Shown here piece by piece: positions 1 to 64,000 of a stretch of DNA of 64,000 nucleotides; position 1 is the first letter of the stretch, and each line of letters starts with the position of its first letter. A program made the translations under genes and the position numbers. The notes under the pieces are model-generated. The model was given only the letters and a program-made list of their open reading frames with translations, did not search any database and was not told where the DNA came from. Location of the stretch: the NCBI GenBank assembly GCA_017454335.1, contig JAFTDE010000019.1, forward strand, positions 18,040 to 82,039, in the 5' to 3' direction. The stretch is from Bacteroidales bacterium (GTDB lineage: Bacteria; Bacteroidota; Bacteroidia; Bacteroidales; UBA932).

Positions 1-3000
1 GTCCAGGTACTCCCCGATGTAGGGACGGCCCCGGCGGTAGGTGGACTCGGCATACTGCTTGACGGCGTTCGCGTAATCTTCCCGGGTCACATAATCCTGG
101 TGGTAATCGTTCAGTACGTTCGCCAGCGCGGTCAGCGTCTGGGACGTGGCGAAGGGCCAGACGGCCCCGTCCCACTCGCAGGTACCCACCCCGTGCGAGC
201 GGAAAGCCGGATGGCGCCGCTCGGCCGTCGTCAGGCCGTACGGGGCGTGGAAACCCTGGTCGTCCAGAATCTGCTTCCAGGCCGCCTCATAACCCGCGTC
301 CGGCAACTCGAAGTACCAGGGGATGAAACCGATCGCCTCCCGGGCCTGGGCCAGCGAATCGCCCGGAATCTGGAAGGTCTCGAAGAACTCGTGATCGGGA
401 TTCCAAAGCTTGTCCTGCACCTGGGCCTTGTAGCGGACCGCCTTGTCGGCATAGTAGGCCACCTTGGCCTGGTCACCCGCCATGGCGGCGATCTTCGACA
501 GGGCACGCGCATTGCCGAACATGTAACTGTTGATGGTCGGACGGGCATTCTGGACCCGGCGTCCGCCGCTGATGGATTCCTCCATGCCGTCGCTGACATC
601 CCGCTGCCAGAACAGGCCGCCGGGATGCTGGTGCGTCTCCTCCCAGTACTTGAAATCCGCCTCCAGGTCGCCCAGCAGGGCCACGGTACCCGCCTTGTCG
701 CCGGTCACCAGATAGCGCTGCCAGACTGCGTACGGCGTCCAGGAGCTGAAATTGTGCAGCCGGTCCATCGGGCCGCCGTCCTTGCCGTGGAACCATACGT
801 CCAGGTACTGGTCGATGTAGGCCGGATTGCGCAGCCAGCGGCCCTCGAAGACATGGTGCCCGATGGCGCAGGCGATCATGTTGTACTTGTCCGCATAGCT
901 GCGGTCCACCTGGAACTCGTTGATGATGTATCCCTGCGGGGTCTGGCGTATGCTTTTGCGCCAGGACCACCAGCGGAAATACCAGATCTCCTCGATGTTG
1001 GGCTGGGGGCAGGAGAACAGCGGCACGTTGGCCTGCATCCAGTCCCAGGACTCCGCATTCGAGATGGCCTTGACGTCCGGCTCGGGCTCCATCGTATTGA
1101 AATAATCCACATAATGCCTGTAATCCGCGGCGCGCAGCACGTCATGGCCGGGGCCGGTGGCGCTGGTCGAGACCGCGTAGATGCGGAACACCGCCTCCTG
1201 CGGCTCGATGCCATCGGCGTTCTCCATGTCGGTATAGCGTTCGGCCGGATACTCGGGCGTCGGTTCCGTCTTGGGCGCGCCCGTGCGGAACACGATGCGC
1301 TCCAGCGAAGCGGCCGGCGAATAGAAGATGCGGCTGGTCGGCCGGCTGCCGTCGATGCTGGTCGTATAGCTGCGGTGCGCACAGTCCACCGTAATCTCGA
1401 TGTGGACGGTCTTGCCTGGCTCGTAACGGCCGGCCGTGCCGTAGCGCTGGCCGTTCTTGACCGTGATGATGCCCTCGGATTCGAAGCCCAGGCGCACGCT
1501 GGGCAGCCCCTTGGCGTCCTGGAGTTCGATCTGCAGCGTGCCGTATCCCGTCTGGCCGGCCTGGATGTCCATGGACACGGCGAAATTGCCGCCGGCCGGG
1601 ATGACCTTCTCCGCCTTGGCGTAATCGAAGGGATCCCGGTCCCGCAGGGTCAGCGCCCGGACCCCGGCGGCATCCGTCTCGATGCGCGTCGGCGCCCAGA
1701 CCAGGTTGTAGGTATTCCAATAGTCCAGCTCGTGCCCGGCGGGCATCTCGTTGAAGACATCGCTGCTGTGCCCAGCCGCCTTGCAGACGACCGGAACGGG
1801 GACGGAAGACACCCAGATGTCCTCCTTGTTCATGCTGTAGGTCAGCCAGATCTTGCCGTCACCCGGATCGCCGTTGTTTTCCTGGATGCCCCGGACATAC
1901 TGCGGGCCGCGGTTCTTGTAGTCGCCGCCGTAACGCTCCGGGGTGATCTCGCCGTGCACCAGCATCAGGTCCTTGTACTCCAGCCCGTCGTCCGAAGTCG
2001 AAATGGCCAGGGGCCAGCGGTACTCGGAGGGGTTGTAGATGGTGGCGTAGCGTCCGTCGGAGGTGCGCTGGCCCCAGATCTTGGCATTGCTGTTCACGAA
2101 TCCGAACGCCCGGTTCACCGGCTGGGACCAGGTGTATCCCCCGTCGGCGCTGACCGAGGTGAGGGCATGCTTCCACAGGGCCACGACCCGGCCGTCGTCC
2201 AGGTGGTAGTAGGACATGGCCTGGTAGCGGTTGTGCAGGGGGATCAGCGGATCGTCCGCGTCCGCCTCTTCGACCATCTGCATCGTGTACAGGGGGTTCG
2301 CGAGGATTTCTTCGCAGGCGGCCTTGAAACCCTTGTCCCGGCTGCGGGTGTAGAAGGGATAGTCCGTATTCTTCTCGTTGAATCCGTGGTTGTAGCGCAG
2401 GAAATAGATTGGACCATAGGTCCCGTCCTCCTTGATCTCGCGGATCACGCGCCCGATGCCGTTGCCGTCATTGGGGCCGTCCACGCGGTGCTCGAGGGCC
2501 ACGCCGTAGTAGGCCAGGGCGAAGAAACGGCCGCTCTTGGCCGTATAGAATCCTACCCGCTGGTGCATCACGGCCATCAGGTCCGGACCGGCGGCGGGGC
2601 CGTCCGGGGACTTGCGGAACCCTTCCGGGACCTTGTACGGCGGGAAGATGACCACCGGGTTGGTCCAGTTGACCCCATCCCGGGAGCTCATCAGGTAGGT
2701 CTGTGCCGGCGGAACGTGTTCGCCCACCGGATCGCTGAGGTACTCGACATAGAAGGAACCCTTCCAGTACGCGATCATCGGCGCGTGGTTGTAGGTCCAT
2801 CCGTACCCGTCCTGGGCGTATTTCAGGTCGCGGTTGGCGCGCATGATCTGCTGGTTGTGCACACCGATGGCCGGCTGCAGCTGGCCGTGGTGGTAGTCGG
2901 GGTTGGCCATCGTGGTCCCCGTGTAGTGGACGAGGTCCGTGGACTGCGCAGCGGCGTCAGCGCTGCAGACCCCCGCCCAGACCAGGGCGGCGGCAAGGAG

Positions 3001-3018
3001 CGGGATCAGGTGTTTCAT
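1..3018 (-). CDS. Secreted two-part glycoside hydrolase, C-terminus cut by window edge
   Basis: The frame is open from an ATG at 3018 to the left edge, giving 1,006 visible codons and no stop, so the C-terminus is missing. Residues 1 to about 25 form a signal peptide. About residues 30-420 resemble sialidase/arabinanase-type beta-propellers that act on glycans. A beta-sandwich-like stretch follows at about 450-620. From about residue 690 the Trp-rich sequence resembles the (alpha/alpha)6 barrel of MGH1-like (GH63-related) hydrolases, with candidate acidic residues in DGMEES and CEWDGAVWPF. It starts 5 nt after the metG stop and probably shares that transcript, an odd place for a secreted enzyme. 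The substrate is unknown. Secreted glycosidase is fairly sure; the domain names are less so. Confidence 0.7.
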   Translation of the reverse strand, partial: MKHLIPLLAAALVWAGVCSADAAAQSTDLVHYTGTTMANPDYHHGQLQPAIGVHNQQIMRANRDLKYAQDGYGWTYNHAPMIAYWKGSFYVEYLSDPVGEHVPPAQTYLMSSRDGVNWTNPVVIFPPYKVPEGFRKSPDGPAAGPDLMAVMHQRVGFYTAKSGRFFALAYYGVALEHRVDGPNDGNGIGRVIREIKEDGTYGPIYFLRYNHGFNEKNTDYPFYTRSRDKGFKAACEEILANPLYTMQMVEEADADDPLIPLHNRYQAMSYYHLDDGRVVALWKHALTSVSADGGYTWSQPVNRAFGFVNSNAKIWGQRTSDGRYATIYNPSEYRWPLAISTSDDGLEYKDLMLVHGEITPERYGGDYKNRGPQYVRGIQENNGDPGDGKIWLTYSMNKEDIWVSSVPVPVVCKAAGHSSDVFNEMPAGHELDYWNTYNLVWAPTRIETDAAGVRALTLRDRDPFDYAKAEKVIPAGGNFAVSMDIQAGQTGYGTLQIELQDAKGLPSVRLGFESEGIITVKNGQRYGTAGRYEPGKTVHIEITVDCAHRSYTTSIDGSRPTSRIFYSPAASLERIVFRTGAPKTEPTPEYPAERYTDMENADGIEPQEAVFRIYAVSTSATGPGHDVLRAADYRHYVDYFNTMEPEPDVKAISNAESWDWMQANVPLFSCPQPNIEEIWYFRWWSWRKSIRQTPQGYIINEFQVDRSYADKYNMIACAIGHHVFEGRWLRNPAYIDQYLDVWFHGKDGGPMDRLHNFSSWTPYAVWQRYLVTGDKAGTVALLGDLEADFKYWEETHQHPGGLFWQRDVSDGMEESISGGRRVQNARPTINSYMFGNARALSKIAAMAGDQAKVAYYADKAVRYKAQVQDKLWNPDHEFFETFQIPGDSLAQAREAIGFIPWYFELPDAGYEAAWKQILDDQGFHAPYGLTTAERRHPAFRSHGVGTCEWDGAVWPFATSQTLTALANVLNDYHQDYVTREDYANAVKQYAESTYRRGRPYIGEYLD

Positions 3019-3023
3019 GACTG

Positions 3024-5186
3024 TTATCCGATTTGGGATCCGTTGGTTAATACTTCCTGGGGCGTAATAAAGCGCATCTGGCCATCGCCCTGCTTGGCCA
3101 TGAGGATCATCCCGCGCGACTCGATGCCGCGGATGACCCGGGGCTTGAGGTTGGCCAGGATGCATATCTGCTTGCCCAGCATCTGCTCGGGCGAGTAGAA
3201 CTCAGCGATTCCGGACACGATGACACGGCGGTCGAGCCCCGTGTCGATGGTCAGTTTCAGCAGCTTGTCCGTCTTGGGGACGCGCTCGGCCTCCATCACG
3301 GTGGCGGTGCGAATGTCCATCTTGTCGAAGTCTTCGAATGTGCACTCGTCCTTGGGCGGAGCGACCTGGCGGGCGGCTTCCGCGGCTGCGGCGGCCTCGC
3401 GCTCGGCACGGATCTTCTCCAGCCGGGCGATCTGGGCGTTCACCGCATCATCCTCGATCTTGGCGAACAGCAGCTCGGCCGCTCCGACCGCATGCCCGGC
3501 GGGCAGCAGGTCTTCGCCGCCGATCGAATCCCAGCGCAGCACGACAGCGGTCCGGGGCGTTACGCCGGTGTGCAGCGCGGCTCCCTCGCCGGGACGGTAG
3601 GTGTTGACGGTCACGGCCTCGCCGGCACGGTGGTCCGTACCCGCATCCAGCCCGACGCCCAGCATCGTGCGCAGGCGCTCGGCCGCAAAAGGGGTGAAGG
3701 GCTCGAAAGCGACCGCCAGGTCCGCGCAGATCTGCAGGCTGACGTTCAGGATGGTCGCCACGCGGTCCATGTCTGTCTTGGCCAGTTTCCAGGGCTCGGT
3801 GTCGGAGATGTACTTGTTGCCCACCCGCGCGATGCCCATCGCATCCTTGAGCGCCTCGCGGAAATGGTATCCCTCGAGATTGCGCTCCATCGAAGCGCGC
3901 AGCTGCGGGATCTCCGCAAGGGCTTCCCGGTCGATGTCCAGCAGTTCGCCGCGCGCGGGCACCTTGCCGCCGAAGTATTTGTGCGTCAGCACGACAGCCC
4001 GGTTGACGAAGTTGCCGAAGATGGCGACCAGTTCGCTGTTGTTGCGGGTCTGGAAATCCTTCCAGGAGAAATCGTTGTCCTTGGTCTCGGGGGCATTGGC
4101 CGTCAGCACGTAGCGCAGCACGTCCTCCTTGCCCGGGAAGTCCGCGAGGTACTCGTGCGCCCAGACGGCCCAGCCGCGAGAGGTCGAGATCTTGTCCCCC
4201 TCGAGGTTCAGGAATTCGTTCGCCGGAACATTGTCCGGCAGGATGTAATCGCCGTGCGCCTTCAGCATGGACGGGAAGACGATGCAGTGGAAAACGATGT
4301 TGTCCTTGCCGATGAAATGGACCAGCCGGGTGTCGGCGCTCTTCCACCATTTCTCCCAGGACTGCGGCAGCAGTTCCTTCGAATTGGAGATGTATCCGAT
4401 CGGCGCGTCGAACCACACGTACAGCACCTTGCCCTCGGCTCCTTCGACGGGAACGGGGACGCCCCAGTCCAGGTCGCGGCTGACGGCGCGCGGCTGCAGG
4501 CCGCCGTCGATCCAGCTCTTGCACTGGCCATAGACATTGGTGCGCCACTCCTTGTGGCCGTCCAGGATCCACTCTTTCAGCCAGTCCTCGTAGCGGTCCA
4601 GCGGCAGGTACCAGTGCGAGGTCTTCTTCTTGACCGGCACGGCACCGCTCAGTTTGGACTTGGGGTTGATCAGTTCCTCGGGGCTGAGGGTCGATCCGCA
4701 CTTCTCGCACTGGTCGCCGTAAGCGCCTTCGTTGCCGCAGCGCGGGCAGGTGCCGACGATGTAGCGGTCCGCGAGGAAGGTCTGCGCCTCGGGGTCGTAA
4801 TACTGCTCGGACTCGCGGGTGATGAACTTGCCCTCGTCGTAGAGTTTGCGGAAGAAGCCGGATGCGATGTCCGTATGCACGTCGGACGTGGTCCGGCTGT
4901 AGATGTCGAAGTTAATGCCCAGACCCGAGAAGGAATCCTTGATGATCTGGTGGTATTTATCCACGATATCCTGGGGCGTACAGCCCTGCTGGCGCGCCTT
5001 GATGGTGATCGGAACGCCATGTTCGTCCGATCCGCACACGTACAGCACATCCTCGCCGCGCATGCGCAGGTAACGCACGTAGATGTCGGCAGGGACATAC
5101 ACGCCGGCCAGGTGGCCGATGTGGACGGGGCCGTTGGCATAAGGCAGGGCACAGGTGACCAGGGTTCTCTTGAATTGCTTGTCCAT
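3024..5186 (-). CDS. metG: Methionyl-tRNA synthetase with C-terminal tRNA-binding domain
   Basis: This cytoplasmic enzyme charges tRNA-Met. The 720-residue protein has the class I HIGH motif at residues 22-25 and a KISTS version of the KMSKS loop at 332-336. A four-cysteine zinc knuckle (Cys147, 150, 160, 163) sits in the connective peptide. About residues 618-720 form the EMAP/Arc1p-like OB tRNA-binding domain that dimerises MetG in many bacteria. An Ala/Glu-rich helix near 585-605 links it to the anticodon-binding domain. The length fits the long bacterial form. It lies 3 nt after dnaG and 5 nt before the secreted glycosidase, so it is probably co-transcribed with both. Confidence 0.97.
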
Positions 5187-5189
5187 ATT

Positions 5190-7154
5190 CTATTTCTTTT
5201 CTCTTCCTAATTTGTGTTTGATGCTGCGCTGCGTTCTCTGCAGACGGACGATGTCGCGCATGGCCGACTCCGTCTGCGCGGGGTCCGCCCCGGCAAGCGA
5301 ATGGCGAAGATAATCAATTCTGTCCTGAATCCGGCGTTCGGCATAGAACAAAATCGCTTTGGGGACGAAAAAAGCCAGCCAGGACGAAGTCGTCGTCAGG
5401 GCCGCTTCGAAATTCCGGACGGTCAGCTGGTACTTTTCGGTGGACAGCTGGGCGGTCACGTCCGCGACGTGGCGGTCTTCGGAATTCAGCAGCGCCCGGA
5501 CGATGACGTCCTGGGGCTGGCCAGCGTCATAGCCGGCGATATAGCTGTCATAGATGGCGCGGTACACAGAATTCGCCATCCGGGTTCCGTCCGCCTCGAG
5601 GGCGTCGCGGATGAAATCCGTCACGGTGGGTTTCTCCTCCTCCGATCCGGAATAATACTCGGAATCGCTCTCGAAGTCCAGCTCGTCCCGGCCGTAACGC
5701 AGCAGGAACGACAGCAGGTCCCGCTCGGCCTGGCCCAGGGTCCGGTTTTCCTCCGTCCAGGGGGCGGAGGGCTCGGGCTGCGGCTCGGGGGCGGGTCCGC
5801 TGACGCCCGAACGGGCCGCGGCGTGCTGGCGCTGGCGGCGTTCGTCCTCGATCTGCTTGGTGCGGGTCTGGCGGATGCGTTCGAAGAGAATGTCCGACTC
5901 CAGTCCGAAGCGCGTGGCGCAGGCATCCACATAGACCGAACGCTTGACCGCGTCCGGGATGCCGGCGATGGTGTCGGCGATGTCGTTGATCAGGTTGGCC
6001 TTGCGGAGCGGATCGCCGCCCGCCTGCTCCAGCAGCAGGGCGGTCTTGAACTCGATGAAGTCCTGCTCGTGGTCCCGGATGTAGTCCCGGACCTGGTCCA
6101 GCGTGTGTTTGCGGGCATAGGAATCCGGATCCTCGCCGTCGGGCAGCAGGACGATGCGCACGTTCAGGCCCTCCTGCAGCACCAGGTCGATGCCGCGCAG
6201 GGCGGCATGGATGCCGGCGGAGTCCCCGTCGTACATGATGGTGACGTTCTCGGTGAACTTGTGGATCAGCCGGACCTGCTCGACCGTCAGGGAGGTGCCG
6301 CAGGACGCGACGACGTTGGTCACGCCCAGCTGGTGCATGGACACGACGTCCACGTTGCCCTCGACCAGGATGCACTTGTCCTGGCGGGAAATCTCGGCCT
6401 TCGCCAGGTAGATGCCGTACAGGGCGCGGCTCTTGACGTAAATCTCGGTTTCGGGCGAATTGACGTACTTGGCGATGTTGCCGTCGCTGCGCAGGGTCCG
6501 GCCGCTGAACGCGATGACGCGGCCGCTGACCGAACGGATGGGAAACATCGCACGTTCGTGGAAACGGTCCGCCAGGCGCCCGTCCTCGTACTGGATGCAC
6601 AGGCCCGTGTCCAGCAGGTACTCGGCCTTGTAGCCGGCCGCGAGGGCCGCATCCGTAAAAGTCGTGCGTCCCGAAGGGGCCCAGCCCAGGCCGAAACGGC
6701 GGATGGTCTCGTCCTCCAGGCCGCGGGAGCGGAAATAGGCGTATCCGACGCTGCGGCCCTCGCCGGATTCCAGCTGGCGGGCGAAGAACTGCTGGGCGAA
6801 TTCCGACACCAGCAGCAGGCTCTCGCTGCGCTGGCGCCGGGCGATCTCCTCGGCGCTCTCTTCCGCCTCGACGATTTCGATGTTGTATTTGTGCGCCAGG
6901 TAGCGGAGCGCTTCGACGTACGAGCAGTGCTCATGCTCCATGACGAAGCCCACGGCCGAACCCGCCTTGCCGCAGCCGAAGCACTTGAAGATGCCCTTGG
7001 CCGGGGAGACGTAGAACGACGGGGTTTTCTCGTTGTGGAAGGGACAGCAGGCGACGAAATTGGCTCCGCGGCGCTTGAGGGCCACGAAGTCGCTGACGAC
7101 GTCTTCGATCCGGGCGGTATCGAGGATCAGGTTGACTGTCTCCTGCGGAATCAT
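5190..7154 (-). CDS. dnaG: DNA primase
   Basis: DnaG makes RNA primers at the replication fork. The N-terminal CHC2 zinc finger is intact: CPFH around residues 37-40 and the CFGC pair at 58 and 61. The RNA-polymerase core follows, with a TOPRIM fold at about 260-345 marked by EGNVDVVSMHQ and the acidic YDGDSAG. The C-terminal 200 residues are the variable helicase-interacting region, with an acidic, low-complexity linker near 430-470. The start ATG overlaps the recQ stop by 4 nt (TCAT on the plus strand), which suggests translational coupling. The length, 654 residues, is typical. Confidence 0.97.
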   Translation of the reverse strand: MIPQETVNLILDTARIEDVVSDFVALKRRGANFVACCPFHNEKTPSFYVSPAKGIFKCFGCGKAGSAVGFVMEHEHCSYVEALRYLAHKYNIEIVEAEESAEEIARRQRSESLLLVSEFAQQFFARQLESGEGRSVGYAYFRSRGLEDETIRRFGLGWAPSGRTTFTDAALAAGYKAEYLLDTGLCIQYEDGRLADRFHERAMFPIRSVSGRVIAFSGRTLRSDGNIAKYVNSPETEIYVKSRALYGIYLAKAEISRQDKCILVEGNVDVVSMHQLGVTNVVASCGTSLTVEQVRLIHKFTENVTIMYDGDSAGIHAALRGIDLVLQEGLNVRIVLLPDGEDPDSYARKHTLDQVRDYIRDHEQDFIEFKTALLLEQAGGDPLRKANLINDIADTIAGIPDAVKRSVYVDACATRFGLESDILFERIRQTRTKQIEDERRQRQHAAARSGVSGPAPEPQPEPSAPWTEENRTLGQAERDLLSFLLRYGRDELDFESDSEYYSGSEEEKPTVTDFIRDALEADGTRMANSVYRAIYDSYIAGYDAGQPQDVIVRALLNSEDRHVADVTAQLSTEKYQLTVRNFEAALTTTSSWLAFFVPKAILFYAERRIQDRIDYLRHSLAGADPAQTESAMRDIVRLQRTQRSIKHKLGREKK

Positions 7155-9358
7155 TGTGCCACCTCACACAGGAACTTGATCCGGACCAGCCGGACCTCCA
7201 TCTCGTCGTAATCCGGGCCCAGCGCCTCGATGGCGTCCTGGAGCGAATCGGATTCGGCCTCATTGAGGAAATAATCGAAGATTTCGTTCACGATGTCCTC
7301 GTCCAGCGTGCTGTTGATGTAATAGGACAGGTCCAGTTTGGTGCCGGTCGACACGATGGTCTCGATCTCGGTCATCAGGTCGCCCATCTCCATCTCGCGG
7401 GCCGCGGCGATGTCCTCGAGCGACATCCGGCGGTCGATGCTCTGGATGATGAAGATTTTGTTGGTGGACTTGGTCGGCGCGGACTTGACGACGAAATCGT
7501 CCGGACGGGAAATATCGTTCTCTTCCACGTACTTGCGGATCAGCTCGATGAAGCGCATGCCGAACTTGCGGGCCTTGCCCTCGCCGACCCCCTGGCAGTT
7601 CTTGAGTTCCTCCAGGGTCAGCGGGTACAGGATGGCCATGTCCTCCAGGGCGGGATCGCCGAAGAGGATCCAGGGCTGGAGACCCAGCCGGCGGGCCAGG
7701 TCCTTGCGCAGGTCCTTCAGCATCGAGAGCAGCTGGGGATCGCCGGCGCTCTTGACGGCGGACATCGGGACTTCTTCGTCGTCCTCCTCGTCCCCGCCGT
7801 CGCCGGTGAACAGCCGGTCCTCGACCAGCATCAGCTCCCAGGGATGGGCCAGGAACTCCCGGCCCCGGTCGGTGACGTACACCAGGCCGTAGCTCTCGAT
7901 TTCCTTCTCCAGCAGGTGCAGGATCATGCCCTGGTGGATGACGGTGCACCAGAAACGCTCGGTGTGTTCCTTGCCGGCGCCGAACAGCGGCAGTTCGTCA
8001 TGCTTGTAGGACTTGACGATCGCCGATTCGCGCCCGGCCAGGATGCAGGCCAGGTGATCCACCCGGAAACGTTCCGGCAGGGATTCGACCAGGCGCAGCA
8101 CCAGGCACATCTCTTCGCGTCCGTCGAAGGTCGGTTTGGGGTGCAGGCAGTTGTCGCAGGCGCCGCAGTTGGATTCGGGATAATCCTCGCCGAAATAGTT
8201 CAGGAGCAGCTTGCGCCGGCACTGGCTGGATTCGGCGTAGGCGACGACCTCCGACAGCAGCTGGCGGTTGATTTCCTGTTCGGCCACGGGCTTGCCCTGC
8301 ATGAATTTCTCCAGCTTCTGGATGTCCTTGTAGCTGTAGTAGGCGATGCACTGGCCCTCCTGGCCGTCACGGCCGGCGCGTCCGGTCTCCTGGTAGTAGC
8401 TCTCGACGCTCTTGGGGATGTCGTAGTGGATGACGAAACGCACGTCGGGTTTGTCGATGCCCATGCCGAAGGCGATCGTCGCGACGATCACGTTGACCTC
8501 CTCCATCAGGAACTTGTCCTGGTTCTCGGCGCGGGTCTTGGCGTCCAGCCCGGCGTGGTACGGCAGCGCCTTGATGCCGTTGATGCACAGCAGTTCGGCC
8601 AGTTCCTCCACCTTCTTGCGGCTGAGGCAGTAGATGATGCCCGACTTGCCGTCGTTCTGGCGGATGAAGCGGATGATGTCGCGCTCGGGTTCCACCTTGT
8701 CCCGGATTTCGTAATACAGGTTCGGGCGGTTGAACGAGGACTTGAACACGGCGGCGTTCTGGATGCCGAGGTTCTTGAGGATGTCGCTCTGGACCTTGGG
8801 GGTCGCCGTGGCGGTCAGGGCGATGATCGGCGCACGGCCGATGTCGTCGATCAGGGCCCGGATGCGGCGGTATTCCGGCCGGAAGTCATGCCCCCATTCC
8901 GAAATGCAGTGCGCCTCGTCCACGGCGTAGAACGACACCTTGACCTCGCGGAGCAGGGTGACGTTCTCTTCCTTGGTCAGGGATTCCGGCGCGACATACA
9001 GCATCTTGGTCTTGCCGGACAGCAGATCCTGCCGGACCTCTTCCACCTGGGAACGGCTCAGCGAGGAATTCAGGAAGTGGGCCACCGTACCGGCGCCCGC
9101 CCCGGATTCGTATCCGCGCATCAGGTCCACCTGGTTCTTCATCAGGGCGATGAGCGGGGAGATCACGACGGCCGTACCTTCCATGATCAGGGCCGGGAGC
9201 TGGAAGCACAGCGACTTCCCGCCCCCGGTGGGCATCAGTACAAAGGCATCACCTCCTTCGATCAGGTGTTTGATGATCGACTCCTGCTCGCTCTTGAACG
9301 CGTCATAGCCGAAAAACTCCTTGAGGGTGCGGTGAATCAACGCCGAATCTGCTGTCAT
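7151..9358 (-). CDS. recQ: ATP-dependent DNA helicase RecQ
   Basis: RecQ is a 3'-5' helicase of recombination and fork repair. Walker A is PTGGGKS at residues 43-49, and the DEAH box at 147-150 is followed by the aromatic-rich loop CISEWGHDFRPEY. The RQC zinc site is present (CRRKLL then CGACDNC, about 372-400), followed by a winged helix and an HRDC domain near 535-605. At 735 residues it is longer than E. coli RecQ (about 610). The extra C-terminal ~120 residues include an acidic DEDIVNEIFDYF segment and a helical tail; such extensions occur in Bacteroidota RecQ. It is 15 nt downstream of the DUF1015 gene and overlaps dnaG by 4 nt. Confidence 0.96.
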   Translation of the reverse strand: MTADSALIHRTLKEFFGYDAFKSEQESIIKHLIEGGDAFVLMPTGGGKSLCFQLPALIMEGTAVVISPLIALMKNQVDLMRGYESGAGAGTVAHFLNSSLSRSQVEEVRQDLLSGKTKMLYVAPESLTKEENVTLLREVKVSFYAVDEAHCISEWGHDFRPEYRRIRALIDDIGRAPIIALTATATPKVQSDILKNLGIQNAAVFKSSFNRPNLYYEIRDKVEPERDIIRFIRQNDGKSGIIYCLSRKKVEELAELLCINGIKALPYHAGLDAKTRAENQDKFLMEEVNVIVATIAFGMGIDKPDVRFVIHYDIPKSVESYYQETGRAGRDGQEGQCIAYYSYKDIQKLEKFMQGKPVAEQEINRQLLSEVVAYAESSQCRRKLLLNYFGEDYPESNCGACDNCLHPKPTFDGREEMCLVLRLVESLPERFRVDHLACILAGRESAIVKSYKHDELPLFGAGKEHTERFWCTVIHQGMILHLLEKEIESYGLVYVTDRGREFLAHPWELMLVEDRLFTGDGGDEEDDEEVPMSAVKSAGDPQLLSMLKDLRKDLARRLGLQPWILFGDPALEDMAILYPLTLEELKNCQGVGEGKARKFGMRFIELIRKYVEENDISRPDDFVVKSAPTKSTNKIFIIQSIDRRMSLEDIAAAREMEMGDLMTEIETIVSTGTKLDLSYYINSTLDEDIVNEIFDYFLNEAESDSLQDAIEALGPDYDEMEVRLVRIKFLCEVAQ

Positions 9359-9373
9359 ACGTGTTATGGTCTT

Positions 9374-10672
9374 CTAGTCAAGTGTGTGTATCGTCAGTCC
9401 GGAACGCAGCTTGGGCTCGAACCACGTGGTCTTGGGCGGCATGATGTTGCCGGTGTCCGCGATCGTGGTCAGCTGCTGCATCGAAACAGGGTACAGGGCG
9501 AAGGCGACCTTCATTTCGCCGCTGTCCACACGGCGGGAGAGCTCGTCCAGCCCGCGGATACCGCCGACGAAGTCGATCCGCTTGTCGGTACGCAGGTCCT
9601 TGATGCCCAGGATCTTGTCCAGCACGAGCTTCGAGAGGATCGTGACATCCAGCACGCCGATCGGATCCTGGTCGTCATACCGGCCGGGCTTGGCGGTCAG
9701 GCTGTACCATACCCCCTCGAAATACATGGAGAAGTTGTGCAGTCCGCTGGGATGATAGATCTCCGAGCACTTGCAATGGCAGGGATAGGAACAGTCGCAG
9801 CTGCCGCCGTCCCGGGTGCAGTCACACTTGCATTCCACGTCGAAGTCTTCCTGCAGCAGGGCGAAGAACGCTTCGGGGCTGAGTCCGTTCAGGTCGCGGA
9901 CCACGCGGTTGTAGTCGATGATCTTCAGCTGGCTCTCCGGGAAGCAGACGGCCATGAAGTAGTTGTACTCCTCGTTCCCGGTGTGGTGGGGATTGGCGGC
10001 TTTCTTCTCCGCGCCCACGCGGGCGGCAGCGGCCGTCCGGTGGTGTCCGTCGGCCACGTAGAACGCTTCGACCTGCGTGGTGAAGAGTTCCGTGATGCGC
10101 CCGACCGTCGCGTCATCGTCGATGACCCAGAGTTCGTGCCGGAACTTGTTCTCGTCGGTGAAGCAGTACTCGGACGGACCGGCGACGGTGCGGCTGACGA
10201 TTTCCGCCAGGCCGGCGTTGTCCTTGAATGCGAAGAACACCGGTTCGATGTTCGCGTTCTGGATGCGCACGTGGATCATGCGGTCGTCTTCCTTGTCCTT
10301 GCGGGTCAGTTCGTGTTTCTTGATCAGCCCCTTGGCGTAATCGTCCGTATGCGCGCACAGGACCAGCCCGTACTGGGTGCGGGCATCCATCGTCTGGGCA
10401 TAGACATAGTAGCAGGGCTTGGGGTCACGGACCAGCCAGCCGCGCTCCTGCCAGCGGCGGAAATTCTCCACGGCCCGCGCATACACGCGCTCGTCGTGGT
10501 CGGGCAGGATCGGATCGAAATCGATCTCGGGCTTGGTGATGTGCAGCAGGGACTTCTCCCCCGCCATCTTCAGCGCCTCCTCGGAATTCAGCACGTCGTA
10601 GGGCGGCGCCGCCACTTCGGTGACCAGGTTCTTGGGCGGCCGGATGGCCGCAAAGGGTTTGACACGTACCAT
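9374..10672 (-). CDS. DUF1015 family protein with an eight-cysteine insert
   Basis: The N-terminus, with RPPKNLVTEVAAPPYDVLN, and DGHHRTAAA near residues 209-217 identify the DUF1015 family. Its biochemical role is not firmly established. In Bacteroidota it often neighbours serA and serC, as here: it lies 4 nt downstream of serA, so a link to serine metabolism is an inference from context. The odd part is residues 281-302, where eight cysteines occur in 22 residues (281, 283, 285, 292, 294, 298, 300, 302), in CxCxC, CxC and CxCxC clusters. As I recall the family, this place normally holds a short polar loop before the LTAKPG strand, so the cluster looks like an added metal-binding module. Confidence 0.9.
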   Translation of the reverse strand: MVRVKPFAAIRPPKNLVTEVAAPPYDVLNSEEALKMAGEKSLLHITKPEIDFDPILPDHDERVYARAVENFRRWQERGWLVRDPKPCYYVYAQTMDARTQYGLVLCAHTDDYAKGLIKKHELTRKDKEDDRMIHVRIQNANIEPVFFAFKDNAGLAEIVSRTVAGPSEYCFTDENKFRHELWVIDDDATVGRITELFTTQVEAFYVADGHHRTAAAARVGAEKKAANPHHTGNEEYNYFMAVCFPESQLKIIDYNRVVRDLNGLSPEAFFALLQEDFDVECKCDCTRDGGSCDCSYPCHCKCSEIYHPSGLHNFSMYFEGVWYSLTAKPGRYDDQDPIGVLDVTILSKLVLDKILGIKDLRTDKRIDFVGGIRGLDELSRRVDSGEMKVAFALYPVSMQQLTTIADTGNIMPPKTTWFEPKLRSGLTIHTLD

Positions 10673-10676
10673 CGGG

Positions 10677-11594
10677 CTAGTTCAGTTTGAATTTGGTGTT
10701 GCCGGTGGCGAAGAAGTCCACGATCTGGCGGGCCGCAGCCAGGCCGGCGTTGACATTGGCCTCCTTGGTCTGGGCGCCCATCTTCTTGGGCGTCGCGAAC
10801 ACGCGCAGGCCGTATTTCTCCTTCAGGGCCTCGATGTTGTCCGGGGCGACGTCGGTGGCGTACTTGAGGTCGGGACGCTCCTCGAGGACGGCGTCCAGTC
10901 CCGCCTCGTCGATCACCTCCTTGCGGGCGGTGTTCACGAGGGTCGCACCCTTGGGCATGCGGGCGATCAGGTCGCGGCCGATCGAACCGACGGTCTGGGG
11001 CGTGGCGGGGATGTGGATGGAGACGAAGTCGCATCCGGCATAGAGTTCCTCGACGCTGGCGACGGGCTCGGCGCCGGCGGCGCGGATGGCGTCAGCGGGG
11101 ATGAAGGGATCCACCGCCTTGACCTTCATGCCCAGCGCGGCGGCCTTCTGGCCGACCAGGCGGCCGACGTTACCGAAGGCCTGGATGCCGAGGGTCTTGC
11201 CCTGGACCTCGCTGCCGGTGGCCGGGGTGAACTGGCAGCGGCACATGTAGATCATCATGGCGATGGCCAGTTCGGCGACGGCGTTGGCGTTCTGGCCCGG
11301 GGTGTTCATGGCCACGACGCCGTGGGCCGTGGCGGCCGGCAGGTCGAGGTTGTCATAACCCGCACCGGCGCGGACGACGATCTTCAGCTGCCGGGCCGCG
11401 TCGAAGACCGCGGGGGTGACCTTGTCCGAGCGGACGATCAGGGCGTCCGCGTCGGCGACGGCCGCGAGGAGTTCGGATTCCTGTTCATATTTTTCCAGGA
11501 GGGCGAAGCTGTGCCCCGCCTTTTCGACGATTTCCTGGATGCCCTTGACCGCGACGGGGGCGAAGGGCTTCTGGGTGGCGACTAAAACTTTCAT
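10677..11594 (-). CDS. serA: D-3-phosphoglycerate dehydrogenase, short type IIIK form
   Basis: SerA oxidises 3-phosphoglycerate to 3-phosphohydroxypyruvate with NAD, the first step of serine synthesis. The 305-residue protein holds only the catalytic and nucleotide-binding domains, without the ASB or ACT regulatory domains of longer SerA. The Rossmann motif is GIQAFGNVG near residues 137-145. Arg224 in NTARKE is the substrate arginine. Where most D-2-hydroxyacid dehydrogenases have TPH, this protein has TPKK (residues 268-271), so lysine replaces the catalytic histidine. That is the recognised type IIIK class, also known from Entamoeba, so it is not an error. The gene overlaps the serC stop by 4 nt. 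Confidence 0.95.
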
Positions 11595-12664
11595 TTGTGC
11601 TGGGCTTCAAATTCTTTCATACAGGCAACGAGCGCCTCGACATCTTCCTGCGAAGCGGCGTTGTACACGGATGCGCGGAAACCGCCGACGCTGCGGTGGC
11701 CCTTGATGCCGACCATGCCGCAGGACTTGGAGAAGGCGAGGAATTCATCCTGGAGCGCCTCATATCCGGGTGCCATGACGAAGCAGATGTTCATGATGGA
11801 GCGGTCCTCGGCATCGGCCGTACCGACGAAGAGCGGGTTGCGGTCGATCTCGGCGTAGAGCGTCGCGGCCTTCTTCTCGTCCTGGGCGTGGATGGCTTCG
11901 ACGCCGCCCTGGGCCTTGATCCACTTGAGGGTCTCGATCATCGTGAAGATGGAGAAGACGGGCGGGGTGTTGAACATCGACTCCTTGTCGATGTGGGTGC
12001 GGTAGTCCAGCATCGTGGGCAGGTAGCGGGTCACGCGGCCCAGCAGGTCCTTGCGGATGATGGCGAAGGCGCAGCCGGCCGAACCGGCGTTCTTCTGCGC
12101 GCCGCCGTAGATCAGCGCATACTTGCTGACGTCGACGGGACGGCTGAGGATGTCGGAGGACATGTCGGCGATGAGGGGAACCGGCGAGTCGATGTCATGC
12201 TTGATCTCCGTTCCGTAGATGGTATTGTTCGTCGTGATGTGGAAATAATCCAGATCCGCGGGAATATCGTATCCTTTCGGGATGTAGCAGTAGTTGCGGT
12301 CGGCCGAACTGGCGACGGCATAGGCATTGCCGAGGCCCTGCGCTTCCTTGAGCGCCTTCTTCGCCCAGACGCCCGTCTCCAGGTATCCGGCCTTGTGCTC
12401 GAGGTAGTTCATGGCCACATAGAGGAACTGCAGGCTGGCACCGCCGCCCAGGAATACGACTTCGTATCCGTCCGGGATGTTCAGGAGCTCTTTCCAGAGG
12501 GCGCGGCACTCGTCCATCGAATCCTGCCACTCTTTGGTACGGTGCGAAATGGACAGAAGGGAGACACCGGTGCCCTTGAAGTCGCGGATGGCTTCGATCG
12601 AGCGGTCATAGACTTCCTGCGGTAAAAGGCAGGGGCCTGCATTGAAAACGTGTTTGTTGCTCAT
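11591..12664 (-). CDS. serC: Phosphoserine aminotransferase
   Basis: SerC is a PLP enzyme that converts 3-phosphohydroxypyruvate and glutamate to phosphoserine and 2-oxoglutarate; it also serves pyridoxine synthesis in some bacteria. The 357-residue length is usual. The N-terminus with [13 protein letters not shown] and the PLP-lysine region with [12 protein letters not shown] (about residues 184-195) are diagnostic. The C-terminal [16 protein letters not shown] contains the phosphate-binding arginines. It is translationally coupled to serA (4-nt overlap) and follows yigZ by 20 nt. No serB phosphatase is in the window. Confidence 0.97.
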
Positions 12665-12684
12665 AATACAAGTATTGATAATAA

Positions 12685-13293
12685 TTAACCTTCAGTGCAA
12701 ATACACCCCGGCAGGGTTTCCACCCCCTGGAGGAAGGCCTCCTGCAGGGTCAGGCGGACCCGTACCCGCAGCGAGCATTCCAGGGAAAAGTCCTGGTCCG
12801 TGCCGGACAGGCCCAGGTCTTTCAGCAGTTTCATCACGGCGGGCAGGCGGTCGTAGCCGAATTCCAGCCGGTACCAGACCCCCGCGACCTTGTCGATGAC
12901 GCCGGCATGGGCCAGCGCATCCGCCGTCGCGGTCTTGTACGCGCGGATCAGTCCGGGAACCCCCAGCTTGATCCCGCCGAAATAGCGCACCACCACGACC
13001 AGCACGTCGCTCAGGGCGGCGGAGTCGATCTGCCCGAGGATGGGGCGGCCCGCCGTTCCGGAAGGCTCGCCGTCGTCGCTGGAGCGGAAGGTCTCGCCCT
13101 TCAGGCCCAGCCGGTAGGCATAGCAGTGATGCCGGGCGTCGTGGTACTCCCTGCGCAGTCCGGACACGATCTCCCGTACCTCCTCCTCCCGCTCCACGGG
13201 GTACGCCAGGGCGATAAAACGGCTGCCATTGTCCTTGTACAGGCCTTCGCAGGGCGCGGCGATACTCCGGTATGTGTCCGAATTCGCGAACAT
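12685..13293 (-). CDS. YigZ/IMPACT family protein
   Basis: This 202-residue protein has the UPF0029/IMPACT N-terminal domain, with the segments [26 protein letters not shown] and [20 protein letters not shown]1949-like ferredoxin-fold C-terminus follows. The molecular role in bacteria is not settled; the eukaryotic IMPACT relatives act in translational control. I chose the ATG at 13293 over an upstream in-frame TTG at 13302, because the TTG overlaps the promoter box at 13300-13307 and would lie before the expected transcription start. It is the first gene of the minus-strand run that continues through serC, recQ and metG. Confidence 0.92.
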
Positions 13294-13299
13294 AGTAAT

Positions 13300-13307
13300 C
13301 AAATATA
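13300..13307 (-). promoter_or_regulatory. TAnnTTTG -7 box before yigZ
   Basis: On the minus strand this reads TATATTTG, a perfect match to the Bacteroidota -7 consensus. Only 6 nt separate it from the ATG at 13293, so the transcript would start at or within a base or two of the start codon. It probably drives the serC-serA-recQ-dnaG-metG run. Confidence 0.6.
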
Positions 13308-13319
13308 GTGATTATTTTT

Positions 13320-13327
13320 TATATTCG
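13320..13327 (+). promoter_or_regulatory. -7-like box before the acidic-tailed protein gene
   Basis: The octamer TATATTCG differs from TAnnTTTG at one position and ends 4 nt before the ATG at 13332. With the yigZ box it forms a compact divergent promoter of about 40 bp. Confidence 0.4.
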
Positions 13328-13331
13328 CACC

Positions 13332-13898
13332 ATGATTTACAAGTATCGGGTAACTCTTGAAGGAATTAAAGGCTTCTATCGCCTCTACCATATCAACTCC
13401 GGCAGTTCGCTGTACACCTTCCACAAGCAGCTGCGCTCCGACCTGGAATTCACCGTGGACCAGCCGATCCTGTTCAAGGCCTTCGACGAAGCGGGCGACC
13501 TGGTCGGAAAATACGCGCTGATCGACCTGGGCTACGGGACCGTGGACACCATCTCCATGGAGCAGACCCGCAAGCTGGGCATCGCCAGATTCGTCTATTT
13601 CTACGACGTCTCCTCCCGCAAGAGCGTCAACATCACGTTCGAGGGAGAACTGCCCGGCAGCGTCGGATCCCCGACCATCATCGAGACCAAGGGGCCGCTG
13701 CCGATCGAATTCGAGAACGGCTACGTGGCCTTCGAGGATCTGCCGGACGACCGGCGCCGCATTCCCGGCGAACAGAGCACCCTGGCGGGATTCCTGGGGG
13801 ATCTCGACGATGACGACCTGGACGACGAAGATGACGACGAGGACGGCGGGGATGAAGACGTCGAGGAAGAGGAGATCATCTACGACGCCGAGGAATAA
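13332..13898 (+). CDS. Possible pRiA4b ORF-3-like protein with acidic tail
   Basis: I start this 188-residue protein at the ATG at 13332, which gives MIYKYRVTLEG. Upstream in-frame starts overlap the putative promoter. About residues 1-135 form a compact alpha/beta domain with YRLYHINSGSSLYTFHKQL and FVYFYDVSSRKSVNITFEG. This resembles the plasmid pRiA4b ORF-3-like (IS1096 TnpR-like) family common in Bacteroidota, where the start is a strand followed by an LxxLH-type helix. The last ~35 residues are almost all Asp, Glu and Gly, a feature I also recall from Bacteroidota family members. The function is unknown. It is monocistronic and ends at the bidirectional terminator. The family call is tentative; the gene itself is sure. 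Confidence 0.75.
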   Translation: MIYKYRVTLEGIKGFYRLYHINSGSSLYTFHKQLRSDLEFTVDQPILFKAFDEAGDLVGKYALIDLGYGTVDTISMEQTRKLGIARFVYFYDVSSRKSVNITFEGELPGSVGSPTIIETKGPLPIEFENGYVAFEDLPDDRRRIPGEQSTLAGFLGDLDDDDLDDEDDDEDGGDEDVEEEEIIYDAEE

Positions 13899-13916
13899 GC
13901 CCGCGCGACATATACC

Positions 13917-13957
13917 AAAAGGGTCCGGAATGCTTTCTCACATTCCGGACCCTTTTT
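13917..13957. terminator. Bidirectional intrinsic terminator
   Basis: A perfect 12-bp stem (13921-13932 with 13941-13952) encloses an 8-nt loop. It is followed by five T on the plus strand and preceded by AAAA, which supplies a T-run on the minus strand. It lies between the stop of the acidic-tailed gene and the stop of the FKBP gene, so it can end both converging transcripts. Confidence 0.92.
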
Positions 13958-13977
13958 CAGGTATTGCGGCGCCTGCC

Positions 13978-14736
13978 TTATTCAGCAGCCTCCTCGACGA
14001 CAGGGTGGACCTCGACGATCTCGACGTCGAAAATCAGCGTGCTGTTGGGGCCGATGCCCTGGTTGCCGTTCTGGCCATAAGCCAGGTCGGAGGGGATGTA
14101 GAGCTGGATCTTGCCACCCTCACCGATCAGCTGCATGCCTTCGGTCCAGCCGGCGATCACGTGGTCGAGCGGGAAGGAAACCGGATCGGAATAGGTCTTG
14201 TCGAAGACGGTACCGTCCAGCAGACGGCCCTCGTAGTTCACCTTGACGGTGTCCTGCGGACCCGGATGCACGGCGGAACCCGCCTCGATGATCTTGTACT
14301 GCAGACCGGAAGCGGTCGTCTCGACGCCCGCCTTCTTGGCGTTGGCAGCCAGGAAAGCCTTTCCGTCCTCGTCGTTCTTGCGGGTCAGGTAGTTCTGGCG
14401 CTGGGTCAGGAATCCGTTCAGCACCTCACCCATCAGATCGGGGTTGATCTTGAACTGCTCGCCGAAATCGGGATCGTAGGGCTGGCCCTTCGCACCGGCG
14501 AAGTCCTTGATACCCTTCATCATCTCGTTGAAGTTCATCTCGCCGAAATCGTAGTTCTTGTACATCGAACCGAGATAGAGGCCGAACATGTAGCTGGCGG
14601 AGTCCACCTGGGCCTTGGTCGGCTGGTAATACGCGGAAGTGAAGTCACCGTTTTCATCGATGAGGGCAGCTTTGGGCGTGCAAGCTGCCACTGTGAGGCC
14701 AAGAGCGATGGCCAGGATCATTTTGATAGTCTTCAT
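13978..14736 (-). CDS. FKBP-type peptidyl-prolyl isomerase lipoprotein
   Basis: This is a cell-envelope folding catalyst that isomerises Xaa-Pro bonds. A lipoprotein signal ends at the lipobox before Cys19 (VAACTPK). About residues 35-135 are the helical FKBP dimerisation domain. About 140-245 are the catalytic FKBP fold, with VKVNYEGRLLDGTVFDKTY, VIAGWTEGMQLIGEGGK and YIPSDLAYG. At 252 residues it resembles FkpA or Mip. It lies 7 nt after the ROK gene and is the last gene before the terminator at 13917-13957. Confidence 0.95.
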   Translation of the reverse strand: MKTIKMILAIALGLTVAACTPKAALIDENGDFTSAYYQPTKAQVDSASYMFGLYLGSMYKNYDFGEMNFNEMMKGIKDFAGAKGQPYDPDFGEQFKINPDLMGEVLNGFLTQRQNYLTRKNDEDGKAFLAANAKKAGVETTASGLQYKIIEAGSAVHPGPQDTVKVNYEGRLLDGTVFDKTYSDPVSFPLDHVIAGWTEGMQLIGEGGKIQLYIPSDLAYGQNGNQGIGPNSTLIFDVEIVEVHPVVEEAAE

Positions 14737-14743
14737 AACTTTT

Positions 14744-15724
14744 TTATTGTTTTTGTGTTTGTTCCAGTTTGTTCCAGGCCAGCGCGGAAGCCCCCAGGAT
14801 GGCGGCGTCCGACTCCGGCAGCGAGGAGAACAGGAGTTTGACTTTTCCTTTCCAGATGGCCAGCAGGTGTTCGTTCATCGCCTGCCAGGCCGGTTCATAC
14901 AGGTATTTTCCGGCCCGTGCCAGTCCGCCGAAGAGGACGATGGCCTCGGGTGCGGAGAAATGCACGAAATCGGCCAGTTTCCGGCCGAGGATCCCGCCCG
15001 TATAGTCGAAGACGCGCCGGGCCAGCGCATCCCCGCGCTCGGCCGCTTCGAAAACGGCCTTGGACGTGATGCGGGGGCAGTTCCGGAGCTCGGACGGTTC
15101 GTCGCCCGCCTCCAGCCATTCCGTCGCCGTGCGGACGACGCCCTTCGACGAGACATAGGCTTCCAAACAACCGCGCTTGCCGCAGCCGCACAGCCTTCCG
15201 TTCTCGGCGACGGCACAGGTGTGCCCCAGTTCGCCGGCGAATCCGTCGCTGCCGTACAGCAGGGATCCGTTCACGACGATGCCGCTGCCCAGCCCCGTTC
15301 CGAGGGTGATCATGATGAAATCCTTCATCCCCCGGGCGACGCCGAAGGTCATCTCGCCCATCGCCGCCGCATTGGCGTCGTTGGTGATGGTGACGTCCAG
15401 TCCGCCGAGCGCCTCCGACAGCATCCAGGCAAAGGGGACGCTGCGGTCCGCGGCCCAGGGCAGGTTGGGCGCATGGGCGATGTGGCCGGTGTAGTAATTG
15501 GCGTTGGGCGCACCGACGCCCACGGCCAGCACCTGGCGGCCGGATCCGGCGACCAGGGCCTTGACAGCCGCTGCCAGCCCGCCTACGAACACCTGCGGAT
15601 CCGTGCTGCCGTCCGCCTGCAGGACAGTACGGTGCAGCACCCGGCCCGCGGCATCGACGATGCCGATCTTGGAAGACTGGCCGCCGATGTCAATGCCTAC
15701 TACACAGGATACTTTTCTTTCCAT
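14744..15724 (-). CDS. ROK family sugar kinase (glucokinase-like)
   Basis: ROK kinases phosphorylate hexoses or amino-hexoses with ATP. The N-terminal phosphate loop is VGIDIGGQSSKIGI. Sugar-binding residues are in TNDANAAAMGE, and a glycine-rich LGTGLGSGI follows. The ROK zinc motif appears as HTC then CGCGKRGCLE (about residues 157-180). There is no N-terminal HTH, so it is an enzyme and not a NagC-type repressor. At 326 residues it fits Bacteroidota glucokinases, but the sugar cannot be fixed from sequence alone. It sits 3 nt after a deoxynucleoside kinase and 7 nt before the FKBP gene. Confidence 0.93.
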   Translation of the reverse strand: MERKVSCVVGIDIGGQSSKIGIVDAAGRVLHRTVLQADGSTDPQVFVGGLAAAVKALVAGSGRQVLAVGVGAPNANYYTGHIAHAPNLPWAADRSVPFAWMLSEALGGLDVTITNDANAAAMGEMTFGVARGMKDFIMITLGTGLGSGIVVNGSLLYGSDGFAGELGHTCAVAENGRLCGCGKRGCLEAYVSSKGVVRTATEWLEAGDEPSELRNCPRITSKAVFEAAERGDALARRVFDYTGGILGRKLADFVHFSAPEAIVLFGGLARAGKYLYEPAWQAMNEHLLAIWKGKVKLLFSSLPESDAAILGASALAWNKLEQTQKQ

Positions 15725-15727
15725 GGG

Positions 15728-16363
15728 CTACAGGGTGCTTTCCCGCTTGGGGGTAAACAGCCCGAACAGCTGGGCGTCGATCATGTTGGTGATCTGCTCG
15801 AAGTCCTCGGGGTTGTTGCCGAACTTGATGTGGTCGGCGTCGATGATCAGCAGGTTGCCGTCGTAATCCTTGATCCAGTTCTCATATTTCTCGTTCAGGC
15901 CGGTCAGGTAATCGATGCGGATGCTCTTCTCGTACTCGCGGCCCCGCTTCTGGATCTGCGAGATCAGGTTGGGGATGGACGAGCGGAGATAGATCATCAG
16001 GTCGGGCTTGCCGACCAGGGACATCATCAGTTCGAACAGGTCGGTGTAGTTCTCGAAGTCGCGGGTGGACATCAGGCCCATGTCATGCAGGTTCGGAGCG
16101 AAGATGCAGGCATCCTCGTAGATGGTACGGTCCTGGATGATGATGTCGTCGGTCTTGGAAATGTCCACGACGTCCTTGAAGCGCTTGTTCAGGAAATAGA
16201 TCTGGAGGTTGAACGACCAGCGCTCCATGTCCTCGTAGAAATCGGACAGATAGGGGTTGAAGTCCACGGACTCGTACTTGGGTATCCATCCGTAATGGGC
16301 GGCCAGCATCCGGGTGAGCGTCGTTTTGCCGCTGCCGATATTTCCTGCAATCGCTATGTGCAT
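15728..16363 (-). CDS. Deoxynucleoside kinase, copy 1
   Basis: This 211-residue dNK-family enzyme phosphorylates deoxynucleosides in the salvage pathway. The P-loop GNIGSGKTT is at residues 7-15. The DR(T/S) motif follows in IIQDRTIYEDACIF, and the lid arginines lie in QIQKRGREYEKSI. It is clearly paralogous to the next gene upstream, with matching blocks through the whole length. Differences cluster in the substrate-facing segment after DRT (YEDACIFAPNLHDMG against FEGVYIFVANNRDLG), so the two may prefer different bases. It has its own promoter box at 16385-16392 and leads the dNK-ROK-FKBP unit. Confidence 0.93.
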   Translation of the reverse strand: MHIAIAGNIGSGKTTLTRMLAAHYGWIPKYESVDFNPYLSDFYEDMERWSFNLQIYFLNKRFKDVVDISKTDDIIIQDRTIYEDACIFAPNLHDMGLMSTRDFENYTDLFELMMSLVGKPDLMIYLRSSIPNLISQIQKRGREYEKSIRIDYLTGLNEKYENWIKDYDGNLLIIDADHIKFGNNPEDFEQITNMIDAQLFGLFTPKRESTL

Positions 16364-16384
16364 ATTTTTGACTGTTAGAACTTA

Positions 16385-16392
16385 CAAAGTTA
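16385..16392 (-). promoter_or_regulatory. TAnnTTTG -7 box before dNK copy 1
   Basis: Reads TAACTTTG on the minus strand, 21 nt before the ATG at 16363. It lies in the short gap just after the stop of the upstream dNK copy, so copy 1, the ROK kinase and the FKBP gene can be transcribed apart from copy 2. Confidence 0.6.
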
Positions 16393-16396
16393 CAAA

Positions 16397-17011
16397 TTAT
16401 TTGAATAGACCGAACAACTGGGCGTCGATCTTGTCGGTAATGGAGGCGAAATCCTCCGGCCGGTTCTCGAAATCGAGGTTGTCGGCATCGATGACCAGCA
16501 GGCTGCCCTTGTACGAAGAGATCCACTTCTCGTAACGGTCGTTCAGGCCGCTGAGGTACTCCAGGCTGATGGTCTGTTCGTAGTCGCGCCCCCGCTTCTG
16601 GATCTGCGAGACCAGGTGCGGGATCGAGCTCTTGAGATAGATCAGCAGGTCCGGCAGCTTGACCATCGAGGTCATCACCTCGAACAGCTGCATGTAGGTG
16701 TCGTAGTCGCGCTCGGACAGGTTGCCCAGGTCCCGGTTGTTGGCGACGAAGATGTACACGCCCTCGAACAGGGTGCGGTCCTGGATGATCACGTCGTCCG
16801 ACTTGGCGATCTCCAGCACGTCCTTGAAACGCTGGGCCAGGAAATAGGTCTCCAGGTTGTAAGACCAGCGCGGAATGTCCTTGTAATAATCTTCCAGGTA
16901 CGGATTGTAGGTCACCGCCTCGTATTTGGGCGTCCATCCGTAGTGCGCCGCCAGCATGCGCGTGAGCGTCGTTTTGCCGCAGCCGATATTTCCTGCTATC
17001 CCGATATGCAT
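16397..17011 (-). CDS. Deoxynucleoside kinase, copy 2
   Basis: The 204-residue paralogue of the neighbouring kinase shares GNIGxGKTTLTRMLAAHYGW at its N-terminus, with Cys in place of Ser in the P-loop. It also has IIQDRTLFEGVYIF and QIQKRGRDYEQTI. I start at the ATG at 17011, where the P-loop strand MHIGIAGN begins as in copy 1. A longer in-frame start at 17074 would cover the promoter box at 17032-17039 and add about 20 residues unlike the family. Tandem dNK genes in lactobacilli (dAK/dGK) encode subunits of a heterodimer, which makes the pairing here suggestive. Confidence 0.92.
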   Translation of the reverse strand: MHIGIAGNIGCGKTTLTRMLAAHYGWTPKYEAVTYNPYLEDYYKDIPRWSYNLETYFLAQRFKDVLEIAKSDDVIIQDRTLFEGVYIFVANNRDLGNLSERDYDTYMQLFEVMTSMVKLPDLLIYLKSSIPHLVSQIQKRGRDYEQTISLEYLSGLNDRYEKWISSYKGSLLVIDADNLDFENRPEDFASITDKIDAQLFGLFK

Positions 17012-17031
17012 CTGTCCTTGGGTATTTCTTA

Positions 17032-17039
17032 CAAATTTA
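17032..17039 (-). promoter_or_regulatory. TAnnTTTG -7 box before dNK copy 2
   Basis: Reads TAAATTTG on the minus strand, 20 nt before the ATG at 17011. It is one half of a divergent promoter pair with 17053-17060. Confidence 0.6.
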
Positions 17040-17052
17040 GCATTTCTTTTCG

Positions 17053-17060
17053 TAATTTTG
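17053..17060 (+). promoter_or_regulatory. TAnnTTTG -7 box before the MBL-fold gene
   Basis: Reads TAATTTTG and ends 19 nt before the ATG at 17080. Only 13 bp separate it from the opposing box, so the two polymerases would compete for this region. Confidence 0.55.
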
Positions 17061-17079
17061 CCGGGATATTCCAAAGTAT

Positions 17080-17740
17080 ATGGTCAAGATCAAACAATTC
17101 GAGGTCAATTTCCTCCGGGAAAATGCAGTCATCTGCTGGGAGGAAGGATCGGCCAGCTGCGTCCTGATCGATCCGGGCTTCTACTCGGACGGGGACCTGC
17201 AGATGTGCCGGGATTTCCTGGACGGGAACGGCCTGCACCCGGAGGCGATCCTGCTGACCCACTGCCACATCGACCACATCTACGGCGTCGCGGCCCTCCA
17301 GCGGGAATACGGCATCCCGGTGCACATGCATCCCGCGGACGATCCCCTGCGGGACTACAACCGCGAAATCGCCGAAAAACTGGGACTGAAGATCCCCGAT
17401 ACGGATTTCCGATACGAACCCATGCGGGACGGCCAGGTCATCGGGACGGCCGGCCTGCGCTTCGAAGTCATCCATACCCCGGGGCACTCCCCCGGCAGCT
17501 GCTGTTTCCTGGTGCAGGGCGAAAAGGTCCTGTTCTCGGGCGACACCCTCTTCGCCGGCACGATCGGCCGCACGGACCTGCTGTACTCCGACTACGACCA
17601 GGAAATCGTCTCCATCATGGAGAAGCTGATCTGGCTGGATCCGGACACCGACATCATCCCCGGACACGGCTGGACCAGCACCATCGGCAAGGAACGTACG
17701 GGGAACCCCTTCCTGGAACCCTTCAACGAAAAAGAAGAAC

Positions 17741-17748
<8 letters not shown>
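17080..17748 (+). CDS. MBL-fold metallo-hydrolase (glyoxalase II-like)
   Basis: This 222-residue single-domain metallo-beta-lactamase fold has the dinuclear metal motif THCHIDH (about residues 65-71). Further ligands are His in HTPGHSPGS and Asp in FSGDTLFAGTIGRTD. This pattern is typical of hydroxyacylglutathione hydrolase-like enzymes and the YcbL group, which hydrolyse thioesters or related bonds. It lacks the long C-terminal substrate domain of true GloB. The actual substrate is not evident. It is the first gene of the plus-strand unit with uvrA, and its last codons overlap the uvrA start by 8 nt. Confidence 0.9.
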
Positions 17749-20526
<2,778 letters not shown>

Positions 20527-20530
<4 letters not shown>

Positions 20531-21519
20531 CCAAGATCGAAGCAGCACGTGCTGAGTACACGGAATGGTGCCAGGCCATCGGAATCGACGCCCTGGACAA
20601 AGTCAACGAAATCCTCGAGGCCGGCAAGGCCATCGAGCTGATCAACCTGTGCGAAGCACGGCAGGAACGCCAGTACGCCCAGGTCGCCGACCAGATTTTC
20701 TGGAACCGGCACAAGTGCCACATCGTCATGATGTCGGGCCCCTCGTCCAGCGGCAAGACCAGTTCGTCCCTGCGCATCGCCCAGCAGGCGCGGGTCCTGG
20801 GGCTGCGGCCGAAGGTGATCGAACTGGACAATTATTTCCTTGACCGGGACCACACGCCCGTGGATGAGAAGGGCGAAAAGGATTTCGAAGCGCTGGAAGC
20901 GATGGACATCCCCTTCCTGTGCGAACAGCTGGGCGACCTGCTGGCCGGACGCGAGGTGGAGATCCCGCGCTTCGACTTCAAGCTCGGGCACCGGGTCTTC
21001 GAGGGGAACCGCATGCGCCTGGAGGACGGGGACATCCTGTTCATGGAAGGCATCCACGCCCTGAACCCCGACCTGACCCCGACGATTGACCAGAACGAGA
21101 TCTTCGGCGTGTACATTTCCGCGCTTTCCTCCCTGCCCGGAGGCGAGAAGGACCACGGTTCCACGACGGACAAGCGCCTGCTGCGCCGGATCGTACGCGA
21201 CAACCGCACCCGCGGCATCTCGCCGGAGACGAACATCCTGCTGTGGCCCAGCGTCCGGCGCGGCGAACGGCGGAACATCTTCCCCTACGAGGAGAATGCG
21301 GACATCGTCTTCAATTCCTCGACCCTGTACGACGTACCCCTGCTGAAATACTACGCCGAACCCCTGCTGTGCGGCATCACGGAGGCCTCTCCGGCCTATG
21401 CCAAGGCGCAGCAGCTGCTCGGATTCCTCGAGCGGGTCCGCGCCCTGCGGCCCGCGGAAATCGCCGCCATCCCCCCGACCTCGATCATGCGCGAGTTCAT
21501 CGGCGGACAAACCTTATAA
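20527..21519 (+). CDS. Uridine kinase-like nucleoside kinase
   Basis: This 330-residue protein belongs to the phosphoribulokinase/uridine kinase P-loop family. Walker A is GPSSSGKTSSS near residues 70-80, followed by LDNYFLDRDHTPVD and the catalytic region FMEGIHALNP. About 60 N-terminal helical residues precede the kinase core, as in the Bacteroidota and Firmicutes 'nucleoside kinase' proteins that sometimes carry a TGS domain; no TGS domain is seen here. Likely substrates are uridine or cytidine, but this is not proven. Its ATG overlaps the uvrA stop (ATGA). Confidence 0.88.
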
Positions 21520-21531
21520 CCGACTTGCATT

Positions 21532-22383
21532 ATGTGGCTATGGATGACTCTCGCCTCGGCGCTGTTGCTGGGCATTTATGACGTTTTCAAGAAACAGGCG
21601 CTCCGCCGCAACGGAGTCCTGTGGGTATTGCTGGGCGCCACCGCCCTTTCCACCTTGTTCCTGAGTCCCTTCCTGTCGGCCGGGACGCTGCAGGAGCACC
21701 TCAAGATTTTGCTGAAGGCCTTCCTGGTGACCACGTCCTGGATCAGCGGCATGATCGGCCTGAAACTCCTGCCGATCACCACGGTCAGCACCCTGAAGGC
21801 CTCCAGGCCCTTCTTCGTCGTCGTCTTCTCCATCCTGATTTTCGGCGAACAGCTGAACGGCTGGCAGTGGGGCGGCGTCGCCCTGGCCCTGCTGGCGCTG
21901 ACGCTGCTGAGCGTTTCCAGCAAGAAGGAAGGCATCGCCTTCTCCAAGAGCAAGGGCATTGCGGCCATGGCCGTGTCGATTCTCGCCGGCGTGGCCAGCG
22001 CCCTGTACGACAAGCATATGATCGCCGGCATGGAGCCCCTGTTCCTGCAGAGCTGGGGCAACTTCTACATCACCGTGCTGCTGGCCATCTGCGTGGGCGT
22101 CAAGGCCCTCGTCGACGGGCAGAAACGGGAGAAGTTCCACTGGGACTGGCTGATCGTCGTGATCGCCGTGTTCATCACCGGCGCGGACATGCTGTATTTC
22201 TTCGCCCTCAAGCAGGAGGGCGCCCTGCTGTCCGTCATCTCCCTGATGCGCCGCTGCTCGGTCGTCGTCACCTTCGTGGTCGGCGCCATCGTCTTCCGCG
22301 AGCACCGCGTCAAGGAAAAAGCCGTCGACCTGGCCATCCTCCTCGCCGGCATGGCCCTGCTGCTGTACGGATCGTCGATCTAG
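21532..22383 (+). CDS. EamA/DMT-superfamily permease
   Basis: The 283-residue protein has about ten hydrophobic helices in two similar halves, the EamA (drug/metabolite transporter) layout. It opens with MWLWMTLASALLLGIYDVFKK, where the first helix carries the typical lysine after the membrane segment. The second half ends in FREHRVKEKAVDLAILLAGMALLLYG. It sits in the inner membrane and exports or imports an unknown small metabolite. It follows the nucleoside kinase by 12 nt and ends the plus-strand unit just before two hairpins. Confidence 0.88.
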   Translation: MWLWMTLASALLLGIYDVFKKQALRRNGVLWVLLGATALSTLFLSPFLSAGTLQEHLKILLKAFLVTTSWISGMIGLKLLPITTVSTLKASRPFFVVVFSILIFGEQLNGWQWGGVALALLALTLLSVSSKKEGIAFSKSKGIAAMAVSILAGVASALYDKHMIAGMEPLFLQSWGNFYITVLLAICVGVKALVDGQKREKFHWDWLIVVIAVFITGADMLYFFALKQEGALLSVISLMRRCSVVVTFVVGAIVFREHRVKEKAVDLAILLAGMALLLYGSSI

Positions 22384-22406
22384 CCTTCCGGACGATGCCG
22401 GAGGGC
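22383..22406 (+). terminator. Hairpin at the eamA stop codon
   Basis: A 9-bp stem (22383-22391 with 22398-22406, one G-U pair) with a 6-nt loop starts at the last base of the eamA stop codon. No T-run follows, so it is more likely a 3'-end stabiliser working with the next hairpin than a classical terminator. Confidence 0.45.
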
Positions 22407-22412
22407 CTAACG

Positions 22413-22443
22413 CGTCACTCCCGGCTTGACCGGGAGTCCCTTG
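22413..22443 (+). repeat. REP-like palindrome, copy A
   Basis: An 8-bp stem, ACTCCCGG with CCGGGAGT, encloses CTTGA. It is bordered by CGTC on the 5' side and CCCTTG on the 3' side. Copy B at 23567-23597, read on the other strand, has the same loop and borders with three compensated base pairs in the stem. It lies 30 nt after the eamA stop in the sense direction. Confidence 0.75.
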
Positions 22444-22457
22444 TTTCGGATCGCCGA

Positions 22458-23405
22458 TTAATTCAATTTGTCCAGAGAGCCCTGGTAATTATAGGCATAC
22501 AGGGCACCTTCGTGGACGGCAATACTGTTGTATACCGCATCCGGCAGACATAGGACTTCTTCAACGGAATATGCCTCAAGATCAATGACAAGAATCCTGT
22601 CCACGCGGTAGGATGGCAGGAACCTAGGACAAAGCAGGTACAATTTCCCTCCGGAAACAACGGCATCCGCATTCAAAACAAAACTGGCATTATCCGGGGC
22701 GTTTTTCGATCTTCCAAGGACTTCGTCCACATTTTCTTGATAGAAATCCACGACGGACAAATCGATCTGGGCATACAGATGCCCGTCCCGCCCGTAAACC
22801 TGCACATAGGGAAGACTCCCTGGTACAACAACAACCTTATCTTTATACGGCAGGATGCCAGCACGGTTCATCGTAATTGTTTTGCGCATGCTGGGGAAAG
22901 ATGCTGGATCACCCATCGCCTGGGAGGTATGGGGAGAAAGGCGGACGAACAAAGCAGATTCCGACTTGATGGGGAGAAACATCAATGTGTCCTCCACAAA
23001 GAATCGCTCGTCTGACAACTGGCAACCCGTCACTTTTCTCTGCCCCACATATCCGTCGCGAGAATAGCTTTTGACCGTTTGGTCAGCAAAATCGAGGATA
23101 AAAACCGTATCGGATGAAGCGAAGAAAGAATACGGCATCAGCAACTCCCCCGGCCCGCGCCCTCCCAATCCATATACCACCATCTTCTCAAACGAGGAAT
23201 CCAACGCAATGACCTGCCTTCGGTCAACATCCAGTGCATAAATGTTGTCCCCGACACATTGGAGTTGCCTGAGATTCGAGAAAAAGGACGAATCGGGGAA
23301 AGAGGACACTCGATCAACGACACCTAATTGCCTGAATGGGATAGTATCGGGAGTATGGCAACAAACCAAGGAGATGAATAGGATAAGAATACAGGCCCTC
23401 TTCAT
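22458..23405 (-). CDS. 6-bladed beta-propeller lipoprotein
   Basis: The 315-residue protein begins MKRACILILFISLVCCHTPD, a lipoprotein signal with the modified cysteine at 15 or 16. The rest is a run of beta-rich repeats such as GDNIYALDVDRRQVIALDSS, SSDTVFILDFADQTVKSYS and VSGGKLYLLCP. This is the pattern of the 6-bladed beta-propeller (BF3164-like) lipoproteins of Bacteroidota. Their role is unknown, and no catalytic residues are evident. Base composition is clearly more AT-rich than its neighbours, and codon choice is less GC-biased, which suggests recent acquisition. It stands alone between two converging operons. Confidence 0.82.
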   Translation of the reverse strand: MKRACILILFISLVCCHTPDTIPFRQLGVVDRVSSFPDSSFFSNLRQLQCVGDNIYALDVDRRQVIALDSSFEKMVVYGLGGRGPGELLMPYSFFASSDTVFILDFADQTVKSYSRDGYVGQRKVTGCQLSDERFFVEDTLMFLPIKSESALFVRLSPHTSQAMGDPASFPSMRKTITMNRAGILPYKDKVVVVPGSLPYVQVYGRDGHLYAQIDLSVVDFYQENVDEVLGRSKNAPDNASFVLNADAVVSGGKLYLLCPRFLPSYRVDRILVIDLEAYSVEEVLCLPDAVYNSIAVHEGALYAYNYQGSLDKLN

Positions 23406-23440
23406 TATACAAATGATCCGAAACGTTTTTTCGATTTTTA

Positions 23441-23448
23441 CAAAGTTA
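23441..23448 (-). promoter_or_regulatory. TAnnTTTG -7 box before the beta-propeller gene
   Basis: Reads TAACTTTG on the minus strand, 35 nt before the ATG at 23405. The surrounding ~90 bp are very AT-rich. Confidence 0.55.
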
Positions 23449-23566
23449 AGTATTATTTGGATAATTTAAGATCGTATTCAAAAAGTGCCACTTCTCGTGG
23501 CCAAATGCACACGAGTAACAGGGGTTTTTGAAGATTTCCGGCACTGTAGAACATTAACACGGGCCG

Positions 23567-23597
23567 CAAGGGATGCCCGATCAAGTCGGGCATGACG
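23567..23597 (-). repeat. REP-like palindrome, copy B
   Basis: On the minus strand the stem is ATGCCCGA with TCGGGCAT around the loop CTTGA, bordered by CGTC and CCCTTG. It lies about 54 nt beyond the recO stop in the sense direction, which mirrors copy A after eamA. The rest of 23449-23650 is AT-rich spacer with nothing else I can name. Confidence 0.75.
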
Positions 23598-23650
23598 ATA
23601 ACAAAGGCATGACGGCGCTAATGGCAGGTCGGAACCAAGGGACGGAGGGC

Positions 23651-24301
23651 CTAGCGGTACAGTTCCCGCAAGACCTTGAGGGACTGGATGTTGATGGAAG
23701 ATTCGGTATGGAAGCGGAGGTAGTCCAGCAGGGACTCGGCGATTTCGCTGCGGGACACCCCACTCAGGGGCTGCAGCATCGCCGCGGCGAAATCCGGCCC
23801 GGCGATCACGTCGATCTCCCGCTTGTACACCCCCACGAAAGGCAGCAGATCCTCCGGACTGGCCTGGAAGCCCAGGGCCCCGGCCAGTTCCACGAGGAAA
23901 CGCAGGTGGAAATTGCTGAAATCCGTTTCGATGGCATCCAGGGTCAGGATGCTGCGCTCACACCAGTCGAAAAGCCCCTCTTCCCGGGATCCGTCCCGGA
24001 TCGTCCGGTACAGCACCTCGCTCATGAACAGGGTCATCGTGTTCTTGTACAGATTGCCCCGGATCCCGTTCAGCGGATGCCGGGCCGTAACGGAGCGCAG
24101 CTGCCACAGATCGGACTTCGGATTCTCCACCACCTCGGCCTCCAGCACATTCAGCGGCAGGAACAGCGACATCCCCGCACCGCCCTTGACCGAAGCGAGA
24201 AAACTCCGCCGGCCCCAGTCCGGGGTCAGCGCATGCAGCACGATGCGGGTTTCCCCCAGTTTGGTGTAGTGCAGGACAATCAGGGATGTCGTCTGGATCA
24301 T
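23651..24301 (-). CDS. recO: DNA repair protein RecO
   Basis: RecO loads RecA on SSB-coated DNA with RecR. The N-terminal OB fold is recognisable in TTSLIVLHYTKLGETRIVLHALTPDWGRRSFLASVKGG. The helical C-terminal domain follows with RFLVELAGALGFQ, where other RecO proteins carry zinc cysteines; none are seen here, as is common in Bacteroidota. The length of 216 residues is slightly short for RecO. The start overlaps the rdgB stop by 4 nt. Confidence 0.9.
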   Translation of the reverse strand: MIQTTSLIVLHYTKLGETRIVLHALTPDWGRRSFLASVKGGAGMSLFLPLNVLEAEVVENPKSDLWQLRSVTARHPLNGIRGNLYKNTMTLFMSEVLYRTIRDGSREEGLFDWCERSILTLDAIETDFSNFHLRFLVELAGALGFQASPEDLLPFVGVYKREIDVIAGPDFAAAMLQPLSGVSRSEIAESLLDYLRFHTESSINIQSLKVLRELYR

Positions 24302-24891
24302 GCTTGGTGGTCTTTCAGCCAGGCAGCCATCGCCCGCAGGGCCTTGCCGCGGTGGGAAATGGCATTCTTCTCCTCTTCGGTAATCTCCGCCAGGGTCACG
24401 TCGGGATAGTCGTCCGCGATGAAGACCGGATCGTATCCGAATCCGCCGCAGCCGGCCTTATGCAGGGCGATCTTCCCCTCCAGCACGCCGTCGAAATAAT
24501 ACCGGCGGCCGCCCAGGATCAGGGTGACGACGCTGTGGAAGCGGGCCGTACGCGGAGCATCGGCGCCGCAGGCGGCCATTTCCCGCAGCAGCTTGTCCAT
24601 GTTGGCCTGGAAATCATGCCCCTCGCCGGCATAACGGGCCGTCCGGACGCCGGGCGCACCGCCCAGGCAGTCCACCTCCAGGCCCGTATCGTCGGCAAAG
24701 CAGTCCATGCCGGTCCTCTCGTACAGGTATTCCGCCTTCTGGACAGAATTCTCCAGCAGGGTTTCCCCGGTCTCGGGGATGTCCTCGGTGATGCCCAGGT
24801 CGGCGGGCGTGACCAGCTCGAATTCCGGTCCGAGTATCTCCGAAGCTTCGCGGAGCTTGCCGCGGTTGGCCGTTGCGAAAATCAGTTTCAT
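24298..24891 (-). CDS. rdgB: Non-canonical purine NTP pyrophosphatase (RdgB/HAM1)
   Basis: This enzyme hydrolyses dITP, dXTP and ITP to monophosphates, keeping deaminated purines out of DNA. The N-terminal substrate loop is FATANRGKLREASEIL. The catalytic region is DCFADDTGLEVDCLGGAPGVRTARYAG, and FGYDPVF plus SHRGKALRAM complete the family pattern. The 197-residue length is standard. It overlaps the S41 peptidase gene by 4 nt and recO by 4 nt. Confidence 0.96.
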   Translation of the reverse strand: MKLIFATANRGKLREASEILGPEFELVTPADLGITEDIPETGETLLENSVQKAEYLYERTGMDCFADDTGLEVDCLGGAPGVRTARYAGEGHDFQANMDKLLREMAACGADAPRTARFHSVVTLILGGRRYYFDGVLEGKIALHKAGCGGFGYDPVFIADDYPDVTLAEITEEEKNAISHRGKALRAMAAWLKDHQA

Positions 24892-26501
24892 ATCAGGGGT
24901 CGGGTCAGGGCTTCGCGCAGCTGGTCATCGTAGCGGATGCGGATCTTGACGCCTTCGGACTGGAAGTAGTAGCGGACCACGATCTCCTCCTCGATGAAGG
25001 GGATGATCTCGTCCTTCTTCAGCCGCAGGAAGTCCTCCTTCTCCATGTCGATCGCCTTGCCCAGCGCATCGACTTCGGCCTGCATCGAGGCCTCCAGGCC
25101 ATCCCGGCGCAACTCTTTCAGCATCTGGTCGAAATAGGTCTTGGCGCTGGACCGGTAGTCGAACTCGCGCCCCTTGGCGTAGCCGATGAAATCCTCGTAT
25201 TCGGCATCGCTGAAGTGGAAATCCTCCGTAGCGGGGATGGTGGCATGCGCGCGGACATATTCCAGCGCGTACTGCTCCACGACCCCGTTCACCACCAGCG
25301 AATAGGTCAGGCGGCTGTATTCCTTGAGCGGCAGTTCCTCGTCCGGGGTGATGCCGCCCCCGTCGCGCACGATACGGCCGCGGGCGGTGCGGAACTCATG
25401 CGTGAGGGAATCCGGAATGGCGCCGACGCTGCCGTCCTCGTTGCGCTGCGAATAGTCGATCGCCTGGACGCAGCGGCCGCTGGGGGTGTAGTATTTGGCC
25501 GTGGTGACCTTGAGCTTGCCGCCGTAAGGCAGGGGGCGGAAGCTCTGGACCAGGCCCTTTCCGAAGGTCCGTCGGCCCATGATGGTCGCGCGGTCCAGGT
25601 CCTGCAGGGCGCCGGATACGATTTCGGATGCCGACGCCGAGCCGGAATCCACCAGCACGATCAGGGGCAGGCGCGTATCGACCGGATCCTGGGTCGTCTT
25701 GTAGGAGAAGTTGCTGCGGGCGTCCTTGCCCTTGGCCGAAACCACCAGCGATCCGCGCGGCACGAAGATCGACACGATGCCGACCGCCTCCTGCAGGATG
25801 CCGCCGCGGTTCCCGCGCAGGTCCAGCACCAGGCGCTTCATTCCGCTGTTCCTCAGGCTGATGACCGCCTTGCGCATCTCCTGGGCCACGCCTTCGGTGA
25901 ACCCGGTCTGGAGGATGTATCCGGTCGTTTCGTCCAGCATGCCGGCGTATTCGATGTCAGGCAGGTGGATGCGCTCGCGCACGATCGGCACGTCCAGCGT
26001 GTCGCCGCTGCGGAGTTTCTTGACGGTGAAGACCACGGTCGATCCGGGTTCGCCCTTCATCCGGGAACTGGCGTCCGAAGCCGTCAGGCCGGCCACGCTG
26101 ACCCCGTCGATGGCCGTGATCTCGTCACCGCACTGCAGGTTGTTGCGCGCGGCGGGCGAGTTGGCATAGGGCTCGTTGATGATGACGTTCCCGTCCACGT
26201 CCGGCTTGTAGATGACGGCGCCGATGCCGCCGTAGCTCTTGTTGATCAGCATTTCCAGGTCCTGTTCCTCCTCCTGGGGCACATATTCGGTGTACGGGTC
26301 CAGGTTTTCCAGCATCGCATCCACGCCGGCCCGCTCGATGCGGTCCACCGGAAGGGAATCGACATAGGAACGGTTCAACTCCTTCAACAGCGCGCTGTGG
26401 ATCTCCACCCACTTGCCGAGGTTGAAGCTCTTGGACTGGGCCGATGCGGCGGCTGCCAAACCCAGCAGCATCACCGCGATGAGGATCGTTCTTCTTTTCA
26501 T
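24888..26501 (-). CDS. S41 family C-terminal processing peptidase
   Basis: CtpA-like periplasmic serine protease. I take the ATG at 26501, which yields a clear signal peptide (MKRRTILIAVMLLGLAAAASAQ); longer in-frame starts run into the upstream gene and lose it. The 537-residue protein has an N-terminal helical segment and a PDZ domain at about 85-165 (YGGIGAVIY to NLQCGDEITAIDGV). In the catalytic domain the nucleophile lies in DSGSASASE (about 285-293) and the general-base lysine is Lys315 in FGKGLVQS. The ~140-residue tail after the protease domain is helical. It is coupled to the U32 gene by a 4-nt overlap. Confidence 0.95.
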   Translation of the reverse strand: MKRRTILIAVMLLGLAAAASAQSKSFNLGKWVEIHSALLKELNRSYVDSLPVDRIERAGVDAMLENLDPYTEYVPQEEEQDLEMLINKSYGGIGAVIYKPDVDGNVIINEPYANSPAARNNLQCGDEITAIDGVSVAGLTASDASSRMKGEPGSTVVFTVKKLRSGDTLDVPIVRERIHLPDIEYAGMLDETTGYILQTGFTEGVAQEMRKAVISLRNSGMKRLVLDLRGNRGGILQEAVGIVSIFVPRGSLVVSAKGKDARSNFSYKTTQDPVDTRLPLIVLVDSGSASASEIVSGALQDLDRATIMGRRTFGKGLVQSFRPLPYGGKLKVTTAKYYTPSGRCVQAIDYSQRNEDGSVGAIPDSLTHEFRTARGRIVRDGGGITPDEELPLKEYSRLTYSLVVNGVVEQYALEYVRAHATIPATEDFHFSDAEYEDFIGYAKGREFDYRSSAKTYFDQMLKELRRDGLEASMQAEVDALGKAIDMEKEDFLRLKKDEIIPFIEEEIVVRYYFQSEGVKIRIRYDDQLREALTRPLI

Positions 26502-27751
26502 ACTTCTTGCCAGATGTAGATTTTGTCTCCCCTGCGGAGACGATCGTTGTTTTCCGCGGTCCGGACGGCGACCGAGCAGCGTTCGCCCTTGGCGGCGCAG
26601 TCCACCGGGGCGAAATTCACGCGCAGGTCCGTCACGTCGAACTCGACGACGCCCGTCGTGGACCCGATGGCCATCACACGGTCGCCCAGGTGCAGCGGCA
26701 CGCTCTCGACGGTCACCTCGGCGACGCCCAGGCGGTCGAACCAGTTGGAAACCTTGCCGCAATACACCTTGCGGCGGGTGGCCTGGGAGCCGTACACGGA
26801 ACTCCACTGGCCCATTTTCGCGCCCTGGTAGTATCCGTCCCAGAATCCCCGGTTGAATACCTCGCCCAGCTGCCGCTTCAGCTCCGCAGCCAGTTCCGGG
26901 GTGTAGGTCCCCGCACAGACCGCATCCGCAGCCCGGCGGTAGCAGGACGCCGTGCGCCGCACATACTCGGCCGAGCGCGCCCGCCCCTCGATCTTGAACA
27001 CGCGTACGCCGGAGGCGATGATGCGGTCCATGAATCCGATGGTGCAGAGGTCCTTGGGGGACATAATGTACTGATTGTCAATGTCCAGCTTGTATCCGGT
27101 CTCCAGGTCCGTCACCTCGTATCCGCGGCGGCAGATCTGCAGGCACTCGCCCCGGTTGGCGGAGTCGCCGGTGGCGTGCAGGCTGAGGTAGCACTTGCCG
27201 CTGACCGCCATGCACAGCGCCCCGTGGGCGAACATCTCGATGCGGACCGGTTCGCCGGAGGGACCGGTGATGTGTTCGGCGACGATACGCTCGTGCAGCT
27301 GCCGCACCTGGTCCAGGTTGAGTTCGCGCGCCAGCACGATCACGTCGGCCCAGCGGGCGTAGAAACGCAGCGCCTCAAGGTTGCTGACGTTCAGCTGGGT
27401 GGAGATGTGCACCTCCATCCCGATGCTGCGGGCGTATTCGATCGCCGCGATGTCGGAGGCGATGACGGCGCTGACCCCGGCCTCCCGGGCCCGGTCCAGC
27501 GTGGCGCGCATCGCATCCAGGTCCTCGTCGTACAGGACGATGTTCAGCGTAAGGTAGGTCCTGACCCCCGCCTCGCGGCAGATCCGCACCACTTCGGGCA
27601 GGTCCGCGGGCGAGAAATTGCCGGCCGAATGCGCACGCATGTTCAGGTGGCCGACCCCGAAGTACACGGAATCGGCACCGCCCTGGATTGCAGCGCGGAG
27701 GCATTCGAAATTGCCCGCAGGGGCCATGATTTCCAGTTCCTTACTTAGCAC
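26498..27751 (-). CDS. U32 family peptidase (YegQ/RlhA-like)
   Basis: U32 proteins were first described as collagenases; several members instead act in tRNA or rRNA hydroxylation or in quinone hydroxylation. The TIM-barrel start ELEIMAPAGNFECLRAAIQGGADSVYFG and the cysteine site with GECLQICRRGY are typical. The C-terminal ~90 residues form the small beta-barrel seen in the long form. I start at a GTG at 27751, because the ATG at 27727 would remove the first strand; an ATG at 27772 is possible but overlaps the prenyl synthase gene by 32 nt. The exact biochemical role is open. Confidence 0.88.
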   Translation of the reverse strand: MLSKELEIMAPAGNFECLRAAIQGGADSVYFGVGHLNMRAHSAGNFSPADLPEVVRICREAGVRTYLTLNIVLYDEDLDAMRATLDRAREAGVSAVIASDIAAIEYARSIGMEVHISTQLNVSNLEALRFYARWADVIVLARELNLDQVRQLHERIVAEHITGPSGEPVRIEMFAHGALCMAVSGKCYLSLHATGDSANRGECLQICRRGYEVTDLETGYKLDIDNQYIMSPKDLCTIGFMDRIIASGVRVFKIEGRARSAEYVRRTASCYRRAADAVCAGTYTPELAAELKRQLGEVFNRGFWDGYYQGAKMGQWSSVYGSQATRRKVYCGKVSNWFDRLGVAEVTVESVPLHLGDRVMAIGSTTGVVEFDVTDLRVNFAPVDCAAKGERCSVAVRTAENNDRLRRGDKIYIWQEV

Positions 27752-28721
27752 GTCCCACCAGTTTTTCCGCAAAGCGCCGCATGGCCTCGACCCGGATCGG
27801 GGACAGGCCGGTCCCCTGGATGGCCTCCAGGGCCAGGGAACTGTAGCGCAGGATTTCGTATTTGGCGTCCTCGTCCACCGCGAGGCCGGTGTAAATCCGC
27901 TTGACCGCGTCGATCTTGGCCGCCTGCTCGTCCGCCGTCCCGGCCGGCAGGGCCAGGGCCTGCTGCAGCGCAGGGCGGTCCGTGCTCTTTTCGCAGGCGC
28001 GTATCATCAGCCAGCTCTTCTTGTTGTTGACGATGTCCCCGCCGATCGGCTTGCCGAAGACCTTCACGTCCCCGAACGCGTCCAGGTAGTCGTCGGCGAC
28101 CTGGAACGCCATGCCCAGCTGGTAACCGTAGTTGTACAGCGCGTCGCAGACCGCATCGGGCGCCCCGGCCACCAGCGCGCCCATCTTGGCGCTGCACGCC
28201 AGCAGGACGGCGGTCTTCAGGCCGATCATCCGTTCGTATTCGGCCATGGTCACATCGTCGCGGGTCTCGAACTCCATGTCATACTGCTGGCCCTCGCAGA
28301 CCTGCGCGGCCGTCGTGTTGAACAGGTCCATCACCGCCCCGTGCGCGCGGGAGCGGATGCGGGAGAGACGCTTGTAGGAGTCGATCATCATCACGTCCCC
28401 GGACAGGATGGCCGTGTCCGCGTTCCATTTCTTCCACACCGTCTCTTTGCCCCGGCGCAGCGGGGAACGGTCCATGATGTCGTCGTGGATGAGGGTGAAG
28501 GAGTGGAATACCTCCAGCGCGGCCGCCGCTTGCAGGATGTCTTCGCCGATCTTGTTGCGGAAGAGGCCGTAGGAGGTCAGGCACAGCTGCGGACGGATCC
28601 GCTTGCCGCCGATCGAGATCATGTAACGCAAAGGGTCATACAGACCTGCCGGGTCGTTCTCGAAGGCGATTCCGTCGAAAAGACCGCGGATGGTTTCTTT
28701 GATACGCTGTTCGTTGATCAT
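27741..28721 (-). CDS. Trans-prenyl diphosphate synthase
   Basis: This enzyme condenses isopentenyl diphosphate with an allylic diphosphate to build isoprenoid chains. Both Asp-rich motifs are intact: DDIMD at residues 80-84 and DDYLD at 210-214, with GGKRIRPQL upstream. Four residues before the first motif lie Phe and Thr (HSFTLIHDD); the bulk at this place sets chain length, so a short-chain (C15-C20) product is my guess. The 326-residue length suits either FPP/GGPP or longer-chain synthases. It lies 3 nt after rsgA and overlaps the U32 start. Confidence 0.93.
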   Translation of the reverse strand: MINEQRIKETIRGLFDGIAFENDPAGLYDPLRYMISIGGKRIRPQLCLTSYGLFRNKIGEDILQAAAALEVFHSFTLIHDDIMDRSPLRRGKETVWKKWNADTAILSGDVMMIDSYKRLSRIRSRAHGAVMDLFNTTAAQVCEGQQYDMEFETRDDVTMAEYERMIGLKTAVLLACSAKMGALVAGAPDAVCDALYNYGYQLGMAFQVADDYLDAFGDVKVFGKPIGGDIVNNKKSWLMIRACEKSTDRPALQQALALPAGTADEQAAKIDAVKRIYTGLAVDEDAKYEILRYSSLALEAIQGTGLSPIRVEAMRRFAEKLVGRAK

Positions 28722-28724
28722 ATC

Positions 28725-29666
28725 TTATCTGAATTTCTTGTCTTCTTCCAGCATGCCCAGATACGAGTTGTATCTCTCTGCACTTATCGTGCCGTCCTCC
28801 ACGGCTTTCTTGACCGCGCAGTCCGGTTCGTGCGTGTGGGTGCAGGGGATGAAACGGCAGCCCTCCGCGACCCGCAGCATCTCGGGGAAATACTTGGCGA
28901 TTTCCTCTTTCTCCAGGCCCACCAGCCCGAATCCGCGCAGCCCCGGCGAATCGATCATATACCCGCCGCAGCCCAGGGGATACATTTCGTACAGCGAAGT
29001 GGTATGCCTGCCCTGCAGGTGCACATCCGAGATGCGCGCCGTCTTGGGGTCCAGGCTGGGATCGACCGCTTTCACGAGCGAGGACTTCCCCACCCCGGAT
29101 TCGCCGGACAGCAGGCTCAGCCGTCCGCGGCACAGTTCCCGCAGTTCGTCCACGCCCTCGAGGGTGCGGGCGGAGGTGACGAGCACCCGGTATCCGGCCC
29201 CGCGGTAGATGCGGCAGAAGGCCTCCACCTCGTCGGCCGCTTCGGTCCCGTACAGGTCGATCTTGTTCAGCACGATGACCGCCGGGATGCCGTAAACCTC
29301 GCAGGTCACCAGCTGGCGGTCCAGGAAGGGCAGCTTGATCTCGGGGAAATACAGAGTCGTCACCAGCAGCGCCTGGTCCAGGTTCGCCGCGATCACGTGG
29401 TTGCGCCGCGACAGGTTGGTGGAGCGGCGGATGACGTGGTTGCGCCGGTCCAGCACCTCGGTGATCAGGGCCGGATGGAGTTCGGAGATCTCGTCCCCGC
29501 ATTCGTAGCGGACCCGGTCGCCGACGGCCACCGGATTGGTCGAACTGCCGGCCTCCAGCCGGAGTTTCCCTTTCAGCACGGCGGGGAACAGGTCCCACGC
29601 CGGCAGCTCGCTCAGCAGGAAGTGGCTGCCGGCATTCTTGACCACTGTCGCCATGCCGGTTTTCAT
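28725..29666 (-). CDS. rsgA: Ribosome small-subunit-dependent GTPase A
   Basis: RsgA checks late 30S maturation. The 313-residue protein has an N-terminal OB fold (about 5-70) and a circularly permuted GTPase domain. G4 (NKID, 134-137) comes before G1 (GESGVGKSS, 188-196) and G3 (DSPG, 239-242). The C-terminal zinc motif is in CRFIPCTHTHEPDC. The ATG at 29666 is chosen because a -7 promoter box sits just 5 nt before it; an in-frame ATG at 29654 would also fit the OB start MATVVKN. It heads the rsgA-prenyl synthase-U32-S41-rdgB-recO unit. Confidence 0.95.
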   Translation of the reverse strand: MKTGMATVVKNAGSHFLLSELPAWDLFPAVLKGKLRLEAGSSTNPVAVGDRVRYECGDEISELHPALITEVLDRRNHVIRRSTNLSRRNHVIAANLDQALLVTTLYFPEIKLPFLDRQLVTCEVYGIPAVIVLNKIDLYGTEAADEVEAFCRIYRGAGYRVLVTSARTLEGVDELRELCRGRLSLLSGESGVGKSSLVKAVDPSLDPKTARISDVHLQGRHTTSLYEMYPLGCGGYMIDSPGLRGFGLVGLEKEEIAKYFPEMLRVAEGCRFIPCTHTHEPDCAVKKAVEDGTISAERYNSYLGMLEEDKKFR

Positions 29667-29671
29667 CAGGA

Positions 29672-29679
29672 CAAAGATA
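29672..29679 (-). promoter_or_regulatory. TAnnTTTG -7 box before rsgA
   Basis: Reads TATCTTTG on the minus strand, 5 nt before the ATG at 29666. With the usual ~7-nt step from the box to the start site, the mRNA would begin essentially at the start codon. Confidence 0.6.
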
Positions 29680-29702
29680 CGCTTTTCTTGGGGAAAAAAC
29701 CG

Positions 29703-29710
29703 TATCTTTG
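29703..29710 (+). promoter_or_regulatory. TAnnTTTG -7 box before the MATE gene
   Basis: The same octamer as the rsgA box, TATCTTTG, in the opposite direction. ATG codons follow 3 nt (29714) and 9 nt (29720) after it. Confidence 0.6.
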
Positions 29711-29713
29711 GGC

Positions 29714-31087
29714 ATGTCGATGAAGTCTTTGAACCGAGAAATCCTGCGGCTCGCCATCCCCAGCATCCTGGCCAACCTGACCGTGCCCCTGGTCGGCATG
29801 GTGGACCTGGCCGTGGCGGGGCACCTGCCCGTCGCCGGAGGGAGCGGAGCCGCCGCATTCATCAGCGGCATTTCCGTCGGTTCGCTGCTGTTCGACCTGA
29901 TCTACTGGAACTTCTTCTTCATGCGCGCCAGCACGGGCGGGCTGACCGCCCAGGCGTACGGCCGCGGCGATCTGGGCGAATGCGCCCGGATCCTGGGGCG
30001 CGGAATGGGCATCTCGCTAGGCATCGCCGCCGTGCTGCTGGCCCTCCAGTGGCCGTTCGTACGGCTGGCGCTGCTGGCCGTGGACTGCTCGGCGCAGGTG
30101 CGGGAACTGGCGCTGCGCTATTTCTTCATCCGGGTCTGGGCGGCCCCGGCGACGATGAGCCTGATGGCCCTGCGGGGCTGGTTCGTCGGCATGCAGGACT
30201 CGATGAGTTCGATGTTCACCGACCTGGTGGTCAACGCCGTCAACATCGCGGCCAGCGTGCTGCTGTCCCTGGGTGTCGGCCGCTGGGAGGGTCTGGGATT
30301 CACCGGCATCGCCTGGGGCACGGTCGTGGCGCAGTACGCCGGACTGGGATTCGCCCTGCTGGTCTGCGGATTCAAGTACGGCCGGCGGGTGTTCGGCGGA
30401 TTCTCGCTGCGGGGCTGTTTCCGGCGGGGTGAAATGCAGGGCTTCGTTTCGCTGAACGCCGACCTGATGGGACGCTCGCTGTCGTTCACGGCGATCTACA
30501 TGGGCTTCACCCTGATCGCGGCGCGCTTCGGGGACACGTTGCTGGCCTGCGCAACCATCATGATGAAACTGCTGCTGATCTTCTCGTATTTCACTGACGG
30601 CTTCGCCTATGCGGGCGAGGCGCTGACCGGGCGTTTCATCGGGGCGCGGGACCCGCAGATGCTGCGGAAGACCATCCAATACGTATTCCGCTGGAGTTTC
30701 GGCCTGGGCCTGGTGTTCATGGGGCTGTACTGGTTCGGCGGGATGCCGATGCTGCGGCTGCTGACGGACGACGAGGGGGTGGTCGGGGCATGCCGGCAGT
30801 TCCTGCCGTGGCTGGTCCTGATGCCGCCGGTGGGCTGTGCCGCCTTCGCCTGGGACGGCATCTACATCGGGGCGACCGCCGCCAAATCCATCCGCAACGC
30901 GATGTTCGGAGCCTTCCTGTCGTTCCTGGCCGTCTGGCTGGCGGGCCGGGCGCTGCTGCTGCACGGGACGGCGGAAGCGGGCAACGCCCTGGGGATCCAT
31001 GTGCTGCTGGCGGCCTATTTTGCCCATCTGGCGTTCCGGGCCGTTTATCTGACCATGCAATACCGGAGGAAATCATTATCTTTGTAA
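29714..31087 (+). CDS. MATE family efflux transporter
   Basis: Inner-membrane cation-coupled exporter of the MATE/DinF type, about 457 residues with twelve hydrophobic helices. It opens with LRLAIPSILANLTVPLVGMVDLAVAGHL, which has the conserved Pro and the Asp of helix 1. The sequence RGWFVGMQDSMSSM lies near the middle and resembles DinF-type transporters. The start may be 29714 or, given the promoter at 29703-29710, 29720 (MKSLNREIL). It lies 3 nt before rnr. The substrate is unknown. Confidence 0.92.
   Translation: MSMKSLNREILRLAIPSILANLTVPLVGMVDLAVAGHLPVAGGSGAAAFISGISVGSLLFDLIYWNFFFMRASTGGLTAQAYGRGDLGECARILGRGMGISLGIAAVLLALQWPFVRLALLAVDCSAQVRELALRYFFIRVWAAPATMSLMALRGWFVGMQDSMSSMFTDLVVNAVNIAASVLLSLGVGRWEGLGFTGIAWGTVVAQYAGLGFALLVCGFKYGRRVFGGFSLRGCFRRGEMQGFVSLNADLMGRSLSFTAIYMGFTLIAARFGDTLLACATIMMKLLLIFSYFTDGFAYAGEALTGRFIGARDPQMLRKTIQYVFRWSFGLGLVFMGLYWFGGMPMLRLLTDDEGVVGACRQFLPWLVLMPPVGCAAFAWDGIYIGATAAKSIRNAMFGAFLSFLAVWLAGRALLLHGTAEAGNALGIHVLLAAYFAHLAFRAVYLTMQYRRKSLSL
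31077..31084 (+). promoter_or_regulatory. TAnnTTTG -7 box before rnr
   Basis: TATCTTTG overlaps the last codons of the MATE gene and ends 6 nt before the rnr ATG at 31091. It would let rnr and manA be transcribed from a near-leaderless mRNA. Confidence 0.5.
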
Positions 31088-31090
31088 ATC

Positions 31091-33076
31091 ATGTCTAAAA
31101 AGAATAAAAATTCCGTTCCCCGGACCGCACGGCCGCCGAAAGCGACGCCCAAGATCACCGGACGGGTCCAGATGACACGCGAAGGATACATCTTCGTCAT
31201 CCCGGAAGGCGCCTCCAGCCGCGAGGAGGACATCTATGTCAAGGCTTCCAAAACCCACCGCGCCCTGGACGGCGACCTGGTGCGGGTGAACATCACCAAT
31301 ACCCGCCGCCGCGAGGGCGAGGTCACCGAGATCCTCCAGCGCAGCGGCAAGCAGTTCGTCGGATACCTGCATTTCGTCGGCGCCCAGGCCTGGGTGCTGA
31401 TGCAGAGCAAGTCCATGCCTTACGACATCATCGTGGACCAGCGCCAGGCCCTGGACATGGGCGGCCAGCTGGGGATGAAGGTCGCGGCGGTCGTGGACCG
31501 CTGGGACCGCAAGGATCCCGGTCCGGTCGGACACATCACCGACGTGCTGGGCAAGCCCGGCGACAACGACACCGAGATGCACGCCATCCTGGCCGAGTTC
31601 AATCTCCCCTACCGCTTCGAGCCGGAGGTCGAGAACGCGGCGGACGGCATCTCCGAGCAGATCACCGCGCAGGACCTGAAGGGACGCCGGGATTTCCGCG
31701 ACACCCTGACCTTCACGATCGACCCCGCGGACGCCAAGGACTTCGACGACGCCCTGTCCTTCCGGCCGCTGGAGAACGGCAATTTCGAGGTCGGCGTACA
31801 CATCGCCGACGTTTCTTGGTACGTCCGCCCCGGTTCGCCGGTGGACAAGGAAGCCCGCGAACGGGGCACCTCTGTCTATCTGGTGGACCGCACCGTGCCG
31901 ATGCTGCCGGAGAAACTCTGCAACAAACTCTGTTCGCTGCGGCCCGACGAGGACAAACTGACTTATTCCGCCGTCTTCGAGATCAGCCCGAAGGCGGAGA
32001 TCAAGAAGCGCTGGATCGGGCGCACCGTCATCCGCTCGGACTTCCGCTTCGACTACGGCCAGGCCCAGGCCATCATTGAGGCGGGAGAAGGCCCGCGCGA
32101 GGTGGACCAGGCCCTGCTGGCCCTGAACAGCCTGGCCGGCATCCTGCGCGAGAAGCGCTTCAAGGCCGGCGCCATCAATTTCGACCGGCCCGAGATGAAG
32201 GTGGAGATCGACGAGAAAGGCCGTCCGGTCAACGTGTACCAGAAGCAGTCCGTCGAGGCCAACTGGCTGATCGAGGAGTTCATGCTGCTGGCCAACCGCA
32301 CCGTCGCCGAATACATCGCCACGGACGGGCAGATGAACGGGGTGCCGTCCAAGAAGGCCAAGACCTTCGTCTACCGCGTGCACGACGAACCCAACAGCGA
32401 GAAACTCGCCGGCCTGCGCGAATTCGCGGGCGGATTCGGATACAAGATGGGCGACCGGCTGGAAGGCCGGGGCGCCGCCCGCACCCTCAACGCCCTGCTG
32501 GATCAGGCCAAGGGAAAACCGGAATTCGCCGCCTTCGAGGACATCGCGCTGCGCTCCATGGCCAAGGCCGTGTACAGCACCGACAACATCGGGCACTACG
32601 GGCTGGCCTTCAGCTTCTACACGCACTTCACCTCGCCGATCCGGCGTTATCCCGATCTGATGGTGCACCGCCTGCTGGCCAAGTACATGGCCGGCGGGGA
32701 GAGCCAGAACAAGATCAAATACGAAGAAGAATGCGTCCACGCCAGCGAGCGCGAGCAGATTGCCGCCGATGCGGAACGCGCCAGCACGAAGTACAAGCTG
32801 GTCGAGTTCATGATGGACAAGGAGGGGCTGGAATTCGACGGGCACGTGTCCGGCGTGACCGAATGGGGCATGTACGTCGAGATCGAACCCACGCACATCG
32901 AGGGCATGGTCTCGCTGCGGGACATCCGCACGGACTATTTCCAGTTCGACGAGGCGCACTACAAGCTGGTCGGCAAGCGCAGCGGCAAGGTGTACCGCCT
33001 GGGTGATCCGGTCCGGATCAAGGTCAAGCGCGCCAACCTCGAGATGAAGCTGCTGGATTATGAACTGATCGGATAA
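31091..33076 (+). CDS. rnr: Ribonuclease R
   Basis: A processive 3'-5' exoribonuclease that degrades structured RNA and acts in RNA quality control. The 661-residue protein has a basic N-terminal tail and two cold-shock-like OB domains (about 25-170). The RNB catalytic domain has DPADAKDFDD at 211-220 holding the metal-binding aspartates, and HFTSPIRRYPDLMVHR near 515-530. A C-terminal S1 domain starts at about 585 (GLEFDGHVSGVTEWGMYVEI). It is somewhat shorter than E. coli RNase R, lacking the long basic tail. Its stop overlaps the manA start (TAATG). Confidence 0.96.
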   Translation: MSKKNKNSVPRTARPPKATPKITGRVQMTREGYIFVIPEGASSREEDIYVKASKTHRALDGDLVRVNITNTRRREGEVTEILQRSGKQFVGYLHFVGAQAWVLMQSKSMPYDIIVDQRQALDMGGQLGMKVAAVVDRWDRKDPGPVGHITDVLGKPGDNDTEMHAILAEFNLPYRFEPEVENAADGISEQITAQDLKGRRDFRDTLTFTIDPADAKDFDDALSFRPLENGNFEVGVHIADVSWYVRPGSPVDKEARERGTSVYLVDRTVPMLPEKLCNKLCSLRPDEDKLTYSAVFEISPKAEIKKRWIGRTVIRSDFRFDYGQAQAIIEAGEGPREVDQALLALNSLAGILREKRFKAGAINFDRPEMKVEIDEKGRPVNVYQKQSVEANWLIEEFMLLANRTVAEYIATDGQMNGVPSKKAKTFVYRVHDEPNSEKLAGLREFAGGFGYKMGDRLEGRGAARTLNALLDQAKGKPEFAAFEDIALRSMAKAVYSTDNIGHYGLAFSFYTHFTSPIRRYPDLMVHRLLAKYMAGGESQNKIKYEEECVHASEREQIAADAERASTKYKLVEFMMDKEGLEFDGHVSGVTEWGMYVEIEPTHIEGMVSLRDIRTDYFQFDEAHYKLVGKRSGKVYRLGDPVRIKVKRANLEMKLLDYELIG

Positions 33077-33942
33077 TGTACAAGTTTACACCCATCGTCA
33101 AGACCCTGGTCTGGGGCACGGAACGCTGGCTGCTGTCGGGCGTCCCTGGCAGCGAGTCGGTCGTGGCGGAGGGGCCGGACGCCGGGCGTTCGATCCGGGA
33201 GATCTGGCCCGGAGAATTCCCGCTGCTGGTCAAAGTCATCGATGCGCGGCTGGACCTGAGCATCCAGGTGCATCCGGACGACGAACTGGCCCTGGAGCGG
33301 CACGGATGCCACGGCAAGACGGAGATGTGGTATGTGACCGGAGCCGATCCGGGGGCACGGCTGCTGTGCGGATTCCGCGAGGAAGTCCGCCCGGAAGAAT
33401 ATGCCGGCCTGGTGGAGAGCGGGCGCATCGCCGAAACGCTGGCCCCGTACGAAGTGGCGCCGGGCGACGTTTTCTTCCTGCCCGCCGGACGCGTCCACGC
33501 GATCTGCGGGGGCTGCCATGTCGCCGAAATCCAGCAGACCTCGGACATCACCTACCGGATCTACGACTACAAGCGTCCGGGCCTGGACGGCAAGCCCCGC
33601 CAGCTGCACACGGACCTGGCACGGGATGCCATCGACTACCGGGTGCTGCCGGATTACCGGACGCATTACCCGCGTATGCGCGACCGGAAGGTGACCCTGG
33701 CCCGCTGTCCGTATTTCACGACGGACTATCTGAAGCTGACCCGCGAAAGACGCCTGTCCCTGAAAGGATGCGGGGATTTCCTGATCCTCGTCTGCGTGGA
33801 AGGCGCAGGACGGGTGCTGGGTGCCGGGGTGGACGCTTCGGTCCTGCGGGCGGGAGAAGCCCTGCTGGCCCTGCCCTCCGACGGTCCCCTGGACATACGC
33901 CCGGACGCCGGGGGCTGCACCCTGCTGACCTCCCATCTTTAA
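33076..33942 (+). CDS. manA: Class I mannose-6-phosphate isomerase
   Basis: A zinc enzyme that interconverts mannose-6-phosphate and fructose-6-phosphate. The cupin metal site is visible in IQVHPDDELA and HGKTEMWYV, and the second site in FLPAGRVHAICGG. RIYDYKRPGLDGKPRQLH carries the catalytic arginine region. The 288-residue length is the short Bacteroidota form without the extra C-terminal domain of E. coli ManA. It is translationally coupled to rnr by a 1-nt overlap. Confidence 0.94.
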   Translation: MYKFTPIVKTLVWGTERWLLSGVPGSESVVAEGPDAGRSIREIWPGEFPLLVKVIDARLDLSIQVHPDDELALERHGCHGKTEMWYVTGADPGARLLCGFREEVRPEEYAGLVESGRIAETLAPYEVAPGDVFFLPAGRVHAICGGCHVAEIQQTSDITYRIYDYKRPGLDGKPRQLHTDLARDAIDYRVLPDYRTHYPRMRDRKVTLARCPYFTTDYLKLTRERRLSLKGCGDFLILVCVEGAGRVLGAGVDASVLRAGEALLALPSDGPLDIRPDAGGCTLLTSHL

Positions 33943-34060
33943 TCAATAGAAGCCTGCAATGCCCTTTCAACCTGTGACCCCGCGGAGGGCCACCGGGGAA
34001 TGATTCGATAATTTTTTTTCGAAATTTTTGAATTTTTATTGCAAAACGATAAATAATTTC

Positions 34061-34068
34061 TATATTTG
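34061..34068 (+). promoter_or_regulatory. TAnnTTTG -7 box before the NfeD-flotillin unit
   Basis: TATATTTG, 23 nt before the ATG at 34092, in a strongly AT-rich stretch (34005-34090) that stands out from the flanking GC-rich coding DNA. Confidence 0.65.
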
Positions 34069-34091
34069 CAGAAAACAAACACTCAATCGCT

Positions 34092-34709
34092 ATGATTACC
34101 GAATGGTGGACCGCTCTGAGTCCGATTATGAAAGTGCTGTGGGCCGTGACGCTCGCGGCTTCGCTGATCTTCCTTATCCAGACCGTGATGACCTTCATCG
34201 GTGCCTCCAGTGACACCGACCTGGGTGCGGACGGGATGGACACCGATTTCGACGTGTCGGATCCTTCCGACATGCATGCCGGCCCTTCCGGGATGAATCT
34301 CTACACCTTCCGCAACCTGATCAACTTCCTGCTGGGCTTCGGCTGGACCGCCATCCTGCTGTCCACCAGCGTCCGCTCGACGGTGTTGCTGCTGGTCATC
34401 GCCATACTGGTCGGCATCGCGCTGGTCGTGCTGGTCATGTACCTGTTCAAATGGCTGAGCGGGATGCAGCAGTCCGGCAACATCAACGTGTACAAGAGCG
34501 CCGTCGGCTGCCAGGGGACCGTCTACCTGACCATTCCCGCCGAACGCAGCGGCGAAGGCAAGGTCCAGATCTCCATCCAGGGCGCCGTGCGCGAGTACAA
34601 CGCGCAGACGGACGGGGAGGAGATCCGCACCGGCACCCCGATCAAGGTCGTCGAAGTCATCAACCCCGGCACGCTGCTGGTCGAAGAACTCAAGTCGTAT
34701 ATCGTTTAA
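34092..34709 (+). CDS. NfeD-like membrane protein, flotillin partner
   Basis: The 205-residue protein has a membrane helix at about 12-35, an acidic Asp/Met-rich loop (about 42-68) and two more helices (about 75-125). A soluble C-terminal beta-barrel follows at about 135-205 (CQGTVYLTIPAERSGEGKVQISIQG to INPGTLLVEEL). This layout matches NfeD1b-type proteins, whose C-terminal OB fold docks on a flotillin encoded next door. It lacks the ClpP-like protease domain of long NfeD. It lies 12 nt before the flotillin gene, probably in one mRNA. Confidence 0.85.
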   Translation: MITEWWTALSPIMKVLWAVTLAASLIFLIQTVMTFIGASSDTDLGADGMDTDFDVSDPSDMHAGPSGMNLYTFRNLINFLLGFGWTAILLSTSVRSTVLLLVIAILVGIALVVLVMYLFKWLSGMQQSGNINVYKSAVGCQGTVYLTIPAERSGEGKVQISIQGAVREYNAQTDGEEIRTGTPIKVVEVINPGTLLVEELKSYIV

Positions 34710-34721
34710 AACATTATCATT

Positions 34722-36161
34722 ATGGAACTCTATCTGATTCTCATCATCGTATTCGTCGTTTTCGTGACCTTCGCGGCCATCCTGCGACGCTACAAACGCT
34801 GCCCCTCCGACAAGGTCCTGGTCATCTACGGCAAGACCGGCAAGAACAAGGAAGGCGCCATCTCTTCCGCCCGCTGCATCCACGGCGGTGCCGCTTTCAT
34901 CTGGCCCGTGTTCCAGGCCTATTCCTTCCTGGACCTGACCCCGATCTCCATCGAGTGCAACCTGACGAACGCCCTGTCCAAGCAGAACATCCGCGTGGAC
35001 GTGCCCTGCCGCTTCACCGTCGGTATCTCCACCGAGCCGGAGAACATGACCAATGCGGCCGAGCGCCTGCTGGGCCTGAGCACCGATGACATCCGCAACA
35101 TCGCGACCGATATCCTCTTCGGCCAGCTGCGTCTGGTTATCGCGACGATGGACATCGAGGAAATCAACTCCGACCGCGACAAGTTCCTGGCGAACGTCTC
35201 CACCAACGTCGAGGCCGAGCTCCGCAAGATCGGCCTGAAGCTGATCAACGTGAACGTCACCGATATCCGCGACGAGTCCGGATACATCGAGGCCCTCGGT
35301 AAGGAAGCCGCCGCCAAGGCCATCAACGACGCGAAGAAGAGCGTCGCCGAACAGAACCGTTACGGTGAGATCGGTAAGGCCGAGGCCGACCGGGACAAGG
35401 ACATCCGCATCGCCGAGACCTCCCGCGACACCCGTATCAACACCGCTGACGCGAATGCCAAGGCCGTCGAGGGTGAGAACAATTCCAAGATCGCCATCGC
35501 CCAGTCCGACGCCATGCGCCGTGAGAAGCAGGCCGAGGCGGAACGCATCGCCGTCGCCGCCGAGAAGGTCCAGGCCGCCAAGGCGCTGGAAGAGGCGTAC
35601 AAGTCCGAGCGCGACGCCGAGCTGGCCCGTGCCGAGCGTGAGAAAGCGACCCAGCAGGCGAACATCGTCGTGGCCGCCCAGATCGAGAAGGAGAAAGCCA
35701 TCATCGACGCCGAGGCCGAAGCCGAGAAGATCCGCCGCCTGGCCAAGGGTGAAGCCGACGCCATCTACGCCAGGATGGATGCGCAGGCGCGCGGTACCCT
35801 GGAGATCCTGGCCAAGCAGGCCGAAGGTTTCGGTCAGCTGGTCGCCGCTGCCGGCGGAGACGCCCAGCAGGCCATCACCATGCTGATCACCGACAAGCTG
35901 CCCGAACTGGTCAAGACGCAGGTCGAGGCCGTCAAGGGCATCAAGATCGACAAGGTCACCGTCTGGGACGGCGGTAACGCCAAGGACGGCAAGACCTCCA
36001 CGGCCAATTTCGTCTCCGGCATGATGGGCGCGGTCCCGCCGCTCAACGATCTGTTCAAGCTGGCCGGGCTGGAATTGCCCAACTACCTCAAGGGAGCAGC
36101 CGCCAAGGCCGATTCCGGGGATGCGGTGAAACCGGCGGATGATCCCGCCCAGAGCAAGTAG
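34722..36161 (+). CDS. Flotillin/SPFH-domain membrane scaffold protein
   Basis: Flotillins anchor in the inner membrane and organise protein and lipid domains. The 479-residue protein has one N-terminal membrane helix (about 3-20), an SPFH/Band 7 domain (about 25-195) and a long Ala/Glu/Lys-rich coiled coil (about 195-375). The coiled coil carries the EA-repeats typical of the family, such as AEAEAEKIRRLAKGEADA. The C-terminal 100 residues are Gly/Ala-rich and less structured. Its partner NfeD-like gene is just upstream, and a small HTH gene begins 2 nt after its stop. Confidence 0.94.
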   Translation: MELYLILIIVFVVFVTFAAILRRYKRCPSDKVLVIYGKTGKNKEGAISSARCIHGGAAFIWPVFQAYSFLDLTPISIECNLTNALSKQNIRVDVPCRFTVGISTEPENMTNAAERLLGLSTDDIRNIATDILFGQLRLVIATMDIEEINSDRDKFLANVSTNVEAELRKIGLKLINVNVTDIRDESGYIEALGKEAAAKAINDAKKSVAEQNRYGEIGKAEADRDKDIRIAETSRDTRINTADANAKAVEGENNSKIAIAQSDAMRREKQAEAERIAVAAEKVQAAKALEEAYKSERDAELARAEREKATQQANIVVAAQIEKEKAIIDAEAEAEKIRRLAKGEADAIYARMDAQARGTLEILAKQAEGFGQLVAAAGGDAQQAITMLITDKLPELVKTQVEAVKGIKIDKVTVWDGGNAKDGKTSTANFVSGMMGAVPPLNDLFKLAGLELPNYLKGAAAKADSGDAVKPADDPAQSK

Positions 36162-36163
36162 CC

Positions 36164-36370
36164 ATGGCTATCATTGTCAATGTGGACGTCATGCTCGCCC
36201 GGCGGAAGATGTCTTCGGGCGAGCTGGCGGACCAGGTCGGCATCTCGGCGGCCAATCTGTCGATCCTCAAGACGGGGAAGGCCAAGGCGGTCCGGTTCTC
36301 GACCCTCGACGCCTTGTGCCGAGCCCTGGAATGTCAGCCCGGTGATCTGTTGGAATACCGGCAGGAATAG
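36164..36370 (+). CDS. Small XRE-type helix-turn-helix protein
   Basis: The 68-residue protein is almost entirely one Cro/CI-type HTH domain: MLARRKMSSGELADQVGIS, then AANLSILKTGKAKAVRFSTL and LDALCRALECQPGDLLEY. It matches the YozG-like family of short DNA-binding proteins. It begins 2 nt after the flotillin stop, so it should be co-expressed with the NfeD-flotillin pair. It might control that unit or the divergent membrane stress response, but no operator can be assigned. Confidence 0.9.
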   Translation: MAIIVNVDVMLARRKMSSGELADQVGISAANLSILKTGKAKAVRFSTLDALCRALECQPGDLLEYRQE

Positions 36371-36381
36371 GTTTACTGTAC

Positions 36382-36396
36382 CGGGGCACTGCCCCG
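36382..36396. terminator. Short GC hairpin between converging genes
   Basis: A perfect 6-bp GC stem, CGGGGC with GCCCCG around ACT, lies between the HTH stop and the GH2 stop. The flanks hold only short A/T runs, so termination strength is uncertain. Confidence 0.45.
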
Positions 36397-36403
36397 TCAA
36401 AAC

Positions 36404-39748
<3,345 letters not shown>

Positions 39749-41290
39749 TTATTTCATGATTCGTTTCAGGTCGCGGGGGGTGTCAGCATAGGCGGCGCCG
39801 ATCTGCTCCGCGGCTTCGCGCGCCCAGATGCGGCATTCCTCCTTTCCGTCACCCAGGATGATGGGCGTGGCGCCCTTCTCCCGGACATCCATGCAGTACT
39901 TGCGCAGGTACCAGCCGAAGGAGTATACGGCTTCGTTGATCCCGTCGGCTTCGCGCGTCGTCACCACCTTCTCGTCGTCGTTCCCGGGCCGTTCACCCTT
40001 GGAGGCGCCGGTGTTGAGGGGCTTCTCGTCGCGGTGGAAGCGGATCAGGACATAGTCTCCGGGCTGCAGGGCCCCGTAGATCCGGTTCCAGTATCCGTCA
40101 CGCAGGTAGGTGCGGGCGCTGACCCCGGCCTGGGCGCGGTTGTCCACCTCGCCCTTGCTGCGGGGAACCGCTTCGGCGAATTCCTTCGCGCCGTCCGGGT
40201 TGTCCCCGAAGAGGAAGACGACCGGCCGGCCGGGCTTGCGGACGGGACTGGTGTACTGCTTCTCCGGCAGGAGGAAGGATCCCAGCGCGATGTCCGGGCG
40301 CTTCCGGAGTTCCTCCACGAAGGTTTCGGCATTGATTACGGCTCCGAAGGAGCTGGCGTGGATACCGTCGCTGAAGAACAGGTAGCTCACCTTGCGCGTG
40401 TCGAAGACTTCGTCGTATTTGTGGCGGATGGCCGCGTTGAAATCGATGAAGGGCACGCCCTTCTCCTCCGCGATGGTGCGGATGACCTCGGTGTTGCGGT
40501 CCGGATTGATCCGCCCGTCCTCGCCGCGGCCGCTGCGGGATGTCAGCGACAGCAGGATGGGGTGGGCGCCCTTGGCGCGGATCTCGTCGACGTAGATACG
40601 CAGGTACTCGCCGTAGGTGTAGACCCGCTCGCGGGTACCGCTGCCGGGCAGGATGACTTCGGTGAACTCCTTGCCGGTACCGGGAAGGATGCCGCGGTAA
40701 CGGCCGCTGTTCATCTCACGCCCGCCGTACTGGTCGTTGTGGCCCAGCTGGATCACCACCCAGTCGCCGGGACGGACGGCGCGCAGCATCGGGAAGAACC
40801 AGGTCTTGAACCAGCTGCGGGTGCTCTCGCCGCCCAGGGCATGGTTCTCGACCGTGATCCGTTCCGTGTCGAAATAGTTCTCGATGAAATAGCCCCAGCC
40901 CCACTGGCCGTTGTCGCCGTTTCCGGCCACCTCGGTGCGCATCGTGGAATCGCCGATCATGAAGAGGACCGGACGGTTGCCCTTGCGCCGCGTCCCGGCG
41001 ACGGGCCGTTCGCTGCGGGAGACGTTCACGCTGTCGATGGCCGCATCGACCATCAGGCTGTCGGAATCGACGGGATAGTAGCGCTGCCGGCGGGGTGCAG
41101 CCGGCGCGGCCTGGCCCGGAGCGGCCGGCGGAGCGGGGGTCACCGAATACTGGTTGGCCAGCACGCGGCGGCCGGTCAGGGCCGGCAGTTCCCGGTACAG
41201 CGCATCGGGATCCAGGACGCCCGTCTGGGCGGCACATACGCCGCAGACCAGCAGGCCGGCGGCAATCAGGCTGAGTTTGGCGTATTTCAT
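39749..41290 (-). CDS. Tandem SGNH-fold esterase, second domain degenerate
   Basis: A secreted 513-residue protein with a signal peptide (about 1-21) and an Ala/Pro-rich linker (about 52-70). Domain 1 (about 105-330) is an intact SGNH hydrolase like rhamnogalacturonan acetylesterase: nucleophile Ser115 in GDST, Asn185 in GHND, and the Asp308/His311 pair in DGIH. Domain 2 (about 355-510) repeats the fold but has GDNP for GDST, RFHRDEK for QLGHNDQ, and no closing DxxH. The alignable block after each first motif (NHALGGESTRSW and NRAQAGVSARTY) supports duplication. It probably deacetylates plant polysaccharide beside the GH2 enzyme. Confidence 0.88.
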   Translation of the reverse strand: MKYAKLSLIAAGLLVCGVCAAQTGVLDPDALYRELPALTGRRVLANQYSVTPAPPAAPGQAAPAAPRRQRYYPVDSDSLMVDAAIDSVNVSRSERPVAGTRRKGNRPVLFMIGDSTMRTEVAGNGDNGQWGWGYFIENYFDTERITVENHALGGESTRSWFKTWFFPMLRAVRPGDWVVIQLGHNDQYGGREMNSGRYRGILPGTGKEFTEVILPGSGTRERVYTYGEYLRIYVDEIRAKGAHPILLSLTSRSGRGEDGRINPDRNTEVIRTIAEEKGVPFIDFNAAIRHKYDEVFDTRKVSYLFFSDGIHASSFGAVINAETFVEELRKRPDIALGSFLLPEKQYTSPVRKPGRPVVFLFGDNPDGAKEFAEAVPRSKGEVDNRAQAGVSARTYLRDGYWNRIYGALQPGDYVLIRFHRDEKPLNTGASKGERPGNDDEKVVTTREADGINEAVYSFGWYLRKYCMDVREKGATPIILGDGKEECRIWAREAAEQIGAAYADTPRDLKRIMK

Positions 41291-41300
41291 AGCGAATCAG

Positions 41301-42821
41301 TTAGATCAAAGGTTCAGCGGTCATCGCGTCGGGCTGCGGGATACCCATCAGCTTGAGGATCGTCGGGGCGACGTTGCACAGCGCACCGTCCTTGACTTCG
41401 CGGACTTCGGATCCGGCACCGATGACGATGAACTGGACCTGGTTCAGCGAGTGGGCGGTGTTGGGCGTCCCGTCGTCGTTGACGGCATAGTCGGCATTGC
41501 CGTGGTCCGCCGTCAGCAGCACCACGTATCCGTGGGCCAGCGCAGCCGTCACGACCGCCTCGACACATCCGTCGATGCAGCCCACGGCGTTGCAGATGGC
41601 CTTGTAGACACCGGTGTGCCCCACCATGTCGCCGTTGGCGAAATTCAGGATGATGACGTCCTCCTTCTCGGAGCGGATCGCCTCGATCAGCCGGTCCGTC
41701 ACCTCGATGGCGCTCATCTCCGGCTGGAGGTCATAGGTCGCCACCTTCGGGGAGTTGACCAGGATCCGGTCCTCGTTCTCGAACGGGGTTTCCCGGCCGC
41801 CGTTGAAGAAGAAGGTCACGTGCGCATACTTCTCCGTCTCGGCGATGCGCAGCTGGCGCTTGCCGGCCTTCGCGACCGTCTCGCCCAGGGTATCCTTGAC
41901 GACTTCCTTGTCGAAGAGGATGTGCAGCCCGGAGAACGAAGCGTCGTAGGGCGTCAGGCAGCAGTAATACAGCGGCAGCGTGTACATCCCCTCTTCCGGC
42001 ATGTCCTTCTGGGTCAGCACGGCCGTCAGCTCGCGGGCGCGGTCGTTGCGGAAATTGTAGAAAATGACCGCATCCCCTTCCGTGACCTTGCCGACGGGCG
42101 CCCCGTTCTCGGTGACGACGATCGGCTTGATGAACTCGTCCGTCACGTCGGCGTCGTACGAAGCCTGGATGCCCTCGAGCGCGGAAGCGTAAGCCGCTCC
42201 CTTGCCCTCGATCAGCATGTCATAGGCCTCCTTGATGCGGTTCCAGCGCTTGTCGCGGTCCATCGCGTAGAAACGTCCGCAGACCGTGGCCACGCGGCCC
42301 GTACTCTTCGCCATCTGCTCTTCCAGTTCCTTGACGAAGCCGTATCCGCTGTGCGGATCGGTATCGCGGCCGTCCATGAAGCAGTGCACGTACACTTTCT
42401 CCAGGCCCATCCGCTTGGCTTCCGCCAGGAACTCGTAGAGGTGGTTCAGCGAGGAGTGCACCCCGCCGTGCGAGCACAGCCCGAAGAAATGCAGGCTCTT
42501 GCCGCTGGTCTTGACATAGTCATAGACCGCCTGGATCTCGCGGTTTTCCATCAGTTTGTGGTCCCGGCAAGCCATGTTGATCTTGACCAGGTCCTGGTAC
42601 ACGATGCGGCCGGCGCCCAGGTTCATGTGGCCGACCTCGGAGTTTCCCATCTGCCCGTCGGGCAGGCCCACGTACTCACCGCAGGCGTTCAGGTGTCCGA
42701 AAGGATATTTGGCCCGCAGGGAGTCGATGAACGGCGTGCCCTGGGTGTAAATCGCATTGGAATGGTCGTGACGTCCTTCGCCCCAGCCATCCAGAATCAT
42801 CAATAAAACTTTTCTTTCCAT
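41301..42821 (-). CDS. gpmI: 2,3-bisphosphoglycerate-independent phosphoglycerate mutase
   Basis: GpmI interconverts 3- and 2-phosphoglycerate in glycolysis, using two manganese ions. DGWG at residues 11-14 and the phosphoserine nucleophile Ser61 in [13 protein letters not shown] are present. The metal-binding C-terminal motifs [12 protein letters not shown] and [11 protein letters not shown] follow. The 506-residue length is standard. It is a cytoplasmic housekeeping enzyme placed between a secreted peptidase gene (18 nt upstream) and a secreted esterase gene (10 nt downstream), an unusual operon neighbour. Confidence 0.97.
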
Positions 42822-42839
42822 TATGTAAGGTAATAAACA

Positions 42840-44819
42840 CTATTCCAAACCACGCGCACGCATCAACGCGGAAGGATCGGGTTCTGCGCCCCGGAACGAA
42901 CGGTACAGGGTCATCGGTTCCTCGCTGCCGCCCTTCTCGAGGAAGGTGCGGCGGAAGCTCTCGGCCGTCGCGCGGTTGAAGACGCCGTCCTCCTTGAACT
43001 TCTCCCAGGCATCCACGGCCAGGACCTCGCTCCACAGGTAGCTGTAGTAGCCGGCGCTGTAGCCGCTGTTGAAGATGTGGTTGAAGTAGGTGGTGCGGTA
43101 ACGCGGGATGATCTCGTCCACCAGGCCCATTTCGGCGCAGACCTTGGTCTCGAAGGCGCGGATGTCCTCGGGACCCTGGAAGGCGGCGAGTTCGGCGGCG
43201 CTCAGTTCGTGCCACTTCATGTCCAGGATGCTGGCGGCGCAGAGTTCGCCCGTCATGAATCCCTGGTTGAACTTCAGCGCGGACCCGATCTTCTCCACCA
43301 GTCCGGCGGGGATGGTCTCGCCGGTGCGGTAGTCATGGGCGTAGGCGGAGAGGATCTCCGGCACGAAGGCGAAATTCTCGTTGAACTGCGAGAACATCTC
43401 GACGAAATCGCGCGCCACGTTCGTGCCGCTGACGGTCTCGTAGTTGCACTGGGTCAGGAAGCCGTGCAGCGCGTGTCCGAACTCGTGGAAGGCGGTCTGG
43501 ACATTGTCGATAGTCAGCATCGAGGGGGTATCCTCCGTCGGAGCGGGGAAATTGCACACGTTCACGATGACCGGACGCACGCCGGCGGACTGCTCGCGGA
43601 AGTTGTTCATCCAGGCGCCGCCGCGCTTGGTCGGGCGGACGTAGTAATCACGGTAGAAGATGCCCAGCAGGGATCCGTCCGCGTCCGAGAGCTTGTACGC
43701 CTTGACTTCGGGATTGTACACCTCGACCCCGGGCGCGGGCTCGATGTGGATGCCGTAGATCTTCTCGGCAGCGGTGAAGACTCCCTTCAGCACGCTGTCG
43801 GCCTGGAAATAGGGCTTGGTCTGGCTCTCGTCCAGGGCGTACTTCTGCGCACGCACCTTCTCGGCGTAGTAGCTCCAGTCCCAGGCTTCGATCTTGTGAC
43901 CGGCGATGGCCTGCATGTCGGCGATTTCCTCCCGGGCCTTGCGCATCGCCGCATCCATGATGGGCTGCAGGAAGGCGTCGACCGTTTCGGGCGAGCCCGC
44001 CATCTTGTCGGACAGCTGGTACGCGGCGAAATTGGGATAGCCCAGCAGCTGCGCCATCTCGGCGCGGAGCTTGAGGATCTCCAGCACGATCGCGTTGTTG
44101 TCGTTGTCTCCCCCGTTGTTGCCGCGGGACGAGTAGGCCTTGAATACCTGCTCGCGCTTGGCGCGGTCCTCGCAGGAGGACATGAAGTCGTAATACTCCG
44201 ACACGGTGATGCCGGTGGCCGCCTTGAAGGCGTTGTTCTCCGCCAGCAGGTTCTGGCCGAACTTCTGGCTGAGCGTGCTCAGGCGCGTGTTGATCTCGGC
44301 GAAGCGCTTCTTGCCGGCCTCGTCCAGGCCGACGCCGTTGCGCTCGAAGGCCTGGTAGATCTTCTTCACCACCATATACTGCTCGCGCGTCAGCGCGCCG
44401 GCATTCTCATACACCGCCTTGACGCGTGCGAACAGGTCCCCGTTCATCAGGATCTCGTTCTCGGCATCGGTCAGCAGCGGGGTCACCTTCTCTTCGATCT
44501 CCTGCATCTCGGGGGTGGATTCACTCTCGGAGAGGTTGAAGAACACGCCCTGAACCTTGTCCAGGATGGGGCTGGCCTGTTCGTAGGCCAGGATGGTGTT
44601 CTCGAAGGTCGGAGCGTCGGGATTGGCGACGATGGCCTGGATATTGGCCTTCTGCTCCGCGATGCCGGCCTCGAACGCCGGCATGTAATCGGTGATGCGG
44701 ATCTGGGAGAAAGGAGCCGTCCCATACGGCGTATCCCATTCCTTCAGGAAGGGGTTGGTGCGGGAACAAGCAGTCATGGCAAGCGCCGCCAACGCGGCAA
44801 TCATCAGTTTTTTCATCAT
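42840..44819 (-). CDS. M3 family peptidyl-dipeptidase, lipoprotein
   Basis: Zinc metallopeptidase like E. coli Dcp or oligopeptidase A, here with a lipoprotein signal (MMKKLMIAALAALAMTAC, modified Cys18), so it sits in the envelope. The active site HEFGHALHG is at residues 445-453, with the third ligand glutamate about 25 residues later. The M3 N-terminal helical channel domain covers about 40-250. At 659 residues it is full length. It cleaves short peptides, so its place 3 nt downstream of the DUF5689 gene suggests it trims peptides taken up or shed with the substrate of this locus. Confidence 0.94.
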   Translation of the reverse strand: MMKKLMIAALAALAMTACSRTNPFLKEWDTPYGTAPFSQIRITDYMPAFEAGIAEQKANIQAIVANPDAPTFENTILAYEQASPILDKVQGVFFNLSESESTPEMQEIEEKVTPLLTDAENEILMNGDLFARVKAVYENAGALTREQYMVVKKIYQAFERNGVGLDEAGKKRFAEINTRLSTLSQKFGQNLLAENNAFKAATGITVSEYYDFMSSCEDRAKREQVFKAYSSRGNNGGDNDNNAIVLEILKLRAEMAQLLGYPNFAAYQLSDKMAGSPETVDAFLQPIMDAAMRKAREEIADMQAIAGHKIEAWDWSYYAEKVRAQKYALDESQTKPYFQADSVLKGVFTAAEKIYGIHIEPAPGVEVYNPEVKAYKLSDADGSLLGIFYRDYYVRPTKRGGAWMNNFREQSAGVRPVIVNVCNFPAPTEDTPSMLTIDNVQTAFHEFGHALHGFLTQCNYETVSGTNVARDFVEMFSQFNENFAFVPEILSAYAHDYRTGETIPAGLVEKIGSALKFNQGFMTGELCAASILDMKWHELSAAELAAFQGPEDIRAFETKVCAEMGLVDEIIPRYRTTYFNHIFNSGYSAGYYSYLWSEVLAVDAWEKFKEDGVFNRATAESFRRTFLEKGGSEEPMTLYRSFRGAEPDPSALMRARGLE

Positions 44820-44822
44820 GGT

Positions 44823-45926
44823 TTAATTGTAAAGCGGAGTACCGTCTTCGTAAGTAAAGTCTTTTTCGGAATTCACGGTCATCTGGATCGAGCCCTGGTA
44901 CATCGTCAGGATACCGGTCACATTGATCTTGCGCGATCCGTTCAGCACGTCCTTGGGGATTTCCAGGTCGCCGAACTTCGAGAATCCGCTGGTGCGGATC
45001 ACGACAGTCTTTCCTCCGTCCATCACGAAATTGTGGCTGACGGAATAGGCATTTTTCTCAACTTCGGGATAGGTCCCGTCTCCACGCAAATCCTTCAGGA
45101 ACACCCCTGTATGATCGTTCCCACGTGCAACTTCACAAGCATCCCATCTGCCGGACTGCAGGTACTGCGTCATCCTGTTTTTGGACATGGCCCAGGTTGT
45201 TATACCATGTGTAGGATCCGAAGCCGGGTTCGTGTCCGAAAGGAACACATTGTTGGTAGCGGCTTTCTTGTCTTTTGTGGAATCCAGATACAGCAGGCAG
45301 AAGATCTCATTGTCATAAGTGAGGCCCTTGATGGTAACATATTTACCAATCAACGAATTCGTCACCTGCGTATCGCTCTTCTTGGGGAGTTGAGCCTCGG
45401 TAGGTACGATGGGATTGACGAGCGGCCCCTGGGCGCCCTTGAACACGTGCGCATCAACCAGCAGCGGGGACTCGAGATACGAAGTCTCGTATTCTCCGGT
45501 CGGATCCGTGGCACCGATCTGGATCATGCCCTGACCACCATAAGTACCGCTCTTGAATCCGTACATACCCAGGCAGAGTTCGTTGCACTGGACAAAAAGG
45601 GTCTGGCCGGGACGGTAGAGGTTGTACAGGCTGTTGCGGCCGATCTTGACCTCGATGCCGCCGGTCTCGTCCTGGATGTAGAGGGTCTTGTAGAAATTGC
45701 CGGGCTGGTCGTCAGAGACAACAACGCCGGAGATGATCAAGCTCTGCGTAATCCGGAGGGGAGCACCGTCATACATCTTGCAGAGTTGCGCAATGGTGTG
45801 CGTCGGGGTCATCGTAACCACCGGCTCGGGAGCGGGTGCGTCGTATTTGAACGCCAGGACCGGTTCCCATTCTTCGCAGGAAGCGAGCAGCAGCAGACTT
45901 GCGGCGAATAACAATATCTTTTTCAT
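44823..45926 (-). CDS. DUF5689 domain lipoprotein
   Basis: The 367-residue protein begins MKKILLFAASLLLLASCEEW, a lipoprotein signal with Cys17. About residues 40-160 form the DUF5689 domain, with IAQLCKMYDG, SGVVVSDDQPGNFYKTLYI and DETGGIEVKI. This OB-like pattern is shared with nucleic-acid-binding OB folds of secreted nucleases. About 180-360 look like a second, looser OB-like unit (VTIKGLTYDNEIFCLLYLD to INVTGILTMYQGSIQMTV). No catalytic residues are seen. It lies 4 nt after the TonB receptor gene, so it is probably the surface lipoprotein partner of that receptor in place of a SusD. Confidence 0.85.
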   Translation of the reverse strand: MKKILLFAASLLLLASCEEWEPVLAFKYDAPAPEPVVTMTPTHTIAQLCKMYDGAPLRITQSLIISGVVVSDDQPGNFYKTLYIQDETGGIEVKIGRNSLYNLYRPGQTLFVQCNELCLGMYGFKSGTYGGQGMIQIGATDPTGEYETSYLESPLLVDAHVFKGAQGPLVNPIVPTEAQLPKKSDTQVTNSLIGKYVTIKGLTYDNEIFCLLYLDSTKDKKAATNNVFLSDTNPASDPTHGITTWAMSKNRMTQYLQSGRWDACEVARGNDHTGVFLKDLRGDGTYPEVEKNAYSVSHNFVMDGGKTVVIRTSGFSKFGDLEIPKDVLNGSRKINVTGILTMYQGSIQMTVNSEKDFTYEDGTPLYN

Positions 45927-45930
45927 AGGC

Positions 45931-48768
45931 CTAGAATCTGAAATAAATGTTCAACATATAGTTGAATCCCTGCATGTAGAAGTACTTGCTGTCGAAGCGG
46001 TAGCTGCGTTTCTTGTCGGAGCTGTCGATCAGACGCGTCTGCTCGTAACCGCCGGTCTTGACGCCGCGGTTGTTCGTCATGTTGTTCAGCTGCAGGGAGA
46101 AACCGATCTGGTTGTTGTTGACGTACCAGGACTTGCCGATGCTGGCATTCAGCAGGAAGGCCGGGGCGAATTCCTCCTGGGCCGCCATGTAGGCGATCTC
46201 CGCGGGGGTCTCAATGCCGTCCGGACCGCCGACTGCCGAATGGGTGCGGTAACCCGGGTTCATGTCCAGGTAGGAGTGGGCGAAGTACTGGGCGTTCAGT
46301 TCGAGGTACCAGTAATTGACGTTGTAGTTCAGGCCGATCTGGGCGGCGAGCTGCGGCGTGCTGGGCACGTAGTGCTTGTACGTCTTGACAACGCCGTTTT
46401 CGTCGGCGACGGTGTGCTCTTTCCAGTACGGGACGTCCTCGTCATGCACAATCTCGGCGCTGTTGTCGATGGTCTGGACCATGTGCGGGGTCGAGGTGTA
46501 GATGTACTCGCCCATGCTGAGGATACCCGAGGCGGAGAGGCCCTGGGCGAACAGCGGGACCTTGACACCCAGCTCGATGCCCATGTGGCGCTGGTCGATG
46601 CCGGTCATCGCGAAGTTCGTGAAGGTGTGCTCGCGGTCGTCGTAGAAACTCATCAGGTCGGTCTGGTCCTTGATCTGGGTCCAGAATCCGGTCAGGCGCA
46701 GGTTGTAACCCATGCTGTTGAACTGGTAGTTCACGTCGGCCGACAGGGTCTTCTTGGTCGTCAGGCCGTCCATCATGGTGTTGCGCGTACGCGGCGAGAT
46801 GAAGGACTGGTTGAAGGTCGGGGCGTCGTTGAAGTAACCGGCGTTGACCGAGAAGCGGTGGCCGGTCGGGATCACGTAGGCCAGGCCCACCTTGCCCGAA
46901 TAGACCAGGAAGTTGGCGTGCCTGGACTGTCCGCGGGAGTCGTCCGGGAACAGGCCCTTGCGGACCAGACCATCGCGCCAGAACGTCTCGTAGCCGACGG
47001 AAGCCGCCGCGTTGGCGGACCATCCGCCCCACTCGAAGTTCTCGGTGACCCAGGCGCCGGCCTTGCGGATCTGCGCCAGGTAGTCGTATCCGTACTTGTC
47101 GCCCAGGTACAGCTTGCGGGCTTCGCCGTGGGCGAGGTAGTAATCCAGGTCGTTCTGCAGCTTGACCGGATCGATGGCGTAGTCACGCTCGGCGAAGGAA
47201 TCGATATCCAGGAAGTACCTGCCGCCCAGCAGGTCGGCGATCTTCTTGTAGTTCTCGCTGCGGTTCCACTTGAAGTAGGCGCCCGCATGCAGCAGGTTGT
47301 GCTCGTTGGCGCGCCACTTGATGGTCTCGGCGAGGTTCAGTTCGTTCTGGTCCACGTGGCGTTCCTCCTGCACGTACTTGGCCCGGCCGTCCGCGGCGGC
47401 ATAGTTGACGCGGTACAGGCGGTCCCAGTCGATGTGCTGGTATCCGGCGTATTCCGGGAGGCGGTTCACCCAGGCCTCACGCATCCAGTCCGCCTTGTCC
47501 ACGTTGGACTTGCCGTAGTCCTCGTCCTCCATGAAGGCGTAGGACGGCAGGTTCTTGTAGTAGTCCGGGCGCGGATCCGGGGCGTCGTACCAGTCGAGGG
47601 CGGTGTAGCCGTTGCTGCCGGTGCGCCACAGCAGGGTGGTCGCGGATTCGAAGTCCATGTCGGGCGAGTAGGTGTACTTCAGCACAGTGATGGGCTCGAA
47701 GGTCTTGCGGACGCGCGCGTTGCGCATCTTGCCGTTCTGGTAACCCCAGTTGGAGTTGTACATGTTGTCCCCCATCAGGTCATAGACCTCCTGGGTCGAG
47801 GCGTTCTGGGCGCCGCGCTGGCCCGGCGTGGCGAAGGTGAAGAGACTGATGCGGTGCGCGTCCCAGCTCTTCTCGGCGCCGGCGTAGTAGGCGAAGGAAC
47901 GGTAGTACACGCCCTTGACCCAGTCGTTGCCGCCCAGGCGGGCGGAGGCGCTGACGACATAGGACCAGCCGTTGTCCATCACGCCGGACGAATAAGTCGC
48001 CATGAGGCGCAGGCGGTACAGCGCGCTGTTGGACAGCACGCTCAGGCGCAGGCCGGGACGTACGTCGGCGGGATTGCCGAGGATGTTGGTCACGCCGTTG
48101 AATCCGCCGATGGCATAGGGCGAGGTCTGCAGGCCGGAGGTGACGTCCTTGGAGCGCATCACCTCGTTCAGGCCGCTCCACAGCGAATACGGCGAGTATC
48201 CGGTGAGGGCGTCGTTCAGGCGCACGCCGCTGAGCATCACATCCTGCAGCTCGGAGTTGTAGCCGCGGTTCTTGAAGCGGATCGAGCTGAACCCGTAACT
48301 GACGGCGTTGTCATACACGTCGTTCGATCCGAAGAGGATGGACGGCGTGTCCGAGTACCCGGAGTCGTCCAGGTCGAACTCGATGAAGTTGTCGTCATCC
48401 ACGTCGGTGCGCTCTTCCGTGACCAGCGGGGAGAGGGTGATGAACATCAGGTCGCGGACAAAGCCCTCGACAAGGACGTTGGTGACCGATGCGGTGTAAC
48501 CGGGGGCGCTGAAGGTCAGCATATAGCGTCCGTTGGCGATGTTCGGCATCTGGAACGTACCGTCGGACCCGGTCTTGAGGCTGTACAGCTCCTGTCCCTC
48601 GGACAGCAGGGTGACCACGGCGCCGCCGATGGGCGCACGGCCCTGCCGGCTGACGACCGTTCCCTTGACAGATCCGATCGTGGGCTGCCTGTCATCCACG
48701 CGACGGTCCTGGGCGGAGAGTCCGGCCGCCGTCAGCAACATCAGGATGGCAATGATGAATCGTTTCAT
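45931..48768 (-). CDS. TonB-dependent receptor with CarboxypepD-reg-like N-terminus
   Basis: Outer-membrane receptor of 945 residues with a signal peptide (MKRFIIAILMLLTAAGLSA). A carboxypeptidase-regulatory-like beta-sandwich (about 30-110) includes GSVKGTVVSRQGRAPIGGAVVTLL. A plug at about 125-225 is followed by a 22-strand-type barrel rich in alternating Tyr/Trp, ending in the aromatic-Arg-Phe tail YFRF. The plug is divergent, with an acidic EFDLDD stretch near 130. No SusD gene is adjacent. Neighbours are a DUF5689 lipoprotein downstream (4 nt) and an EEP-family nuclease upstream (6 nt), so nucleotides or oligonucleotides are plausible cargo. That is inference. Confidence 0.9.
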   Translation of the reverse strand: MKRFIIAILMLLTAAGLSAQDRRVDDRQPTIGSVKGTVVSRQGRAPIGGAVVTLLSEGQELYSLKTGSDGTFQMPNIANGRYMLTFSAPGYTASVTNVLVEGFVRDLMFITLSPLVTEERTDVDDDNFIEFDLDDSGYSDTPSILFGSNDVYDNAVSYGFSSIRFKNRGYNSELQDVMLSGVRLNDALTGYSPYSLWSGLNEVMRSKDVTSGLQTSPYAIGGFNGVTNILGNPADVRPGLRLSVLSNSALYRLRLMATYSSGVMDNGWSYVVSASARLGGNDWVKGVYYRSFAYYAGAEKSWDAHRISLFTFATPGQRGAQNASTQEVYDLMGDNMYNSNWGYQNGKMRNARVRKTFEPITVLKYTYSPDMDFESATTLLWRTGSNGYTALDWYDAPDPRPDYYKNLPSYAFMEDEDYGKSNVDKADWMREAWVNRLPEYAGYQHIDWDRLYRVNYAAADGRAKYVQEERHVDQNELNLAETIKWRANEHNLLHAGAYFKWNRSENYKKIADLLGGRYFLDIDSFAERDYAIDPVKLQNDLDYYLAHGEARKLYLGDKYGYDYLAQIRKAGAWVTENFEWGGWSANAAASVGYETFWRDGLVRKGLFPDDSRGQSRHANFLVYSGKVGLAYVIPTGHRFSVNAGYFNDAPTFNQSFISPRTRNTMMDGLTTKKTLSADVNYQFNSMGYNLRLTGFWTQIKDQTDLMSFYDDREHTFTNFAMTGIDQRHMGIELGVKVPLFAQGLSASGILSMGEYIYTSTPHMVQTIDNSAEIVHDEDVPYWKEHTVADENGVVKTYKHYVPSTPQLAAQIGLNYNVNYWYLELNAQYFAHSYLDMNPGYRTHSAVGGPDGIETPAEIAYMAAQEEFAPAFLLNASIGKSWYVNNNQIGFSLQLNNMTNNRGVKTGGYEQTRLIDSSDKKRSYRFDSKYFYMQGFNYMLNIYFRF

Positions 48769-48774
48769 AGGATC

Positions 48775-49872
48775 TTATTTGGAAATAATGACATACGTGG
48801 GGAAATGGTCGGAATATCCGCCGATAAAGGCGCCTCCGGAGAAGGTGCGGAACGGGTATCCCTTGTACTGGCCCGATTCCTGGACCATGAAGGGCTTGCG
48901 GAACACGCGGCCGTAGTACTTGTCCTGGACGATCTTGCGGACGTGCAGGCCGCCCGCGGGGGCCTTGGCCAGGTTGTAGTTCAGCAGGATCTGGTCATAG
49001 ATGCTCCAGGTGCCCTGGTAGCAGAGCGAACCGAATCCGTTCTCCAGCATCGACCAGAAGGGGTTGTAGAAGTCTTCCGCAGCGACCGCGTCGATGTCCT
49101 TGCGGCCGCGCAGCAGGACGGCCATGCTCTCGTCGAAGGGATCGTCGTTCATGTCCCCCATCACGGCGATCTTGATGCCCGGGAACTTCTGCGTCAGGGC
49201 CATGGCGTGGTGGTAGATGATCTCGGCGCCGCGCGAACGCAGGAAGCCGCTCTTGCCGCCGACGCGCGAAGGCAGGTGGGCGACATAGAAGGCGAAGTCC
49301 TCGCCGGCGATCTTTCCGCGCACCATCAGGATGTCACGGGTGCGGAAGTCGGCCATCTCCTCCTCGGTCATGTCCGGGGTGAGCGAGGTGCCTTCGAAGG
49401 TGAAGGGAATCTCCTCGCTGTCCAGGTAGGTGAAGGTCTTGGGATCGTACAGCAGGGCGACATCCACACCGCGGCGGTCCGGACTGTCGTAATGGACGAT
49501 CTGAAAGTTCGCATCTTCGATCTCGGGCTGGCTGACCAGGTCCTCGAGCACCAGGCGGTTCTCGATTTCGCTGACGCCCAGCACGGTGTGGTAGCGTCCG
49601 TTGTCATCGCGGATGGAGCGGATGACCTGGGCCATGTTGTGGAGTTTCTTGGTGTACTTGGCCTCCGTCCACTTGTTCTGGCCCTCCGGCAGATACTGCT
49701 CGTCGTTCTTGGCCGGATCGTCATAGATGTCGAAGAGATTCTCGAGGTTGTAGAATCCGATCACATAGCCCTGGGTCTGGGCAGGCACCTGGCTGGTCGT
49801 CTTGCCCCCGCGGGCGGCGCCGCAGGAGACCAGGATCAGCAGGCAGGGCAGTAAGTAAAATATCTTTTTCAT
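48775..49872 (-). CDS. Endonuclease/exonuclease/phosphatase family lipoprotein
   Basis: The ATG at 49872 gives a lipoprotein signal MKKIFYLLPCLLILVSCG (Cys17 or near); longer in-frame starts lack one. In the 365-residue protein the DNase I-like fold carries NLENLFD (about 42-48), the metal ligand Glu102 in SEIEN, VAHLPS with a catalytic-type His at 199, GDMND (239-243) and the closing SDH (354-356). These are the full active-site set of the EEP superfamily, which includes secreted DNases and phosphodiesterases. It is 13 nt downstream of a DRGH endonuclease gene and 6 nt upstream of a TonB receptor gene. Confidence 0.93.
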   Translation of the reverse strand: MKKIFYLLPCLLILVSCGAARGGKTTSQVPAQTQGYVIGFYNLENLFDIYDDPAKNDEQYLPEGQNKWTEAKYTKKLHNMAQVIRSIRDDNGRYHTVLGVSEIENRLVLEDLVSQPEIEDANFQIVHYDSPDRRGVDVALLYDPKTFTYLDSEEIPFTFEGTSLTPDMTEEEMADFRTRDILMVRGKIAGEDFAFYVAHLPSRVGGKSGFLRSRGAEIIYHHAMALTQKFPGIKIAVMGDMNDDPFDESMAVLLRGRKDIDAVAAEDFYNPFWSMLENGFGSLCYQGTWSIYDQILLNYNLAKAPAGGLHVRKIVQDKYYGRVFRKPFMVQESGQYKGYPFRTFSGGAFIGGYSDHFPTYVIISK

Positions 49873-49885
49873 AATTACATGGTTA

Positions 49886-51133
49886 TCACTTGAACCAACT
49901 TCCCTTCTTGGACTCGATGCGCGTTGCGGCGTCATTGCCGGCCCGGGCGGGAAGGTTGACGAAGAAATCAAATCCGGTCCGCTTCTCGAGTTCGTCGATG
50001 GTCACCGCGTAGTTCATCGGACTGGCGTTGCCGTAGTCCTTGTGGTCGAACACGAAGGCGATCCCGGTGTAGTATCCGTCGGAAGCGTAATCCTTGAATT
50101 TCGCCTTGCCGGTCTCGGAATTGCCGCCGTAGGCCAGCAGGGCCTTGAAGTATCCGGACGGGATGCGGATCTTGTGTCCGGATTCGTCGAAGGTGTATTC
50201 GGCCGGGCCCTCCAGCAGGCAGCCGGTCACGACGTACAGCGTGTCGACCTCCTTGCTCCAGTTGCGCACGCGCCCCTCGAGGCTGGCCCAGATGCCCGCA
50301 TTGAACTTATTGATCTGCGGGGTCATGTTCGTGCCGTAGAAGGTCTGGACATTGGCCGCGCCGCCATCGGAGGTGTTCATGCGGTCCGCCTGCGGGATCT
50401 GGTGCCCGCGGTCGTATCCGGACCAGGTGGTGTTGGCCTCGTTCCGGTAGGAATAGCGGTCCAGCTTGGGCTGCATCGAGAGCGGAACCTTGGGATCCGG
50501 TCCCCAGGAGTCCTCCCGGCCGGCCGATCCGTCGATCAGGCCCGCGTTCAGCGGGTAGGCCACCCAGTGCGCCACCATCTCGTTCACGTTCCAGCAGAAG
50601 GCATAGTTGCGTTCCTGCTTGCCCTTGACGCGCATGTCGTGCGAGATGAAGTAGGTGCCGGGCGTGTTGACGGCCGGCAGTTCCAGCCAGGCCAGGACCG
50701 GGTCGGATTCGAGGGTCTCCACCGGCTGGACATTGATGTGGCCGGCAGCCTGTGTCACCGTGCAGGTAGCCTGCTGGCCGTCCCCGTTCAGGGTGAGGGT
50801 CAGCGAGCGCTCCTGGTCGGTGTCATTCGGGGTGATGACCAGCACGACGTCCATGGCCGGACCGGTGCCGGAGACGCTGAACGCCGTGTTCTGCGAACCG
50901 GGAGCGCGGAGGCGCGCCCACTCGGTGGCGCCGCCCGCGGCATCCGTCACGCTCAGGGTCCAGGCTCCCGTCGCCTCGACGGTCACGAACTGGCTGCCGC
51001 CGTCCTCGCTCACCTTCGGCGTCTTGACCGACACCTTGATGGGCGTGGGTTCCGGCTCGGGCTGGCCGCAGGACATCAGCGACCCGGTGGCGAGCGCTGC
51101 AAGAAGCAGGACGGCTATGCGGTTGCGAATCAT
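49886..51133 (-). CDS. DNA/RNA non-specific endonuclease with BACON domain, lipoprotein
   Basis: NUC-family (Serratia/NucA-type) nuclease of 415 residues that cuts DNA and RNA with a His-metal mechanism. The lipoprotein signal ends at Cys22 (SLMSCGQP). A BACON beta-sandwich (about 35-130) precedes the nuclease domain (about 140-405). DRGH at 241-244 supplies the catalytic His244, and TNMTPQINKFNAGIW carries the metal-binding Asn. BACON domains in Bacteroidota often sit on surface-exposed glycan or mucin proteins, so this nuclease is probably outward-facing. It lies 3 nt after the BACON/OB lipoprotein gene. Confidence 0.94.
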   Translation of the reverse strand: MIRNRIAVLLLAALATGSLMSCGQPEPEPTPIKVSVKTPKVSEDGGSQFVTVEATGAWTLSVTDAAGGATEWARLRAPGSQNTAFSVSGTGPAMDVVLVITPNDTDQERSLTLTLNGDGQQATCTVTQAAGHINVQPVETLESDPVLAWLELPAVNTPGTYFISHDMRVKGKQERNYAFCWNVNEMVAHWVAYPLNAGLIDGSAGREDSWGPDPKVPLSMQPKLDRYSYRNEANTTWSGYDRGHQIPQADRMNTSDGGAANVQTFYGTNMTPQINKFNAGIWASLEGRVRNWSKEVDTLYVVTGCLLEGPAEYTFDESGHKIRIPSGYFKALLAYGGNSETGKAKFKDYASDGYYTGIAFVFDHKDYGNASPMNYAVTIDELEKRTGFDFFVNLPARAGNDAATRIESKKGSWFK

Positions 51134-51136
51134 AAC

Positions 51137-53536
51137 TTACGGTTTAACAAGGACATAATCAAAGTCGAACTGTCCTGCCTTGGTATCTCCTTCTGTGCCA
51201 TAGGTTGCCTTTTCACCAACGGTGAATGTCACATCCTTGGCAGAACCGGTCCAAGTTACTTTCCAGTTCTCCTTATCAACAACAACACTTCCGGTACTGG
51301 TCGTAATGTCCGTCAAACGTTTCTTACCCTGGCTGGAAATCACGAAAGTGATTGATGTCATCTCTGCAGCGGAGTTGGACACCTTGACGGTATTCTTGGC
51401 ATAAGCGCGGCAGTCGTTAGCGCTCGCATTGACGGTCGGATTCGTGGATCCACCTTCCTTGGAGATAACAATGGAATAGCTGCCGGCAGTCAGGCTGATC
51501 TGAGATCCTCCGATTCCGCCCCATGCTCCCTGACCGGACCAGGAAATCTTATTGCTGCCATCGGGCTGGGCGTCGACCTGGCCGCCACTACCGCCACTGG
51601 CTCCGCCACCGCCGCCGCTGGCTCCTGCACTCTTGTACTCGATGGTCTTGCCGGTCGTGGTATTCTCGATCTTGACGGTGATGACGTTCAGCAGGTTGTT
51701 GTTGTTGTTGGTGTTGATTCCGTTGAAGAATCCGTACACGACCACCTGGTCGCCTTCGCTGATGCCTTCATAGCTGGGAAGGCTGGTCAGCGAACCGACC
51801 CGGTCCGTGCCCGTCACCTCGAAGTTGGTGTAGTTGCCGCTCTTGACCATCTTGGCCGAGTACTTCACGTAGACCGCCTCGCTGGCCGTGTAGGTCCCGA
51901 AGCTGGCGGTGATGTCCACCGGCGTAGGATAGCTGACTTCGGCGGTGCCGGTCTTGGTCGTCTTCGGGCCGGTCACTTCGGGCAGTCCGGAGTAGGACGC
52001 ACGCGTTCCGGTGAACTTGACGACATCCCCGACCTCGACACCCGGCGCGGCGTTGGCGTACACGTGCACGGCGTGCTGGCCGTCGTAGGCAATGTAGCCC
52101 TTGGTCGTGACGGCCGCGACCTTCACGTTCTCAATCTCGATGTCGGTATTTTCCGCCGTGGCGATCAGTTCGGCGATGGAGGCCACCGGCGTCGCCGGGA
52201 CCACCTGGCCCTCTTCGATGGACTCGATGTATCCGTTCACGACCTCGTCCTTGTCATTGTACACACCCCGGTTGCCTACCACGGTGATGGTGGCGCCGGC
52301 GACCAGCTTGCTCTTGAAGTCGGCGATGTTGCTGGCGCCGTAGAAGTACACCGATCCGGTGGCGTCCTTGACGTCGAAGTTGCCGTAGGTGGTGTTGATG
52401 GATCCGGACACCGTGCCCTTCAGCCGGTACCAGTCCGTGTTGTTGACGGGCTTGGCGAGGAACTCGGCCACCGTCACGTCGGTGATGTTGGAAGGCGGAG
52501 TGATGCCGCCGGAGGTCTGTCCGTTCAGAGAATAGAGCTCGCAGCCCTGGGTGAACTCAGGCGTGTTGCCCTTGTAATTCAACAGGGTACCGTAGACGAC
52601 GACCTCGTCGCCGATCTTGATCTGGTCCGCCGAGCTGAACTTGGCGCCGCCGAGATACTTGCATCTGTACACGTAATACTCGCCGTAGTATCCCTCGTCG
52701 GCAATGTAGAATGTCGCGTTGCCGTAACCCGGATCCACCTCGCCGATCAGCGAGATCTTGCCCTTGACGTAGACTTTCTCCAGCTTGCCGTCCGCCGGGA
52801 GGGCGGCCGTCACCTCCTGGGCCTTGGCCACGTTGTACGGATCCGCCTTGGTTCCGGATCCCTCCGCCGGGCCGAATGCCGGGCCGGAAGGCGCGGTGTA
52901 GTCCACGATCTTGCCGTTGGCCATCTGGTGCGTCTTCTTAGCCTCGTAGAACTGGTAGGTGCCTTCCACCACGGCGATACCGCCGGGAACCAGTTCGCTG
53001 GCATAATCCTCGAAGTTGGTCGGGAAGGCGATGGCGACCGTGCCGGTCGCATCGGTCAGGTCGAATCCGAAATACGAGGCATTGGCGATGCCGGAGATCC
53101 GTCCTTCCAGCCGGTACTTGGTGTTGCCGTCCGCCCGCTGGATGAACTCGGCGACGGTAATCTGCTCGGCTACGCCCGCCTCGCCCTTGGGTCCGGGCTG
53201 CTTGGCATTGACCGCAAAGGTGCACAGGCGGGAATTGTTCCCGTAGAAAGTGACGGCGGAGATGCGGTTCGTCCCTTCGTTGGGCAGGGCCGTGATGGTC
53301 ACGACCGTGGCAGTCGTGGCCTCACCCTTCGACGGGCTGAACGACAGCCAGTCGGCCTCGGAGCGCGCTTCCCAAGGGTAATTGCTGATGACGGTGACCG
53401 TTGCCGATCCGCCGGCCATCGGGATCTCGATCTCGGTGGCGTCCAGGGAAATGGTTGCTGGGGCCTTCTCCTTCTCGCAGCCGCACAGCAGCATGGCCGC
53501 GGAAAGAATCAACCCAAGAATACGCTTGGTTTTCAT
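51137..53536 (-). CDS. BACON and multi-OB-like surface lipoprotein
   Basis: The 799-residue protein has a lipoprotein signal ending near Cys18-20 (AMLLCGCEKE). A BACON domain (about 25-115) is followed by several OB-like modules: about 125-215, 230-345 (DUF6359-like, EKVYVKGKISLIG and GDEVVVYGTLLNYKG), 355-445 and 455-650. A Gly/Ser-rich linker is at about 660-680, and a C-terminal beta-sandwich (about 685-799) ends QFDFDYVLVKP. No catalytic motif is seen. The 230-345 module has a clear relative in the 1,954-residue protein upstream. It heads the nine-gene run that includes two nuclease genes, so a nucleic-acid-binding role is likely but unproven. Confidence 0.85.
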   Translation of the reverse strand: MKTKRILGLILSAAMLLCGCEKEKAPATISLDATEIEIPMAGGSATVTVISNYPWEARSEADWLSFSPSKGEATTATVVTITALPNEGTNRISAVTFYGNNSRLCTFAVNAKQPGPKGEAGVAEQITVAEFIQRADGNTKYRLEGRISGIANASYFGFDLTDATGTVAIAFPTNFEDYASELVPGGIAVVEGTYQFYEAKKTHQMANGKIVDYTAPSGPAFGPAEGSGTKADPYNVAKAQEVTAALPADGKLEKVYVKGKISLIGEVDPGYGNATFYIADEGYYGEYYVYRCKYLGGAKFSSADQIKIGDEVVVYGTLLNYKGNTPEFTQGCELYSLNGQTSGGITPPSNITDVTVAEFLAKPVNNTDWYRLKGTVSGSINTTYGNFDVKDATGSVYFYGASNIADFKSKLVAGATITVVGNRGVYNDKDEVVNGYIESIEEGQVVPATPVASIAELIATAENTDIEIENVKVAAVTTKGYIAYDGQHAVHVYANAAPGVEVGDVVKFTGTRASYSGLPEVTGPKTTKTGTAEVSYPTPVDITASFGTYTASEAVYVKYSAKMVKSGNYTNFEVTGTDRVGSLTSLPSYEGISEGDQVVVYGFFNGINTNNNNNLLNVITVKIENTTTGKTIEYKSAGASGGGGGASGGSGGQVDAQPDGSNKISWSGQGAWGGIGGSQISLTAGSYSIVISKEGGSTNPTVNASANDCRAYAKNTVKVSNSAAEMTSITFVISSQGKKRLTDITTSTGSVVVDKENWKVTWTGSAKDVTFTVGEKATYGTEGDTKAGQFDFDYVLVKP

Positions 53537-53579
53537 ATAGCCTAATGTTATGTTTTTGTTTAACTTGCCTATAAGCAGT

Positions 53580-53587
53580 CAAATTTA
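53580..53587 (-). promoter_or_regulatory. TAnnTTTG -7 box before the nine-gene run
   Basis: Reads TAAATTTG on the minus strand, 43 nt before the ATG at 53536. A TTG trinucleotide lies about 20 nt upstream, the spacing expected for the Bacteroidota -33 element. Confidence 0.65.
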
Positions 53588-53621
53588 GTGAATTAGCATG
53601 AAAAACACAACTAGCCGGCAT

Positions 53622-53662
53622 AAAAAAGGGGGTGACCGGGGGCACGGGGCCCGGGGTCACCC
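53622..53662 (-). terminator. Intrinsic terminator after the giant lipoprotein gene
   Basis: An 8-bp stem (53630-53637 with 53655-53662, GGGTGACC type) with a 17-nt GC-rich loop is followed on the minus strand by six T (53622-53627). It ends the Oar-receptor/giant-lipoprotein transcript, 23 nt after the stop. It separates that unit from the promoter at 53580-53587. Confidence 0.85.
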
Positions 53663-53684
53663 TCTTCAAAAGAGATGCGCAGGT

Positions 53685-56600
53685 TTATTGATACGTAACC
53701 GATATCGCCGTGATTCTCACCTGGCCGTTTGTGGCCGCCCCCGTATTCCCTACTGAATAGGTCACAGAAGAGGCGTTCGGAGACTGGGCGGCCCCGGAGG
53801 AGACGGTCGCAGTACCATTCTTCAGCGTACCACCGTTGGTGGCAGAATAGGTGATCGTCACCGAAGTGATGGTCTTCGTTCCGGCGCTGATGGTAATCGA
53901 AGCGTTTTCACTCTGATACAATCTCCACTGGTTTCCGCTCGTATAATACTTGCCGGAGTTGCCTCCGCCGCTAACCGTCGCAGTCACGTTCGAGTCAATG
54001 CTCAGCGATGAGTATTTCGTGCCATTGGTCCAACTATTGGAAGAAGCATAGGTCGCGATACTTACATCCGCTACGGTGGAACCACCGCCACCGGACACAG
54101 TGAAGGTGGCGCTGATGGTCACGGGGGACGTACCCATCGTGAAGGTGGTCGAACTGGCCGTTGCACTGACAACGGTAGCACCGGTTACCGTCCAGCTGGT
54201 GAAACCATACCCGGTCCCGGCAGTTGCCGTGAGCGTAACGGTCGTGCCGGACGCCACGGTCGCGCCGCTGGAAATGGCAGAGCCGCCCGCACTTACCGTG
54301 AACGAGCAGCCTGCCGTCGCGGCCGCACCGGTCGGCTGGCTGAAGGTAACGGCCGCAGGACCTGCAGGACCGCCGCCAGTCGAAACCACATCCAGGTCAC
54401 TGGAAATCGAGTAGAACTTGATTTCCTTCGTGGTGTTGTAGTAGGTGACCAGACCCCGGACGTTGATGACAGTGCCGACGTCAGGCAGGGTGCCGCTCTG
54501 GTTGCTGTACAGGACGATGCTGGCATCCTCAGCAATGGAGATATTCTTTCCGCTGACGCCGGAGACGGTCACGCCCGAAACCTGGACATAGCGGCTCTCG
54601 TAGCTGGCGAAGTTGCTCGCGAGCGTACTGATGGACACCTCGGTCGGAGTCACCGTGTTGCCGCTGCTGATCGAGGCCGAAGTCTTGTCGAGGTTCGTGA
54701 TCTCATAGTTGCCCTGGTACTTGGTAACCTTGCCCGCCAGGGTGCCGGAGATCATGTCGCCGACGCTGAGTCCGTGTCCCGAGGAGTAGCCCAGGATCGC
54801 CCCGGACGAATCTTCCAGGTAGAAGTTGGAGCCGCTCACATACGTGACCAGCGCACCGGCCATACCCAGGGAGAAATCGGTGGCGGAAGACCCGTTGTAC
54901 GCCGACTTGATGTCAGCGACCGTGGCCGTCGGTGCCGGCGGGGCGCCGGCCGTGACGGTGACGGTGATGTCCTTGCTCGCAGGCTTGTGGAAGGCATCGC
55001 CCGGGTCGCTGATGGTGATGGTCGTGGAACCGACCGCAACGGCGGTAACGAAACCGGCCGTAGTCACCGTCGCGATCGAAGGATCCGCCGAGACGAAGGA
55101 GAGCGTAGCAGAAGACGTCGTGGTGGCGGCGATCGTCAGCGTGTCACCCACGGCCAGCGCCACGTCCGCCGCCGAAATCACGGCTGCCGGCGCAGGTCCG
55201 ACGATGACAGGGATGGAAATCTCGGCGGGCAGGTAGTCGTCATCCGCATCCGTGAAGATGACCAGGTTGCACTCACCCTCCGCCAGACCCGTCACGTTGC
55301 CCTGACGGTCGACGTCGGCGATGGCCAGGTTGTCCGTGTAGTACTGGATCGTGGCCGTCGAGTTGGTGGTCGCGCCCGGATTGGCGCTGCCGCCCACGCT
55401 GACGGAGATCTTCGACAGGGACGTCGTGATGGCCGTACCGATCTTGGTCGTGGTGACGTCGGCGTTGGACCAGATCGTCACCGCCGGCTTCTTGTTGTTG
55501 TAGGACGGGAAGACCACGAAGTCGCCCACGGTACCTTCGGCGAAGATCTCATCGCCGAAAGTCTCCAGGGTCAGGGAGACATCTCCCTGGGTCAGCGTAC
55601 CGGCCGATCCCTTCTTGGCCGTCTTGGTGACCGTCGCATCCTTGACGAGGATCTTGCGGGAGAGCGCCTTCTCGATGTTCCCGGATACGGCGGCGAGGGT
55701 CATCTCGACCGGATCGGCCGCGATGTTCTCGTCGACATCCCAAGGAGTCGCCAGCGCCGTCAGCTCCGGAACCGGTGCGGACGTGGTGCCGGCCGTACCG
55801 GACACACCCGTGAAGCGGGCCGTTCCGTTGAAGCGCGTACCCTGGACCAGGCCGTGGTTCGCCTTCTTGATGCGTATCGCGCCGGTGGCGTCCTCCAGGT
55901 AGGCATAGCCGTCCGCCGCGTAGGTCACCAGCGCATTCGTCAGGTAGATGTCGGCATTGGACAGCGGGAGCGCCGCGATGACGTTCGCGATGCCGCGGAT
56001 CTCGGGCGTACCGTTCTCGTTGGTGGTGGCCATCGAGTGCTGCGAGAAGATCGTCCAGGCGGGAGCGCCGTCATACACGCGACCGTAGGACTCGCGGGCA
56101 CCGTAGGTCATGTCGAAGGTCAGCAGCGAGGCGCCGGTGTTGTTGACACGGTCGACCTGCTTGCCGGAAGCATCCTTGAGCACCAGGTCGAATCCGTCGG
56201 TGCCGCTGATCTTCCAGGAAGGTCCGTTGCTGTTGCCGCAGGTGATCACCAGGAAGTGACCGGCCTCGATCTTGCCGCGGCCCGCCGGGACCGTCCAGGC
56301 GTCGCCGCCGTTGGACAGGGTGTAACCCGCGATGTCCACATCCGCGGTAGCCGGGTTGTAGATCTCGATCTGCTGGCGTGCAGGCCAGATTTCGTTGATC
56401 AGCACCTGGGCGTTGGCATCGGCCTCGGCAGCGTCGACATAGGACACCTTGAGGTCGGTGTGGTCGCCGCGGCCCGTGAAGGTCAGCACGACGGTGGACG
56501 CCTTGCCCATCCAGGTCGATCCGGACACCATGCCGACGTCGCTGACGGGCGGCGTGAAGTTGGACATGACACCGGTGAACTGGATCTTGGTCAGGTAATT

Positions 56601-59549
56601 GCCGGCAGGAGCCGTGACCGTGATCGTGTTGCCGTTGTACAGACGCACCTCGTTGGCCGTCGCAGTCTTCCAGAACCTCGGGTTGGTCGTAGCCGTTCCC
56701 TTGCTGAAAGCGAACTGGACGCCGTCGATGGTGTAGGTCTCCAGCGGATCGATGTGCGCCGTCGGATTGCCCAGAGCCTCCGGCCAGTTGACACTGACCA
56801 CCGTGGCACCCGGATCGTCCGGTTCGGGTTCCGGACCCGGGCCCGGATCAGGCGTATCGCCGCCATCGGCGGTGACGCCGTTCAGCGAATACAGCCAGTT
56901 CTCTCCGGCGACCGTTTCCGGCGTCTCGCCCTTGTAATTCATCAGCGCACCGTACACGACGACCTCGTCACCCTTCTTGATATCGGTGCCGGCGGTGTAC
57001 TTCTCGCCGTTGTAATACAGGCTGCGGAAGATGTAGAACTCGGCGCTGCCCTCCGTTCCGTCGGCGGAGATGTAGTAGGAAGCGTTGCCGTAGGTACCGC
57101 TCTCGCCATAGGTACCCTTGTTGGCGATGCGGGAGATCTTGCCCTTCACGTACACCTTCTCCGTCTTGTCGTACACGGAGTTGCTGGTCCAGGTGAGGTT
57201 CTTCACCGCGTTGATGGCGGCGGCGACGTTGTACGGGCTGGTCTCCGTTCCGTTGCCGGAAGGCGTGCCCGGATCGGGTTCGGGACCCGGACCCGGCGTG
57301 TCACCGCCGGAGATCTCCCTGGCGCCCACGAACATGCCGGGGAAGATGGCACGGTCGTCGGGGTAGGATCCCCAGGAACCGTACTGCGCATCGTACTGGA
57401 TGTACTTGCCGGTCTCGTCGCAGATGATCTTCATCGTACCGTCGCTCCGGGTCTCGACGGTCCACTCCGCACCGGAGGCGGGCAGGTCGGCCGAAACGTT
57501 GAAGCTGTTGAAGGTACCGGTCATGTACAGGTAACGGCCGTAGCTGTCCTGGATGTACCAGCAGTTCGGTGCCGGGGACAGGGTCCAGAGGAGGGCCTCG
57601 TCCGTAATCGGCAGGCTGCCGTCGGCATTCGCGGTCACATCCACGTAAGGCAGGTAGCCGTAGGTCTTGTTCTCGGCCAGGGCCTTGGCGACATGCCAGA
57701 CGTCACCTTCCTTGGCGGCGATCACGAAAGCCTGGGTGGCTGCCGCGGCCTCGGTCACCTCGGATACGGGCACGTACGAGCTCGAAGCGGGCTCGGGCGG
57801 CGTGTCACCGCCCTTCTCGATGAGGACGGGATAGCAGTTCTTGGCCTGGATGGTTCCGTTGTAGGTGTTCTTGAGGGCGTAGAACGTGATGGTGTTCCCT
57901 TCCTCGAGGCCCAGGTTGGCGAAAGCCTTGTACGTACCGTCGAAGTCGTAGCAGGTGTAGGTCACGCCCGTTCCCGTGGCATCCTTGAACTCGAAGTTGC
58001 CGTAGGTGGTGTTGGTGATCTTGGTCACCTCGACCTTCAGGGTGTACTGCTCGCCGTCCTTGGAATCCGGCAGTTCATTGAACTCGGCCACCGTCTTGTA
58101 CGGATAGACGCCCAGCGCCCATGCGTTCTTGGCCTGCGGGTTGCCGTTGTACACATTGTGCGGAGCCGCGACCGACATGACGTCGCCGTCCTTGACGCCG
58201 AGCGCCTCCAGGACGTTCTGTCCGGTCTTGCCGCCCTTCTCCGGCAGCAGGCCGTAGATGTACACCTTGCCGGTGTGGTCCTCAATGTAGAAGTTGCCGT
58301 ACTTGCCGGGGTTGCCGGAGTAGGTGACCTCGGAGACGACACCCGTGATCAGGTAGGTGCCGGCGTCGTCGGCAGGCAGCGCGTTGAACGCGGCGGCCGT
58401 GGACGGAACGACGCTGACCACCTTCTGCTGGATGAGCGTGATCTTGCTGGTCAGCCCGTTGCCGGACAGCACGAAGGTGGCGGTACGGTCCTCATCCTCG
58501 CCCGTGTAGGCGTCGAAGGCGGCGATGAACTTGCCGCTGCCCGCAGCGCCTTCCTCGGAGAAGGACTTGATCCAGTCGCTGCCGGAGGTGCAGGTGGCCG
58601 TCCAGTCCACCGTGGAAGTGACGGTGAATTCGGCCTGCGTCGCCTCGGCGGTGACGGTCAGCTCGGCCGGATCGGCGACCAGCATGTCAGGCACGGCGGC
58701 CTCCTTGGTGTCCTCGTACAGCCAGGGCAGCACCGCGGTGCCGTCCATCGACGAGTAGGCGGCATAGGAATCGAATCCGCTGTTGCCGTACTGGAGGATA
58801 CCGCCGTTCTGGATGTCGGTGATCTTGACGGTCCCGTCGGACTGCGGTTCCACCTTCCAGACATTGCCCTCGGTCGGAGCCGCGGCAACGCTCCAGGTGT
58901 TGTACCCGCTCTGGTGCCAGATGTAGCGGCCGTCCGGCTGCTGGATGGTATATCCACCGTCCACCGCCGTGAAGATCAGGCCGTTGGAGTTGTCCTCGAA
59001 CTGGAAGCTGCCGTCGTCCTGCAGCTCGGCGACCATCGGCTTGGGATAGCCGTAGGTGCCGCCGGGGCCGAACAGGGTCGGGATGTTGTAGCTTCCGTCG
59101 GGTTTCTTGACAACCAGCAGGTAGGCCTTGCCGCTCTTGACATTGTCCACCTTGACATAGGTCCGGCGCTGGTCCAGCGAGTTGTCGCCTTCCTGCTGGA
59201 CGTTGACCACGGCCATGGCCGGGTCGGCGCCCAGGAAGGTGATTTTGCCGGAACGGGGGCCCTGCAGGGCACCGTCAGCCACGTTGTCAGCGACGGTGAC
59301 GGAGACCTCGGCGCTGCCGCTGCCGACAGCGGGGTTGAGCGTCACCCAATCAGGCGCCACGGAGATCCAGTCTCCGTTGGCGGTAACGGAAATCCTGGCG
59401 GCAGATGCATGCTGCGCCTCGAAAGTGACCTCGCTTACATTGGCAGTGACCTGCGTGGCCAGCGAGGGCTCGAATACATCGGGCTCGCAGCCGACGAACA
59501 GGGCGGCGCCGCAGACGAGGGTCAGGAGAGTTTTGAATATCTGTTTCAT
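53685..59549 (-). CDS. Giant modular lipoprotein (BACON, OB-like, lamin-tail, Big2, InlB-like)
   Basis: At 1,954 residues this is the largest complete gene here. The lipoprotein signal ends near Cys21 (ALFVGCEPD). Approximate order: BACON (25-105); a 165-residue module ending VWKVEPQSDGTVKI (110-290); BACON (295-375); two OB-like units (380-580); a second copy of the 165-residue module with EWTVETRSDGTMKI (590-750); a DUF6359-like OB unit (770-890); a beta-sandwich (915-1025); a lamin-tail domain with VLINEIWPARQQIEIYNP (1030-1150); OB-like units (1165-1340); Big2-like repeats (1345-1520); OB-like (1525-1685); an InlB-type repeat (1695-1770); and a C-terminal beta-sandwich (1775-1954). No catalytic motif was seen. 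It lies 12 nt after the Oar-like receptor gene. Confidence 0.88.
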   Translation of the reverse strand: MKQIFKTLLTLVCGAALFVGCEPDVFEPSLATQVTANVSEVTFEAQHASAARISVTANGDWISVAPDWVTLNPAVGSGSAEVSVTVADNVADGALQGPRSGKITFLGADPAMAVVNVQQEGDNSLDQRRTYVKVDNVKSGKAYLLVVKKPDGSYNIPTLFGPGGTYGYPKPMVAELQDDGSFQFEDNSNGLIFTAVDGGYTIQQPDGRYIWHQSGYNTWSVAAAPTEGNVWKVEPQSDGTVKITDIQNGGILQYGNSGFDSYAAYSSMDGTAVLPWLYEDTKEAAVPDMLVADPAELTVTAEATQAEFTVTSTVDWTATCTSGSDWIKSFSEEGAAGSGKFIAAFDAYTGEDEDRTATFVLSGNGLTSKITLIQQKVVSVVPSTAAAFNALPADDAGTYLITGVVSEVTYSGNPGKYGNFYIEDHTGKVYIYGLLPEKGGKTGQNVLEALGVKDGDVMSVAAPHNVYNGNPQAKNAWALGVYPYKTVAEFNELPDSKDGEQYTLKVEVTKITNTTYGNFEFKDATGTGVTYTCYDFDGTYKAFANLGLEEGNTITFYALKNTYNGTIQAKNCYPVLIEKGGDTPPEPASSSYVPVSEVTEAAAATQAFVIAAKEGDVWHVAKALAENKTYGYLPYVDVTANADGSLPITDEALLWTLSPAPNCWYIQDSYGRYLYMTGTFNSFNVSADLPASGAEWTVETRSDGTMKIICDETGKYIQYDAQYGSWGSYPDDRAIFPGMFVGAREISGGDTPGPGPEPDPGTPSGNGTETSPYNVAAAINAVKNLTWTSNSVYDKTEKVYVKGKISRIANKGTYGESGTYGNASYYISADGTEGSAEFYIFRSLYYNGEKYTAGTDIKKGDEVVVYGALMNYKGETPETVAGENWLYSLNGVTADGGDTPDPGPGPEPEPDDPGATVVSVNWPEALGNPTAHIDPLETYTIDGVQFAFSKGTATTNPRFWKTATANEVRLYNGNTITVTAPAGNYLTKIQFTGVMSNFTPPVSDVGMVSGSTWMGKASTVVLTFTGRGDHTDLKVSYVDAAEADANAQVLINEIWPARQQIEIYNPATADVDIAGYTLSNGGDAWTVPAGRGKIEAGHFLVITCGNSNGPSWKISGTDGFDLVLKDASGKQVDRVNNTGASLLTFDMTYGARESYGRVYDGAPAWTIFSQHSMATTNENGTPEIRGIANVIAALPLSNADIYLTNALVTYAADGYAYLEDATGAIRIKKANHGLVQGTRFNGTARFTGVSGTAGTTSAPVPELTALATPWDVDENIAADPVEMTLAAVSGNIEKALSRKILVKDATVTKTAKKGSAGTLTQGDVSLTLETFGDEIFAEGTVGDFVVFPSYNNKKPAVTIWSNADVTTTKIGTAITTSLSKISVSVGGSANPGATTNSTATIQYYTDNLAIADVDRQGNVTGLAEGECNLVIFTDADDDYLPAEISIPVIVGPAPAAVISAADVALAVGDTLTIAATTTSSATLSFVSADPSIATVTTAGFVTAVAVGSTTITISDPGDAFHKPASKDITVTVTAGAPPAPTATVADIKSAYNGSSATDFSLGMAGALVTYVSGSNFYLEDSSGAILGYSSGHGLSVGDMISGTLAGKVTKYQGNYEITNLDKTSASISSGNTVTPTEVSISTLASNFASYESRYVQVSGVTVSGVSGKNISIAEDASIVLYSNQSGTLPDVGTVINVRGLVTYYNTTKEIKFYSISSDLDVVSTGGGPAGPAAVTFSQPTGAAATAGCSFTVSAGGSAISSGATVASGTTVTLTATAGTGYGFTSWTVTGATVVSATASSTTFTMGTSPVTISATFTVSGGGGSTVADVSIATYASSNSWTNGTKYSSLSIDSNVTATVSGGGNSGKYYTSGNQWRLYQSENASITISAGTKTITSVTITYSATNGGTLKNGTATVSSGAAQSPNASSVTYSVGNTGAATNGQVRITAISVTYQ

Positions 59550-59561
59550 AATTTCTTCGCT

Positions 59562-62500
59562 TTAGAACGTGAGCTTGAGACCGATCTGGCATCTCCAGCG
59601 GGAGTTGAAGTCAGCCAGGTAGATGGCGTTGTCCTTCCGGTAGGAGAAGGTCGGGAGCATGTTGCCGGCAGCATCCTTGGTCAGCTTGTCGACATTCAGC
59701 AGGCTGCGGGTGATCGTACTGGAATAGTACAGGCCCCACTCGCGGTTCAGCAGGTTGGTCAGGTTCAGCACGTCCAGGGTCACCTGCAGCTTGCGGCCGT
59801 TCTGGCGGTCGTAGAAGATGTCCTCGGCGATCTGCAGGTCGATGTGGTGCTCGAACGGCGAAATGCCGCCGTTGCGCTGGGCCCACTGGCCGCGGTGGTT
59901 GCGCAGGTACTTGTCCTCGCGGACGGCCTGCTCGAACTTGGCGGCGTCGGACGGGGTGGTCCAGCTCATCGTGGCGACCTCGGCCTTGGTCGGGATGTAC
60001 ATCAGCGAGTTGCCGGTGTAACCGTCACCGTTGAAAGCCATGGCGGCGGAGGAGTCGTAGTACACGAAGGAGTAGCGCTGGCCCGAGGTCCCGGTGTAGG
60101 CCAGGGACACGGAGGTGGCCAGGCGTCCGCCCGCATAGCGCGGCGAATTGTAAGCCAGGATGGCGTTCACCTTGTGGGGAATGTCGAACAGCGAGTAGGA
60201 CAGTTCGGGCGCGTTGGTGTCCACGGACGGGTTGGTCGTCAGGTTGGAGTGCGCCTGGCTGGACAGACCGTCGTTGGCGGTGAAGGAGTGGCCGTAGGTA
60301 TAGGAAGCCATCAGGTACAGGCCCCAGTCGAAGGTCTTCTCGATCTTGGCGCTGGCCGAGTAGGAGTAACCCTGGTTGGTGTTGCCCAGGGCGACGATGG
60401 TCTTGTAGTCGCCGGACTTGGGCTGGTAGTACGGAGCAACGCTGGCCGGATTGGAGGCAGCGGCCGCGGCGCTGGCGCCGTAGACCTTGGAGGTGGACTG
60501 CAGCGCGACGTTGCGGAAGTAGATGTTGTTGAAGGACTTGCTGAAGATTCCGTCGAGGGTGATCTTCCATCCGCCTTCAAACTCCTGGTCGAGACCCAGG
60601 TTGGCGCGGAGCACCTGCGGATACTTGAAGTTCTCGCTCAGGGTGTTGATCGTCGCACCGGCACTCGATCCCTGGATGCCCTTCTCGCCCGTCTTGGGGT
60701 TGGTGAACTTGTTTCCGAGGACGATGTCGTTGTACGGATCCGTCGTGAGCGGCACGGCAGCCAGGATCTCCTTGTCCGTGATGTTGACGGACTTGGTCTC
60801 GACGCCCGTGTTGTTGTACGCGTTGGACAGCCAGACGAACGGGATGCGGCCGGTGAACATGCCGACGCCGCCGCGGACCAGGGTCTTGTGGTCATCGTTC
60901 AGGAACCAGCGGAATCCCAGGCGCGGGGACCACAGGATGGACAGCTTGGGCACGACGCCCACCTGCTCGGAAGGATCGGTGGAGTACTGCGAGACCTTGC
61001 TGTTGAACCCGGTGTTGGCCGAAGGCTTGTTCAGCAGCAGCGGCGCATCGGCGCGGATGCCGTAGGTCAGGGAGAAGTTGCGGTTGGGCCGCCACTCGTC
61101 CTGCGCGTACAGGCCCAGCTGCAGCGCGTAGGTGTGGGCGAACCAGTCCGGACCGTCCACGCCCTCGACCGTCGGGTCGGCGTAGTTGTACAGGAACTGG
61201 GTGAAGTGGTTGTTGCCCGGGGTCGTCGCGAAGAAATCCGCCACAGAGGAGAAGTTGTACTGTCCCGTCGCATAGGTCCGGTACGCGTTCGCGAAGGTGT
61301 AGAACTCGTTGTTGGTACCCAGGGTCAGGTTGTGCTTGCCCAGCGAGATGTACAGGTTGTCCGTCAGGGTGAAGGTATTCGTCAGGATCTTGTTGATGTA
61401 GCTGCAGTAATGCGTACCGATGTCCAGCACGGTGTTGTCACCGTTGGTATAGACGGTCGGGGCCACATAGGGAACCGAACGGACCTCGTTCACCAGGACG
61501 CCCGTCACGCGCAGGTCGTTGGAGACGACGTCGGACAGACGGGAGTTCAGCTCGCCCACCAGGGTGTGCGTCGTGTTGACGCGGTCGAAGTAGGAGTTGT
61601 TGAAGTAGTAGGTCTTGTTGCCCGCGCCGCTGCCCAGGTTCTTGGCGTCCAGCAGCTGGTAGCGGAACATCAGCTTGTTGCGGTCGTTGATGTTCCAGTC
61701 CAGGCGGACAAGGGCGTTGAGGTTGCGCTTGTCGTTGTTGATGACCTTGTAGGCTTCGTTCACGTCCACACCCGGGGCGAACACGTTCTTGTAGTGCGCG
61801 ATCGCCGCATCGGCCATCGCCACGTTGAAGTACTCTCCCAGGCTGCTGCCGTTGTAGTAGACCTCGTTCTTGAGCTTGCGCTCAGGGGTCTCGTAAGATC
61901 CGTTCAGCGGAGAGTAGATGTTCGGGTTGGAGCTCATCAGGTACTCGAAGCTGGCGAAGACGAACAGCTTGTTCTTGATGATCGGCGCACCGACCGTGGC
62001 GCCGAAGGTCGCATAGTACTGCTGGTCGTACTTCATGCGGGAGTAGGTCCCGTCCGCATTCTTCTTCATCTTGGACTTGATGAACAGCGGATCGTTGGGA
62101 TCCAGCGTGCCCGGGGTCGTACCGATGAAGTTCTCGTTGTAATAATGCGCATAGGCGGTTCCTTTCACCTTGTTGGTACCGGACTTGGTGATGGCGTTGA
62201 TGGCGCCGCCGGTGAAACCGCTCTGGCGGACGTCGAACGGGGCGGCGACGACCTGGATCTCCTCGATGGCGTCATAGGAGATCGGGTTGGCGCCGACGTT
62301 CGCGCCGTTCGTACCCTCAGAGGACAGACCGAAGGAGTCGTTGGCCACGGCGCCGTCCACCTGGAAGGAATTGTAGCGGGTGCTGGTACCGGCGATGGCC
62401 ATGCCTCCGTACTTGCTGGAGGTCGCCTGCGGGGTGTACTTGACGACGTCGAACACGCTGCGGTTGATGGTCGGGATGGACTCGATCTGCGCCAGGTTGA

Positions 62501-62912
62501 AGCTGGCGCCGGCTCCTGTCTTGGAGGCATTGAACGAGCTCTTCGCCTCAACCACGACGGCATTCAGCTGGTTCGTGCTCGTGAGCTGCGCATCGAACTC
62601 GAACGGTTCGCCCAGTTTGAGGGTCACGTTCGGATTCTGGACGGTGTCCATGCCCAGGAAGGAGACTTCCACGACATAGGGACCGCCGATACGCATACCA
62701 TTGATGTGATACTGTCCTGCGTTGTTCGCAATCGCGTAGTACTGCGACCCCGTGGGGGTGTGCACAGCCGTCACGACCGCGCCCGCAAGAGGCTCACCAG
62801 ACTCATCGGTAATGGTACCGCTGAGCGAAGATGTCGTCACCTGCGCATGCAGGGTAACGACAAAGGCCATTGCCGCTACGAGCGACAACAATCTCTTGAT
62901 GGCTTGTTTCAT
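59562..62912 (-). CDS. Oar-like TonB-dependent receptor
   Basis: Outer-membrane protein of 1,116 residues with a signal peptide (about 1-23). A CarboxypepD-reg-like domain (about 28-115, LSGTITDESGEPLAGAVVTAV) is followed by a plug (about 130-245) with IPTINRSVFDVVKYTPQA and IEEIQVVAAPFDVRQSGFTGGAINAITKSGTN. The large barrel ends FNSRWRCQIGLKLTF, with the aromatic C-terminus for BAM recognition. The plug style matches Myxococcus Oar and its Bacteroidota relatives, which are not paired with SusD and have been tied to protein or large-substrate transport. It is co-transcribed with the giant lipoprotein and has an operator-like repeat at its promoter. Confidence 0.93.
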   Translation of the reverse strand: MKQAIKRLLSLVAAMAFVVTLHAQVTTSSLSGTITDESGEPLAGAVVTAVHTPTGSQYYAIANNAGQYHINGMRIGGPYVVEVSFLGMDTVQNPNVTLKLGEPFEFDAQLTSTNQLNAVVVEAKSSFNASKTGAGASFNLAQIESIPTINRSVFDVVKYTPQATSSKYGGMAIAGTSTRYNSFQVDGAVANDSFGLSSEGTNGANVGANPISYDAIEEIQVVAAPFDVRQSGFTGGAINAITKSGTNKVKGTAYAHYYNENFIGTTPGTLDPNDPLFIKSKMKKNADGTYSRMKYDQQYYATFGATVGAPIIKNKLFVFASFEYLMSSNPNIYSPLNGSYETPERKLKNEVYYNGSSLGEYFNVAMADAAIAHYKNVFAPGVDVNEAYKVINNDKRNLNALVRLDWNINDRNKLMFRYQLLDAKNLGSGAGNKTYYFNNSYFDRVNTTHTLVGELNSRLSDVVSNDLRVTGVLVNEVRSVPYVAPTVYTNGDNTVLDIGTHYCSYINKILTNTFTLTDNLYISLGKHNLTLGTNNEFYTFANAYRTYATGQYNFSSVADFFATTPGNNHFTQFLYNYADPTVEGVDGPDWFAHTYALQLGLYAQDEWRPNRNFSLTYGIRADAPLLLNKPSANTGFNSKVSQYSTDPSEQVGVVPKLSILWSPRLGFRWFLNDDHKTLVRGGVGMFTGRIPFVWLSNAYNNTGVETKSVNITDKEILAAVPLTTDPYNDIVLGNKFTNPKTGEKGIQGSSAGATINTLSENFKYPQVLRANLGLDQEFEGGWKITLDGIFSKSFNNIYFRNVALQSTSKVYGASAAAAASNPASVAPYYQPKSGDYKTIVALGNTNQGYSYSASAKIEKTFDWGLYLMASYTYGHSFTANDGLSSQAHSNLTTNPSVDTNAPELSYSLFDIPHKVNAILAYNSPRYAGGRLATSVSLAYTGTSGQRYSFVYYDSSAAMAFNGDGYTGNSLMYIPTKAEVATMSWTTPSDAAKFEQAVREDKYLRNHRGQWAQRNGGISPFEHHIDLQIAEDIFYDRQNGRKLQVTLDVLNLTNLLNREWGLYYSSTITRSLLNVDKLTKDAAGNMLPTFSYRKDNAIYLADFNSRWRCQIGLKLTF

Positions 62913-62963
62913 ACGTATTATAGGTTGAATATTAATAAATTCAATTCGCCATTTTCAACTTTC

Positions 62964-62971
62964 AAAGATAG
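62964..62971 (-). promoter_or_regulatory. TAnnTTTG -7 box before the Oar-like receptor
   Basis: Reads TATCTTTG on the minus strand, 51 nt before the ATG at 62912. It touches the first copy of the AGTTATTAACAA repeat. Confidence 0.65.
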
Positions 62972-63010
62972 TTATTAACAACGGCATGATTAGGCAGAGT
63001 TATTAACAAA
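62971..63010. promoter_or_regulatory. Repeated odd palindrome, possible operator
   Basis: The 12-mer AGTTATTAACAA occurs twice in direct orientation, at 62971-62982 and 62999-63010, 28 bp apart. Each contains GTTAWTAAC, a perfect palindrome around a single central base. The first copy abuts the -7 box of the Oar-like receptor gene and the second lies upstream, so a dimeric regulator could bind both. Confidence 0.5.
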
Positions 63011-63108
63011 ATATCAACAGAAATAACCGCCGCGGATCCGGAACGGCTCTGCTGCAAAGGATTGGCTTATCCCGGTTTTACAAAGTTTTAAAATCTGAAT
63101 AAAATTCA

Positions 63109-63116
63109 TACCTTTG
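63109..63116 (+). promoter_or_regulatory. TAnnTTTG -7 box before metK
   Basis: TACCTTTG, 65 nt before the metK ATG. The predicted start site near 63123 lies just before the riboswitch-like leader. Confidence 0.65.
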
Positions 63117-63130
63117 CAGCGCTAAAACTA

Positions 63131-63181
63131 ACGTGGACAGATTTGACTGCTTGCAACCACGCGTAAAAAAATGCTAAAACG
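63131..63181 (+). ncRNA. SAM-II-type riboswitch in the metK leader
   Basis: The leader carries conserved pieces of the SAM-II (metA/SAM_alpha) aptamer in the right order. CGTGG (63132-63136) pairs with CCACG (63157-63161) as P1. GATTTG (63140-63145) is the U-rich loop that lines the SAM pocket. CTTGCAACCACG precedes the P1 close, then come the A-rich segment GTAAAAAAA (63163-63171) and GCTAAAA (63173-63179). The ATG follows at 63182, so folding would hide the ribosome site, as in known SAM-II control. I could not assign the P2 pseudoknot pairs with confidence. The related SAM-V class is an alternative. The gene served, SAM synthetase, is a natural target. Confidence 0.72.
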
Positions 63182-64000
63182 ATGAACTATCTGTTTACAT
63201 CAGAGTCCGTCTCTGAAGGTCACCCCGACAAAGTCGCTGACCAGATTTCCGACGCCATCCTCGACGAATTCCTCCGGCAGGACCCGGAGGCCAAAGTCGC
63301 CTGTGAAACCTTCTGCACCTCCGGCCTGGTGGTCGTGGGCGGTGAAGTCCGCTCCGACAACGCCTATGTGGACATCCAGGACACCGTCCGGCGCGTGATC
63401 GACCGCATCGGATACAACAAGTCCGAATACCGTTTCGACGCCAGCTCCTGCGGAGTCATCTCCACCATCCACGAGCAGAGCTCCGACATCAACCGCGGCG
63501 TCGTGCGCGCCAGCGAGGACGAGCAGGGCGCCGGCGACCAGGGCATGATGTTCGGATACGCCTGCCGCGACACCGAGGACTACATGCCGCTGGCCCTGTC
63601 CCTGTCGCACAAACTGCTGGAGACCCTTTCCGACATCCGCCACAACCATCCCGACCTGATGCCGTACCTGCGGCCGGACGCCAAGGCCCAGTTCACCGTG
63701 GAGTTCTCGGGCAAACACCGCCCGCTGCGCGTCCATACCATCGTCCTGTCCACCCAGCACGACGAATTCGACACCGACGCGTGCATGCACGAGCGGATCG
63801 AGCGCGACGTGCGCGAGATCGTCCTTCCCCGCATGATCAAGCGCCTGCCGGAACGCACGGCGGCCCTGTTCGACGGGAACTTCATCCTGCACGTCAATCC
63901 GACCGGCAAGTTCGTCATCGGCGGTCCCGCCGGGGACACCGGGCTGACCGGACGCAAGATCATCGTGGACACCTACGGCGGACGCGGTGCGCACGGCGGC
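63182..64000 (+). CDS. metK: S-adenosylmethionine synthase, C-terminus cut by window edge
   Basis: MetK makes SAM from methionine and ATP. The 273 visible codons start MNYLFTSESVSEGHPDKVADQISDA, holding the ATP-binding His in GHPDK and the metal Asp. GAGDQGMMFGYA is the family signature. FVIGGPAGDTGLTGRKI carries the second nucleotide loop. The frame is open to the right edge, so roughly the last third of the protein (usual length near 385-430) is missing. It is divergent from the Oar-like receptor operon and has a likely SAM-sensing leader. Confidence 0.97.
   Translation, partial: MNYLFTSESVSEGHPDKVADQISDAILDEFLRQDPEAKVACETFCTSGLVVVGGEVRSDNAYVDIQDTVRRVIDRIGYNKSEYRFDASSCGVISTIHEQSSDINRGVVRASEDEQGAGDQGMMFGYACRDTEDYMPLALSLSHKLLETLSDIRHNHPDLMPYLRPDAKAQFTVEFSGKHRPLRVHTIVLSTQHDEFDTDACMHERIERDVREIVLPRMIKRLPERTAALFDGNFILHVNPTGKFVIGGPAGDTGLTGRKIIVDTYGGRGAHGG

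What the first reader, a model, noticed from the sequence alone, without database searches (positions are those of the whole stretch)
44823..62912. Candidate surface system for capture, cutting and import of extracellular nucleic acid
Two adjacent transcription units hold two lipoprotein nucleases with intact active sites (DRGH type with His244; EEP type with GDMND and SDH), two TonB-dependent receptors without SusD, and three lipoproteins built mainly of OB-like modules. One of these is 1,954 residues long and carries a lamin-tail domain, a fold often found on secreted bacterial nucleases. An M3 peptidase lipoprotein follows. The parts would suit binding of DNA or nucleoprotein at the surface, cleavage to oligonucleotides, and TonB-driven uptake. 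The gene content is read directly; substrate and import are inference. I know of separate Bacteroidota nuclease loci but not of a described system with this composition.
Basis: partly seen in the sequence, partly recalled or inferred. Interest (0 to 1): 0.78.

Follow-up and report, generated by a model that had tools for sequence, protein, structure and literature searches.

The report
Bacteroidota DNA-uptake locus with nucleases
This bacterium carries a gene cluster whose core closely resembles outer-membrane genes that a related bacterium needs to take up DNA by natural transformation, joined to nucleases and DNA-binding-like surface proteins, which suggests a testable answer to how bacteria of this phylum bring in DNA.

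Summary
The genes are as described. The interpretation shifts from nutrient importer to an outer-membrane DNA-uptake station of the natural-transformation kind, with added nucleases. TBDR2 (45931-48768) and the DUF5689 lipoprotein (44823-45926) are homologues, in the same order, of RA0C_RS04915/RS04920; deleting either abolishes transformation in Riemerella anatipestifer (PMC8459023, which reports RS04915 homologues only in Flavobacteriaceae). Here the receptor matches in 100 of 198 sampled Bacteroidales genomes and 39 of 61 of the class, with DUF5689 beside it in 79 of 80 and 46 of 47 loci. A third conserved part is untested: an EEP nuclease beside the receptor in 72 of 80 and 33 of 47 loci, its 11 active-site residues unchanged in 136 of 136 retained homologues. 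It is a candidate for the nuclease the Riemerella authors call unidentified: none of 8 ComEC channels scanned has the nuclease domain. TBDR2 models as a TonB-dependent transporter; DUF5689 resembles OB folds at modest scores. The DRGH nuclease, OB lipoproteins, Oar-like receptor and M3 peptidase are lineage-specific or variable. Function in this organism is inferred.

The parts
44823..45926 (-). DUF5689 surface-type lipoprotein, OB-like fold, DNA-receptor candidate; homologue of RA0C_RS04920
   Evidence: PF18942 E 1.2e-41; NF052645 E 7.1e-16, 58 bits, far below that family's cut-off of 475; lipobox CEEWEP; model and fold matches; blastp to the G336 protein E 4.6e-13 over 158 aa
45931..48768 (-). 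TBDR2, TonB-dependent transporter; homologue of RA0C_RS04915
   Evidence: 27.6% over 937 aa, E 1.2e-94 to the G336 protein; Foldseek to PqqU/YncD, Fiu, OprC, FecA, FhuA, E 1.1e-32 to 1.1e-25 for the 50 listed
48775..49872 (-). EEP-type (Exo_endo_phos_3) lipoprotein nuclease, third conserved core gene
   Evidence: PF19580 E 1.3e-95; 11 active-site residues invariant in 136 of 136 adjacent homologues kept (over 200 bits)
49886..51133 (-). BACON + DRGH (Endonuclease_NS) lipoprotein nuclease; lineage-specific partner
   Evidence: PF01223 E 3.6e-40; Arg242, Gly243, His244, Asn269, Asn278, Trp282, Glu286 invariant in 21 of 21 kept, Asp241 in 8 of 21; Anabaena and Serratia type nucleases and EndoG/EXOG in PDB
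51137..53536 (-). BACON + OB lipoprotein (799 aa), accessory
   Evidence: PF01336 E 1.3e-11; three OB modules clearly detectable, others weak; variable in relatives
53537..53684 (-). terminator-like hairpin then promoter-like TAAATTTG; border between the two transcription units
   Evidence: sequence read directly
53685..59549 (-). giant OB/LTD/Ig lipoprotein (1954 aa), accessory
   Evidence: LTD, OB, Big_2, Flg_new_2
59562..62912 (-). TBDR1, Oar-like TonB-dependent receptor, accessory
   Evidence: PF25183 E 1.6e-52, PF00593; a homologue upstream of the locus in several genus members
42840..44819 (-). M3 peptidase lipoprotein (Dcp-like); same transcription unit, probably not part of DNA uptake
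   Evidence: PF01432 E 7.6e-130; near the core in 12 of 15 genus loci, read; in 1 of 47 Bacteroidales loci, itself of the genus

Best explanation
The core EEP-TBDR2-DUF5689 is an outer-membrane DNA-uptake station of the kind needed for natural transformation. The DUF5689 lipoprotein binds duplex DNA at the surface through OB folds and acts as partner to TBDR2, much as SusD partners SusC. TBDR2 carries the DNA across the outer membrane with TonB energy. EEP, mostly without a lipobox in relatives and a lipoprotein here, trims or strand-processes the DNA in the periplasm before an HHH protein and a stripped-down ComEC take it inward. In this lineage a surface-type DRGH nuclease and BACON/OB lipoproteins have been added at the entry side. 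Shown here: gene content, homology, synteny, conserved active sites, predicted folds, competence-gene relatives in the genome. Shown in Riemerella by others: need for the receptor pair and an effect of TonB. Inferred: DNA as substrate here, duplex passage through TBDR2, the role and place of EEP, and transformation in this organism.
For: Full-length homology to the pair in G336. In G336 the order recA ... ComEC ... EEP, TBDR2, DUF5689 fits tags RS04870 to RS04920 in steps of five. Published phenotypes: both markerless deletions below detection against 5.4e-5; tonBA and tonBB mutants reduced. Synteny: DUF5689 in 79/80 and 46/47 loci, EEP in 72/80 and 33/47. EEP active site 136/136. Distances of TBDR2 and EEP correlate at r 0.91, TBDR2 and DUF5689 at r 0.76, over 135 loci (not corrected for shared descent). 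TonB-dependent transporter fold; OB-type fold matches. Own genome has ComEC, an HHH_3 protein of about 336 aa, DprA, YifB/ComM and DUF1343 relatives. No Lactamase_B at E up to 0.01 in 8 of 8 ComECs; own ComEC is Competence-only.
Confidence: 0.67

Rival explanations
1. Nutritional system: surface nucleases cut extracellular DNA, OB lipoproteins hold it, and the receptors import oligonucleotides as a phosphate, nucleoside or carbon source. The Riemerella phenotype would be a by-product of a DNA importer.
For: Two nucleases with intact sites; one transcription unit with a peptidase and metabolic genes; a nuclease-rich version in only some lineages. A DNA importer can serve both ends.
Against: The core usually stands without NUC (NUC within 4 kb in 5 of 47 Bacteroidales loci; 0 of 80 named loci). 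Its homologues are essential for transformation, which needs long DNA.
Confidence: 0.2
2. TBDR2-DUF5689 imports another substrate (metal, vitamin, peptide), and its loss blocks transformation only indirectly.
For: The nearest solved folds are small-molecule TonB-dependent transporters. Iron and TonB status alter transformation in Riemerella. DUF5689 is acidic.
Against: Loss abolishes transformation outright, where an iron chelator reduced it about 100-fold. A conserved, catalytically intact nuclease neighbour and an OB-like lipoprotein fit nucleic acid better than a metal.
Confidence: 0.1
3. A narrower rival that can hold alongside the best explanation: the first transcription unit (TBDR1 and giant OB/LTD lipoprotein) is a separate system, for adhesion or peptide import, that merely adjoins the DNA-uptake unit.
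For: Own terminator, then a promoter-like site. A TBDR1 homologue stood near the core in 1 of 47 Bacteroidales loci, of the same genus, and is not in view in some genus loci such as L040.
Against: Neighbours the core in several genus members and shares OB modules with the 799-aa lipoprotein.
Confidence: 0.5

Closest known systems
Riemerella anatipestifer natural-transformation outer-membrane pair RA0C_RS04915 / RA0C_RS04920 (PMC8459023)
   Same: Full-length receptor homology, DUF5689 partner directly downstream, CarboxypepD_reg domain; an EEP gene next door in the matching genome G336
   Different: In G336 EEP is divergent and no NUC homologue was found in the stretch read. Here all run one way with NUC, OB lipoproteins and M3. 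The partner here gave no DUF5017 hit. Transformation here is untested.
SusCD-type TonB-dependent nutrient importers
   Same: Outer-membrane TonB-dependent receptor plus surface-type lipoprotein encoded directly after it
   Different: No SusD-family protein; partner is DUF5689; neighbours are nucleases
EndA-type DNA-entry nucleases of Gram-positive transformation (recalled)
   Same: NUC is of the DRGH endonuclease superfamily to which EndA belongs (link recalled, not tested) and would act on entering DNA
   Different: Lipoprotein with BACON domain; the solved matches are Anabaena, Serratia and EndoG/EXOG nucleases; not constant beside the core
ComEC with OB and beta-lactamase-like nuclease domains (PMC12455585, abstract)
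   Same: Same tasks: OB DNA binding and nuclease action on incoming DNA
   Different: Host ComEC is Competence-only, 352 aa; these activities may be supplied by separate proteins

Membership tests
Riemerella-type transformation receptor pair | full-length homology of the receptor | tested here: met
   27.6% over 937 aa, E 1.2e-94 against the G336 protein; genus profile 440.8 bits
Riemerella-type transformation receptor pair | DUF5689 lipoprotein gene directly downstream | tested here: met
   4-bp gap in window; 79/80 and 46/47 loci
Riemerella-type transformation receptor pair | the comparison genome G336 is the R. anatipestifer of the paper | tested here: inconclusive
Gene order and domains fit; Riemerella was not among the 80 named loci kept of a capped scan
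Riemerella-type transformation receptor pair | required for natural transformation | not testable with these tools
   shown by others in Riemerella only
TonB-dependent transporter | plug and beta-barrel fold | tested here: met
   model pLDDT 78.8, pTM 0.74; the 50 listed Foldseek matches, all at E 1.1e-25 or lower, are TonB-dependent transporters by name or by recall
TonB-dependent transporter | TonB box | not tested
   not examined
SusCD importer | SusD-family lipoprotein partner | tested here: not met
   no SusD Pfam family at E up to 1 in the 10 window proteins scanned
DRGH (Endonuclease_NS) nuclease | catalytic His and metal-site Asn (roles recalled) | tested here: met
   His244 and Asn278 conserved in 21/21 kept
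EEP nuclease (Exo_endo_phos_3) | complete active site (residue roles recalled) | tested here: met
   11 residues invariant in 136/136 kept
OB-fold nucleic-acid binder (DUF5689) | OB fold | tested here: inconclusive
   top matches are OB proteins (RPA, POT1, HIN-200, LysRS) but none at E 0.001 or below; Pfam OB hit E 0.057, under its cut-off
OB-fold nucleic-acid binder (DUF5689) | binds DNA | not testable with these tools
   no assay

The most novel reading that the evidence does not exclude
Much of the class Bacteroidia takes up duplex DNA through a TonB-driven transporter rather than a type IV pilus. It consists of TBDR2, an OB-fold surface lipoprotein and a dedicated EEP nuclease. The EEP nuclease, and in this lineage also OB lipoproteins and a DRGH nuclease, replace in trans the nuclease and OB domains missing from their ComEC.
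Probability: 0.4. Interest if true: 0.88.

Novelty: new variant of a known kind. Interest (0 to 1): 0.67.

Why it matters
How Bacteroidota bring DNA across the outer membrane is open. A 2024 Porphyromonas gingivalis study states that the route into the periplasm remains unclear and that its conjugation pilus is not involved (PMC11532111, passages). The Riemerella study proposed a model but left the strand-processing nuclease unidentified (PMC8459023). This locus points to conserved, testable parts and widens the receptor's known range from Flavobacteriaceae to Bacteroidales and other families of the class.

Tried and rejected
Co-occurrence with competence genes as a test: ComEC is in 243 of 247 phylum genomes, so it carries no information. 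DprA, YifB and DUF1343 relatives were found in 8 of 8 genomes each (DprA over its cut-off in 2 of 8). ComEC as a neighbour: close to the receptor in G336, but found in 0 of 80 named loci. Shared ancestry of DUF5689 and the OB modules by sequence: profile comparison gave probability 6.5%, so not shown, though a BACON + DUF5689 lipoprotein sits beside NUC in L239 and L261. OB-NUC fusion in L043 and L052: Pfam shows BACON (and F5/8) plus NUC, not OB. Naming the L261 genome through a solved structure: no hit. No solved relative by sequence for EEP at E up to 0.01, nothing convincing for DUF5689 or the 799-aa protein. M3 peptidase as a part: rejected. The careful tree did not finish; only the quick, midpoint-rooted tree was read.

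Rows and choices: one search used the best 80 of 588 confirmed relatives in a capped scan whose first sequence was the G336 receptor; most are Flavobacteriia, a few are labelled otherwise. One search used 40 of the 100 strong order-sample matches, picked by me across families from the better-scoring rows, and 7 earlier loci; seven weaker TBDR2-like loci and the 15 genus loci were left out. TBDR1 was looked for, not. One search kept EEP over 200 bits, DUF5689 over 60 and NUC over 150 bits within 3.5 kb of a receptor over 400 bits; rows are related and not independent. Its lipobox pattern misses some (the 799-aa protein) and misplaces others. In one search one locus (L041) lost its DUF5689 to the ORF picker; one search shows part of it. 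In one search one of the 39 receptors (G262) is broken by stops.

Full report
Observation. On the - strand, from 62912 down, lie TBDR1, a 1954-aa lipoprotein with LTD and OB domains, a 799-aa BACON/OB lipoprotein, a BACON-DRGH nuclease, an EEP nuclease, TBDR2, a DUF5689 lipoprotein and an M3 peptidase, then further genes. Gaps are 3 to 18 bp except one of 148 bp, which holds a strong hairpin with a T run and then TAAATTTG. So there are two transcription units, and the core genes are all in the second. The window lies in contig C3 of a 2.16-Mb draft genome, 78.8% complete.

The lead. A search for DUF5689 with 'Bacteroid' listed one paper: a transposon screen for natural transformation in Riemerella anatipestifer (PMC8459023; I read passages and sections 18-21). 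RA0C_RS04920 (DUF5689 and DUF5017) and the adjacent RA0C_RS04915 (CarboxypepD_reg, predicted outer membrane) are each essential: markerless deletions fell below detection against 5.4e-5 in wild type. The authors report RS04915 homologues only in Flavobacteriaceae, propose that the pair binds DNA and carries it across the outer membrane, and leave the protein that makes single strands unidentified. RS04910, the upstream gene, is mentioned once, as a transcription control. In a companion paper (PMC8383284; abstract and section 20) tonBA and tonBB mutants transform less; the tonBB effect is put down to iron.

The link. A 2,164,087-bp genome, G336, has recA, an IMS-family polymerase, succinate-dehydrogenase-type genes, ComEC, a 145-aa gene, a carboxyltransferase, EEP, then divergent TBDR2 and DUF5689. 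This matches tags RS04870 (RecA), RS04895 (ComEC), RS04915 and RS04920 in steps of five and puts EEP at RS04910. The domain hits match those printed for both proteins (the DUF5017 hit is below its cut-off). Window against G336: TBDR2 27.6% over 937 positions, E 1.2e-94; EEP 29.6% over 419, E 2.5e-55; DUF5689 31% over 158, E 4.6e-13.

Conservation. In the genus, 15 of 24 sampled relatives, many of them incomplete drafts, have a strong TBDR2 match, and the loci of all 15 keep NUC-EEP-TBDR2. Another, G019, has EEP and NUC-type genes but only a weak TBDR2-like gene and no DUF5689 in view. In an order sample 100 of 198 genomes match the TBDR2 profile at 448 bits or more. In a phylum sample 39 of 247 do at 460 bits or more (one broken by stops), all among the 61 of this class. 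DUF5689 adjoins in 79 of 80 named loci, mostly Flavobacteriia, and 46 of 47 Bacteroidales loci; EEP in 72 of 80 and 33 of 47; NUC within 4 kb in 5 of 47, and none in the 80. In L261, of another family, the order is TBDR2, DUF5689, BACON-DUF5689, BACON-NUC. In the quick tree of 51 rows most family-level groups hold together, but this genus and family f18 sit with Flavobacteriia (support 96) and not with the other Bacteroidales, so transfer between lineages is not excluded. EEP distances track TBDR2 distances with r 0.91, DUF5689 with r 0.76 (135 loci); shared descent alone can give such values.

Parts. All 11 EEP active-site residues are invariant in 136 of 136 adjacent homologues kept. By a simple pattern EEP has a lipobox in only 11 of 136, the window's among them, while DUF5689 has one in 128 of 158, with two or more acidic residues just after the cysteine in 109 of 128. 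That such residues mark surface export in Bacteroidota is recalled. TBDR2 models as a TonB-dependent transporter. The DUF5689 model's nearest solved folds are OB proteins such as RPA, POT1, HIN-200 and lysyl-tRNA synthetase, at scores only slightly above what models without a clear match reach. Against DNA binding, these proteins are acidic (median pI 4.9).

The inner side. The host genome has a ComEC, an HHH_3 protein of about 336 aa, DprA, YifB/ComM and DUF1343 relatives, but such genes are widespread and do not prove competence. More telling, ComEC of G336 and of two f18 genomes has DUF4131 and Competence but no Lactamase_B, and ComEC of the host and four genus members is Competence-only: 8 of 8 without the nuclease domain. 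A published survey describes DUF4131 as retained in most Bacteroidetes and Competence-only in Porphyromonadaceae (PMC6299819, passages). A 2025 study assigns degradation of the non-translocating strand to the domain missing here (PMC12455585, abstract). A separate nuclease may therefore be needed, and EEP is the obvious candidate.

Accessory genes. The lipoprotein before NUC has a Pfam OB hit above cut-off in 6 of 12 relatives scanned; the others show BACON and other binding domains, though two of these (L034, L036) still match the window's 799-aa protein by phmmer. A TBDR1 homologue and an M3 peptidase stood by the core in 1 of 47 Bacteroidales loci, L233, of the same genus. M3 lies near the core in 12 of 15 genus loci (one with a gene between).

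Noticed in passing
63127-63187 (+): SAM-II riboswitch (62.4 bits) directly before an S-adenosylmethionine synthetase gene, divergent from TBDR1.
   Followed up: no
L052 (G019) 8175-15833: A genus member whose locus keeps EEP, a BACON-NUC and M3, but has a 542-aa protein with only weak TBDR2 similarity in place of the receptor and no DUF5689 in view: a possible remodelled or decaying locus.
   Followed up: no
L119 15494-18931 (-): A long gene that looks like Cas9 lies close to the receptor pair in G336 (recognised by eye from its first residues, not searched).
   Followed up: no
L096 (G158) 4591-11437: Two EEP genes flank TBDR2-DUF5689, one on each side.
   Followed up: no
L220 1165-2223: The host's ComEC is only 352 aa, a bare Competence domain; four genus members examined are alike.
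   Followed up: partly
L058 4503-11930: In G026 a TBDR1 homologue (844 bits) stands next to a weak TBDR2-like receptor and a lipoprotein, apart from that genome's core locus.
   Followed up: no
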